Part shown: piece by piece, positions 1-36,870 of the stretch
Layout of the letters: the number at the start of each line of letters is the position of its first letter
How positions within the stretch are numbered: the first letter of the stretch is position 1
From: a virus
DNA length: 36,870 nucleotides
Reading direction: 5' to 3' (one strand)
IMG/VR virus record: IMGVR_UViG_3300044625_001023
Coordinates: 1 to 36,870 of that record
The notes under the pieces: model-generated
The model's database searches: none
Told to the model about the DNA's origin: nothing
The model's input: only the letters and a program-made list of their open reading frames with translations
Position numbers and translations under genes: made by a program

Positions 1-267
1 GAAAACTTTAACATCAAAATAAAGTACGAATTGATAGAGGACTACATTTCCATAGATGGCAGATACTTTGACGATCACTCGGAAGAAATAACAGTTATCC
101 TGGATGCAAAAGATTTCTACGGAGAGAGGGAAACATCTGACGGAGATGGTTTATACTTTGTTGACGAAGAGTTAGCCAATCAGATTGCTGAACAACTAGA
201 ACTTGAATTAACTAGTTCAAACTATGACTTATACTGGATGGCAGCAGAACATTTTAATAACGACTAA
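1..267 (+). CDS. Small acidic hypothetical protein, 3' part (joins the gene at the window end)
   Basis: The reading frame is open from base 1 (ENFNIKIKYE...), so the first internal ATG at 31 is not the true start. The last 148 bases of the window repeat bases 1-148, and the frame that starts at 36624 runs into this one. Across the closed circle the protein is about 121 residues, acidic and rich in aromatic residues. I see no recognisable domain. It is the second gene of the early operon that starts after the palindrome promoter at 36379. The two copies of the overlap differ by two amino acids (ERET-S versus EQET-F). Confidence 0.75.
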   Translation, partial: ENFNIKIKYELIEDYISIDGRYFDDHSEEITVILDAKDFYGERETSDGDGLYFVDEELANQIAEQLELELTSSNYDLYWMAAEHFNND

Positions 268-269
268 AG

Positions 270-509
270 ATGGGAGTGGATATTTTATACAGCGACTATG
301 ACCTGGATACTAAAACGTATAACTGCCAGGTATGGTATAAAGAGCATACTTTGTTTTTTGATAATATAGAGATGGATAACGAAGACATTGTTTACTATGA
401 AATAGTAGGATGCCAGGACGAGTATGAGTTTCCCGTTCACCTTCCTTTGAGCGACCACGAAAAAGCAATGTTGGTTTCCTGCATAGAGTTACACTTAATA
501 TTTTTATAA
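270..509 (+). CDS. Hypothetical small acidic protein (79 aa)
   Basis: The ATG at 270 lies two bases after the preceding stop, and the stop overlaps the next ATG (TAATG), so the gene is translationally linked in the early operon. The product is acidic with many Tyr residues (DILYSDYDLD near the start, YYEIVGC in the middle). I do not recognise a family. Such tiny early proteins often act on host functions, but nothing in the sequence shows this. Confidence 0.7.
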   Translation: MGVDILYSDYDLDTKTYNCQVWYKEHTLFFDNIEMDNEDIVYYEIVGCQDEYEFPVHLPLSDHEKAMLVSCIELHLIFL

Positions 510-712
510 TGAAAAGAAAAACTAAAAAGATGATATTGGATAACATATACATCCCTTATCCAAAAGAGAGAAAAGCAAACATTAAGCAAATGGAGAAGTG
601 GTGGACTCAACAATCCCTTCCTGGATACTGCCAGGATAAAGGCGGAAGTTTTAATATAAACCTCTACCTTGACTACCTTTCAGTTATAAACGAACAACCC
701 GATAGAAAATGA
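509..712 (+). CDS. Hypothetical small basic protein (67 aa)
   Basis: Starts in the stop of the previous gene and ends with an ATGA overlap to the next, a coupled arrangement. The N-terminus is Lys/Arg rich (MKRKTKKM), followed by a stretch with two adjacent Trp (KWWTQQ). No family recognised. Confidence 0.65.
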   Translation: MKRKTKKMILDNIYIPYPKERKANIKQMEKWWTQQSLPGYCQDKGGSFNINLYLDYLSVINEQPDRK

Positions 713-780
713 GTATATGTTTATGCCTGGCAGTTTTTATAATAAGTTTTTTTGTGATCTACAAAAACCTGGAAAGATGA
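709..780 (+). CDS. Mini-protein with one membrane helix (23 aa)
   Basis: ATG at 709-711 overlaps the preceding stop (ATGA), and its TGA at 778-780 overlaps the next ATG at 777 (again ATGA). The 23 residues run from MSICLCLAVF to VIYKNLER: an uninterrupted hydrophobic segment of about 17 residues followed by a short polar, basic tail. This looks like a single-pass membrane microprotein. The double ATGA coupling is the main evidence that it is translated; the gene is below usual length cut-offs. Function unknown; an early membrane-acting role is only a guess. Confidence 0.55.
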   Translation: MSICLCLAVFIISFFVIYKNLER

Positions 781-1028
781 AGAAAAGAAAAAAAGTAAAA
801 AGAGTTTTTGTTGACTTAGAGTATAAGGATGCCAAAGATTTAGTACGGACCCTGGATAGGCTAAAAGATGATATTTTGAGCGGAATAGAAAAACAAACTA
901 TAACGCATAAGTATATAGTTGGAGAGATGGAGTGCAGCCACAAGCAATGGTATGTTTTATCAAATCATTCCTACAAGGAGATAGCAGAGAGGGAAAGAAC
1001 TATCTTTGTAGTAAAATCTAATATGTAG
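777..1028 (+). CDS. Hypothetical basic protein (83 aa)
   Basis: The same frame can be extended to an ATG at 717, but the stretch 709-780 is better explained by the coupled mini-gene in another frame, so I place the start at 777 (MKKRKKVKR). The N-terminus is strongly basic and the middle looks helical (DAKDLVRTLDRLKDDI). No family recognised. Confidence 0.65.
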   Translation: MKKRKKVKRVFVDLEYKDAKDLVRTLDRLKDDILSGIEKQTITHKYIVGEMECSHKQWYVLSNHSYKEIAERERTIFVVKSNM

Positions 1029-1029
1029 A

Positions 1030-1320
1030 GTGCTTATAATCGAACTCCATAGAAAACAGTTACCTTTTGCGGTGATAGTAAGCGATGAGATATGTGGCAA
1101 AGTACACAGCATTCTCTACCGAGACAGATACCTCCGATGTGAGGAAATGGATAGGTACCAGGTTAGGTGGTTTTCAGATAACTCCAGGTATTTTAAAAAA
1201 GTCCTGGATAATAGCCACGGAAGAGTATACGAATATCGGAGGTTTAAGAAAAAGTTAAGCCAGGCGATAAAACATAATTTTTTAGTTAGAAATCAAATAA
1301 TAAAAGCAGGATACTTATGA
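1030..1320 (+). CDS. Hypothetical basic protein, GTG start (96 aa)
   Basis: Begins with GTG one base after the preceding stop; no in-frame ATG lies near. The product is rich in Arg, Lys and Tyr (YEYRRFKKKL near the end) and may bind nucleic acid, but no motif is visible. The stop overlaps the ATG of the next small gene (ATGA). Confidence 0.6.
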   Translation: MLIIELHRKQLPFAVIVSDEICGKVHSILYRDRYLRCEEMDRYQVRWFSDNSRYFKKVLDNSHGRVYEYRRFKKKLSQAIKHNFLVRNQIIKAGYL

Positions 1321-1493
1321 ACTTTAATACAGAAAAAAGAGCGAAGGAATTAAAAGCAGCCTCAAAGGATGCCGACAAAATAATTGCGGTAGTTATGGAT
1401 ATAGCGTTAGACTATATCAGCAACCCAAAGGATTGTTTAAACTTTATAAGGGAGGTAAGGAAAACCTACAAAAAAGCAGCAGAACAAAAATAA
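1317..1493 (+). CDS. Hypothetical small helical protein (58 aa)
   Basis: ATG at 1317-1319 overlaps the stop of the upstream gene (ATGA). The frame is open to TAA at 1491-1493 and encodes MNFNTEKRAKELKAASKDAD onward, mostly amphipathic helix with basic ends (KTYKKAAEQK). It is the last gene of the early operon; the promoter and hairpin at 1503-1608 follow it. No family recognised. Confidence 0.6.
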   Translation: MNFNTEKRAKELKAASKDADKIIAVVMDIALDYISNPKDCLNFIREVRKTYKKAAEQK

Positions 1494-1502
1494 TTTTATA
1501 CA

Positions 1503-1536
1503 TTTGCGTATGGTCTCACAAAATTGTTTATCTTTA
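1503..1536 (+). promoter_or_regulatory. Bacteroidota-type promoter upstream of the replication genes
   Basis: TTTG (1503-1506), a 22 bp spacer, then TATCTTTA (1529-1536), close to the Flavobacterium consensus TTG-N17-23-TAnnTTTG. The spacer contains GGTCTCAC (1512-1519), whose exact complement GTGAGACC lies at 1579-1586, downstream of the expected start of transcription. Confidence 0.5.
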
Positions 1537-1562
1537 CAACAGATTATTAAAATTATACTTAA

Positions 1563-1608
1563 CCTTCAGTGCGGCGTAGTGAGACCCAAAGCATTGAAGG
1601 TTTTTTTT
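1563..1608 (+). terminator. Hairpin with U-run in the leader of the replication gene (terminator or attenuator)
   Basis: CCTTCAGTGC (1563-1572) pairs with GCATTGAAGG (1591-1600) over 10 bp with one G-U pair, followed directly by eight T (1601-1608). It lies between the promoter and the likely ATG at 1623. It may end the upstream operon or act as an attenuator. The loop holds GTGAGACC, which can pair with GGTCTCAC at 1512-1519 in transcripts entering from upstream; that pairing would compete with the terminator. Confidence 0.6.
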
Positions 1609-1622
1609 ATACCCTTTTTTTT

Positions 1623-2216
1623 ATGAGAGATAGTATGTTAATCTACCGAAGTTTCTATGAGGCAATCAAGGAACTTCCCCTGGAGGAGCAGGGACAAGTA
1701 TGGAACGCCATTTATGAGTTGGGTCTTAATGGAGTGGAAACATTTCCGCCTGGCATCCCTGGAACAATCTTTAAACTTATTAAGCCGCAAATTGAGGCAA
1801 ACCTTAAACGTTTCCAAAATGGAAAGAGTTCCAAGTATAAGCAAAGCGAAAGCAAAACAAAAGCAAACGAGGAGCAAAGTGAAAGCGAAACGAAGGCTAA
1901 TAACAATAACAATAAGAATAAGAATAACAATGAATTAATATTAAGAAACAAGGCGTTCTACGATAGCCTCGTTCCTTTTTTAAAAGATTATCCAAAGGAG
2001 ATGTTAAGAGAGTTTTTTGAATACTGGACGGAGATAGGAGAGAAGGACAAGAAAATGAGATTTGAGAAGGAGAAAACGTGGGGTTTATCCAGGAGGTTAA
2101 AAACCTGGCACAGCAGAAGTCAAAGTTATAAAGGAGGGAATTGCACTAAACCCTTGTCTTTTGATGGCAGCGATAAATTAGTGATGTATATAAACAGCCA
2201 AATCAAACAACAATGA
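1623..2216 (+). CDS. Phage replication protein with DUF6291-like N-terminus
   Basis: The N-terminal part (MRDSMLIYRSFYEAIKELP...) resembles the DUF6291-type domain found in replication proteins of Bacteroidota phages (family recalled, not searched). A charged Asn/Lys/Ser-rich linker follows at about residues 73-105, then a C-terminal helical domain with FYDSLVPFLKDYPKEML and EKTWGLSRRLKTWHSR. The frame is open upstream to a GTG at 1569, but that start would fall inside the hairpin, so ATG 1623 is preferred; ATG 1635 is the alternative. It overlaps the start of the ATPase gene by 4 bp, which suggests initiator and helicase or helicase loader act together. DNA repeats inside the linker may be the origin. 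Confidence 0.75.
   Translation: MRDSMLIYRSFYEAIKELPLEEQGQVWNAIYELGLNGVETFPPGIPGTIFKLIKPQIEANLKRFQNGKSSKYKQSESKTKANEEQSESETKANNNNNKNKNNNELILRNKAFYDSLVPFLKDYPKEMLREFFEYWTEIGEKDKKMRFEKEKTWGLSRRLKTWHSRSQSYKGGNCTKPLSFDGSDKLVMYINSQIKQQ
1841..1950 (+). other. Candidate replication origin inside the initiator-like gene
   Basis: Two imperfect direct repeats of 28 bp (1841-1868 and 1873-1900), both beginning GCAAAG-GAAAGC, are followed by an AT-rich stretch (1899-1950) made of AAT/AAC/AAG triplets. Repeats next to an AT-rich tract inside an initiator gene resemble the lambda O/ori layout. They may equally be a by-product of the low-complexity protein linker. Confidence 0.3.
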
Positions 2217-3163
2217 ACGATGATTTAAAATACTTAATCGACTATCGGAGAGGAAAGATAGTTCGAGGTTTGGGGATAGGTTGCAGCCTGGATAACAATA
2301 TTGTTTTTAAAAGAGGGCAATTAAACATTATCCTGGGACACGATAACGTTGGGAAATCTTTATTTATAAACTGGTATTTTCTTAACCTGGCGTTAAAGCA
2401 TAATTTAAAATTTGTGATCTACAGTGGAGAGAACAAAACCGCTTACATTTTTAGGGATTGGATACAGATGTTGGCAGGGATGAGGTATAACGAATTGGGA
2501 GAATGCGATATAGTAGAACTATATGAAAGGATAAAAAAGCACTTTATTTTTATACCAAACGATAGGCTATACAAACCCCAGGACTTGTTTGAAAAGTTTG
2601 AGCAAAGCAAATGTGATGCGGCATTAATAGACCCTTTTACCGCCCTGGATAGAGAGATGTCCTACGATGGGAATTACCGTTTTTTAAATGCAGCCAGGGA
2701 GTTGGTTAACTATACTGGAATGACTCTATATATAAACACCCATCCAACAAGTGAAAGCGGTAGAGCAGGAAACTTATACGCTCCAGGGCACGAATGGAAC
2801 GGACACGTAAAGGCACCCCTCAAAGACCACGTAGAAGGAGGTAAAGCCTTTTTGAACCGCTGCGATGATATGTTTGTAATTCATCGCTTGGTCAAGCACG
2901 AAACAATGAAATACTATACAATGATAAATGTAGAGAAAATAAAAGATTTGGATACTGGAGGAAGGCACACTAATCTAAACGAACCTATCCTTTGCGAGTT
3001 TAATAATGGTTTAGGGTTTAAGATAGGCGGAGTTGACCCCCTTCAAAGCATAAGAGGAGAAATTAAAAAGGGCAGTAACTCATTTCCTGCACAAACTTCC
3101 TTTGATGATATATTGAGTTTTAGCGAAAAGATTAAAAGAATGAACGAGCAAAATAATAAGTAA
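2213..3163 (+). CDS. RecA/DnaB-fold ATPase, likely replicative helicase or loader
   Basis: P-loop GHDNVGKS at residues 42-49 after RGQLNIILG, and a Walker B-like strand CDAALIDPF at about 134-142 ending in Asp140. A further strand (MTLYINTHPTSE) fits motif 3 of RecA/DnaB-type ATPases. At 316 residues it is shorter than full DnaB and lacks the N-terminal primase-binding domain, resembling the single-domain phage ATPases of this superfamily. It overlaps the initiator-like gene by 4 bp, which supports a role in DNA replication. The exact subfamily was not determined. Confidence 0.8.
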   Translation: MNDDLKYLIDYRRGKIVRGLGIGCSLDNNIVFKRGQLNIILGHDNVGKSLFINWYFLNLALKHNLKFVIYSGENKTAYIFRDWIQMLAGMRYNELGECDIVELYERIKKHFIFIPNDRLYKPQDLFEKFEQSKCDAALIDPFTALDREMSYDGNYRFLNAARELVNYTGMTLYINTHPTSESGRAGNLYAPGHEWNGHVKAPLKDHVEGGKAFLNRCDDMFVIHRLVKHETMKYYTMINVEKIKDLDTGGRHTNLNEPILCEFNNGLGFKIGGVDPLQSIRGEIKKGSNSFPAQTSFDDILSFSEKIKRMNEQNNK

Positions 3164-3164
3164 G

Positions 3165-3425
3165 ATGAGATGGGTTATACTTTGGTTAAGTGCCTTTATA
3201 ATAGAAATATGCAGTACTTTATATATGTGGTATGTTGCGGATAGGAACGAGATAGGAATGGTATTGTTTGCATCCCTGGGACCGTTCCTGGGGTTGCCCT
3301 TCGTAGGATATATGGTGGAGTCAAAGAATTGGAGTGAGCGTATAAAGATGGCGTTTGTTTGCTCCCTTGGATATATGTGCGGCAGCCTTGTAGTAATTTT
3401 AATAAATAAATGTTATGGACTTTGA
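3165..3425 (+). CDS. Small membrane protein (86 aa)
   Basis: Three hydrophobic segments: near residues 3-24 (VILWLSAFIIEICSTLYMWY), 31-51 (MVLFASLGPFLGLPFVGYM) and 62-81 (MAFVCSLGYMCGSLVVILI). Starts two bases after the ATPase stop and overlaps the next gene by 11 bp. Family not recognised. Its position in a replication operon could mean membrane anchoring of the replication complex, but that is a guess. Confidence 0.7.
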   Translation: MRWVILWLSAFIIEICSTLYMWYVADRNEIGMVLFASLGPFLGLPFVGYMVESKNWSERIKMAFVCSLGYMCGSLVVILINKCYGL

Positions 3426-3720
3426 GTTAGAACTTATAATTGCCAGGACTTCCCTCCATACGGTAAGAGCCAGGATTAAAAACGGTATTGATACCATAAA
3501 AGAAAAAAACCCTCACAGAACGGACTATCTTGTGCCTATGGAGAAAAGCGAAAAGGCACTTTTACATACTTGGATGGTTTACGATGTCCTGGAGAAGGAG
3601 TACAGAGCAACAAGGCAAAGATGTAGAGATTTAGAATATCATTTACTACTTTTGCAGCAGGAGAACGCAGCGTTGAAAAAAGAGAACGAACAAATAAAGA
3701 ACTTTTTAATTAAAGAGTAA
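3415..3720 (+). CDS. Coiled-coil hypothetical protein (101 aa)
   Basis: The C-terminal third (residues about 62-98) is a heptad-like coiled coil with regular Leu and Glu/Lys (DLEYHLLLLQQENAALKKEN). The N-terminal part is helical with no known motif. Lies between the membrane protein and the NinG-like gene; probably oligomerises. Confidence 0.65.
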   Translation: MDFELELIIARTSLHTVRARIKNGIDTIKEKNPHRTDYLVPMEKSEKALLHTWMVYDVLEKEYRATRQRCRDLEYHLLLLQQENAALKKENEQIKNFLIKE

Positions 3721-3724
3721 AAGA

Positions 3725-4246
3725 ATGCCAAGGTGCAAGAATTGTAAGCAACCGTTTGAACCAGTTAGGTTCCTTCAAAAGTACTGCCTCCAGGAGGAGT
3801 GCGTTAAGGTTTGGGTGGAGCAGGTAAAAGCAGATGCCTGGAAGAAAACCAAGCAAAAGTGGAAAGTGGATAACGAAAAATTAAGTGATCTACTCCAGGC
3901 GGCACAAATTATCTTTAATCAATGGATTCGATTAAGGGATGCAGGGAGCGTTTGTATATCGTGTCAGAAACCTGCAAAAAAGGAGAACGCAGGGCATTAT
4001 TGGAACACCGCCTACCACCAGTCTGTTAGGTTTGATGAGGATAATGTGCACCTTCAATGTGAGCATTGCAACAACTCAAAGCACGGAGACCTGGCGAATT
4101 ATCAAATTCATTTAATTTCGAAAATAGGGCAGGAGAGATTTGACTCCCTCCAGGCTAAAGCAAAGCAAACAAGAAAGTTCTCCAGGGATGAGGTGCAGGA
4201 AATCATTAAAAGATACAAGACGGAAATAAAAAAATTGAAAAAATAA
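3725..4246 (+). CDS. ninG: NinG/Rap-like recombination nuclease
   Basis: The layout matches the lambda NinG (Rap) family. An N-terminal zinc-finger-like part has Cys at 4, 7, 21 and 26 (CKNC, CLQEEC). A helical linker follows, then a central HNH-like core with CISC, AGHYW, RF, HLQCEHCN and a Tyr/Leu-rich end. Lambda Rap acts on Holliday junctions and related branched DNA. The length (173 aa) is close to the usual size. It probably works with the ERF protein and exonuclease encoded further on. Confidence 0.85.
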   Translation: MPRCKNCKQPFEPVRFLQKYCLQEECVKVWVEQVKADAWKKTKQKWKVDNEKLSDLLQAAQIIFNQWIRLRDAGSVCISCQKPAKKENAGHYWNTAYHQSVRFDEDNVHLQCEHCNNSKHGDLANYQIHLISKIGQERFDSLQAKAKQTRKFSRDEVQEIIKRYKTEIKKLKK

Positions 4247-4265
4247 CAAACTTTTTTTTAAAAAC

Positions 4266-4297
4266 CTTTTTTATATGAAATCATATATATATTATTG
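4266..4297 (+). promoter_or_regulatory. Early promoter P1 with palindromic operator in the spacer
   Basis: Palindrome TATATGA-AA-TCATATA (4272-4287), two bases, then the -7-like box TATTATTG (4290-4297). The -33 position (CTTT, 4266-4269) is degenerate. The same arrangement and spacing recur at 5388, 6900 and 36379, so one repressor or activator probably controls all four. It follows the NinG-like gene and precedes the ATG at 4319. Confidence 0.7.
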
Positions 4298-4318
4298 CAC
4301 AGAAATAAAACGATAAAT

Positions 4319-4534
4319 ATGGAAACAACAACTTTTTGGGTACTGCAAATAAGCCTACGAGATTGCTTAAAAGCACAATTTATAATCAACGACTTCTACC
4401 ATAGAGGAGCGACCACGCAAAAGATGGAGTGGGTGGCTACGGATACTGCAACGATATGGTGTGAAGACCTGGCAGATGAGATAACTCACCGCCTGGAGGC
4501 TCAAGGGATAGAATTCGAACTTAAAACTTTATAA
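4319..4534 (+). CDS. Hypothetical small protein (71 aa)
   Basis: A TTG in the same frame at 4295 lies inside the promoter -7 box, so the start is ATG 4319 (METTTFWVLQ). The sequence reads like a small alpha/beta domain (MEWVATDTATIWCEDLADEI). No family recognised. First gene after P1. Confidence 0.65.
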   Translation: METTTFWVLQISLRDCLKAQFIINDFYHRGATTQKMEWVATDTATIWCEDLADEITHRLEAQGIEFELKTL

Positions 4535-4535
4535 T

Positions 4536-4733
4536 ATGCCAAGAAAAATAGACGGTTATGTTATCACCTTGCATAAGAGCCAGGAGTATAAAGGAGACTA
4601 CAAGATAAGTATGTGGAGCGGAGAAGGAGGGAAAGAGTTTATACGAGACCTTTTTGATGGGTTGAACTATGGAAGGGCAGTGGAGATACTTAAAAGTAGA
4701 AAATTAGCGGAATATATCAAAAATAAATTTTAA
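4536..4733 (+). CDS. Hypothetical small basic protein (65 aa)
   Basis: Starts one base after the preceding stop and begins MPRKIDGYVITLHKS. Basic, with a central WSGEGGKEF stretch; no family recognised. In operon with the RadC-like gene. Confidence 0.6.
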   Translation: MPRKIDGYVITLHKSQEYKGDYKISMWSGEGGKEFIRDLFDGLNYGRAVEILKSRKLAEYIKNKF

Positions 4734-4736
4734 GAA

Positions 4737-5171
4737 ATGGGAACGATAAAAAGATACGAGATACGCAAAGCGGCTACCGAATTTGTAAAAGAAAAGATAA
4801 CGAGCGGTGCGGAGGCTGCACATTATATCCGACAGTTTTATGGGGATGACCTGGAGGTATACGAATCCTTTTTTATGCTTATGTTAAACAATCAACTGCA
4901 AACTGTTGGGTATGCTAAAATAAGCCAGGGAGGAATTGTTGGAACGATAGTAGATAAAAGAATAGTTTTAAAATATGTGGTTGACTGCCTGGCTACCAAT
5001 GTTATCCTGGCACATAACCATCCAAGCGGCACGTTGCATCCAAGCGAGAGCGACAAGAAGATTACCCAGGAGATAAAGGAACTCTGTGCTATAATGAACA
5101 CTACCGTTGTAGATCACATAATTTTAACGGCAGATGAGTTTTACTCCTTTGCATCAAACGACTTACTATGA
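4737..5171 (+). CDS. RadC-like JAB/MPN-domain protein
   Basis: Contains the full JAMM/MPN+ metal-site signature HNHPSG...SESD: His93, His95, Ser97 and Asp106, with a conserved Glu at about 43. This matches the RadC-type JAB domain, here without the N-terminal helix-hairpin-helix part of chromosomal RadC (144 aa versus about 220). Such stand-alone RadC domains are common in phages and mobile elements; their substrate is not settled (peptidase or DNA-linked roles). Overlaps the next gene by 4 bp. Confidence 0.88.
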   Translation: MGTIKRYEIRKAATEFVKEKITSGAEAAHYIRQFYGDDLEVYESFFMLMLNNQLQTVGYAKISQGGIVGTIVDKRIVLKYVVDCLATNVILAHNHPSGTLHPSESDKKITQEIKELCAIMNTTVVDHIILTADEFYSFASNDLL

Positions 5172-5350
5172 GCCAGGAATTAAGCGAAAAGATATACGAT
5201 AAACTCCTGGAGGAGATAAGCAGCCAGGGAACGTTACCTCCACTCCTGGACTTGTATGGAGATGGCAGCCAATGGGAATACAACCTGGAACTCTTTGGAA
5301 CTATGTACTTCATCTTTAAAGCACAGTGGGACTCCCTGGATGAGTTCTAA
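5168..5350 (+). CDS. Hypothetical small acidic protein (60 aa)
   Basis: ATG overlaps the stop of the RadC-like gene (ATGA). Acidic, with aromatic residues near the C-terminus (WEYNLELFGTMYFIFKAQW). No family recognised. Followed by an A-rich gap and promoter P2. Confidence 0.6.
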   Translation: MSQELSEKIYDKLLEEISSQGTLPPLLDLYGDGSQWEYNLELFGTMYFIFKAQWDSLDEF

Positions 5351-5387
5351 AAAAAAACAAAAAAAAGACAAAATAATTGCGAAAATA

Positions 5388-5419
5388 TTTTTTTATATGA
5401 AATCATATATATATCATTG
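5388..5419 (+). promoter_or_regulatory. Early promoter P2 with palindromic operator
   Basis: Palindrome TATATGA-AA-TCATATA (5394-5409), two bases, then TATCATTG (5412-5419). The -33 position is TTTT (5388-5391). Same spacing as P1, P3 and P4. Drives the group of small genes starting at 5448. Confidence 0.7.
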
Positions 5420-5447
5420 CACAAGAAACAAATATAAAATAAGCAAA

Positions 5448-5573
5448 ATGAAAAAAACAATCAGAATCGAAAGAACAAGACAAGCCATCCAAGAGGCGGC
5501 AAACAAGCACGGATTAGGACATAACAAAACAATCCAACTTCGCTTGAAATTATCTAACCTTTTAAGCAAATAA
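5448..5573 (+). CDS. Hypothetical small basic protein (41 aa)
   Basis: The frame is open upstream through the promoter, so the first ATG after P2 (5448) is chosen. The product MKKTIRIERTRQAIQEAANK onward is basic and helical, and may bind nucleic acid; no fold recognised. Confidence 0.55.
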   Translation: MKKTIRIERTRQAIQEAANKHGLGHNKTIQLRLKLSNLLSK

Positions 5574-5577
5574 AAAA

Positions 5578-5766
5578 ATGGAAACAAGAACTACAAAAAT
5601 CCTTTGCTCCCTGGCTACTGCCTTTTGCCAGGGACCCGTTATCACTCCTGCAACTTTGCAATATGTTAACCAGGGAGCATTTAAAAAGTGGCTAAAAAGA
5701 AACACCCACCGCTTTAACCCTTGCATCCTGGATACAGTTAACGAATTTATCAACGCTAAAAACTAA
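5578..5766 (+). CDS. Hypothetical small protein (62 aa)
   Basis: Short gene in the P2 unit, 4 bp after the previous stop. Contains LCSLATAFCQGPVITPATL and a basic central part (KKWLKRNTHRF). No family recognised. Confidence 0.55.
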   Translation: METRTTKILCSLATAFCQGPVITPATLQYVNQGAFKKWLKRNTHRFNPCILDTVNEFINAKN

Positions 5767-5770
5767 AAAA

Positions 5771-6205
5771 ATGAAAGCACAAGAAATCAGTTTAAAAATG
5801 AAGAAACTTCACGCTACGCACTTTTACGCTATGCAGGGAGACATAACCTTTTCAATCTATCGCTATGAGGAAGACGGGTATAAATACTGGAAGGCTATAA
5901 TTAAAATGTGGGATGAGGAATGTGACAGTTCTTCTATACGCCACGGGAATTTAGTATACCGCTCCGTTTATCCAGGCATAAGAGTTTTGTTTGAAAAAGA
6001 CGCACTATCCAGGCACCAGGCACTAAAAGAAATAAACGACTTTTGTTTAGATAACGAAGAAATGCAACGGACACTTATGCTAATGCGAAAGGAAGAGTTG
6101 GAGCAGCAGTTAAAAGACCTTTACGTTGAATTGCAGCAGGAAAGCGAAAAGGCTTACGAATTGAGAGTAGACATTGAAGAAATAAACCAAGAACTAAAAA
6201 ACTAA
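5771..6205 (+). CDS. Hypothetical protein with C-terminal coiled coil (144 aa)
   Basis: An N-terminal alpha/beta part with many aromatics (THFYAMQGDITFSIYRYEED) is followed by a long helix from about residue 95 with heptad-like Leu/Glu (LEQQLKDLYVELQQESEKAY), probably a coiled coil that mediates oligomerisation. No known family. Confidence 0.65.
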   Translation: MKAQEISLKMKKLHATHFYAMQGDITFSIYRYEEDGYKYWKAIIKMWDEECDSSSIRHGNLVYRSVYPGIRVLFEKDALSRHQALKEINDFCLDNEEMQRTLMLMRKEELEQQLKDLYVELQQESEKAYELRVDIEEINQELKN

Positions 6206-6209
6206 AGAG

Positions 6210-6440
6210 ATGGAGCAGAGTAAAGAAAACACTAAACTATACCTGGAGTTGGCTATACATAACGATACTAAAAGCGTTTTCGCTATCCAGGACAGAGTAT
6301 GGAGCACTCAAACTAAAACAATGAACTATATCCTTTATAACCTTGTATGGAATGAGGAGGAGATGGTAGGAGAGCAGGAGTTTAAGGCGGACTATACGGT
6401 TCGCATCCTTTGGAATTCAAAACTAATAAAAACCGCATAA
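6210..6440 (+). CDS. Hypothetical small protein (76 aa)
   Basis: Begins 4 bp after the previous stop. Beta-rich pattern with VWSTQTKTMNYILYNLVWNE. No family recognised. Confidence 0.6.
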   Translation: MEQSKENTKLYLELAIHNDTKSVFAIQDRVWSTQTKTMNYILYNLVWNEEEMVGEQEFKADYTVRILWNSKLIKTA

Positions 6441-6441
6441 G

Positions 6442-6729
6442 ATGAAACAAAGAGAGATAATGTGGACGATGAAGAACGGTCAGCAGATTAGCGTTGATGC
6501 TATGACCGAGAGCCACGCAAAAAACGCTTTAAAGATGGTAATAAACCGCATCCAGGAGTGGCAAAAGGCAATAAGCCAATCCAAGCCAAAGGTCGAGGTG
6601 CACGGAGAGTTTGCCAGGGAGGACGCAGATAGATACGCCCTTTATGAGATAGACCCCGACTTAACTTGTTCCTGCGATGAGCACCATATTTGTCAACAAT
6701 GTTGGGAGCAAAAAGAGTACTTAAGATGA
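6442..6729 (+). CDS. Small protein with C-terminal Cys/His cluster (95 aa)
   Basis: The C-terminus carries CSCDEHHICQQCW: four Cys and two His within 13 residues, a likely zinc-binding knuckle. The rest is helical and charged. The stop overlaps the next ATG. Could contact nucleic acid or protein; family unknown. Confidence 0.6.
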   Translation: MKQREIMWTMKNGQQISVDAMTESHAKNALKMVINRIQEWQKAISQSKPKVEVHGEFAREDADRYALYEIDPDLTCSCDEHHICQQCWEQKEYLR

Positions 6730-6896
6730 TACCCGAAGTTCACTACGAGATTAGAGACCTAAAAAATAAAGTAAAAGATTTGAGGTCAACCCTGGATGCT
6801 ATCCAGGAGTTATACGATATGTACCAAACTGGAGTGATAAAGGAGGAGCAGAAGTTTATCCAGGAAGTAGGAAGGCATTTAAAAAAAAATGAATAA
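6726..6896 (+). CDS. Small coiled-coil protein (56 aa)
   Basis: ATG at 6726 overlaps the preceding stop (ATGA). A longer reading from 6690 is possible but would overlap the Cys-rich end of the upstream gene. The product is one helix (EIRDLKNKVKDLRSTLDAIQ) with regular hydrophobic spacing. No family recognised. Confidence 0.6.
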   Translation: MIPEVHYEIRDLKNKVKDLRSTLDAIQELYDMYQTGVIKEEQKFIQEVGRHLKKNE

Positions 6897-6899
6897 ATG

Positions 6900-6931
6900 T
6901 TTGCTTATATGAAAACATATATCTAATATTG
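6900..6931 (+). promoter_or_regulatory. Early promoter P3 with palindromic operator
   Basis: TTTG (6900-6903), exactly 20 bp spacer containing TATATG-AAAA-CATATA (6906-6921), then TAATATTG (6924-6931). This is the clearest match to TTTG-N20-TAnnTTTG in the window, together with P4. It drives the annealing protein and exonuclease genes. Confidence 0.75.
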
Positions 6932-6959
6932 CAATATAAAATCAATAAAACAAAACAAA

Positions 6960-7520
6960 ATGAAAAATCTAATTAAAGCACTGGCAGACTTTCAGCAAGA
7001 AGTTCCAGTAATTCACAAGGCAACGCAAGGGTATGGATACTCTTACGCAGATTTGCCGACCATCTTTTCGGTGATCAATCCGCTACTTAAAAAACACGGA
7101 CTTGCCTTCACGCAGCCGTTAGGTTCAGAGGGAGGAATAACTTACCTTGAAACTATAATCTTTCATATAGAGAGCGGTGAGCGGATGAGTTCAAAAGTTG
7201 AGGTGCCACGGGTTTCCCTGGCAAAGATGAACGACTACCAAGCAATGGGTTCGGGAATAACTTATTTTCGCAGGTACTCCCTGGCTAGTGCCCTCAACTT
7301 AATAACTGACTTGGACACAGATGCAGCAGGGGAGCAGGTAAGAAAACCAAAGAATGAAGAACCTCAAAAAGTAACGCTATCCACAGCACAATTTAATGCC
7401 CTGGTAGGTGCTATCCAATCGGGAACTTTAAATAAAGAGGGAGATGTTTATACGGTAGCGTATGCAGAGCAGCACTACAAGTTATCAAAGGAGCAATTAA
7501 CAACTTTAAAATCTTTATAA
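6960..7520 (+). CDS. ERF-family single-strand annealing protein
   Basis: Shows the ERF superfamily pattern: YGYSYADLPTIFSVINPLLK near residue 25, GLAFTQPLG, a central SGERMSSKVEVP, then QAMGSGITYFRRYSLASAL followed by an Asp-rich tail (LDTDAAGEQ). ERF proteins anneal complementary single strands in phage recombination and genome circularisation. The exonuclease encoded next forms the expected partner, as in other annealase plus exonuclease pairs. First gene after P3. The C-terminal 60 residues vary between homologues and may bind partners. Confidence 0.92.
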   Translation: MKNLIKALADFQQEVPVIHKATQGYGYSYADLPTIFSVINPLLKKHGLAFTQPLGSEGGITYLETIIFHIESGERMSSKVEVPRVSLAKMNDYQAMGSGITYFRRYSLASALNLITDLDTDAAGEQVRKPKNEEPQKVTLSTAQFNALVGAIQSGTLNKEGDVYTVAYAEQHYKLSKEQLTTLKSL

Positions 7521-7521
7521 A

Positions 7522-8256
7522 ATGAGTAAGCATCAATGGTTAGTAAGACCTTCACAAATGGGAGCGTTAATGACTGGAGGCAGAAAAAAGGATGAACTGT
7601 GGGGTGAAACCGCCCTTACAGTTATCCAGGAGGCTGCACTTTTTCACAAATACGGAATTGAGCCAGGGGAGATAATAAGTCCTAAAATAGAAAAGGGAAT
7701 AATGAACGAGCGGCAGAATATAGAGTTGGCGTCAAGAGTCCTGGGGTGGATAGATGTTGACCCCGATGCTCCAAAAGTGAGATTGGTAAACGATTTCATC
7801 ATAGGAGAACCCGATGTTAACAGCAGCATCCTGGCAGATATAAAAACCAGTTGGACTGCGAATACCTTCCCTTGGTTTAAGAATCCTAACAATAAAGATT
7901 ACTTTTACCAAATGCAATGTTATATGTGGCTTACTGGAAAGCAACAAGCAGAGTTAGTATACTGTTTGAGCAACCACCCCCCACATATAATAGCAGCAGA
8001 GATTAAACGCTTAACATACTACTATGCGGATAGACCGTTTTTGTTCCAGGATGCTAATAGCATTGACGAACTTTGGACTTATGCAGAGAAGAAGGCAGAA
8101 ACAGTGGTTATGGTAGAGGCGAGCGTAGATCACATTCCCGAAGAACGCAGAGTTAAAAGATTTATAATCGAAAGAGACGAGGAGGCAATCGAAAGCATCC
8201 AGGAGCGTATAACTCAAGCGAGAGTGAAGTTTGATGAATATATGAATGAAATATAA
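7522..8256 (+). CDS. PD-(D/E)XK exonuclease (YqaJ/lambda-exo-like)
   Basis: 244 residues following the annealing protein by one base. Nuclease core signs: Glu in the helix KGIMNERQNIEL (about residue 60), GEPDVNSSILADIKTSW with Asp and the D-I-K dyad (about residues 93-112), and YFYQMQCYMWLTG with the conserved Gln in the following helix. This matches YqaJ-type/lambda-exo-like alkaline exonucleases, which resect double-strand ends to supply single strands to the annealing protein. The C-terminal 50 residues form a charged helical tail. Confidence 0.88.
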   Translation: MSKHQWLVRPSQMGALMTGGRKKDELWGETALTVIQEAALFHKYGIEPGEIISPKIEKGIMNERQNIELASRVLGWIDVDPDAPKVRLVNDFIIGEPDVNSSILADIKTSWTANTFPWFKNPNNKDYFYQMQCYMWLTGKQQAELVYCLSNHPPHIIAAEIKRLTYYYADRPFLFQDANSIDELWTYAEKKAETVVMVEASVDHIPEERRVKRFIIERDEEAIESIQERITQARVKFDEYMNEI

Positions 8257-8258
8257 GG

Positions 8259-8369
8259 ATGGTAATGGTACGCATCGTAAAACGCTTTAAAAAGGTCTTT
8301 ATGTTCTTGACCTTGATTGAAGAACAAAAAATAAAAGCAATGATACATTGCGGCAATGGTTTTAATTAA
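8259..8369 (+). CDS. Possible small protein (36 aa)
   Basis: ATG two bases after the exonuclease stop with GGAT just upstream. The product MVMVRIVKRFKKVFMFLTLI onward has a basic amphipathic first half, ends at TAA 8367-8369, and fills an otherwise empty gap before the gene at 8377. Support is only position and an uninterrupted frame. Confidence 0.4.
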   Translation: MVMVRIVKRFKKVFMFLTLIEEQKIKAMIHCGNGFN

Positions 8370-8376
8370 ATAAAAG

Positions 8377-8619
8377 ATGGAAAGAAAAAACAACAGTGGA
8401 GTACTTAAACTCAATCAAAACAGAAAAACAGATACGCATCCACATTTCAAAGGAGGAGCGACAGTTGATGGAATAGAGTACTGGGTTTCCGCCTGGAAAC
8501 GAACAAGCAAAGAAGGAGACCTAGAATTTAGCCTATCATTCCAGGCAAAGCAGGAAAGCGGAGTGAAGGGAGATGTTCCAGGATTTGAGAACGTGGTAGA
8601 TATACTAAACAATCTATAA
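8377..8619 (+). CDS. Small conserved phage-type protein (DUF736-like pattern, 80 aa)
   Basis: The core TDTHPHFKGGATVDGIEYW followed by VSAWKR and FSLSFQAK resembles small beta-rich proteins of the DUF736 type, seen in phages and plasmids; this is a weak recollection without a search. It lies between recombination genes and the HTH gene and shares TAATG with the latter. Confidence 0.65.
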   Translation: MERKNNSGVLKLNQNRKTDTHPHFKGGATVDGIEYWVSAWKRTSKEGDLEFSLSFQAKQESGVKGDVPGFENVVDILNNL

Positions 8620-8849
8620 TGGAAAGCAGAAGGAAAGTAATAGACTGGAAGGTGCTAACCAACTTCAATGATGAAACCAGGCTCAAAGTAATTGATTTCC
8701 TTCATACGAAAAATATGACGCTTAATCAATTTGCAAAAGAGTGCGGAGTTGGACAACCTAACCTCCACGTTTTCATAAACGGTAAAACCTTGGCGGTGCA
8801 CAACCTGGAAAGGATATACAAATATTTTGAAAAAGTGCGGTTCGAGTAG
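8619..8849 (+). CDS. Cro/CI-type helix-turn-helix regulator (76 aa)
   Basis: A single HTH domain: helix MTLNQFAKECGV, turn, recognition helix GQPNLHVFINGK, then TLAVHNLERIYKYF. This is the pattern of Xre/Cro-type DNA-binding proteins. With four identical palindromic operators in front of early operons it is the best candidate for the protein that binds them. No peptidase or dimerisation domain is present, so it resembles Cro more than CI. The stop codon lies in the loop of the terminator that ends this unit. Confidence 0.8.
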   Translation: MESRRKVIDWKVLTNFNDETRLKVIDFLHTKNMTLNQFAKECGVGQPNLHVFINGKTLAVHNLERIYKYFEKVRFE

Positions 8850-8865
8850 CCGCACTAATTTTTTT
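8834..8865 (+). terminator. Rho-independent terminator after the HTH gene
   Basis: AGTGCGG (8834-8840) pairs perfectly with CCGCACT (8850-8856) around a 9-base loop that contains the TAG stop, followed by AA and seven T. Ends the P3 transcription unit. Confidence 0.8.
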
Positions 8866-8891
8866 AATCAATCAAAAAACAATAAAAAAAG

Positions 8892-9200
8892 ATGAGCAGA
8901 AGTTACCCAATTTGGAATAAAGTACAAGCGTGCATTTACCAAAGCAACAAAAGTTATGGAGCAAAAAATGTCAGCGAGACCACGGTATGCGTTGGCAGAG
9001 GAAGTGGAAACAGCCACGAATTAATCACCCATCATACCTCCAGGAAGGAGACGGAAGATATGGTAATTTTTTCTTTTTACATAGATGGGGTGAAAATAAA
9101 AAAGGCTGAATTCTCAAAAAATAAGAGAGGAGAACTTACCCACATCCGAACGTTTTATACCAAAAACATCACGGACATCCAGGATGAAAACGCCCTATAA
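8892..9200 (+). CDS. Hypothetical protein (102 aa)
   Basis: Begins MSRSYPIWNKVQACIYQSNK and contains the Gly/Ser-rich VCVGRGSGNSHEL and a basic C-terminal half. It resembles small proteins common in Bacteroidota phages and plasmids, function unknown. It follows the terminator by about 26 bp; no clear promoter is visible for it. Confidence 0.65.
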   Translation: MSRSYPIWNKVQACIYQSNKSYGAKNVSETTVCVGRGSGNSHELITHHTSRKETEDMVIFSFYIDGVKIKKAEFSKNKRGELTHIRTFYTKNITDIQDENAL

Positions 9201-9224
9201 CACAGAAATATCAAAACAACGAAT

Positions 9225-9316
9225 AAAGGCGTTTTACGGCGTTTTAAGCGTCTTTGTTCTTTTACGAGGGGATAGCATCAAAAAGAAACGTACCGTGTTT
9301 CGCCCACTGGGTAAGG
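9225..9316 (-). repeat. Intergenic repeat, copy C (inverted orientation)
   Basis: Read on the - strand this gives CCTTACCCAGTGGGC (9316-9302), then AAACACGGTACGTT (9300-9287), TTTGATGCTAT, and AAAGACGCTTAAAACGCC. Copies B (22069) and A (36208) share these blocks in the same order on the + strand. The core is GCCC-ACTGGGT-AAGG here but GCCC-ACCCAGT-AAGG in the other two, when all are put in one orientation: the central seven bases are reverse-complemented. Lies in the gene-free stretch 9201-9365. Confidence 0.65.
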
Positions 9317-9365
9317 GATGCAGAGGGGTAAGAAAAAATAATAAACTAACATAAAAAACAAAAAA

Positions 9366-9770
9366 ATGAGCAGTCAAGCAAAAAGAGAAACGTATACACA
9401 GCAACTTGAAAGCGGTGCGATACGAACGAAAACGGTAAAAGTTTTATACCACTTACAAAGATTAGAAACGCATCCAGGGTTGGTAACTACCGACATCCTT
9501 CGGGAAACATTAGGGTATTCCCACCAAACTCTAACAGCAATTTTGAGCCAACTCCAAGACCTTGGAATGATAAAAGTTATAGGTACCGTTAGATCACAAA
9601 AAGGGTCTTACTCCTCCTGGAAATATGTCAGCGATAGGGAAGAACAAAAGATTTTAGAGAGGGAAAGAAAAAGAGAAAAGTACGACCAATGGGTAAAAAG
9701 GGGGTTGGATGAGTTTGACGAATTGCTATCTTTTGAGATAAGGAGAGCGTTAATTTTTGAAGAATTGTAA
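9366..9770 (+). CDS. Winged-helix DNA-binding protein (134 aa)
   Basis: Residues about 20-80 form a winged helix: TVKVLYHLQRLETHPGLVTT, then a recognition-type segment GYSHQTLTAILSQLQDLGMI, and the wing VIGTVRSQKGSYSSWKYV, as in MarR-like regulators and replication-control proteins. A basic, charged helix follows (EERKREKYDQW-like) with an acidic end. It stands alone between repeat C and the promoter of the modification locus, so it may control that operon; this is inference. Confidence 0.7.
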   Translation: MSSQAKRETYTQQLESGAIRTKTVKVLYHLQRLETHPGLVTTDILRETLGYSHQTLTAILSQLQDLGMIKVIGTVRSQKGSYSSWKYVSDREEQKILERERKREKYDQWVKRGLDEFDELLSFEIRRALIFEEL

Positions 9771-9797
9771 CCACGAATAAAAAAATAAGTATATTTG
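9765..9797 (+). promoter_or_regulatory. Promoter of the modification locus
   Basis: TTG (9765-9767) at the end of the winged-helix gene, 22 bp spacer, then TATATTTG (9790-9797), an exact TAnnTTTG. It lacks the palindrome of P1-P4, so it is probably controlled differently. It precedes the gene at 9821 and the methyltransferase genes. Confidence 0.65.
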
Positions 9798-9820
9798 AAA
9801 ACGAATAAAAAAACAAAGAA

Positions 9821-10039
9821 ATGAAACAGAGCAAGTTAAATGTGATTGTTGCAGTAACATTATTTCCAGTGATAATTTTGGTTTTCTTCCTGGATAGAGG
9901 GATAACCGCACCGATGTTTTGGTTGGATAATATAAGGATAAAGTATTGGTTGGAGCAACCAAAAGAGATAGCGTCAAGTTTGTTAAGATGCCTGGCGTTG
10001 GGTATCTTGCTTTTAATAACATCCTTGTTCTTTGTATAG
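9821..10039 (+). CDS. Small two-helix membrane protein (72 aa)
   Basis: Hydrophobic segments at residues about 7-25 (NVIVAVTLFPVIILVFFLD) and 53-72 (SLLRCLALGILLLITSLFFV), separated by a polar, Trp-containing loop. The topology is holin-like, but the position in front of the modification genes does not support lysis. Function unknown. Confidence 0.65.
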   Translation: MKQSKLNVIVAVTLFPVIILVFFLDRGITAPMFWLDNIRIKYWLEQPKEIASSLLRCLALGILLLITSLFFV

Positions 10040-10054
10040 TAAAAAAGTAGATAA

Positions 10055-11593
10055 ATGATAAATGAAGTTCACATTAAAAAAGTAAAGGCTAACGCCAAAA
10101 ACCCTCGTATAATCAAAGACGAGAAGTTCCGCCAATTAGTTAGAAGTATAGAGAGGTTTCCCGAAATGCTATACAAAAGACCGTTGATAGTTAGTTCCAT
10201 CAAAGGAGGAAACTACGAAGTGCTTGGTGGAAATATGAGGTTGGCAGCATTGCAGCATTTGGAAAGAGAAATGGTACCAGTTATCCTGGCAGATGATTGG
10301 TCGGAGGAGCAGAAAAAAGAGTTTTTGATTGCCGATAACGTAAATTACGGAATGTGGGATTGGGATGTCCTGGCAAATGAGTGGGATGTAGAAGACTTGG
10401 AGCAATGGGGGTTGGAAATGCCTTTTATTGATAGCGGAGCATTTGGAGAGCCTACAAGCATCCAGGGAGAGCCTGGAGAGGTTTACGAGGCAGAAGTAGA
10501 GCAAAGAGTTCACTCGTCCTTATCGGATAAATTTATAGTTCCACCCTTTTCTGTTTTTGATACTAAACAAGGATATTGGCAAACAAGGAAAGCGGAGTGG
10601 AAAGGGTTAGGTATTCAGTCAGAGATTGGCAGAGGCGGAAACCTTTTAAATTATAGTGAGACAATTCTCCAGGCATCAAACCCAAAGAAAAAGTTAGCGG
10701 AGATTTTAAAAGGCAACAGTCCGAATACCGCAAACATAGAAAGTAAGATACCAAACTATTATGCAAAGAAGGAGCAGGGTTTGACGGATGCTGAAATCAT
10801 AAAGGAATTTATTGAGAGTAGCGAGTTAAGTGGAACGAGCGTCTTTGACCCAGTTCTTTGTGAGATTTCTTACCGATGGTTTTGTAAAGAAGGCGGTACC
10901 ATACTTGACCCTTTTGCAGGTGGCAGCGTTAGAGGTATAGTAGCATCCAAGGTAGGAAGGAATTATATTGGTATAGATTTGAGAGCGGAGCAGGTAGAGG
11001 CTAACAAAAAGCAAGTGCAAGAAATATGTGTAGATCACTTGCCGCAATATTTTGTTGGTAGTTCGGAGCAGATGAGTGGAATGTTAAACTCATTGGATGA
11101 GAAACCTACCGTTGATATGATTTTCACTTGCCCTCCTTACTATGATTTGGAGCAATATAGTGAAGACCCCCAGGACTTGTCAGCGATGGCACACGAGGAG
11201 TTTGATAAGGTATACGAATATATTATCCAGGAAAGTATTAAAAACCTGGCAGACGATAGTTTTAGCGTTTATGTTGTTGGGGATGTTAGGGACAAGAATG
11301 GCGTATACCTGGACTTGATAGGAAAAACGGTAGAGGCACACCGCAAAGCAGGAGCGGTTTACTATAACAGTGCAATCCTTTTGGAAAGCGTTGGTACAGC
11401 AGGGTTGAGAGCAGCCAGGATATTTAACGGAGGTAGAAAGTTGTGCAAGGTGCACCAAAACGTTTTGGTTTTCTATAAGGGCAATATTGCTAATATCAAA
11501 TCAAAGTTTGGTGAATTAATCAACGATATTGATGAGGTGGAAGAGATGGAGCAACCTATAACAAGCACTTTGAATTTAGCAACAGAAATATAA
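10055..11593 (+). CDS. ParB-domain/DNA methyltransferase fusion (N6A or N4C type)
   Basis: Residues 1-130 form a ParB/Srx-like nuclease-type domain, with the signature LGGNMRLAAL at 57-66. A middle section (KFIVPPFSVFDTKQGYW, 159-175) is typical of phage ParB-methyltransferase fusions. The C-terminal half carries methyltransferase motif I ILDPFAGGS (283-291), the acidic SAM contact IGIDL (305-309) and motif IV TCPPYYD (358-364). Motif I precedes motif IV. The CPPY form fits N4-cytosine or N6-adenine methylation of DNA. Such fusions usually lack a partner restriction enzyme and protect phage DNA. First enzyme of a three-gene locus; its target is unknown. Confidence 0.85.
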   Translation: MINEVHIKKVKANAKNPRIIKDEKFRQLVRSIERFPEMLYKRPLIVSSIKGGNYEVLGGNMRLAALQHLEREMVPVILADDWSEEQKKEFLIADNVNYGMWDWDVLANEWDVEDLEQWGLEMPFIDSGAFGEPTSIQGEPGEVYEAEVEQRVHSSLSDKFIVPPFSVFDTKQGYWQTRKAEWKGLGIQSEIGRGGNLLNYSETILQASNPKKKLAEILKGNSPNTANIESKIPNYYAKKEQGLTDAEIIKEFIESSELSGTSVFDPVLCEISYRWFCKEGGTILDPFAGGSVRGIVASKVGRNYIGIDLRAEQVEANKKQVQEICVDHLPQYFVGSSEQMSGMLNSLDEKPTVDMIFTCPPYYDLEQYSEDPQDLSAMAHEEFDKVYEYIIQESIKNLADDSFSVYVVGDVRDKNGVYLDLIGKTVEAHRKAGAVYYNSAILLESVGTAGLRAARIFNGGRKLCKVHQNVLVFYKGNIANIKSKFGELINDIDEVEEMEQPITSTLNLATEI

Positions 11594-11600
11594 AAAAGTT

Positions 11601-12719
11601 ATGAACAGTTGGCAGCAAGGTTACGACCTGGAACTCTTAAAAGGATTAAAAAAAGTAGTTCAAAAAGATTATAAACCGTATGTTTTCGGAGCGTTTGGGA
11701 TGCCTAACGAACGAGATATAGCAACAGCATTATCAAAAGGGCAGGTATTAAAAACTAAAGAGAACGATACCCTGGCTATCTACCAACAATATACTTCCAA
11801 GAGCAGAGTAACAGACTTTACTCAAAATTCTTTTAGTATCCTTCCTGGATGGACTTTTATTAAGCACATAGCAGGAGTGCAGAAAAAAAAGATATTAGAG
11901 TACTTTGTTGATAATGTTAAAACCCCTCTTTTGATTGAGATATTTGACGAAGATAAAGCGGTAAGGGATATAGTGGAAGGATTGGGTTTTGAGTATATAA
12001 CAACCAAGATAGCAGCAAGTAGCGACCTTAAAGGAATATACGGATTGAGGCTAAACGCTAACTATACCCTTGCTCCAGGAGAGGAAATAAATATTAAAGA
12101 GATAGACCCCCACTTTCTAACTCCAAGTGATCTACAAAGCATAAAGCAAGAGTTAGAGCAGTTCACCAGTTGGGAAGACCATTACAGCACTTATAATAAA
12201 AGGCAAAGTTGGAGTGCCTTCGCTATAAGAGGGTATGACCAAAACAATCCTAACTTTATAATCAAGCCTACGGAGATGAGCCAAAAGTGGAAACAAGAAA
12301 ACGCCGAAAGATTGAAGGATAAAAGTGGGTGGACTAATGCGGTAGATAAGTTTCCGCATACCCGAAAGATAGTAGAGAGTATGTTCCTGGGGAGTGCTCC
12401 AGATAGGGTTAGGTTTATGAGATTAACCAAGGGCAACGGAGAACTATCACGCCACGCAGATATAACGGACAAGGAGGCAGGAGTTCAGCCAGGGAAGTCG
12501 GTAAGGCTGCACATTCCTATCTATACCAATCCACAAGTTATCTTTAACTCCTGGACTCATAAGGGAGAGAGAAGTATTGTTAATATGACGGAAGGAAGTT
12601 TATGGTACTTGGATACGAGAAAACCGCATACCGCAGTAAATAATGGAGATAGGGATAGAGTTCACTTGGTTATGGACTTTTTTGTTTCGGATGCGATGTA
12701 TAAAAAAATGATTGGATAG
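11601..12719 (+). CDS. Two-domain protein: GNAT-like N-terminus plus Asp/Arg-hydroxylase-type 2OG-Fe(II) domain
   Basis: The C-terminal part (about 260-362) matches the aspartyl/asparaginyl (Asp_Arg) hydroxylase fold of 2-oxoglutarate-Fe(II) oxygenases: RFMRLTKGNGELSRHAD gives the H-x-D pair His285/Asp287, then VRLHIPIYTN, the distal His343 in KPHTAVN, and Arg353 in DRDRVHLVMD for 2-oxoglutarate. The N-terminal 150 residues end in a GNAT-like pattern (IVEGLGFEYITTKI...GIYGLRL), a weaker call. It lies 7 bp after one methyltransferase gene and ends next to the other, so oxidation or further modification of methylated bases in DNA is a plausible role. A protein substrate cannot be excluded. Confidence 0.7.
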   Translation: MNSWQQGYDLELLKGLKKVVQKDYKPYVFGAFGMPNERDIATALSKGQVLKTKENDTLAIYQQYTSKSRVTDFTQNSFSILPGWTFIKHIAGVQKKKILEYFVDNVKTPLLIEIFDEDKAVRDIVEGLGFEYITTKIAASSDLKGIYGLRLNANYTLAPGEEINIKEIDPHFLTPSDLQSIKQELEQFTSWEDHYSTYNKRQSWSAFAIRGYDQNNPNFIIKPTEMSQKWKQENAERLKDKSGWTNAVDKFPHTRKIVESMFLGSAPDRVRFMRLTKGNGELSRHADITDKEAGVQPGKSVRLHIPIYTNPQVIFNSWTHKGERSIVNMTEGSLWYLDTRKPHTAVNNGDRDRVHLVMDFFVSDAMYKKMIG

Positions 12720-13346
12720 ATGGAAAGCAAGAAGGTAAAGAGGGAAGTGATATGTGCCGACTCCCACCAATGGTTGCTAACTCAAAAGGATATAAAAGCA
12801 ATCATAACGAGCCTACCCGATATGGAGGAGACTAATCATTCCCTGGAGGAGTGGGAGCAGTGGGTGAGGGAAACTTGTAGTCTTTTGGCTGCATCTTTAA
12901 GCCAGGATGGTATAATCATTTTTTATCAAACCGACCGAAAACATAAAGGGTTCAACATAGAAAAGAAAACATTGATTAGCCAGGAGTTCAAACTAATGGG
13001 GTATGATAATATATTTAACAAGATAGTACTAAAGCAGCAGCCCGAAACAGTTAATCTGTTCCGTCCTGGGTTTTCAAATATGTTCGGTTTCAGCAAAGCA
13101 GCAAAGAGTGGTAAGGCTACGCCCGATGTTCTTTACGCAGGGGAGATGGTATATAAAAACGCTATGGGGTTCAAGGCTGGAAAGTTAGCGATTGATTTCA
13201 TTAGCAGCCAGGGAGATACTGATACGATAGTAGACCCGTTCTGTGGGCAGGGTTCCATTCTGAAACTGGCAAATGATAACGGATATAACGCAGTAGGGGT
13301 GGATATAGTCCAGGAGCAATGTAATAAGGCGTTGAAGTTAAGATAA
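12720..13346 (+). CDS. SAM-dependent methyltransferase with atypical motif IV (208 aa)
   Basis: Motif IV is TSLPD (residues 30-34) where DNA methyltransferases have (T/S/N/D)PP(Y/W/F), then a helical region, IIIFYQTDRKHKG (66-77), KATPDVLYAGEMVYKNAMG, and motif I TIVDPFCGQGS (169-179) with the SAM contact AVGVDI. The order IV before I is that of beta-class DNA methyltransferases. The missing second Pro and aromatic residue point to a changed catalytic base or substrate. It begins one base after the oxygenase stop. I recall similar TSxPD-type proteins in phages without an assigned target; this is memory, not a search. Confidence 0.72.
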   Translation: MESKKVKREVICADSHQWLLTQKDIKAIITSLPDMEETNHSLEEWEQWVRETCSLLAASLSQDGIIIFYQTDRKHKGFNIEKKTLISQEFKLMGYDNIFNKIVLKQQPETVNLFRPGFSNMFGFSKAAKSGKATPDVLYAGEMVYKNAMGFKAGKLAIDFISSQGDTDTIVDPFCGQGSILKLANDNGYNAVGVDIVQEQCNKALKLR

Positions 13347-13370
13347 TGCAGGAGCGTGGAGATATGACCC

Positions 13371-13402
13371 GTTGATGGCATAAAAAAAAGTTTATACCTT
13401 TA
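13371..13402 (+). promoter_or_regulatory. Promoter of the packaging operon
   Basis: GTTG (13371-13374), 20 bp spacer, TACCTTTA (13395-13402). The -7 region resembles that at 1529 (CTTTACAAC follows in both). Sits in the 76 bp gap before the small terminase gene. Confidence 0.5.
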
Positions 13403-13422
13403 CAACGAAAAAACAACGAAAG

Positions 13423-13788
13423 ATGGCAGGAAAAGGACAAATTGAACCAAGGTGGCAGAAGGGAGAGAGCGGCAACCCTGGAGGGAGACCAAGAGGTTCC
13501 AGGAACCGTAGCACCATAGCAAAGTATTGGTTGGAGATAGAACAGCGATTGAAGAACCCTTTAACTGGAGTGGACGAGACGATGAGCCAGGAAGATTTAA
13601 TGACCTTGGCACAGATAAAGAAAGCAAGAGAGGGAGATACCGTGGCGTATAAAGCACTTATGGACTCCACCTATGGATCACCAGTGCAACAAGTAGAGCA
13701 GATGCAAACAAACTATGATTTCAGCAACCTAACCGTTGAGGAGATAAGGGAAATATTAAAGGATGCAGGACAGCCAACTGACGAGTAA
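13423..13788 (+). CDS. Terminase small-subunit-like protein (DUF5681-like)
   Basis: The N-terminus PRWQKGESGNPGGRPRGSRN is the Gly/Arg-rich signature of DUF5681 proteins, which often sit directly before terminase large-subunit genes and likely act as the small subunit. The rest is helical (MSQEDLMTLAQIKKAREGDT) with an acidic end. It overlaps the large terminase gene by 26 bp. Confidence 0.8.
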   Translation: MAGKGQIEPRWQKGESGNPGGRPRGSRNRSTIAKYWLEIEQRLKNPLTGVDETMSQEDLMTLAQIKKAREGDTVAYKALMDSTYGSPVQQVEQMQTNYDFSNLTVEEIREILKDAGQPTDE

Positions 13789-15109
13789 AGACCTCGTTCC
13801 ACAACTTTACTTTCATCTTTGCCGCACGGTCTTTTGGGACTTTTGCCTTTTCTATGACCGCCCATTTTTTACCAAGCGACCATTCCTTAAACAAGTGGCG
13901 AACTCCTTCCAGGAGATAGAGGAGGGAAAGATTAAATCGTTAAGCGTTTCAATGCCACCTAGGGCAGGAAAGAGTTATATAACTAGCCTCTTTTGTGCCT
14001 GGAGCATAGGCAGAAACCCAAGTGAATCGGTGATGCGGAACACCTGCACCGCCACCCTATACTTAAAGTTCTCGTATGATGTTAGGGCAATCCTAAAAAG
14101 CGACAAGTTCCGTTCGGTCTTTGCCTACGTTTCCCTTTCGGATGATAAGAGCAATCTAAACGGATGGAACACAAGTCAAGCCAGGCAGGTTAGTTATTTC
14201 GGAGCAGGGGTAGGAGGAACAATTATTGGTTTTGGAGCAACAAAGATTGGTATAACCGATGACCTTTACCGAGGTTTGGAGGACGCACTATCAGATACGG
14301 TCAACGATAGGATAATTCAGTGGAAGGAGGCAACGCACGACTCCAGGTTCGAGAGAGGATGTGCCAGGATAGATATTGGAACGAGGTGGAGTATAAACGA
14401 TATAATAGGGAGGAACATAGAGGGAAGGATATACGATAAATCTATTATCATACCTGCCTTGGATGAAAGTGGCAACTCGTTCTGTGAGGATGTTATGACC
14501 ACTAAAGAGTATGAAGAAAAGCGAGACCGAACGGAACAAAGCATTTGGAGTGCGGAGTATATGCAAGAGCCAGTGGATATTAAAGGTCGCTTATTTAATC
14601 AAATGGTCTTCCTGGATGATGTTCCCGAACTGGAAGGCTGCATTGCTTATGTGGATGTTGCAGACCAGGGAGCGGACTATACGGCAGCGGCAGTCCTGGG
14701 GGTAAGCGGCAACGAGTTCTATGTGGTTGACTATGTTTATAATAAGAACAACACCGACATAACCCTCCCAATGGTATCCTCTATGCTTAATAAATGGGGA
14801 GTGAAATATTGCAGGGTAGAGAGCAACAGTATGGGTGCTATGTTTGCCCGACACCTGCAAAGAGAAACGCCAAACTGCCGCATCCTGCAAGTTCCTAACA
14901 CCTCCAAAAAAGAAACTCGTATCCTTATGCAATGCATTTGGTTGCAGCAGCGTGTGAAGTATCTAAACAACAGAACTCCCGAATGCCTACAATTCCTGGA
15001 GAATGTCCAGGCATACAGCAAAGAAGGAAGGAACAAGAATGATGACGCACCCGACTGCCTGGCAGGGTTGTCCGTCTTTGCTCAGGGGATGTTTAAACAT
15101 ATAGCATAG
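13763..15109 (+). CDS. terL: Terminase large subunit
   Basis: The ATPase half has Walker A SMPPRAGKS (63-71) and a Walker B-like IGITDD (162-167). The nuclease half has YVDVADQGADYTA (Asp298, with Asp301), RVESN (Glu353) and NDDAPDCLAGL (about 426-435), the three acidic clusters of the RNase H-type terminase nuclease. 448 residues is normal. The motor cuts concatemeric DNA and pumps it into the prohead through the portal. The ATG lies inside the small-subunit gene. Confidence 0.93.
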   Translation: MQDSQLTSKDLVPQLYFHLCRTVFWDFCLFYDRPFFTKRPFLKQVANSFQEIEEGKIKSLSVSMPPRAGKSYITSLFCAWSIGRNPSESVMRNTCTATLYLKFSYDVRAILKSDKFRSVFAYVSLSDDKSNLNGWNTSQARQVSYFGAGVGGTIIGFGATKIGITDDLYRGLEDALSDTVNDRIIQWKEATHDSRFERGCARIDIGTRWSINDIIGRNIEGRIYDKSIIIPALDESGNSFCEDVMTTKEYEEKRDRTEQSIWSAEYMQEPVDIKGRLFNQMVFLDDVPELEGCIAYVDVADQGADYTAAAVLGVSGNEFYVVDYVYNKNNTDITLPMVSSMLNKWGVKYCRVESNSMGAMFARHLQRETPNCRILQVPNTSKKETRILMQCIWLQQRVKYLNNRTPECLQFLENVQAYSKEGRNKNDDAPDCLAGLSVFAQGMFKHIA

Positions 15110-15121
15110 CGACCCCCCTTT

Positions 15122-15148
15122 TTTGTATTTATATTTTGTTTAACTTTG
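15122..15148 (+). promoter_or_regulatory. Possible promoter before the portal gene
   Basis: An exact TAnnTTTG box, TAACTTTG (15141-15148), lies 17 bp before the portal ATG. The nearest upstream TTTG (15122-15125) leaves only a 15 bp spacer, shorter than the usual 17-23, so confidence is moderate. Confidence 0.45.
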
Positions 15149-15165
15149 GCAAAACTATACTTTAA

Positions 15166-16374
15166 ATGGCGTTTGAATATCTTAACACCTTCCTTAACTC
15201 CTTCCGAAATCAAGGGAGATACAGCGAGATTATAAACAGAATGTTGCCACCTGCGGTTCAGTTGTGGGGTAAAAAGGAGGCGGTGTGGGTAGATACAGCA
15301 GACGCCTGGAGGCTATATGTTGATATTCCCGAATTGAGAGCGGTAATCAATAAGCGTGCGACAATGATGGCAGCCAACGAACCCAAACTTTATAATGCAA
15401 AAGGGGAGCAGGTAGAGAGCCACTGGTTGCTTGATATGATAAAGACCCCCAACGCAGTCCAAAGTTGGAGCGACGTGGTTTATGCTATAAGCGTCCAGGA
15501 TGCGTTATACTCAAATGTTATTTGCTATTGCCCGAAAAGGATACTTAACGTTCGCAATCTTTTTATTCCCCTTCCTGCCAATAAGGTAGAAATTAATCTA
15601 ACTGGCAAGAAGTTAAAGCAGATGGATAAAGAGAACTTAATCGACTATTTCTCTTTTACTTATGATGATGACAGCAAAGAAAGGATTGAGTGGCAGGATG
15701 CGGTATATTTAACTACCGCTGATGGTATGAATATCGTAAAGCCAATTAGCCGCATAGATAGTTTGAAGTATCCATTATCAAACATCCAGGCAGGGTATAA
15801 AAAAAGGAACGTTCTCCTGGAGAATATTGGAGCGATTGGGATACTTTCCGCTCAACAAAACGATATGGGTGGTGCTATCCCTATGACGCCCGAAGAAAGG
15901 GAGCAGATTAGAAAAGATTGGTACCGCAGGGGTAAAGATGAATTGATTATAACAGAGGCGAATGTATCGTGGCAGCCTATGAGTTTCCCTACCAGGGACT
16001 TAATGCTATTTGAAGAACTAACAGCCGACAAGATTGCGATTATAGACGCCTACGGATTGAGCGTGAACCTTTTTTCAAGCGATAAAGGAGCAACGTTTAC
16101 TAATGTTAGAGATAGCGTTAGGATGGTTTATACTGATACTATCATTCCCGAAACGCAGCAGGTATACAACTCTATAATTAGTCAACTAGGACTGGAGCAG
16201 GAGGGGTACTATTTAGAGGCTTGTTTCGATCACTTACCAGTGCTGCAAAAAGACCAAAAGGAGCAGAGCGAAGTAAGAAGGACTAACGCTGAAACACTCC
16301 GAATTTTAACGGAGGCAGGGATAACCTTACGAGACGAAGAGAGAGAGAGATTGTTAAATTTAAATGATTATTAA
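15166..16374 (+). CDS. HK97-type portal protein
   Basis: The 402 residues have the HK97-family portal layout: DIPELRAVINKRATMMAANE near residue 45-65, LLDMIKTPNAVQSWSDVVYA, YCPKRILNVRNLFIPLPANK, then the clip/stem area and the C-terminal TADKIAIIDAYGLSVNLFSS and SIISQLGLEQEG segments. The portal forms the dodecameric vertex ring for packaging and neck attachment. Gene order (terminase before, protease after) agrees. Confidence 0.9.
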   Translation: MAFEYLNTFLNSFRNQGRYSEIINRMLPPAVQLWGKKEAVWVDTADAWRLYVDIPELRAVINKRATMMAANEPKLYNAKGEQVESHWLLDMIKTPNAVQSWSDVVYAISVQDALYSNVICYCPKRILNVRNLFIPLPANKVEINLTGKKLKQMDKENLIDYFSFTYDDDSKERIEWQDAVYLTTADGMNIVKPISRIDSLKYPLSNIQAGYKKRNVLLENIGAIGILSAQQNDMGGAIPMTPEEREQIRKDWYRRGKDELIITEANVSWQPMSFPTRDLMLFEELTADKIAIIDAYGLSVNLFSSDKGATFTNVRDSVRMVYTDTIIPETQQVYNSIISQLGLEQEGYYLEACFDHLPVLQKDQKEQSEVRRTNAETLRILTEAGITLRDEERERLLNLNDY

Positions 16375-17299
16375 AATGCCAAGAATGCCAAGACCAAGAC
16401 CCGACGAACCCGAAAGAAGGTTCAATTTTAGGTGCCAGGAAGACGAAAATATGATTGAACTATACGATAACGATGATGTGCGTATACGCAAGGAATGTCA
16501 GTTGATTTGGGATAACTATGAGAAGGCGGAGGAGCAGGAAGTGGAGGTAAAAACTGCATCCATATACAGCACCAAAAGTTCGGGAGAGATTAAAGATATT
16601 GATAACAATAAAAGAGAAATCGCAATCTATTTATCAAAGTTTGACAACCTTGATTCAGATAACGATATTATCCAAAAAGGAGCGTTTAAAAAGTCTTTGA
16701 ATGAACGAGGTCCTGGCAGCCAGGGAAACAGAAAAATTCAGTTCCTACGGCACCACGATTGGACTAAACAAATCGGAGTCTTTACCAAGTTGGAGGAGGA
16801 TGAAAGCGGATTGTTTGCAGTTGGAAAGTTGGGAACTTCATCCCTGGGTGAAGATGCCTGGAGAGACTATAACGAGGGCATCATTAGAGAGCATTCTATT
16901 GGTTACCAACTACTTACAGATAAGGTTAAGTTCGTAAAAGATGAAAGCATAAAAGGAGGAGGTTATAATCTTATCCAGGAGGTGGTTCTTTTTGAGGGTT
17001 CCGCTGTAACTTTTGGGTCAAATGATTTGACCAACGTTGTGGGAGTTGTAAAAGGGCAGAACAAAACCAAGTATATAGACGATGTTTCGGAGGAGTTGGT
17101 TCGAGTTATCGGAGCATTATCCAAAGGTCAAGGTAGCGACGAACGCCTTTATAGTTTAGAAATGAGAGCCAAATATTTAACCGCTCAACTAAAGTCACTG
17201 TCCGATATGCAGCCAGGTATTATACCTACTGCCCTGGAGGAGCAGCCGATTGAAAAGGGGTTTGATTGGGCAACCGTTATAAGTAAAATAAATGTTTAA
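16364..17299 (+). CDS. HK97-type prohead protease (S78)
   Basis: Core at about 75-235: REIAIYLSKFDNLDSDNDII, IQFLRHHDW with the catalytic His (131), and REHSIGYQ with the nucleophile Ser178, as in HK97 prohead proteases that trim the scaffold or capsid N-terminus. It is longer than the minimal family by about 65 N-terminal residues that are Pro/Arg rich at first (MPRMPRPRPDEPERR). ATG 16364 overlaps the portal gene; ATG 16376 is an equally good start. Confidence 0.88.
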   Translation: MIIKMPRMPRPRPDEPERRFNFRCQEDENMIELYDNDDVRIRKECQLIWDNYEKAEEQEVEVKTASIYSTKSSGEIKDIDNNKREIAIYLSKFDNLDSDNDIIQKGAFKKSLNERGPGSQGNRKIQFLRHHDWTKQIGVFTKLEEDESGLFAVGKLGTSSLGEDAWRDYNEGIIREHSIGYQLLTDKVKFVKDESIKGGGYNLIQEVVLFEGSAVTFGSNDLTNVVGVVKGQNKTKYIDDVSEELVRVIGALSKGQGSDERLYSLEMRAKYLTAQLKSLSDMQPGIIPTALEEQPIEKGFDWATVISKINV

Positions 17300-17316
17300 T
17301 TTTTAAAAAGGAAAAA

Positions 17317-18519
17317 ATGGAAAATCCTAATTTAACGCCAGACCAAGTGGTTGAAAAAATCAACACTATGTTTGGAGACGCCATTGAAAAAGCGGCAACA
17401 AAAGAAGACTTGACGAAGTTGTCAAGCGAAGTAGCAGAATTAAAATCTTTGGAGATTAAGAGTTCAGAAATCGAGAAAGCGGTAGCCAAAATGGAGGGTG
17501 CACTTGAGGCGATGAAAGAAAGTGCAAAGTTCCAAAAGGAAGTAAAGTTAGGTTCTGTTGGGGAGCAAGTAGTTAAAGGATACAGTTCTAAATTGGACGT
17601 TATCAAAGGAGGGCATAACCTAGATTTAGAGGTTAAGAATACAACGATAATTGACGATTATACTGGAACTCGTGCCTTGACAGAACTTGAGCCAGGAGTA
17701 AATGGAATCGCTCGTCAAGTACCTTTGATTCAGAACTTGGTATCCAGGGGAACAACATCCTCAAAATTCGTTACATACATCCAACAAACTTTGGCATCTA
17801 CTGCCTCTTGGATTGGGGAAGGTACCGCAAAATTACAGGGAGATTTGAAGTATGCAGAGGTAACCAAAGAGGTTAAAAAAGTAGCAGGTTTGATTAAAGT
17901 ATCAAAAGAGATGTTGGACGATTTAGATTTTGTTCGTTCAGAAATCAACAGCGACTTGATGGAAACTATTACAGACCAAATCGAAAACAACGTTCTTAAC
18001 GGAACTGGTGTTGGTGCTAACTTGGAAGGTATCCTAGTGAATGCCACAACTTTTGCCGCTGGTGGTTTTGCTGCATCAGTAGTTGACGCAAATATTGCTG
18101 ACGTTCTTCGTTGTGCTATTGCCCAGGCTGAAACAAATAAATTTATGCCAACGCACATAGTTTTGCATCCAAGAGACGTAGCAAAAATTCACTTAACTAA
18201 AACCGCACAAGGCGAGTACACGTATGGAGCATTCGTTGTGAATCCATTAACTGGTCAACCTCAATTGATGAGCCTTACAGTGATCCCTACAACGTGGATG
18301 GCAGAGGGCACATTCCTTGTTGGCGATATGAAACGAGATAACTTGAAGTTCCGTGAAAATATGAACATTTCAGTTGGATACGTTAACGATGATTTCCAAA
18401 AGAACTTTGTATCCATCCTTTGTGAGGCGAGATTAGTTAACTATATCAAAGCAAACGATTTTGGTGCATTCATCAAAGGAAATATTGCTACGGCGATTGC
18501 GGCTATTGATAAACCTTAA
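17317..18519 (+). CDS. Major capsid protein (HK97 fold)
   Basis: The first 100 residues are helical and charged (delta-domain-like, probably removed by the protease). The body has HK97-fold signs: GTRALTELEPGVNGIARQVP, SRGTTSSKFVTYIQQTLAST, VAGLIKVSKEMLDD, the E-loop/P-domain style VLNGTGVGANLEGIL, and THIVLHPRDVAKI. 400 residues is normal for the family. Codons look more biased to frequent forms than in neighbouring genes, as expected for a highly made protein. Confidence 0.92.
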   Translation: MENPNLTPDQVVEKINTMFGDAIEKAATKEDLTKLSSEVAELKSLEIKSSEIEKAVAKMEGALEAMKESAKFQKEVKLGSVGEQVVKGYSSKLDVIKGGHNLDLEVKNTTIIDDYTGTRALTELEPGVNGIARQVPLIQNLVSRGTTSSKFVTYIQQTLASTASWIGEGTAKLQGDLKYAEVTKEVKKVAGLIKVSKEMLDDLDFVRSEINSDLMETITDQIENNVLNGTGVGANLEGILVNATTFAAGGFAASVVDANIADVLRCAIAQAETNKFMPTHIVLHPRDVAKIHLTKTAQGEYTYGAFVVNPLTGQPQLMSLTVIPTTWMAEGTFLVGDMKRDNLKFRENMNISVGYVNDDFQKNFVSILCEARLVNYIKANDFGAFIKGNIATAIAAIDKP

Positions 18520-18530
18520 TCAAACGCAAA

Positions 18531-18752
18531 ATGGAAAAACGAGCACTTAAAAATAAAAAGCAAAAGGAAGGTAGCAGCCTGGAGGCTAACGCCTCTACTC
18601 CAACGGTATCTTTTGAAGTTGAGCCAGGGACAAGCGTTATGTTTGTTTCTAATGGTAAGTTTCATACGATGCCAGAGGGAGCGGAGTTTGAGGTTTCAAG
18701 CGAGGACGCACTTGTTTTGTTGACAAAAGGATACGGAGAGATAAAAAAGTAA
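18531..18752 (+). CDS. Small head protein (73 aa), possible decoration or neck accessory
   Basis: A basic, Lys-rich N-terminus is followed by a beta-rich region VSFEVEPGTSVMFVSNGKFH and a short helix. It lies between capsid and neck genes, where head accessory proteins occur. No family recognised. Confidence 0.65.
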   Translation: MEKRALKNKKQKEGSSLEANASTPTVSFEVEPGTSVMFVSNGKFHTMPEGAEFEVSSEDALVLLTKGYGEIKK

Positions 18753-18755
18753 AAG

Positions 18756-20060
18756 ATGATAGTTAGCATTCCCGACTTTACTGGCAAATATGCATTAAGC
18801 AAAGGTATATACGATAACGCTAAACTGCAGGACTATATTGATAGATACGAACCCCGATACTTGAAGGAGTTGTTGGGAGTTTCTCTATACAATGAGTTTA
18901 TGAATGATTTGATTGCAGGGGTGCCGCAAAGTCCGAATTATGAGAAAATATTTTACCCATTAAGCGAGGATTATAATATGTATTTTTATTCCTGGCAGAC
19001 ATATAATTCGGTAAATACTATCATAGATTCGGAAGGTATAAAGGAAATGTTAAAAGGATTTATTTACTTTGAGTATGCCAAAGACCTATACAACCAAATG
19101 ACTCCCTATGGGATGGTTAAACCGATGGCTGAAAATAGCGAGGTTACCAATACTTTGTTCTCTTTAATGTATACAAGATACAACGAGGCGGTTAGAACTT
19201 TTACCGCTATCCAAGAGTATATAACGGTAAACTCTAACGCAGCAACGGGACAAATCATTTCGTTAGGGATCACCAACCAGGGAGAAGGATACAGCACCCA
19301 ACTAAACCAAACTTTATCCTATGCAACGCAGCAGGTAACTGACGGAGGACTAGGCGTAGTTAGCGTTCAACTTCCAGGCAGCAACTATTCGTTGGCTGCA
19401 TCCAATGTAGCATTGAGCGGAGGGGTAGGAGCAGGAGCAACGGTTGATTATGTTGGGGATGGAGCAGGGGGAGTAGTTTCCGTTACGATAGTAGAGAGAG
19501 GGAGCGGTTATAATATTGGGGATACTTTATACATCCAAGATGGCGATTTAAACGCAGAACTTTATGTAGATGATTGGTTTTACACCACGGAGTACATAAG
19601 TGAAGTAACTGGAGATGGAGCAGTAGCCAATGTTGAGACCGATGGAGTTGGAACTATTGATGGTCAGTTCTTGAGCGTTCCTGGGACTGGGTATAGCGAT
19701 GGAGAATACGGCGTTACTGGAGGTTTTGGACTTGGTGCCTTGTTTGCTATAACAGTTGACCCATTAGACCCCTCACAAGCAGTATTTACCCTTGAATTAG
19801 TTGAGGGAGGGTTAGGATACGAGGCAGGGGATGTGCTATACCTCCAGGGAGGAAATGTTGACGCAGAGATAACGGTTACATCCGTTACTTTGGGAAAAAT
19901 ACAGAGCCTATTCCTGGCAGATAAGGGAGCGAACTACAAAGTTGGGGATGTGCTTACCGTTCCTCTTGGGGATGGAACAGCACAGTTAACGGTTGAGGAT
20001 ATAGGAAAAGGATACGATAACTTTAAGGGAGTAAGAAAACTCTATAACTATTGGTTATGA
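18756..20060 (+). CDS. Head-tail connector-like protein with a large repeat insertion
   Basis: The N-terminal 160 residues (SIPDFTGKYALSKGIYDNAK, YLKELLGVSLYNEF, FIYFEYAKDLYNQM) look like the helical adaptor proteins of Bacteroidota phages. The last 20 residues (NFKGVRKLYNYWL) look like the end of the same fold. Between them, residues about 162-418 hold at least four copies of a beta repeat with the pattern GxGYxxGDxLxxxxG (for example ERGSGYNIGDTLYIQDGD and EGGLGYEAGDVLYLQGGN). These resemble GY-rich repeats of phage surface proteins. The insertion would project from the neck and might bind host surface or mucus glycans; this is inference. Confidence 0.7.
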   Translation: MIVSIPDFTGKYALSKGIYDNAKLQDYIDRYEPRYLKELLGVSLYNEFMNDLIAGVPQSPNYEKIFYPLSEDYNMYFYSWQTYNSVNTIIDSEGIKEMLKGFIYFEYAKDLYNQMTPYGMVKPMAENSEVTNTLFSLMYTRYNEAVRTFTAIQEYITVNSNAATGQIISLGITNQGEGYSTQLNQTLSYATQQVTDGGLGVVSVQLPGSNYSLAASNVALSGGVGAGATVDYVGDGAGGVVSVTIVERGSGYNIGDTLYIQDGDLNAELYVDDWFYTTEYISEVTGDGAVANVETDGVGTIDGQFLSVPGTGYSDGEYGVTGGFGLGALFAITVDPLDPSQAVFTLELVEGGLGYEAGDVLYLQGGNVDAEITVTSVTLGKIQSLFLADKGANYKVGDVLTVPLGDGTAQLTVEDIGKGYDNFKGVRKLYNYWL

Positions 20061-20722
20061 TAAAGGATATTTCAAGGCATATTGGAGATTTAGTAACGCA
20101 GATAGACAACACTATCCAGGGACAGTTTGTACCTATGGAGGGAGTTACAGAAACCTGCCGAACTAAATACGCCAGGAGCGGCAAGTCCGTAAAAGATGCT
20201 GACGATATTGAGCATATTATAACAGAGGTGGAGGTTGACAACTATATCAAAGCAGGAGAGGTAACTGGATTGATATACCTACCGCAACCCTACTATATTA
20301 GTGGGACAAGGTTGGCAGCCAACAGAGAGTGGACTATTGCTGAAAGCGACCTAATGAAAAAAACGCCTTTAATCTGGCTTCTTCACGATATTAGATACTT
20401 TCAATATGGGAGGGAATCAGTTTATGATTGGGAAAGCGAATTGCGTATTTTCTTCCTGGATGAAACAGATATATTAGACTACTATACAGCCGACCACATT
20501 TCAAATGTTGTAGAGCCGATGGCAGAACTATGTAGATTATTCATTGAAACCGTAAACAAAAATAGAGGATACAAAACGATTGATACCTACGAGATAACAA
20601 ACTTTACTCGTTTCGGAGTAGAGGAGCAAAGCGGTATGGTTCGCAATATCCTGGACGCTAATTTAAGTGGCGTGGAATTGAGCATTACGCTCACAAAATA
20701 TAAAGAAAATTGTAAATGTTAA
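20057..20722 (+). CDS. Neck/head-closure-like protein (221 aa)
   Basis: ATG 20057 overlaps the connector stop (ATGA); a TTG six bases earlier in frame is less likely. Contains RKTPLIWLLHDIRYFQYG-like TPLIWLLHDIRYFQYG in the middle and a C-terminal VELSITLTKYKENC. Position between connector and tail tube fits a head-closure or tail-terminator protein. No family named with certainty. Confidence 0.65.
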   Translation: MIKDISRHIGDLVTQIDNTIQGQFVPMEGVTETCRTKYARSGKSVKDADDIEHIITEVEVDNYIKAGEVTGLIYLPQPYYISGTRLAANREWTIAESDLMKKTPLIWLLHDIRYFQYGRESVYDWESELRIFFLDETDILDYYTADHISNVVEPMAELCRLFIETVNKNRGYKTIDTYEITNFTRFGVEEQSGMVRNILDANLSGVELSITLTKYKENCKC

Positions 20723-20743
20723 ACTGTTTAAAAAATAGAAAAA

Positions 20744-21640
20744 ATGGCAGGATGTAATTGTAATGTTGGTTTATCCAACACGGGCAGACCAGGGTGTGTG
20801 CCTATCCAAAGCGTAACGGCATCTTTGATAATGGTGCCCTTAAGAGATAACGCAGGAGTGTTGAACGGTATTGATTTAACCGCTCCACTTCCAGTTTGGA
20901 ATGATTTAGTAAATGAATTGGATGCCTCAAAGAGATGGTTCCCACTTCCTTTGTTTGAGAACGTAGAACTAGCGAAAGCAGATTCACAATTTGAGGAGGC
21001 TAACAGCGGAAGGATGGCGTTTTTACGTCAAGGTAAGCGTTCTTTTGCAGGGGAGTTATGGGGAGAAGACTCTACTCCGACCTTATTAGGTAAACTCCAG
21101 GCAGGAAGATGTGTAGGTTTTGGTATCTATGTAGTGGATGTAACTGGAAACTTAATTGGTTCAAAAGTTGGTAACTTCCTTTATCCTATCCCAGTGGATG
21201 CACAGTCTTGGGACCCGAAGTTTATGTTCGCAACTGATTCAACTGTTCAGAAAATTATGTTAGGTTTTGACTTTGATAGATTATTTGACGAGTCAACTAT
21301 GTATATGATTACGGCAGGTGAGGCAGGAGTTGATTTCAATTCTTTGAGCGGACTAATCGATGTTAACTTGGTGATCACTGGTTCATCTTTAGGTGCAAGT
21401 ATCGACTTTAGTGCTACTTTTGATTATGGAACTGCACTTAACCCTATCCTTTTCAGTGGTGCGGTTTTGGCTGACTTCCAATTAGAAAGTGTAACTAACG
21501 GAGTTGAGGTTATAACCTCCGTAACTGAAACATCAACTGGAAACTACCAACTTGCGTTCGGTTTTGTAGCAGGAGAGAACTATACTTTAACTCTTTTAAA
21601 GGATGGTTTTAGTGGCGTAGTATCATTTGTTGGAGTATAA
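20744..21640 (+). CDS. Major tail tube protein
   Basis: Its position before the chaperone and tape-measure genes and its size (298 aa) suit the tail tube. The N-terminal ~190 residues carry segments such as PLFENVELAKADSQFEE and RSFAGELWGEDSTPTLLGKL. The C-terminal ~100 residues form a second beta domain with ASIDFSATFDYGT and YTLTLLKDGFSGVVSFVGV, probably an Ig-like domain exposed on the tail surface. The Cys-rich start MAGCNCNVGLSNTGRPGCVP (Cys at 4, 6, 18) is unusual. Confidence 0.7.
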   Translation: MAGCNCNVGLSNTGRPGCVPIQSVTASLIMVPLRDNAGVLNGIDLTAPLPVWNDLVNELDASKRWFPLPLFENVELAKADSQFEEANSGRMAFLRQGKRSFAGELWGEDSTPTLLGKLQAGRCVGFGIYVVDVTGNLIGSKVGNFLYPIPVDAQSWDPKFMFATDSTVQKIMLGFDFDRLFDESTMYMITAGEAGVDFNSLSGLIDVNLVITGSSLGASIDFSATFDYGTALNPILFSGAVLADFQLESVTNGVEVITSVTETSTGNYQLAFGFVAGENYTLTLLKDGFSGVVSFVGV

Positions 21641-21650
21641 TCCTGGAGTT

Positions 21651-21992
21651 ATGGCAGCAAGAGAGATACCATTTACAGACCAAAGTATGCGTAAATTCTC
21701 CTCCATAAAGGAGGCGTTTAAAACGTTTGAATTGAGCGTACCAAAAAGAAGGATTGTGGCATTATTCCAGTCTGCAAACTCGGTGAAGTTCGGGAGCGTT
21801 AGTGTGAATGCACTTTGGTTCTCCAACTTGGATGCGGAGACAAAAAAGAAATTCGCAGAAAGTTTGTCGAAAGGAAACAGCAAAAAAGCGAAAGAGTGGG
21901 AGGCTGCGTATGTATCCTGGAGGGATAAATACAACGTCAAAACGCCAGTTCGAAAATCCGCAAATACGGTAACAAAAGAGGAGAGCGTTTAA
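21651..21992 (+). CDS. Possible tail assembly chaperone (113 aa)
   Basis: The frame opens with a TTG at 21627 inside the tail tube gene, but ATG 21651, 11 bp after that gene, is preferred (MAAREIPFTDQSMRKFSSIK). The C-terminal half is basic and helical (KEWEAAYVSWRDKYNVK). Located directly after the tail tube as chaperones are. I find no frameshifted extension, since a terminator follows. Confidence 0.55.
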   Translation: MAAREIPFTDQSMRKFSSIKEAFKTFELSVPKRRIVALFQSANSVKFGSVSVNALWFSNLDAETKKKFAESLSKGNSKKAKEWEAAYVSWRDKYNVKTPVRKSANTVTKEESV

Positions 21993-22011
21993 CGTTTTTC
22001 TTATCAAACAA

Positions 22012-22043
22012 AGAGGGGTGAGCGAAAGTTTACCCCTTTTTTT
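22012..22043 (+). terminator. Rho-independent terminator after the head/tail-tube operon
   Basis: AGGGGT (22014-22019) pairs with ACCCCT (22032-22037), with further A/T pairs around it, followed by seven T. Separates the head and tail-tube genes from the tail-completion and tape-measure genes. Confidence 0.8.
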
Positions 22044-22068
22044 ATGCAAAAAACAGCAACGCTACAAC

Positions 22069-22164
22069 CCTTACTGGGTGGGCAAAACACGGTACGTCAA
22101 GTAAATGATATAAGATATGTGAAAGGTAAAAAGACGCTATAAACGCCTTATTTAACCTAATACG
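22069..22164 (+). repeat. Intergenic repeat, copy B
   Basis: CCTTACTGGGTGGGC (22069-22083), AAAACACGGTACGT (22084-22097), GACGCTATAAACGCC (22133-22147), CCTAATACG (22156-22164). Same blocks as copies A and C. In copy A the first block is the exact reverse complement (GCCCACCCAGTAAGG) while the following AAAACACGGT block keeps its direction. Fills most of the gene-free stretch 21993-22271. Confidence 0.65.
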
Positions 22165-22259
22165 TTGGATTTAAAAAATAAGAAATAAACAGTTTTTTGA
22201 TTAGATTTTAAGCGTTTTTACTTTTTTTATTCGATGCAAAAAATGTATTTTATCCTTTG

Positions 22260-22267
22260 TAACTTTG
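22260..22267 (+). promoter_or_regulatory. Possible -7 box directly before the tail-completion gene
   Basis: TAACTTTG (22260-22267) is an exact TAnnTTTG but lies only four bases before the ATG at 22272. Transcription would start at or just beyond the start codon, giving a leaderless message. No clear TTTG lies 17-23 bp upstream. Confidence 0.3.
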
Positions 22268-22271
22268 GGGT

Positions 22272-22730
22272 ATGGATGCCTTAAAACAGATATTAAACAG
22301 ATTTCAATACTCCATTTCACAAAGAGCAATCTTTTTGGAAATAATGAGAAAACCGCAGATGCGGAAGTGGATAATTGAGCAGTTGATACAAAAGGAGCAG
22401 TTACAAAAAGGTCGTGACGAGGACGGAGACATCATTGGTTACTACTCCGAACTTACCGAAAAAATCAATCCTAGGAAAGCAGCAGGTACACCATATACGC
22501 TCAAAGATACGGGACAGTTTTATAAAAGTATGTATATTCGTGTGAATTCTGAATATATAGAAATAGACGCCGACCCCATAAAGGTAGGTGACGATGGAGA
22601 AAGAACTAATTTATTTTGGAAATATGGTGAAGGCATTATTGGACTTACAGAACAAAGTAGGCAAAAACTTATTAACAAGACTACGCAGGAGGCAAAGATT
22701 ATACTCCAGCGGTTACTACTTGGACCTTGA
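22272..22730 (+). CDS. Tail-completion-like protein (152 aa)
   Basis: Contains TPYTLKDTGQFYKSMYIRVN, a DTG-x-FYxS pattern seen in HK97 gp10-like/tail-completion proteins, and a charged helical end. It lies after the tail tube block and before the tape-measure gene. The whole gene lacks CCWGG, unlike most of the genome. Confidence 0.55.
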   Translation: MDALKQILNRFQYSISQRAIFLEIMRKPQMRKWIIEQLIQKEQLQKGRDEDGDIIGYYSELTEKINPRKAAGTPYTLKDTGQFYKSMYIRVNSEYIEIDADPIKVGDDGERTNLFWKYGEGIIGLTEQSRQKLINKTTQEAKIILQRLLLGP

Positions 22731-22734
22731 TGAA

Positions 22735-23166
22735 ATGCCATTACATAACTGGGTAAAATGCACAGATGGAGAAATGCAGTATATAAGATTAAATACCAAA
22801 AAAGGAAATTCTGTTAGTGATCTACACTATTGGGAAATGATGTATGACCAGTATATAAAACATTTTGGTTTGGGGAAATTATATACGAGAATGTTAGAGC
22901 AGATGAGGAGGGTAGCATTGGTGGAATTGGACTATGTTATAAGTGCGGATAAATTCCAGTTGACTAAACTTGAAATGGAGAACCAAAGATTAAACTCAAT
23001 GATGAATTCAGCAGGAACGGGCGTTTCCCTGGAGCAGGGAACAGTATATTTATCCAAGTGGTTGGGTTATGGGTTAAGACCAAAGGAAGTTAGTGTAAAA
23101 TCATACTTTGAGATGTTAAAAGAGTACGAAAGGTATAATAAAATAAGCAATGGCAAAAAAAATTAG
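22735..23166 (+). CDS. Tail-associated hypothetical protein (143 aa)
   Basis: The same frame can be read back to 22588, but that would overlap the upstream gene by over 140 bp, so ATG 22735 (MPLHNWVKCTDGEM) is preferred. The pattern YWEMMYDQYIKHFGLGKLY and the C-terminal VSVKSYFEMLKEYERYN suggest a helical protein, possibly a tail assembly factor by position. The last 17 bp overlap the tape-measure gene. Confidence 0.6.
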   Translation: MPLHNWVKCTDGEMQYIRLNTKKGNSVSDLHYWEMMYDQYIKHFGLGKLYTRMLEQMRRVALVELDYVISADKFQLTKLEMENQRLNSMMNSAGTGVSLEQGTVYLSKWLGYGLRPKEVSVKSYFEMLKEYERYNKISNGKKN

Positions 23167-26100
23167 TAGTAGAGACCTCTTTGAGAACGAGGATATTTTT
23201 AAGGGCATAAGAGATAGTGCAGCCAAAACACTAAAATCTTTGGACGATATGAGAGCCAAATTAAAATTGAGTGCGGAGGCACTTAAAAAAACTATTGGCG
23301 GTATCAAATTCGGGAACACTAAAGAGATAAATAAACTACTTACCTCCCTGGAGAAAATAAACAAATTAAGCAAAGAGGCACAAGCAATAGACCAAATGCG
23401 AAGAACAACGATGTCAGCCAAAGCGAAAGCGGAGGTGGAGTTATTGGCTATTGAGCAGCAGAAACAGCGTGTAAAGCAAGAAACTCTACGAACCGCTAAA
23501 ATGGAGGCACAAGAGGAGGCAAGGTTGTCAAAGGAAAGGGACAAAGCGGCAAAAAGTGCACAAAACCAAGCCTCTTTTTATAAGCAATTAGAGGCAAATA
23601 CTAGAGAATTAAAGAACCGCAGCAAGGAGTTGGGTGCACAAATGCTATCCCTGGAGGCTAACGGTCAGAAAAATACCGCAGCGTATAGAGCGTTGGCGGC
23701 ACAATATAAGCAAGTAACCGCAGCCGCACAGCAAGGGGATGCAAAGTTAAAACAGTTAGATAAGACGGTAGGGGATAATTTTAGGAATGTAGGAAACTAT
23801 ACCCAGGCAGTAAATAACTTTGGCACCGCCCTAGCAGGAGCATTTGGAGTTACGGTTGGGTTGCAGGGGTTTGTCAATCTATTCAAGGAACTAACCACTA
23901 CTTTTATGGAGTTTGAGTTCCAGTCAGCGGTAGTGGCGTCAGTTTTAGACAAAACTTCGGAGGAGACTAAAGCACTCCAGGAAAACGCCAAATATCTTGG
24001 TGCGACCACAGCAAAAACGGCATTAGAAACCGCCCAGTTGCAGGAGGCATACGCACGTCTTGGTTTTTCTATGCAAGAAATATTGGATATGACCCAGGCT
24101 ACGATTAATGGTTCGATAGCGATGAACTCCAACCTGGCGGATACAGCGGAATTAACTGGAGCAGTTGTGCGAAGTTTTGAGGGATATACCTCCGCAATGG
24201 CACCAGAAATCCAGGATAAAATGGTAGCGGCAACGCAAAAATCGGCACTATCCTTCCAAAAGTTACAGACCTCCATCCCTATCGTGGCAGGTGCCGCAAA
24301 TTCGGCAGGTATTTCATTTGATAGGATGTTGGCGTTGTTGGGAAAACTATCCGATGCAGGTATTGACGCATCCAGTAGTGCGACCTCCCTCCGTAACATA
24401 TTTATAGAGTCGGCAGGGCAGGGATTGGACTATAACACCATATTAGAAAAGATTGCCAACAGTTCCGATAAACTAACAATGGGTTTTGATGAGTTCGGAA
24501 AAAGAGCGGCAGTAGCGTCAAACGTTTTAGCAGGAAACTTAAAAGGAATAGACGACCTGGAAAGTGCAATTAACAATAGTGCTGGTGCGGCTGAACGTGC
24601 AGCCAACAACCAGTTAAATACTTTGCAAGGTAGAGTTACTTTGTTGGGTTCAGCCTGGGAGGGTTTCCTTTTATCCCTGGAGGATGGTAAAGGAACGATG
24701 GGTATGACAGCCAGGTACCTTGTGGACGGGTTTGCGGAGGTGCTTAATATCTTTGCAGGAACAAGTTCCTCCATTGAGCAAATGAGATACGAGAGCGAAA
24801 AATATTATACCGCTCAATTAGATAACTTAACAAATCTCAAACGCAGCAAGGACGACAATTATGCTGCAACGATGAAAGAGTTAAAAGCCAATTTAGATGC
24901 AGCCAAAACGGAGAACGAACGCCTGGAGATTCAGAGGCAAATAGACCAGGAAACAAAGCGATACCACGCCACCAGGGATGCGATTATAAAGCAACAAGAA
25001 AACTTAAAAAAGGATACCGATATTGCCCTGCAACAGAGGGAGGCAGCAAAATCATTTGCGGAAACTTTAATAACTATTTTAGGCGTTGTATATAAGATAG
25101 CAAGAGCCTGGGTTGCGTATAAAGCAGTTACCTTGACCTTGTTGGTTATAGAAAAGGCAAGAACGGTACAGTGGCGTATGATGGGTCAAGCGATAATGGC
25201 ACAAATTCCTATGACAAGAGCCTACCGCCTGGAGCAGATACAGTTAGCGAGAGCACAGCAAGGGGTAGCCACTGGAACAGCAGCAGCGTCAACCGCTACT
25301 CGAACGTTTGGTAGGGTTATCGGGTCTATTGGATGGATGGTTATAATTAGTGCCTTGATAGAGGTAGCAACGCAGTGGTATAACGTAGCAAGTTCAACAG
25401 CGGAGGCAAGGAGACAAGCAGATTTATACGATGCTAGAAAAGAGGAGATTTCGAGGAGGGACGACCAAAGAGCCACCAAGAGGTCAAAAGATATGCAGAA
25501 GGAATTAGCAGAACTACAAAGACAAAGAAATGAGGGTAAGTTAACTGAATTAGAGTTTAGAGAGAAAACAGAAAAGACAAACCAAAAGTATCTAAACCAA
25601 GCAAAGCAAGACGCCACAACTGCACAAAATCTATTAACCGATTATAAAGCAAGATTGGAGTGGGTAAATGAAGTATTAAACGACCCTAATTTTGATTTTC
25701 AGTTAACTCCACAAAATATTGAGTGGATGCAGGAGCAGTATAAGGATTTTGGTTTTGATTCGGGAACTGCGTGGTTTGGTTTATTGGAAAATGCCAACCA
25801 AGGATACTACGATTTGAAAGACCAGTTTGTAGGATTGATTAAAGCACAAGAGGAGTCTGTAAACAGAACCCAGGATGAAGTTGAGATAATGAACGAAGGT
25901 TACTTAGATGCGGCAAGTTCTGTGCGTTCTTATGGAGTTGAGGTAAAAGACCACAGCGGAAAAATTAAGTCTTCCCTGGAGGCAAATGTGGTAGAATTAA
26001 AAGCCTATAATACCGAGTTGGATAAAGTAGAAAAGTATCTAACCAGGCAAGTTGATTTGTTGTATAAGATAGCGGAAAGCGAAAGAAAAGCCAACATTGA

Positions 26101-27418
26101 GGATTTGGAGCGGCAAGTTGATAAAGAGTTTGATTACCAACAAAAACAGTTGGAGGAGTATGGTGTTTTTGAGACTAAAAAACTAAACGAATTGATTAAT
26201 AAACGAGCAGATGCGGAGGTAGATTACTTGGATAAAAAAGGTAAGTACGAAAAGGAGGCGTTGGACAGACAGTATGATTATGAAATGAAACAACGAGCAC
26301 TGGCACTGGCAAAAGAAAAAAGTGATCTACAAGCAGATGCCGAGGAAACGTTAAAAGACAACTTGGAGGCGGCAAAAGGGAACGCAGGTAAAACGGCGGA
26401 GGCAAATAAAATGCACCAGGACGCAATGGCAAAGATAGACGAGAATTATCGAATAAGATACCAAGAACTTGATGACGAGGAGGCAAAAAGATACGCAGAT
26501 TTACAGTTAGAAAAGGAGGGTGTATCCAAAGAAACCAACAAAGAAATTGCAGATGTAAACCGTAAAAGAGTTGAGGATATTACCAAAATGGAGGAGGAAC
26601 TAACAGACGACTACCTGGCAAAGATGAAAGAAAAGGAGGACAAAGCGGAGGAGGATAGATTAAAAAAGTTAGCGGATAGAGAAAAAGCCAAACAAGATTT
26701 TGCGAAAATGACAGCCGATTGGTTAATTAAGCAAAGCGAGAGGATTGTAGAGCAGTTAGACAAAGAGATAGAGGCAGCAAGGAAACAAGCCGATATGTTG
26801 CGAGAGATGGCACAAGAGGGCAATATAAACGCACAGCAATCGATTGCAGAGCAGGAGAGATTAATCGCAGAGGCTACAAAAAGAAAAGAGCAGGAGTTAC
26901 GCCGACAGCAGCGTATAAGATTAGCGGAAACTGTTTATACTACCTATTCTCAAAAAGTAGAGGCAGGGAGTAAAAACCCCCTGGCTGAAACTATAAGAGA
27001 TACAACCCTACTCCAGGCGTTTATTAATTCGCTCCCAACTTATGAAAAGGGAACGGAGGATACTGGCAGGGATGGAAAGGGTGTAGATGGTAAAGGTGGA
27101 ATGTTATCGGTGCTGCATCCCAACGAAAGAGTTATACCAAAAACCCTAAATCAAAAAATAGGAAATATGTCCAACGAGCAACTAGCAAAAATCGCCCAGG
27201 AGTATAATACTAGTTCGGTTATGAGGTATAAAGGACAAGAGAGTAGTCTTGACTTTGCCCTTTTGGTGTCTGAAATGAAAGATTTGAAAAAGGAAATAAT
27301 TAACAAGCCAGTGACTAATGTTGAGTTAGGAAGGATAACGCAGAGTGCTATACAGATAGTAGAAAAAACTCAAAAAGGAAACTCCATTATATACAACCGA
27401 TATAAAGTAAGAAAATGA
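23150..27418 (+). CDS. Tape measure protein
   Basis: 1422 residues, the longest gene. Residues 1-210: coiled coil rich in Lys/Ala/Glu. About 215-510: TP901-type tape-measure core (GTALAGAFGVTVGLQGFVNL, LGATTAKTALETAQLQEAYA, SAGISFDRMLALLGKLSDAG, AGNLKGIDDLESAINNSAGA). About 640-745: hydrophobic segments (ILGVVYKIARAWVAYKAVTL and SIGWMVIISALIEVATQW) that may enter the host membrane. About 780-1270: long charged coiled coil. The end (DFALLVSEMKDLKKEI) probably meets the tail tip. It sets tail length and helps DNA entry. Confidence 0.93.
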   Translation: MAKKISSRDLFENEDIFKGIRDSAAKTLKSLDDMRAKLKLSAEALKKTIGGIKFGNTKEINKLLTSLEKINKLSKEAQAIDQMRRTTMSAKAKAEVELLAIEQQKQRVKQETLRTAKMEAQEEARLSKERDKAAKSAQNQASFYKQLEANTRELKNRSKELGAQMLSLEANGQKNTAAYRALAAQYKQVTAAAQQGDAKLKQLDKTVGDNFRNVGNYTQAVNNFGTALAGAFGVTVGLQGFVNLFKELTTTFMEFEFQSAVVASVLDKTSEETKALQENAKYLGATTAKTALETAQLQEAYARLGFSMQEILDMTQATINGSIAMNSNLADTAELTGAVVRSFEGYTSAMAPEIQDKMVAATQKSALSFQKLQTSIPIVAGAANSAGISFDRMLALLGKLSDAGIDASSSATSLRNIFIESAGQGLDYNTILEKIANSSDKLTMGFDEFGKRAAVASNVLAGNLKGIDDLESAINNSAGAAERAANNQLNTLQGRVTLLGSAWEGFLLSLEDGKGTMGMTARYLVDGFAEVLNIFAGTSSSIEQMRYESEKYYTAQLDNLTNLKRSKDDNYAATMKELKANLDAAKTENERLEIQRQIDQETKRYHATRDAIIKQQENLKKDTDIALQQREAAKSFAETLITILGVVYKIARAWVAYKAVTLTLLVIEKARTVQWRMMGQAIMAQIPMTRAYRLEQIQLARAQQGVATGTAAASTATRTFGRVIGSIGWMVIISALIEVATQWYNVASSTAEARRQADLYDARKEEISRRDDQRATKRSKDMQKELAELQRQRNEGKLTELEFREKTEKTNQKYLNQAKQDATTAQNLLTDYKARLEWVNEVLNDPNFDFQLTPQNIEWMQEQYKDFGFDSGTAWFGLLENANQGYYDLKDQFVGLIKAQEESVNRTQDEVEIMNEGYLDAASSVRSYGVEVKDHSGKIKSSLEANVVELKAYNTELDKVEKYLTRQVDLLYKIAESERKANIEDLERQVDKEFDYQQKQLEEYGVFETKKLNELINKRADAEVDYLDKKGKYEKEALDRQYDYEMKQRALALAKEKSDLQADAEETLKDNLEAAKGNAGKTAEANKMHQDAMAKIDENYRIRYQELDDEEAKRYADLQLEKEGVSKETNKEIADVNRKRVEDITKMEEELTDDYLAKMKEKEDKAEEDRLKKLADREKAKQDFAKMTADWLIKQSERIVEQLDKEIEAARKQADMLREMAQEGNINAQQSIAEQERLIAEATKRKEQELRRQQRIRLAETVYTTYSQKVEAGSKNPLAETIRDTTLLQAFINSLPTYEKGTEDTGRDGKGVDGKGGMLSVLHPNERVIPKTLNQKIGNMSNEQLAKIAQEYNTSSVMRYKGQESSLDFALLVSEMKDLKKEIINKPVTNVELGRITQSAIQIVEKTQKGNSIIYNRYKVRK

Positions 27419-29205
27419 AACACTTTTTAAACGGGGTAGAGATAACTCCCAGGAACAGAGACGAGATTGGAGTGGTAAGCAACTTTACTGGTGATCCAAA
27501 CGAATTAAGTTTGTCGGTAGATAGTATAGTGCTCCCCAGGGAAGGTTACGAAATCATACAGCAGCATATTTTAACCAACGGAGTTTTTATTGGCATCCCT
27601 TATACCGTTGAGATGGATGGAGGGATAACCCTGGACTACTATGTTGACCTAACTGAAAAGCCAATTATTCGACAGCACGATTGCGAGGTAACAGTAAAGC
27701 GAAGGAAGGGAATTGACGACTTTATGGAGAAAGCAAGAGGTACTAGTTTTGAGTTGATGCGGTCAAAAGGAGTGCAGTTTAATATTAGGGTTTTGCCTTA
27801 TTTTGTTATTAAAGATAATATTAGCGAAACGCTCCTAACTATGTCGGTTTCTCTTTATGTTATAGGTAAGGAATTAATACAAGCAACGCAGGAACTTGTG
27901 GAGGCAATCAACGATTTAATAGAGGCATCAACTCCCATTCCAGGACTGGCACCTCCTGGAATTCCAGTTGTTTCGTTTAACGTTCCTGCAATTGTTCGTG
28001 CATCCCTTAACGTGCTTTTAAGAGCGGCATACCTTACCGCAATAGTTATTTTAATTACAAACCTGGCGTTGCAAATGTTTAACATTTTGTTCCCTCCAAA
28101 GCGGTTTTTAAAAGGCGTATATTTTTACGACCTTATGAAAAAGGGGTGCCAGTTTTTAGGGTATGATTTCCAGTCCTCGTTGATTTCGGAATCAAAAAGT
28201 TGGTTTTGTTTACCAGTTCCCTTAAAGGATGATAACGACAGTATTTTTGAAAAAATATTCGCAGAACTAGTTGCTCCTTTTAATAAGGGATACCCGACGG
28301 CTAGTGATACCGTTGGACTTTTTGGGAACTTCATAGATGAGGTTAAAAAAATATTCAACGCAGAACTTTTTATTTTGGGAAATGTAGTCCGCCTGGAGAG
28401 GAGAGATTACCAAGCCAATATTGCACCACAAGTTGTTCTTCCTGCCTTGTCGCTGCAATCGGAACGTGATGATGCTTATACCTTTAATACTGACGAAATG
28501 TGGAAAAGATACTACATAAAATATGCGTTAGATTTTACGGATTTGCATAGCGTAGAGGGACCCATTTATGAAATGCACGATGCAGAGTATTCCACAGAAA
28601 ATAGCGTAGCGGTTTCCGACCCATCCCTTGTAACTATAAAGGGATTGAATGAAGTACAAATAAATTTTAGCCTGGGAGCGAACAAAACAAGTTTAACCGC
28701 CCTGGAGTTCACTGGGTTGGTTTTCTTTGGCTTAATTGATGTTATAACTTTTGTATGCACCCTGGGTTTTGCAGGAACAAACTATGTTCAATTAATTACG
28801 GATAGATATGGAGCATTAAAAGTTTCACAGCAGTATTGGGGGATAACTAAAGCGATATACGTAAAGAACGCAGGAATTAAAAAAGTGCAGGGAACAGAGT
28901 ACCCACAAGTTCTTTTTGATGGAGATTACAGAACGGTGCAGAGTGCAGCCAACCTGTGGGATAAATTTCATTACATAGAGGCGATTGATAAAAACGATTT
29001 TATCATAAAGGAAAATGTTCGATTCAGATTAAGAGCGAATGAGTTTGTATCTTTGCTGAATAGTAACTACGCCTTGATAGATGGAAAGGTGTGCGAGTTG
29101 TTGAGGATTGAGTGGATTGATGAAAAGAGCAACGCCAACATTTCCTATAAGGAGCCGTTAGATTACGCAAATGGAAAAGTAAACATAATAAGAGTAGACC
29201 AATGA
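27415..29205 (+). CDS. Tail-tip/distal tail protein with hydrophobic segments (596 aa)
   Basis: ATG overlaps the tape-measure stop. Position directly after the tape measure fits a distal-tail or hub protein. The N-terminal part (FLNGVEITPRNRDEIGVV...) is beta-rich. Residues about 197-225 are a strong membrane-like helix (AAYLTAIVILITNLALQMFN) and about 433-453 a second (LVFFGLIDVITFVCTLGFAG). Membrane-type helices in a tail protein are unusual and could help cross the envelope at DNA entry. No family assigned. Confidence 0.7.
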   Translation: MKHFLNGVEITPRNRDEIGVVSNFTGDPNELSLSVDSIVLPREGYEIIQQHILTNGVFIGIPYTVEMDGGITLDYYVDLTEKPIIRQHDCEVTVKRRKGIDDFMEKARGTSFELMRSKGVQFNIRVLPYFVIKDNISETLLTMSVSLYVIGKELIQATQELVEAINDLIEASTPIPGLAPPGIPVVSFNVPAIVRASLNVLLRAAYLTAIVILITNLALQMFNILFPPKRFLKGVYFYDLMKKGCQFLGYDFQSSLISESKSWFCLPVPLKDDNDSIFEKIFAELVAPFNKGYPTASDTVGLFGNFIDEVKKIFNAELFILGNVVRLERRDYQANIAPQVVLPALSLQSERDDAYTFNTDEMWKRYYIKYALDFTDLHSVEGPIYEMHDAEYSTENSVAVSDPSLVTIKGLNEVQINFSLGANKTSLTALEFTGLVFFGLIDVITFVCTLGFAGTNYVQLITDRYGALKVSQQYWGITKAIYVKNAGIKKVQGTEYPQVLFDGDYRTVQSAANLWDKFHYIEAIDKNDFIIKENVRFRLRANEFVSLLNSNYALIDGKVCELLRIEWIDEKSNANISYKEPLDYANGKVNIIRVDQ

Positions 29206-29429
29206 TAGATGCACAAGCCTATAAGAAAATAATCGAAGACTCCCAACGAAACCTCACGGCGTTGATGGAGGCACAAGATAAAATATTTGAGCAGTTAAGC
29301 GTTCATAAACCAGAGTTATTTGAAATGATGGTTGCAGATATGGAGCGAATAAGAAGTGCCAAAGATGTAGCAGTTGTTAACGAAATTATACAAAAATATG
29401 CCAGTTATAGCGATAACCAAGGGGTATAA
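29202..29429 (+). CDS. Small tail-region protein (75 aa)
   Basis: Coupled to the tail-tip gene by an ATGA overlap. Helical and acidic (MDAQ-like start MIDAQAYKKIIEDSQRNL, then FEMMVADMERIRSAKDVAVV). Overlaps the next gene by 32 bp. No family recognised; possibly a tail assembly factor. Confidence 0.6.
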   Translation: MIDAQAYKKIIEDSQRNLTALMEAQDKIFEQLSVHKPELFEMMVADMERIRSAKDVAVVNEIIQKYASYSDNQGV

Positions 29430-31692
29430 CGCATCCCTTACGGGTGCCCTTCCGATAACCTTTTTAAAATCTAACGCAGGTGATACAGAGGTTGCGGTTA
29501 TAGATATTGTGGAGGAAATAAGCGTAGCCAGTGGCAGCAATATATTAAGCCACAACGCTGCACAAAAAACTATATCCTGGGGAAATGGAAACTTTTTAAC
29601 GGAGGGTTTTCGTCCTGGAGATGGAGTAGAAATAACAATATACGATAGTGTAGGAGCAGTTGTAAGCCAGGTAACAAGAACTTTAAGTGCGGTGGATGCC
29701 ACGTTTATTGTTTATTCGGGAGCGGTTATAACTTGGTTTGATGGAGCAGCAGGGCAAACAATAGAAATCTTAATTGACAGCAAAGGAGGAACTGTAAAAA
29801 GAACTGGTTTGCTCCTGGATATTAACCATATTCCAAACTCGTCAAGCGGCACCGAATTTAGTTTGATAGATGGAGAAGTTACTAGATTTTCTTTTGATGT
29901 AACTGGTACTGTTTTTAATCAAATTGTGCCAGGAGTGCAGGTCGGTTTAAAGTCGGGACAGTTTGTTTCTTTTGCCAATATCCAGGATAAAACCAACTAT
30001 ACAACGAGTCCAGACAGACGCTCGTATCGAATAACGATAGCAACTATACAAAGTGGAGTTTATGATTCTTCATACTTTAGTTTCTCTAATTGCTTAAAGT
30101 TATTTATAAAACAAAACTGGCAGAGGGATGTCGGAGACCCCAATAATATGTTGCAGTATGCTATTGGCGACCAGGCGGATACGGGGTGGTTTGACGAGGC
30201 GTTTAATACTGGCGTTATAAATTCATCTTTGGTTCAAGGGATACCGATATTAGATTATTTTGCACCAACTAGCGGACAAATTTCTATTGATTACGCACCT
30301 GGACAGTTCTTTTTTGGAGCGGCATACGTGCCAACTGACGAGGCATATTTTAAACAGCAGCCTTTTAATCAGTCTCAACTTTCAATGATAGCACCAAGCC
30401 AGGGAGCAGGAGTTTATCCTTTGACTTTTTCAACTGCATACGCCAATCCAAGTGGGGGAGCATTTTCGATAACTATAAGCAACCCAGTAACGGTAGGAAC
30501 GATAACAACTTTTGACTATACATTTACTCCCAACTTACAGTTTGCGGCTTTTATAGAAGGCAGAGCGGAGGACGATAGACTGTTTAGGTTTTGGGTAAAA
30601 GCAGGGAATGTGAATTGGTTGCTTTTCAATAATCAACTTACTAGAGAGCCAGAGCCAGGAACACCCCTAAACGTGGTTGTTTCAAACTTCCAAGACCACA
30701 GTGAGAATTATACCGATACGCAAATTACCCAGGCAGGGTTCCAGGGAAATGTAGAGGACGACCTCTCCTTTATCGGAAAGTTTATTGTTCCTTTTGGGAC
30801 GATTATAGATAGCGTTACCGCATCCCTGGAGGCGTATAACACAGCAACGGATGAATCTTTTGTGCTGCAAAGTTCTACCTTTGATTTTAGCAGCGTACCG
30901 TTAGTTTTTGGAGCGTATCCAATTTCGCAGCAGCAAACAATATTTAACTTTCTCCAGGATACTAACGTTAAAAAAGTAGCAGAATTGGTAAGGGATAGCG
31001 GTGTAGATACTGCAACTGATTATGGGTTTAGGATACACTTCCCTATGGTATACAGATGGGAGTATTGGATACCGCAGCCTAACGCAAACGCAGAGTTTTA
31101 TCCTAATCAACAAACCCAGGATTGGGTTCCCTATGGAACAACTACAAACTGGGAGTTGAGGTTTAAACTGGCATCCTTGGAGCAGGGAGTAGAACACGAA
31201 TACCAGGAAACTATTATAATCAAAAACTATGACAGCGACCAGTATATCGACCAAGATATTACTCTAATAAGAGATTTGGATAACACCCAAGTATCGGTTA
31301 TCATAGAAGGGGAGATTATGAGAGTTGTGGCTACGCATACGCTAAATAAACCACTGGAGAATTGGATAGAACCGAGCGTGTGGGGAATGATCACCGTAGA
31401 GCCAAAGGAGGCAGGACCTCGTTGGGATTGCAGCACTGTGGTTCCTTTTGATAACAACCCGCTTAATCCTTTAACTCCTTTGAGTGGAAGTTTTTGCGAC
31501 CTTACATTTCCAAGTCCAAACGTTGCCAGGATGGAGTGTTTTTTTAACTCGAATAAAATAAATTTAGAAAAAGGAGTTAAATTTACAACAAAAATAAAAG
31601 GCTGCAAATATCAAATAACTAAAAATATGAAATTGTTGACCGATAACCAGGTTAAGTTAACTACTGGCGGTCTACCAAAACTGTTAGGATAA
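29398..31692 (+). CDS. Large tail/baseplate structural protein (764 aa)
   Basis: ATG 29398 (MPVIAITKGYNASLTGALPI) is preferred over 29374, which would overlap the upstream gene more. Mostly beta-rich with repeated Gly/Asp/Asn segments and few charged helices, as in baseplate or receptor-contact proteins. The C-terminus carries a Cys/Lys patch (KGCKYQITKNMKLLTDNQVK). CCWGG stays frequent up to its last part (31647) and then stops for about 1.9 kb. Confidence 0.65.
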   Translation: MPVIAITKGYNASLTGALPITFLKSNAGDTEVAVIDIVEEISVASGSNILSHNAAQKTISWGNGNFLTEGFRPGDGVEITIYDSVGAVVSQVTRTLSAVDATFIVYSGAVITWFDGAAGQTIEILIDSKGGTVKRTGLLLDINHIPNSSSGTEFSLIDGEVTRFSFDVTGTVFNQIVPGVQVGLKSGQFVSFANIQDKTNYTTSPDRRSYRITIATIQSGVYDSSYFSFSNCLKLFIKQNWQRDVGDPNNMLQYAIGDQADTGWFDEAFNTGVINSSLVQGIPILDYFAPTSGQISIDYAPGQFFFGAAYVPTDEAYFKQQPFNQSQLSMIAPSQGAGVYPLTFSTAYANPSGGAFSITISNPVTVGTITTFDYTFTPNLQFAAFIEGRAEDDRLFRFWVKAGNVNWLLFNNQLTREPEPGTPLNVVVSNFQDHSENYTDTQITQAGFQGNVEDDLSFIGKFIVPFGTIIDSVTASLEAYNTATDESFVLQSSTFDFSSVPLVFGAYPISQQQTIFNFLQDTNVKKVAELVRDSGVDTATDYGFRIHFPMVYRWEYWIPQPNANAEFYPNQQTQDWVPYGTTTNWELRFKLASLEQGVEHEYQETIIIKNYDSDQYIDQDITLIRDLDNTQVSVIIEGEIMRVVATHTLNKPLENWIEPSVWGMITVEPKEAGPRWDCSTVVPFDNNPLNPLTPLSGSFCDLTFPSPNVARMECFFNSNKINLEKGVKFTTKIKGCKYQITKNMKLLTDNQVKLTTGGLPKLLG

Positions 31693-31704
31693 AAAATAAA
31701 AAGT

Positions 31705-33273
31705 ATGGCAAATCAAAAAATACACGAGTATCTATTAGAGCGTTTCAGCGTAGGAGACGACGATTATTTCGATATTGATTACTTCGATGGAGCGGTATAT
31801 TCTACTGCAAAAGTTAAGGGTAGCGTAATTAAAGCACTCGCAAGTGGTTCAGTAAATATCTACAATACGGATGGTACATTGACTGCAGACAGAACATTAA
31901 CAGGAGATAACCTAGTGTTATTGTTTCAAACAATGGGTCAGTTTATAGTAGAAAGTCATAAAAACGGAGTAGATGGAAACATAATTTTTGAGGTAAGAAG
32001 CGACCCTACCGACCACTCGTTTATCATTCGTGACCATAATACAAATGTTCATATATTGGCTTGTAAAGATGGTAAAGTAGAAATTTCAGACAATTATTTT
32101 TTACCAAGTGTTGACGGAACAAATGGTCAAGTAATGAAAACTGACGGAGCAGGAAATGTAACTTTTCAGAATGAAACAATAAACAACATTTACACAAACG
32201 ATGGAACTCTTGCAGGGGATAGAAGTGTTAGTGGTGGTGGTACAAGTGGAATTGGTTTTATAGACGTAAAAATATTTGCAGTTAGCGTAACACCAAACGT
32301 AGGAGCAACTGCAGGAGCAATTTATTCAATTAATACTACCAATATTATAGGTAGTAATGCAAAAGCGTTTTCAATACAAAGAAGTCAAGACCTAGTTAAT
32401 TTACTGAATATAATTACAGATGGCAGGATACAAATAGGAAATTCAACTGCAAACACAGACTATATTTTACCAAATTCAAGAGGAACGACAGGTCAAGTGT
32501 TGACAATGGGTTCGGGTTCAGCAGTTCAGTGGTCCTCAGCAGAGGAAGAATTTATACCTAAAGTGAGTGGTTTTAATGTTTCACGTTACCACATATTTAC
32601 AAATGGTTCGTCAACCGTTTTTCACTCGGGTTTATTATCGGGTGGAGTAGGTGGAACACAAGCACCATTGGTATTGTCGGGTACAACTGCAACAAAAATA
32701 ATAAGGTCAAGATTTACGAGTGCAACTTCATCGGGCAGCATTGCAGGATATAGAGGGAACGGAACTGACATTGTAATTGGTATGGGTTTCCACGCTATAT
32801 TTACATTCGGGTTTGGAGATACCACGTATAATTCAGCGGCACATAATTGGATAGGTTTTGGTAATGCAATAACGTTTCAAATTGGTTCATTAACATTTGC
32901 AAGTTCCCTAGGAAACATTATTGGAGTAGGTAACGACCCAAGCGATACAACCCTTCAAATTATGCACAATAATTCAAGTGGAACTGCAATAAAAACTCCG
33001 TTGGGTAGTGACTTTCCTGCCAATAGAAGCCTAGGAGCAGCATTTACGGGTATGTTTTGTTTTGAATTGTTTAATGATTTTGGAAGTCAAGATGTTAAAT
33101 GGCGTATTACAAGAATAGACACGGGAACAGTAGAGCAAGGTATTATTACATCAACTGACAAGCCATCTAGCAGTACATTTTTAAGCCCTGTTGTTAGTAG
33201 ATGTAACGGAACAAGCACTTCAATAGCGGCAATTATGGACGTAGCAGCAATTCAAATTCACACAAAATACTAA
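31705..33273 (+). CDS. Tail fibre / receptor-binding protein
   Basis: The protein (522 aa) has a short N-terminal anchor (MANQKIHEYLLERFSVGDDD) and then two copies of a fibre module: NTDGTLTADRTLTG and TNDGTLAGDRSVSG, each followed later by a LP-x-x-x-GTxGQV segment (LPSVDGTNGQVMKTDGAG and LPNSRGTTGQVLTMGSGS). Gly/Ser/Thr-rich beta segments follow, with a distinct C-terminal domain. This is the usual layout of Bacteroidota phage and prophage tail fibres. Word use differs from the rest of the genome: no CCWGG at all. Confidence 0.8.
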   Translation: MANQKIHEYLLERFSVGDDDYFDIDYFDGAVYSTAKVKGSVIKALASGSVNIYNTDGTLTADRTLTGDNLVLLFQTMGQFIVESHKNGVDGNIIFEVRSDPTDHSFIIRDHNTNVHILACKDGKVEISDNYFLPSVDGTNGQVMKTDGAGNVTFQNETINNIYTNDGTLAGDRSVSGGGTSGIGFIDVKIFAVSVTPNVGATAGAIYSINTTNIIGSNAKAFSIQRSQDLVNLLNIITDGRIQIGNSTANTDYILPNSRGTTGQVLTMGSGSAVQWSSAEEEFIPKVSGFNVSRYHIFTNGSSTVFHSGLLSGGVGGTQAPLVLSGTTATKIIRSRFTSATSSGSIAGYRGNGTDIVIGMGFHAIFTFGFGDTTYNSAAHNWIGFGNAITFQIGSLTFASSLGNIIGVGNDPSDTTLQIMHNNSSGTAIKTPLGSDFPANRSLGAAFTGMFCFELFNDFGSQDVKWRITRIDTGTVEQGIITSTDKPSSSTFLSPVVSRCNGTSTSIAAIMDVAAIQIHTKY

Positions 33274-33276
33274 AAA

Positions 33277-33483
33277 ATGGAAGTAGAAATAATAAAAGAG
33301 CAGCAGGTCGAAAACAAGGTTTATTTTGAACTAAAACCTTTAGACACTAATTACAAAGATAAATTGGTATTTGGAGTAGAGAAAGAGGCAGATATTAACA
33401 ATGAAGAGGAAATGATATTATTAAGGTCAGAGGTAATAACATTGGCTAGTAATGAACTAGAAAAACAATTATTAAGCAGATAA
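33277..33483 (+). CDS. Small acidic protein next to the fibre gene (68 aa)
   Basis: Starts 3 bp after the fibre stop and lies in the same CCWGG-free segment. Acidic (EKEADINNEEEMILLRSEVI). By position it could be a fibre chaperone, but no motif proves this; the two genes probably moved together. Confidence 0.6.
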   Translation: MEVEIIKEQQVENKVYFELKPLDTNYKDKLVFGVEKEADINNEEEMILLRSEVITLASNELEKQLLSR

Positions 33484-33506
33484 CAAAACCAACTAAATTC
33501 TAACGA

Positions 33507-34664
33507 ATGTCTTGTTTTCAAATAGAGTTTGCTAAAGATGGAAACCCAACGTTAACTTTTAACCTGGACGCCTTTACCTCTTTAAATGGGTATGATGCCT
33601 ACCAGTTTACGTACTTTGGAACTACATACTTTATTTGGCACGATGCGATTGATAACTGGTATATAGGTCCGAATTTTAACAGCATAGTTGGAATAGTTGC
33701 CCTTTATAAAGCAAACACCGACCAATGCCCAACTGGGGGTGCTCCTCCCTGGGAGGCGACTACCCTGGATTTTTTAAAAACTTCGTGCCCTTGTCCACAA
33801 GGCGTTGAATGTGATGTAGAGGATAGGTGGCAGCAGGAGTTTAAAAGCATAAAGTTACCCAAGATATGCCAGGAGGAGAACAGAGGAATAACAGACTGTT
33901 GTTGCGAGTATCTTATTTTTGTAGATGGTGGAACAACATCCTGGAAAAACGATAAAACTAGTGCCTGGATAAAGGTAAGTGATCCTACGGACTTGTTCTT
34001 TTTTCGTTTGTATAAAAACAATCAACTTACCGCTTTTCAACCAACCGCTCAACCCTTTATAAATGAGCCTAACGCATATTTTTGCACGATAGATTGGAAT
34101 GCAGTATTTGCCAGTGGGGACGGTCCTGGATGCTATGAGTTGAGAATTGACTATAACATAGCAGGTATAACGGGAGGCTACACCTGGGGAGTTTACAAAG
34201 TATATCCGTTCACTATCCAGGATGCAGTTGCAACAGCCAGGGTAAGAGCGGAGTTTGACGGATACCACGAGATAGAGGGCATTAACTTTACTGGCAGCGG
34301 AGTTGTTACCGATTTAAGATTTAGAGGCTATATTGGAAACCGACAACCAAATATGGAGATTGATAATATTATATACTCCAACAGAGAGATGAAAAGGGTT
34401 ATACGTGAAAACCTTAACTCCTACGAAATCATAACAGACCCATCCCACAAGTGCATTACTCAACCTATGATAGATTTAATTCTTTTAAGCGAGAACAATC
34501 TATACATAAGCGATTATAACGCTCACAACCACGATTACTGCCTCCAGGATAAACCAGTTATCGTAAAAGAAAGTCCAGAGGTGGAGTACTATGATTTTAG
34601 CAGGAAGGCAAAAGTTACGTGTATAGTAGAGGATAAATTTAAAAACAAAAGAACTTATTATTGA
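33507..34664 (+). CDS. Tail structural protein (385 aa)
   Basis: Beta-rich, with Cys clusters (KTSCPCPQGVECDVEDRW and ITDCCCEYLIF). CCWGG reappears from 33563 in this gene, so the import boundary lies near its start. Probably a baseplate or side-fibre protein by position between fibre and lysis genes. No family recognised. Confidence 0.6.
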   Translation: MSCFQIEFAKDGNPTLTFNLDAFTSLNGYDAYQFTYFGTTYFIWHDAIDNWYIGPNFNSIVGIVALYKANTDQCPTGGAPPWEATTLDFLKTSCPCPQGVECDVEDRWQQEFKSIKLPKICQEENRGITDCCCEYLIFVDGGTTSWKNDKTSAWIKVSDPTDLFFFRLYKNNQLTAFQPTAQPFINEPNAYFCTIDWNAVFASGDGPGCYELRIDYNIAGITGGYTWGVYKVYPFTIQDAVATARVRAEFDGYHEIEGINFTGSGVVTDLRFRGYIGNRQPNMEIDNIIYSNREMKRVIRENLNSYEIITDPSHKCITQPMIDLILLSENNLYISDYNAHNHDYCLQDKPVIVKESPEVEYYDFSRKAKVTCIVEDKFKNKRTYY

Positions 34665-34665
34665 T

Positions 34666-34986
34666 ATGAAAGGATTGGAAAACTTTGCGGATGTATTTAG
34701 TATCGCAACGGGGATGCTTGGAGCGTTGATTAAATCAATAAGAAAAAAAAGCACCTTAAAGCATAAATTAACCAGTATGGTAGTAGCAGGAATTTTGTGC
34801 TACTGTGCGATAGGATTGGTGGAAATGTTTTACGACCAGTTGCCTCAAAAGGCGTTGATATTAATAAGTTTTGCGGTTGGATGGACTGCCAATGAGATAA
34901 CTGACAAGATGGATGTTTTGGTAGATGATTTATACGAATATTTCCTTGGATGGATGAAACGAAAAACCAACGATGATGGAAAATGA
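34666..34986 (+). CDS. Holin (LydA/phage_holin_3-like)
   Basis: About 106 residues. An N-terminal amphipathic segment (FADVFSIATGMLGALIKSIR) with a basic cluster (RKKSTLKHK) is followed by two membrane helices (MVVAGILCYCAIGLVEMFY and ALILISFAVGWTANEI), and a basic, soluble tail. This matches LydA-type holins. It sits directly before the predicted lysin, as in lysis cassettes. Confidence 0.72.
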   Translation: MKGLENFADVFSIATGMLGALIKSIRKKSTLKHKLTSMVVAGILCYCAIGLVEMFYDQLPQKALILISFAVGWTANEITDKMDVLVDDLYEYFLGWMKRKTNDDGK

Positions 34987-35227
34987 TATTTATGTAGATA
35001 GTCTTTTCTTTATGGAGCACACGCACCATTCCGAAGACAGCACGTTCCAACTGGATACTTTTGTTATGGTTAAGGAGGACGATACAACTATTTTAGTTGA
35101 GCGAACGGATAAAGAATATAAACTCCTGGAGAAACTTGTGGAGAGGGATGATTACGGTAAAAATATTTTTATTACTTTAGTATCCATTTTTATTATATAC
35201 TCTATAATTAGAAAACGCAATGGTTAA
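34973..35227 (+). CDS. Small protein with C-terminal membrane anchor (84 aa)
   Basis: Soluble, acidic N-terminal part with SLFFMEHTHHSEDSTF, then a single hydrophobic segment near the C-terminus (IFITLVSIFIIYSIIRK) ending in basic residues. The tail-anchored shape is unlike usual spanins (which anchor at the N-terminus). Overlaps holin and lysin genes on both sides, so a lysis role (holin partner or antiholin) is likely by context. Confidence 0.6.
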   Translation: MMENDIYVDSLFFMEHTHHSEDSTFQLDTFVMVKEDDTTILVERTDKEYKLLEKLVERDDYGKNIFITLVSIFIIYSIIRKRNG

Positions 35228-35828
35228 AAAATATAAAGACATTGAACTCCTGGATAGAGTTAAGAGCCTACCAAGTTTCAAAGAGATACCAAAAGGTAGG
35301 TGGATATTAGGGGTTCGCTCCCAGGAGGATACTCCCAATTATTTTGACGATAAGTTTTACGAGTTCCAGGGGGAAAAGTTTATTAAAGTGCTTACGGGAA
35401 CTACCAACCCTGGCGGTTCTATCCTTAAAGGAGGGTACAAAAGATATAATACTATTGGAGCAGCGGTGGTGGCAGCAGATAATTGGTATTACGGTGTTTG
35501 GAAATTTGGAATGCACAAGGGCAAAATGCCAGCGTTATTGCAAACTGGTGCCAGGATATTAGTATACCGAGATGGTGACCTAGATGGAAAGAGCGAAGAG
35601 TTAGGTAAACCAATTTTGGGATGGTATGGAATTAACTACCATACTAATACTTATGATTTTTCACTTCGCAGCCTTAAAATGACGCAAAATCAAATAGATG
35701 GTTGGTCGGCAGGATGCCAGGTTATAAATGAACGAGAGGCATACATTGAACAAATGTCTTGGTACCAAGGGATGCAAAAAAGCAAATTACAGGAAACCGT
35801 AACTTATTGTTTAATAAACGAATTTTAA
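35220..35828 (+). CDS. Candidate endolysin with L,D-transpeptidase-like motif
   Basis: The C-terminal half has YGINYHTNT (His141) followed by GWSAGCQV (Ser163, Cys166), which resembles the H...S-x-G-C-x-(V/R) core of L,D-transpeptidase/YkuD-type enzymes. Upstream GMHKGKMPALLQTGARILVY resembles segments of Bacteroidota phage wall-active proteins. Located right after the holin genes, so it probably cuts or remodels peptidoglycan. The fold and bond specificity are not certain; no signal peptide is present, as expected with a holin. Confidence 0.6.
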   Translation: MVKKYKDIELLDRVKSLPSFKEIPKGRWILGVRSQEDTPNYFDDKFYEFQGEKFIKVLTGTTNPGGSILKGGYKRYNTIGAAVVAADNWYYGVWKFGMHKGKMPALLQTGARILVYRDGDLDGKSEELGKPILGWYGINYHTNTYDFSLRSLKMTQNQIDGWSAGCQVINEREAYIEQMSWYQGMQKSKLQETVTYCLINEF

Positions 35829-35832
35829 AAAT

Positions 35833-36123
35833 ATGGCAAAGCAGAAAAAAAATATTAAAATTGATGCCGAAGTAGATGGTAACAAATTGCACATTTCAAA
35901 AGATGAAAATGGGGTGGATGTGATCTACGATGGTAAAAACAGAGACGTAGAAATTCACAAAGACGATGAAGAAAAACGATTCAAGTACGATGGTAAAAAG
36001 TTGGACGTTGAAATAAAAAAGATAAATAACGAAACTACGGTAGAGGTAAAAGCGGAAAGCGGCATACTAAAAACAGTAGGAAAAATTTTGACAAAACTTG
36101 TTTTGAAACGATTTAAAAAGTAA
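35833..36123 (+). CDS. Small protein with cationic amphipathic C-terminal helix (96 aa)
   Basis: The first 75 residues are short charged beta repeats (GNKLHISKDENG, DVEIHKDDEE, KLDVEIKKIN). The last 20 residues, ESGILKTVGKILTKLVLKRF plus KK, form a cationic amphipathic helix typical of membrane-active peptides. Last gene of the lysis cassette, before the terminator. A third lysis factor acting on the outer membrane is possible (compare the disruptin idea for phage phiKT gp28), but this is inference. CCWGG is absent here. Confidence 0.6.
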   Translation: MAKQKKNIKIDAEVDGNKLHISKDENGVDVIYDGKNRDVEIHKDDEEKRFKYDGKKLDVEIKKINNETTVEVKAESGILKTVGKILTKLVLKRFKK

Positions 36124-36158
36124 ATTTGTAGTGATTGATTTCGCTTGTTTTATTGTTT

Positions 36159-36192
36159 AACCCTCTTTTTTGTGCGAAAGGAGGGTTTTTTT
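36159..36192 (+). terminator. Rho-independent terminator after the lysis genes
   Basis: AACCCTC (36159-36165) pairs perfectly with GAGGGTT (36181-36187), then a T-run (36186-36192). Ends the late transcript. Lies in the ~300 bp gene-free stretch 36124-36427, which also holds repeat A and promoter P4. Confidence 0.8.
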
Positions 36193-36207
36193 ATACCCTC
36201 ACGAAAC

Positions 36208-36300
36208 GCCCACCCAGTAAGGAAAACACGGTTCGTGAACTTTTGATGCTATGATATGTCAAAAGTATAAAACCTCGTATAACGCCTTAAAACACCTAAT
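36208..36300 (+). repeat. Intergenic repeat, copy A
   Basis: GCCCACCCAGTAAGG (36208-36222), AAAACACGGTTCGT (36223-36236), TTTTGATGCTAT, AACGCC, CACCTAATAC: the same block order as copies B and C. CACGAA (36200-36205) pairs with TTCGTG (36232-36237), so the core can form the loop of a hairpin in RNA or single strand. Within the gene-free stretch between late terminator and P4. Confidence 0.65.
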
Positions 36301-36378
36301 ACTATAAAATCATATTTTGACATTTTTGCCTGGATGAGTTATTAAAAACAGCCTCTTAATAACTTTTTTTATGTGTTC

Positions 36379-36410
36379 TTTGCTTATATGAAAACATATA
36401 TCTATCATTG
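36379..36410 (+). promoter_or_regulatory. Early promoter P4 with palindromic operator
   Basis: TTTG (36379-36382), 20 bp spacer with TATATG-AAAA-CATATA (36385-36400), TATCATTG (36403-36410). Nearly identical to P3. Drives the first early operon, which crosses the window ends. Confidence 0.78.
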
Positions 36411-36427
36411 CACAAAGGTTTTTAGTT

Positions 36428-36613
36428 ATGAAAAATTACGAAGATTTAATTGGCACTCAAGTTAAGTGGCAAATCAAAGAAATGGAAATAAAAGGATTAT
36501 TTTTACAAGTGGTTGGAGATGAGGCAGAAGTGATTTGTTACTGGATGGGGTTTAAAAAATGCCACCTTCGACTTTTTATAAAACTGGAAATGATAGAATT
36601 TTGTAACCAATAA
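36428..36613 (+). CDS. Hypothetical small protein (61 aa), first early gene
   Basis: ATG 18 bases after the P4 -7 box. Contains KWQIKEMEIKGLFLQVVGDE and a Cys/Trp-containing IC-YWMGFKKC; no family recognised. As the first early gene it may act on the host at once after infection. Confidence 0.65.
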   Translation: MKNYEDLIGTQVKWQIKEMEIKGLFLQVVGDEAEVICYWMGFKKCHLRLFIKLEMIEFCNQ

Positions 36614-36623
36614 AAAAAATAAA

Positions 36624-36870
36624 ATGAAAAGAGAATTTAAAATCCTTGAGGCTGAAATCTTAAATCAAGACTCAAAAGAAAACTACCTTTTAATAGAGGA
36701 AGGAGAAAAACGTTTTTACATAGAAAACTTTAACATCAAAATAAAGTACGAATTGATAGAGGACTACATTTCCATAGATGGCAGATACTTTGACGATCAC
36801 TCGGAAGAAATAACAGTTATCCTGGATGCAAAAGATTTCTACGGAGAGCAGGAAACATTTGACGGAGATG
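36624..36870 (+). CDS. 5' part of the gene that continues at base 1
   Basis: ATG 36624 gives MKREFKILEAEILNQDSKEN onward. The frame stays open to the end of the window and is the same as that of bases 1-267 after closing the circle (offset 36,722). The start is 10 bp after the previous stop. Partial here only because the window ends. Confidence 0.75.
   Translation, partial: MKREFKILEAEILNQDSKENYLLIEEGEKRFYIENFNIKIKYELIEDYISIDGRYFDDHSEEITVILDAKDFYGEQETFDGD
36723..36870 (+). repeat. Terminal overlap: copy of bases 1-148
   Basis: 148 bases match positions 1-148 with three differences: 127 A versus 36849 C, 128 G versus 36850 A, 137 C versus 36859 T. All lie in the last 22 bases. The overlap indicates a circular or circularly permuted genome of about 36,722 bp; the differences point to strain variation or an assembly branch at the contig end. 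Confidence 0.85.

Follow-up and report, generated by a model that had tools for sequence, protein, structure and literature searches.

Cyanobacterial genomes carry HIP1 and alternate HIP sites (GCGATCGC), GATC-containing words that are present in excess while GATC is otherwise generally low and that, in the parts of the source used here, are linked to orphan methyltransferases, occur at near 1 per kb and are replaced by other motifs between relatives (PMC4390886). The phage described here likewise has a GATC-containing motif in excess (GTGATC, 21 vs 12.4 expected; its extension by TAC, GTGATCTAC, 10 vs 0.575), whereas HIP1 is an 8-base palindrome of cellular genomes and the phage motif is an asymmetric hexamer or nonamer in a 37-kb genome. 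Because GTGATC is not a palindrome, it may work like HIP, but we do not class it as HIP. Even spacing, described below for the phage sites, is a further point of difference, as neither “evenly” nor any word beginning “spac” occurs in the text of the HIP1 paper (PMC4390886).

Phage restriction-site avoidance is usually read as all-or-none. The phage resembles that pattern in that seven tetramer palindromes are absent or strongly depleted and the avoided set varies among relatives, but here one palindrome has survivors, which share one asymmetric context, are mildly in excess for that context and lie at even intervals. It also recalls phages with orphan (multi- or degenerate-specific) anti-restriction methyltransferases, since it has two N6_N4-type genes and its surviving sites share one flank; however, methyltransferase and exemption do not match one to one (see L082/L083 below), and spacing and enrichment are foreign to that picture. 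We found no paper in the open-licence literature that describes a locked flank combined with even spacing.

The window (the whole 36,870-nt stretch of phage DNA analysed) contains 22 GATC by program count: 21 distinct sites (Table 1) and, at 36795, a copy of the one at 73 within a 148-base end repeat (145/148 identical; unit, 36722). These numbers match the original prediction, as do its coordinates except 35932, a misreading of 35922. An assembly artefact was rejected, as the end repeat accounts for the duplicate only. GATC is 5- to 6-fold depleted (21 vs 124 expected by a Markov model and 110.6, sd 7.7, by codon shuffle). All 21 distinct GATC are preceded by GT or followed by AC, just as had been claimed, where dinucleotide composition predicts ~2.1 (P ~1e-21); outside this context there are none, vs ~98 expected (codon shuffle). 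We concluded from the excess inside the GT/AC context, together with the ~98 missing outside it, that the context is spared or enriched. Both orientations are used (12 plus and 10 minus in the 36722 unit, with the site at 21373 counted both ways), and every codon phase is represented (by 12, 2 and 7 sites), so that the prediction of a constraint that disregards reading frame holds. The codon shuffle and the occupation of all phases led us to reject chance plus coding constraint, and the data support selection on GATC that acts on DNA, not protein.

Table 1. GTGATC sites and methyltransferase cassette genes in the window
Feature	Coordinates	Strand	Remarks
GTGATC site (GTGATCGTC)	73..78	-	duplicate at 36795-36800
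GTGATCTAC site	754..762	+	
GTGATCTAC site	2414..2422	+	
GTGATCTAC site	3885..3893	+	
GTGATCTAC site	5109..5117	-	
GTGATC site	7071..7076	+	
GTGATCTAC site	8125..8133	-	L001 differs by one base inside GATC
GTGATC site (GTGATCTAA)	9592..9597	-	
ParB_N + N6_N4_Mtase fusion	10055..11593	+	common to L001, L059/L063, L082/L083; HCTV-2 more distantly
GTGATCTAC site	11030..11038	-	within ParB-methyltransferase gene
Asp/Arg beta-hydroxylase family protein	11601..12719	+	between the two methyltransferases
GTGATCTAC site	12127..12135	+	
Small class-beta DNA methyltransferase	12720..13346	+	motifs IV (TSLPD) and I (DPFCG); candidate for GTGATC modification
GTGATC site	13676..13681	-	
GTGATC site	16228..16233	-	
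GTGATC site	18280..18285	+	
GTGATC site	19268..19273	-	
GTGATCAC, both orientations	21371..21378	.	GT before and AC after GATC 21373
GTGATCTAC site	22817..22825	+	
GTGATCTAC site	26322..26330	+	
GTGATC site	27491..27496	+	
GTGATC site	31389..31394	-	
GTGATC site	33979..33984	+	
GTGATCTAC site	35920..35928	+	earlier misread as 35932

Six further tetramer palindromes (AGCT, CATG, CCGG, CGCG, GCGC and GGCC) are absent from the window, and the phage therefore avoids many restriction-type sites. Short palindromes are depleted beyond composition and codon usage, as in phage restriction-site avoidance, and the pressure on GATC that had been attributed to a host nuclease is likely, within this wide palindrome avoidance.

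The excess of GTGATC over the codon shuffle (sd 3.3) is modest, ~1.7x, the maximum of 200 shuffles being 22. The GTGATCTAC form accounts for 10 of the 21 sites, again by codon shuffle, and each of its 27 single-base variants has at most one copy in the window. The kept GTGATC sites are thus more than merely tolerated. In a simple thinning model with gaps of at least 683 bases, 30 starting sites leave 19 and 40 leave 22, so the 21 kept sites would need 30 to 40 starting sites against the 12.4 expected, and tolerance alone is insufficient.

The sites, at a density of 1 per 1.75 kb, are also overdispersed: the smallest gap is 683 bases (P = 4e-5), the gap CV of 0.47 (P = 1.6e-4) is the lowest among 397 hexamers of similar count, and no gene holds two sites (P = 0.001). 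The six absent palindromes, the extension of half of the sites to GTGATCTAC and the even spacing go beyond the original prediction. Across the 67 loci where this could be tested, GATC was spaced more evenly than the 29 other tetramers, which suggests that the cause is not peculiar to this phage. An unbiased scan for words both enriched and evenly spaced gave 201 of 3,642 tests below 0.05, about chance, and even spacing is therefore not general to enriched words.

A parallel case is the relative L071, a contig in which another motif pair behaves likewise. There, 11 of 11 GATC lie in GATCTGG and 9 of 9 AGCT in GAGCTG, both evenly spaced and both in excess of the codon shuffle (11 vs 3.0 and 9 vs 3.1, respectively); no methyltransferase was recognised by eye in the ORF list of this fragment. 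In L087, all CCGG (24/24) occur as CCCGG/CCGGG, without even spacing. A flank shared by all survivors of an avoided site is thus seen for GATC in the window and in L071 and for CCGG in L087. Conversely, GATC is evenly spaced in the Croceibacter phage P2559S without a common flank, showing that spacing is possible without a context lock, and more weakly so in Listeria phage B054.

The combination of even spacing and context lock suggests that the GATC sites are protected marks rather than leftovers. In our best reading, to which we give a probability of about 40%, GTGATC sites are modified, positively kept marks that work like cyanobacterial HIP sites. In infected cells, GTGATC (best form, GTGATCTAC) would be recognised by a sequence-specific DNA modification; every other GATC would have been purged by a nuclease that cuts at GATC and that the phage lineage encountered, and modification of the asymmetric hexamer would spare the retained sites. 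These would be held at about one per 1 to 2 kb, for which reason we take each to be a cis-acting mark reaching about a kilobase, as proposed for methylated HIP1 sites.

The chief rival, which we consider rather unlikely, is a GATC nuclease of the two-site kind (Type IIE, like Sau3AI) for which the GTGATC(TAC) flank makes a poor substrate, such that isolated poor sites survive, close pairs are lost and methylation is unnecessary. According to the part of the source relied on here, Type IIE enzymes needing a second copy of their site include Sau3AI, EcoRII and NaeI (PMC1892151). Selection against close GATC pairs would be expected of them, and the sites are indeed further apart than chance; the even spacing that the window shares with L071 and P2559S (and, more weakly, with B054) and the rank of GATC as the most even of 30 tetramers fit as well. 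However, such a nuclease should leave sites at no more than the neutral expectation, and the excess of GTGATC, GTGATCTAC, GATCTGG and GAGCTG over the codon shuffle goes unexplained. In our judgement, it would be unusual for two flanking bases to affect a nuclease in an absolute way, and we know of no report of Sau3AI sparing GTGATC.

As to an enzyme that would modify the sites, the phage encodes two N6_N4-type methyltransferases. The smaller (Pfam N6_N4_Mtase) belongs to class beta by its predicted fold (a DNA amino-methyltransferase model, pLDDT 87) and by its motif order, with IV preceding I; PDB matches of the model include TTHA0409, a bdelloid N4-cytosine enzyme, CcrM, PvuII and RsrI. The canonical catalytic motif IV of class-beta amino-methyltransferases is (D/N/S)PP(Y/F/W). 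Here it is TSLPD (also in L082) and in two relatives TSPPE/TSPPD, not the usual PP-Y, and the activity of the enzyme is therefore uncertain. It is the first candidate for modifying GTGATC, although a host enzyme may do so instead. A reader of the marks, MutH-like or otherwise, did not turn up in the protein scans, which covered part of the window ORFs.

GATC sites turn over between close relatives. L001, 78-89% identical to the window in DNA, has another gene at the place of the small methyltransferase and no GATC (24 expected). L082 and L083 carry a small methyltransferase 65% identical to that of the window in the same three-gene cassette, and yet they contain no GATC (47 and 30 expected) and likewise no GTGATC; the small methyltransferase alone therefore confers no exemption, and we do not retain it as a sufficient cause. 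HCTV-2, with homologues of both methyltransferases (32-34% identical), also has no GATC (139 expected). The earlier proposal that a phage methyltransferase exempts GTGATC is thus favoured by the two genes and by L001, but L082/L083 and HCTV-2 speak against it. In its pure form, in which a phage methyltransferase acts on GTGATC, a host nuclease clears the rest and the spacing is due to chance, we think it unlikely. The context lock, the two genes, the joint lack of small methyltransferase and GTGATC in L001 and the existence in L087 of an exemption by context without even spacing are all as it would have them. Against it stand L082/L083, the spacing (P of 4e-5 to 1.6e-4) and GTGATCTAC (10 vs 0.6): protection alone gives no reason for the regular distances, the extension to GTGATCTAC or a site number above the neutral expectation. 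Modification-based protection is plausible but unproven and would not by itself account for the spacing.

It is decidedly improbable, in our view, that proteins bind or nick the DNA at GTGATCTAC (for recombination, packaging or site-specific nicks) and that GATC avoidance elsewhere is a separate restriction effect. The strict 9-base form at 10 of 21 sites would suit such a role, and a 9-base nick motif occurs in 14 copies in phage tf and 13 in Rembedalsseter (PMC3517423, PMC11780129). As described in the parts of those papers drawn on here, however, these are other motifs, confined to one strand and unevenly spread, whereas GTGATC is on both strands. A binding or nicking site is also silent on why all remaining GATC fall within it. 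Finally, AGCT, CCGG and GATC outside GTGATC are all missing from the window, L001, L059/L063 and L082/L083, and among terminase relatives the counts of GATC and AGCT alike approach zero in 3 of 4 cassette carriers vs 1 of 68 non-carriers, but that the ParB-methyltransferase and hydroxylase make GATC, AGCT and CCGG harmful (for example, through a phage nuclease or modification), with one extra gene exempting GTGATC, is very unlikely, as HCTV-2 and P2559S have related methyltransferases and a different avoided set and methyltransferase-rich phages may simply encounter more restriction.

Returning to modified marks, it is conceivable, though we would not bet on it, that some phages use a HIP-like, lineage-specific, modification-coupled word on a restricted palindrome as a cis-acting mark at ~1 per kb, with unmarked copies purged. 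The words of such a system would be GTGATC(TAC) in the window and GATCTGG and GAGCTG(GT) in L071, and its marks might direct repair, act in recombination or license the DNA against a defence. Flank-locked survivors would make modification specificity readable from sequence alone, their even spacing would point either to natural two-site restriction or to a mark that acts over about a kilobase, and the phage would offer a small test bed for the unsolved build-up of GATC-containing HIP sites in cyanobacteria.

A search with the protein at 27415-29205 found no close relatives, and a plasmid search returned none. Searching bacterial genomes with the terminase yielded two binned fragments (in Rhodobacteraceae and Prevotella MAGs), which do not identify the host, and the small-methyltransferase profile, run without a positive control, matched 0 of 395 genomes of the phylum of one of these MAGs at E 1e-10. 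In the window, CCAGG is strongly overrepresented (225 vs 57 by codon shuffle), and CCAGA, CCAGC, ACAGG and TCAGG are depleted. Even spacing is not seen for CCWGG (Pcv 0.99), and this effect is therefore different from that on GTGATC.

The ends of the 36,870-base window carry a 148-base repeat (145/148 identical), which leaves a unit of 36,722 bases. By program count, the window holds 21 distinct GATC sites, versus 124 expected from a Markov model and 110.6 from a synonymous-codon shuffle, and all 21 lie within GTGATC or GATCAC, a flank that composition would place at ~2.1 of them. The original prediction that GATC occurs only in this context therefore held, even though one of its listed positions was wrong by ten (the true position is 35922), and its statement that the constraint ignores reading frame agrees with the presence of GATC in all three codon phases.

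The spared sites are in modest excess over the neutral expectation, with 21 seen versus 12.4 expected (sd 3.3; maximum of 200 codon shuffles, 22). Ten of the 21 read GTGATCTAC, a nonamer extending GTGATC for which codon shuffling predicts 0.575 copies, and each of its 27 one-base variants has at most one copy in the window. Because the peptides encoded at the nonamer sites differ (SDL, CDL, VDH, and VIY), we concluded that the nonamer is a DNA word. The sites are also overdispersed on the circle: the smallest gap is 683 bases (P = 4e-5), the spacing CV is 0.47 (P = 1.6e-4), the lowest among 397 window hexamers of like abundance, and no gene holds two sites (P = 0.001). Even spacing was looked for, and not found, in the depleted window words CTAG, TCGA, ACGT, and GGNCC.

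We favor, at a probability of roughly 0.4, the reading that the kept GTGATC sites are modified, positively kept marks, which would account for the shared flank, even spacing, excess, and nonamer alike. Among known models, Elhai's methyl-directed repair ratchet, proposed for HIP sites, comes nearest to this reading; it levels off at about one site per kilobase (PMC4390886). A nuclease acting on two sites is a rather less probable source of the pattern; it would account for the even spacing, and Type IIE enzymes, including Sau3AI, are described as requiring two sites (PMC1892151), but the excess of sites is left unexplained. When close pairs were removed from a neutral set of 12, ~10 sites were left, versus the 21 seen. 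Plain protection by modification, as originally proposed, explains the flank but neither the even spacing, the excess, nor the nonamer, and we consider it unlikely; that the sites are some other binding or nick site is more doubtful still.

Even GATC spacing extends beyond the window. Croceibacter phage P2559S, one of eight phages chosen for a related ParB-methyltransferase, has 10 GATC sites versus 70 expected, none of them closer than 2,874 bases to the next (P = 1.5e-4); no common flank was found among the ten. In a survey of 108 loci left once near-duplicates were removed (67 testable for GATC), many of them still related and hence not independent, GATC ranked first among 30 tetramers in evenness of spacing, with P < 0.05 in 24% of tests versus 0 to 11% for the others. 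This suggests a cause acting on GATC in general, for instance two-site nucleases. The evenness holds also where GATC is not depleted.

Whether the exemption follows the small methyltransferase was examined in relatives found by a terminase search (the best 80 of 176 matched stretches). The closest of these 80, L001, is 78 to 89% identical in DNA across most of 7.4 kb. Of the three cassette genes it has the ParB-methyltransferase and the hydroxylase; another gene, threonine dehydratase-like, occupies the small-methyltransferase position. L001 has no GATC (24 expected), hence no GTGATC, and all five window sites in the aligned part differ in it, two by a single core base. Lacking both gene and sites, L001 favored the small methyltransferase as the cause at that stage. 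However, L082 and L083, found by profile search and counted as one virus because their cassette genes are almost letter-for-letter identical, carry a small enzyme 65% identical to the window's in the same three-gene order, yet have no GATC (47 and 30 expected, respectively; ~4 sites expected in L082 at window density). Thus, the proposal that a phage methyltransferase exempts GTGATC agrees with L001, whereas L082/L083 speak against it for the small methyltransferase, which is not supported as a sufficient cause unless its specificity changed between these viruses. The halophilic archaeal virus HCTV-2 has adjacent homologues of both methyltransferases and no GATC or AGCT in the 50,000 bases examined of 54,291.

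Coordinates of cassette genes, the replacing gene, and intergenic repeats
Feature	Sequence	Position	Strand
ParB-methyltransferase (ParB_N + N6_N4_Mtase fusion)	Window	10055-11593	+
Hydroxylase (Asp/Arg beta-hydroxylase family)	Window	11601-12719	+
Small methyltransferase	Window	12720-13346	+
Threonine dehydratase-like gene (phrog_7093)	L001	5983-6693	
34-base repeat, copy 1	Window	4266-4299	
34-base repeat, copy 2	Window	5388-5421	
34-base repeat, copy 3	Window	6900-6933	
34-base repeat, copy 4	Window	36379-36412	

The small methyltransferase, the candidate enzyme for the exemption, has 208 residues in class-beta motif order, and its model (pLDDT 87) matches known N6-adenine and N4-cytosine DNA methyltransferases. 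Motif IV reads TSLPD, versus TSPPE or TSPPD in two relatives, a TS-P pattern that we take to lean toward the N4-cytosine type.

Hydroxylase-bearing cassettes (the window, L001, L059/L063, and L082/L083) accompany an absence of AGCT, CCGG, and GATC outside the spared flank; the G+C content of phages with both genes and this avoidance differs. L084, with a more distant hydroxylase (38% identical), does not avoid these words. Among terminase relatives with enough expectation, GATC and AGCT are both near zero in 3/4 full-methyltransferase carriers, two of which (L059 and L063) resemble each other, versus 1/68 others.

The window, whose gene content is that of a tailed phage (HK97-type capsid, portal, terminase, ERF recombinase, and NinG), has no AGCT, CATG, CCGG, CGCG, GCGC, or GGCC (46 to 100 expected for each) and is strongly depleted in CTNAG, GGNCC, and GCNNGC. 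Its top enriched 5-mer is CCAGG/CCTGG (225 versus 57 expected from codon shuffling), and the one-base neighbors CCAGA, CCAGC, ACAGG, and TCAGG are depleted. Many restriction-type pressures therefore seem to act on this phage. CCAGG/CCTGG is strongly enriched in L001 too and has zero copies in L059, L063, L082, and L083. The four-copy intergenic repeat is possibly a promoter or operator.

The window came out on top in a scan of 183 sequences (315 depleted-palindrome tests) for survivors sharing a flank, with L071 next; L070, which overlaps L071, does not count as an independent case. In L087, 24/24 CCGG sites lie in CCCGG/CCGGG, but their spacing is not even. In L071, all 11 GATC sites read GATCTGG (3.0 expected) and all nine AGCT sites read GAGCTG[GT] (GAGCTG, 3.1 expected); both are evenly spaced (P = 0.0015 and 0.0003, respectively) and nearly alternate along contig 1-9494. 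A single modification on the C of CTG would be enough to account for both words. Strong enrichment on this contig extends to CTGCAG and ACCGGT, and its genes, named by eye, include ParB-like, sugar epimerase-like, and glycosyltransferase-like ones.

Follow-up and report, generated by a model that had tools for sequence, protein, structure and literature searches.

Three adjacent plus-strand genes lie directly upstream of the terminase genes in the window, the whole 36,870-base virus contig analysed here (G+C 39.7%; Table 1). ParB-methyltransferase cassettes of other phages likewise sit just 5′ of terminase. A preliminary description of this DNA had proposed the three-gene locus, and the ORFs are indeed where it placed them. 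The tight spacing it reported also holds, although the gaps are 7 nt (P0001/P0002) and 0 nt (P0002/P0003) rather than 8 and 1. The single promoter it assigned to the genes stands less firmly: a box is present, but it is a mere consensus match, and a 72-aa ORF separates it from P0001. Across the window, TANNTTTG boxes occur at chance frequency (49 seen versus 44 expected). The 72-aa ORF had no family match by Pfam and phrog comparison and is possibly outside the system. Among the neighbouring genes examined with Pfam and phrog, no restriction endonuclease was found. NinG-like and RadC-like phage proteins are encoded elsewhere in the window, at 3725-4246 and 4737-5171.

Table 1. Features of the cassette and its flanks in the window.
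Feature	Coordinates	Strand	Description
Promoter-like box (TATATTTG, TANNTTTG)	9790-9797	+	Consensus match only, upstream of unit
72-aa ORF	9821-10039	+	ORF call; hydrophobic stretches, membrane-like; first in putative transcription unit
P0001	10055-11593	+	512 aa; ParB_N fused to N6/N4-type DNA methyltransferase; phrog_498 family
P0002	11601-12719	+	372 aa; GNAT-fold N-terminus and AspH/proline cis-4-hydroxylase-type Fe(II)/2-oxoglutarate (2OG) oxygenase
P0003	12720-13346	+	208 aa; beta-order N6/N4-type methyltransferase, motif IV TSLPD
Terminase genes	13423-15109	+	DUF5681 small-subunit-like and terminase large subunit; PF18932 5e-14, phrog_38 3e-69

P0001 matches ParB_N (1e-7) and N6_N4_Mtase (3e-14) in Pfam, and phrog_498 at 3e-102. 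Its motif I (DPFAGGSVRG) and motif IV (TCPPYYD) conform to the N6/N4 methyltransferase pattern of DPFxG plus (D/N/S/C)PP(Y/F/W), and CPPYxDLE is invariant across 15 diverse relatives. The same domain architecture is seen in the ParB-methyltransferase fusions of phages surveyed previously (PMC12704722); the words PLP, pyridoxal and oxygenase are absent from the text of that survey.

P0003 also matches N6_N4_Mtase (3e-11; motif I DPFCGQGS), with an acidic residue in motif IV at the place usually held by Y/F/W, so that this motif lacks the aromatic end of the pattern. DPFAGGS, TCPPYYD and TSLPD had all been read correctly in the preliminary description. Because TS(L/P/V)P(D/E) is kept in P0003 and in relatives as distant as those of haloarchaeal virus HCTV-2 and T4-like phages, we regard the altered motif as a family feature rather than as decay, and it may mean that the target is not the usual flipped-out base amine. 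All true P0003 relatives adjoin the methyltransferase. In P0001, P0002 and P0003, differences are ~2-5 times as frequent at third codon positions as at the other two, indicating that all three genes are under constraint.

P0002 matches Asp_Arg_Hydrox (PF05118) at 3e-15, with 56.8 bits against a cut-off of 22.6. Its HxD...H...R site (metal site and 2OG-binding Arg; His285, Asp287, His343 and Arg353, as first noticed from the sequence) aligns to that of 4p7w and is invariant in 32 aligned relatives. An AlphaFold2 model built with 32 sequences (mean pLDDT 94.5, pTM 0.88) consists of a GNAT fold (~residues 1-155) and a cupin-barrel oxygenase (~160-372). The best matches to the oxygenase part (Foldseek, VIA) are L-proline cis-4-hydroxylase (Z 16.5, 184 residues, rmsd 3.5) and AspH (Z 16.0, 166 residues, rmsd 3.1), while Tet_JBP (PF12851) gave no match up to E 1. 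L-proline cis-4-hydroxylase and AspH, whose substrates are free amino acids or protein side chains, have the fold and HxD...H...R site in common with P0002; unlike them, P0002 has a GNAT-fold domain and adjoins DNA methyltransferases.

The GNAT-like nature of the N-terminus was borne out by a model of residues 1-158 alone (pLDDT 93.3; best Foldseek E 1.3e-4), which resembles GNATs only among the matches listed. The acyl transfer once suggested for this domain is not supported, however. The acetyl-CoA loop R/Q-x-x-G-x-G/A is missing in P0002, which has H89-I-A-G-V-Q94 instead, and is present in 4 of 32 homologues, making catalysis by the GNAT-fold domain doubtful.

The oxygenase family and its partners

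P0002 relatives are found almost exclusively in viruses. IMG/VR, queried once by sequence and once by profile, yielded 71 loci with a relative (the prefix L marks a locus here and below), whereas among 84,980 genomes of bacteria and archaea only 2 had one. Both prokaryotic loci are on MAG contigs of ~11 kb, where the oxygenase gene has a PLP-enzyme gene and a methyltransferase gene beside it. At 90% identity, the family comprises 50 non-redundant members, and in 45 of these a P0001-type DNA methyltransferase is encoded within 2.5 kb of the oxygenase (31 of the 33 that do not lie near a contig end), counts that derive from pattern-seeded searches and are biased to relatives of the query. The two exceptions among the 33 are mycobacteriophage LilMcDreamy, with TET/JBP-like and amino acid:DNA transferase (ADDT) genes, and L046, with a PLP-enzyme gene. 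T4-like phages pair the oxygenase with a distantly related N6_N4_Mtase protein of ~520 aa. We found no description of the oxygenase-methyltransferase pair in the literature searched, chiefly open-access.

The gene trio that the preliminary description treated as a unit is not kept as such. The third gene is P0003-like in this phage as well as in L002, L003 and L069; relatives mostly have a PLP fold-II protein instead (PALP; 236-290 aa), which is the third gene in ~30 of the 50 non-redundant members. PF00291 is matched by 32 of 34 PALP members (best 5e-13), the PLP-binding Lys is present in 34 of 35 and the RDD..GGxK motif is kept; the family profile resembles cysteine synthase and ACC deaminase. 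A weak match of this profile to ribosomal protein L21 was set aside as spurious, since PALP matches dominate with more sequences. Among the best 80 PALP loci, overlapping loci retained, a methyltransferase is found in 79 and an oxygenase too in 18. Proteins without a family match also occur in some cassettes: a 199-aa protein between the oxygenase and PLP-enzyme genes (L018:6308-6907 and L192:4061-4660) and the product of a 206-aa gene between methyltransferase and oxygenase (L020:5366-5986). The ParB_N domain has weak SerK/SbnI matches, raising the idea of a free-serine kinase that might supply O-phosphoserine to the PLP enzyme; with no PLP enzyme in the window, we keep this as speculation.

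In several phages, these parts are joined in one chain. L024 encodes ParB, methyltransferase and oxygenase in a single 918-aa protein, and one 1218-aa ORF of L032 (4135-7791) comprises ParB, methyltransferase motif I, PALP, oxygenase and methyltransferase motif IV. That PALP and oxygenase are inserted between the SAM-binding and the catalytic motif strongly indicates that both act together with the methyltransferase. In Erythrobacter phage ZS04 the L032 layout lacks the oxygenase (860 aa, counted from the furthest upstream start), and a ParB-methyltransferase-PALP protein of 829 aa is encoded by Pseudanabaena phage Pam4.

Gene content of the terminase-proximal slot

The position before terminase is a swap slot, with interchangeable gene content, in Bclasvirinae mycobacteriophages and in a Gordonia phage. 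ChrisnMich carries ParB and TET/JBP-like genes there; Phelemich carries ParB, TET/JBP-like and ADDT-like genes and an annotated oxidoreductase ('monooxygenase'); and the slot of Gordonia phage CaiB holds ParB, an annotated oxidoreductase (TET/JBP-like), an ADDT-like gene, an annotated adenylate kinase and another annotated oxidoreductase. LilMcDreamy has ParB, TET/JBP-like and ADDT (PF18724, 3e-12) genes followed by the P0002 homologue, and its sister phages have an annotated monooxygenase or oxidoreductase at or near the oxygenase position. Vincenzo, of the same subfamily, has a ParB-methyltransferase and PALP in the slot. Comparing these contents, we find that the oxygenase stands in for a late-acting oxidase within a known hypermodification layout.

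The TET/JBP assignment in LilMcDreamy is based on a sub-threshold match (E 0.002) together with an HxD...H...R motif. Given this motif and the weak Tet_JBP match, we dropped an earlier reading of the same gene, the second in the slot, as a 'queuine tRNA-ribosyltransferase', that is, DpdA. The label itself (phrog_6059; L011:855-1784, with homologues in 89 phage records) looks wrong.

The TET/JBP plus amino acid:DNA transferase (aGPT-PPlase-type) operons of actinobacteriophages occupy the same genomic slot, with a ParB gene first and terminase next, and similarly combine an oxygenase and a transferase acting on a base; one of them, that of LilMcDreamy, contains the P0002 homologue. The cassette differs from these operons in that an N6/N4-type methyltransferase, not TET/JBP, would carry out the first step, with a PLP enzyme or a second methyltransferase as partner.

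The 2OG enzymes closest to P0002 have free amino acids or proteins as substrates, so that P0002 could itself act on a protein. The methyltransferases might then install ordinary protective m6A or m4C while the oxygenase hydroxylates, and thereby regulates, a protein such as the methyltransferase, a host nuclease or a ribosomal protein. PF05118 and the nearest structures do include AspH, and ParB-methyltransferases also occur on their own: 48 of 141 non-redundant ones lack any accessory gene sought and have an unchanged motif I. Several observations nevertheless make a protein target unlikely. First, the LilMcDreamy oxygenase pairs with TET/JBP-like and ADDT genes in place of a methyltransferase. 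Second, the methyltransferase chain of L032 contains both PALP and oxygenase. Finally, the PLP enzyme would be left unexplained.

SAM donors and site statistics

Five non-redundant P0001-family members (L184, L188, L191, L217 and L235) adjoin a SAM decarboxylase; one of the five decarboxylases was tested against Pfam and matches AdoMet_dc at 2e-19. All five of these ParB-methyltransferases have GD(T/S)VFG in motif I, compared with 0 of 136 others (Fisher p 2e-9), among which GGSVRG is the most common form and the one found in P0001 itself. Both SAM decarboxylases from isolated phages keep ESHF..HT.PE. These data suggest that the decarboxylase-linked ParB-methyltransferases may use decarboxylated SAM, with aminopropyl transfer to DNA, and that the P0001 family serves more than methylation through non-methyl donors.

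A precedent for a modified SAM is CmoX, a C5-methyltransferase with a carboxy-SAM donor (PMC12783734). The available part of that report describes a CmoA-CmoX-CmoY carboxymethylcytosine pathway that resembles the cassette in having a phage DNA methyltransferase as its entry step, with accessory enzymes and ParB-domain proteins nearby, and in that part neither a 2OG oxygenase nor a PLP enzyme is seen. P0001 and P0003 also differ from the C5-type enzyme of that pathway in being N6/N4-type.

Taken more broadly, an accessory enzyme (mostly the PLP enzyme, in some loci the SAM decarboxylase) could make a SAM derivative from which the ParB-methyltransferase transfers a larger group. The motif I difference, the conserved decarboxylase motif and the carboxy-SAM precedent all favor such a scheme, but methyltransferases beside PALP, the oxygenase or the second methyltransferase (MT3) mostly share the motif I of solitary ones. 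With motif I unchanged, the window's own ParB-methyltransferase probably uses SAM itself as donor, and we consider the broader scheme improbable.

The site anomalies that the preliminary description associated with the cassette are real in themselves. In the window, GATC is about 4-5 fold low (22 seen versus about 78 expected), and CCWGG occurs at 4.5x (226 versus about 47-50) and is spread over the whole genome. Comparison with synonymous-codon shuffles (184 versus 48, z about 26) confirms selection or mutation on the CCWGG site itself. The pattern is common to the window and its closest relative, L001 (CCWGG 5.3x). L020 (13116 bases) has GATC 4.4-fold high (288 versus 66 expected; 270 versus 125 in synonymous shuffles).

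The proposed link of these anomalies to the cassette is unproven, however. Palindrome enrichment in oxygenase-bearing loci as a group is not above that of controls (median top z 4.0 versus 5.3 and 4.1), and CCWGG is absent from the L002 group, though P0001 is 68% identical there. We therefore set CCWGG aside as an unproven candidate for the cassette's target. AGCT, CATG, GGCC, CCGG and GCGC number 0 in the window, and this complete avoidance of many restriction palindromes disfavors a mark that protects the whole genome.

A proposed route to a modified base

Multi-step modification of DNA bases, as put forward in the preliminary description, is supported by the frequency with which a methyltransferase lies beside the oxygenase, by two fusions and by the TET/JBP-like and transferase genes of LilMcDreamy. 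We consider it probable that the cassette is a phage DNA hypermodification system in which the oxygenase oxidises a group placed on a base.

We infer that the substrate is DNA, and propose the following order of steps. The ParB-methyltransferase, whose class is evident from its motifs, would first use SAM to alkylate an exocyclic amine at the target site, either adenine N6 or cytosine N4. P0002 would then reach the DNA through its GNAT-fold domain and its association with the methyltransferase, and would hydroxylate the base-borne group. An amino-acid-like or alkyl appendage is the likeliest identity of this group, given that the nearest structural relatives of P0002 hydroxylate free or peptide-bound amino acids. 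A tailoring enzyme, the PLP fold-II enzyme in most relatives and P0003 here, may then complete the group. The product would be a bulky, site-specific mark, made before packaging and probably blocking host nucleases.

Alternatively, the oxygenase could be an eraser that removes methyl groups laid down by the methyltransferases through AlkB-like oxidative demethylation, leaving a switchable mark. P0002 and AlkB share the DSBH fold, and the Foldseek matches of P0002 include AlkB structures. The proline-hydroxylase/AspH branch fits P0002 better, however. A methylase fused to its own eraser would serve no purpose, and the PLP partner would again lack a role, so that we view an eraser as very unlikely. 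That unrelated genes with no common pathway have simply collected in a hypervariable pre-terminase slot is hardly credible: slot contents do differ between sister phages, but the pairing recurs over distant phages and three kinds of fusion exist. With both the gene pair and fused forms of the parts conserved across such phages, chance is ruled out.

Within the hypermodification reading, we tentatively suggest a more specific chemistry. A multi-domain machine of ParB-methyltransferase, PLP fold-II enzyme and AspH-type oxygenase might build amino-acid-like appendages on an exocyclic amine, with swappable tailoring parts (second methyltransferase, PLP enzyme, SAM decarboxylase) giving phage-specific marks; such chemistry would be previously undescribed. 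Parts of the cassette are found in the isolated phages LilMcDreamy, Vincenzo, AlanGrant, ZS04, Pam4, Mae-JY30, HCTV-2, P2559S and ZRG1. Among these, the methyltransferase is accompanied by the PLP enzyme in Vincenzo and AlanGrant, by MT3 in HCTV-2 and by a SAM decarboxylase in P2559S and ZRG1.

Well-studied phage DNA hypermodifications begin at 5hmC, 5hmU, 5-carboxymethylcytosine or 7-deazaguanine. If our reading is correct, a route that enters through an N6/N4-type methyltransferase and recruits a PLP enzyme and an oxygenase of the amino-acid type would extend DNA chemistry by a new branch and would probably be a strategy against restriction.
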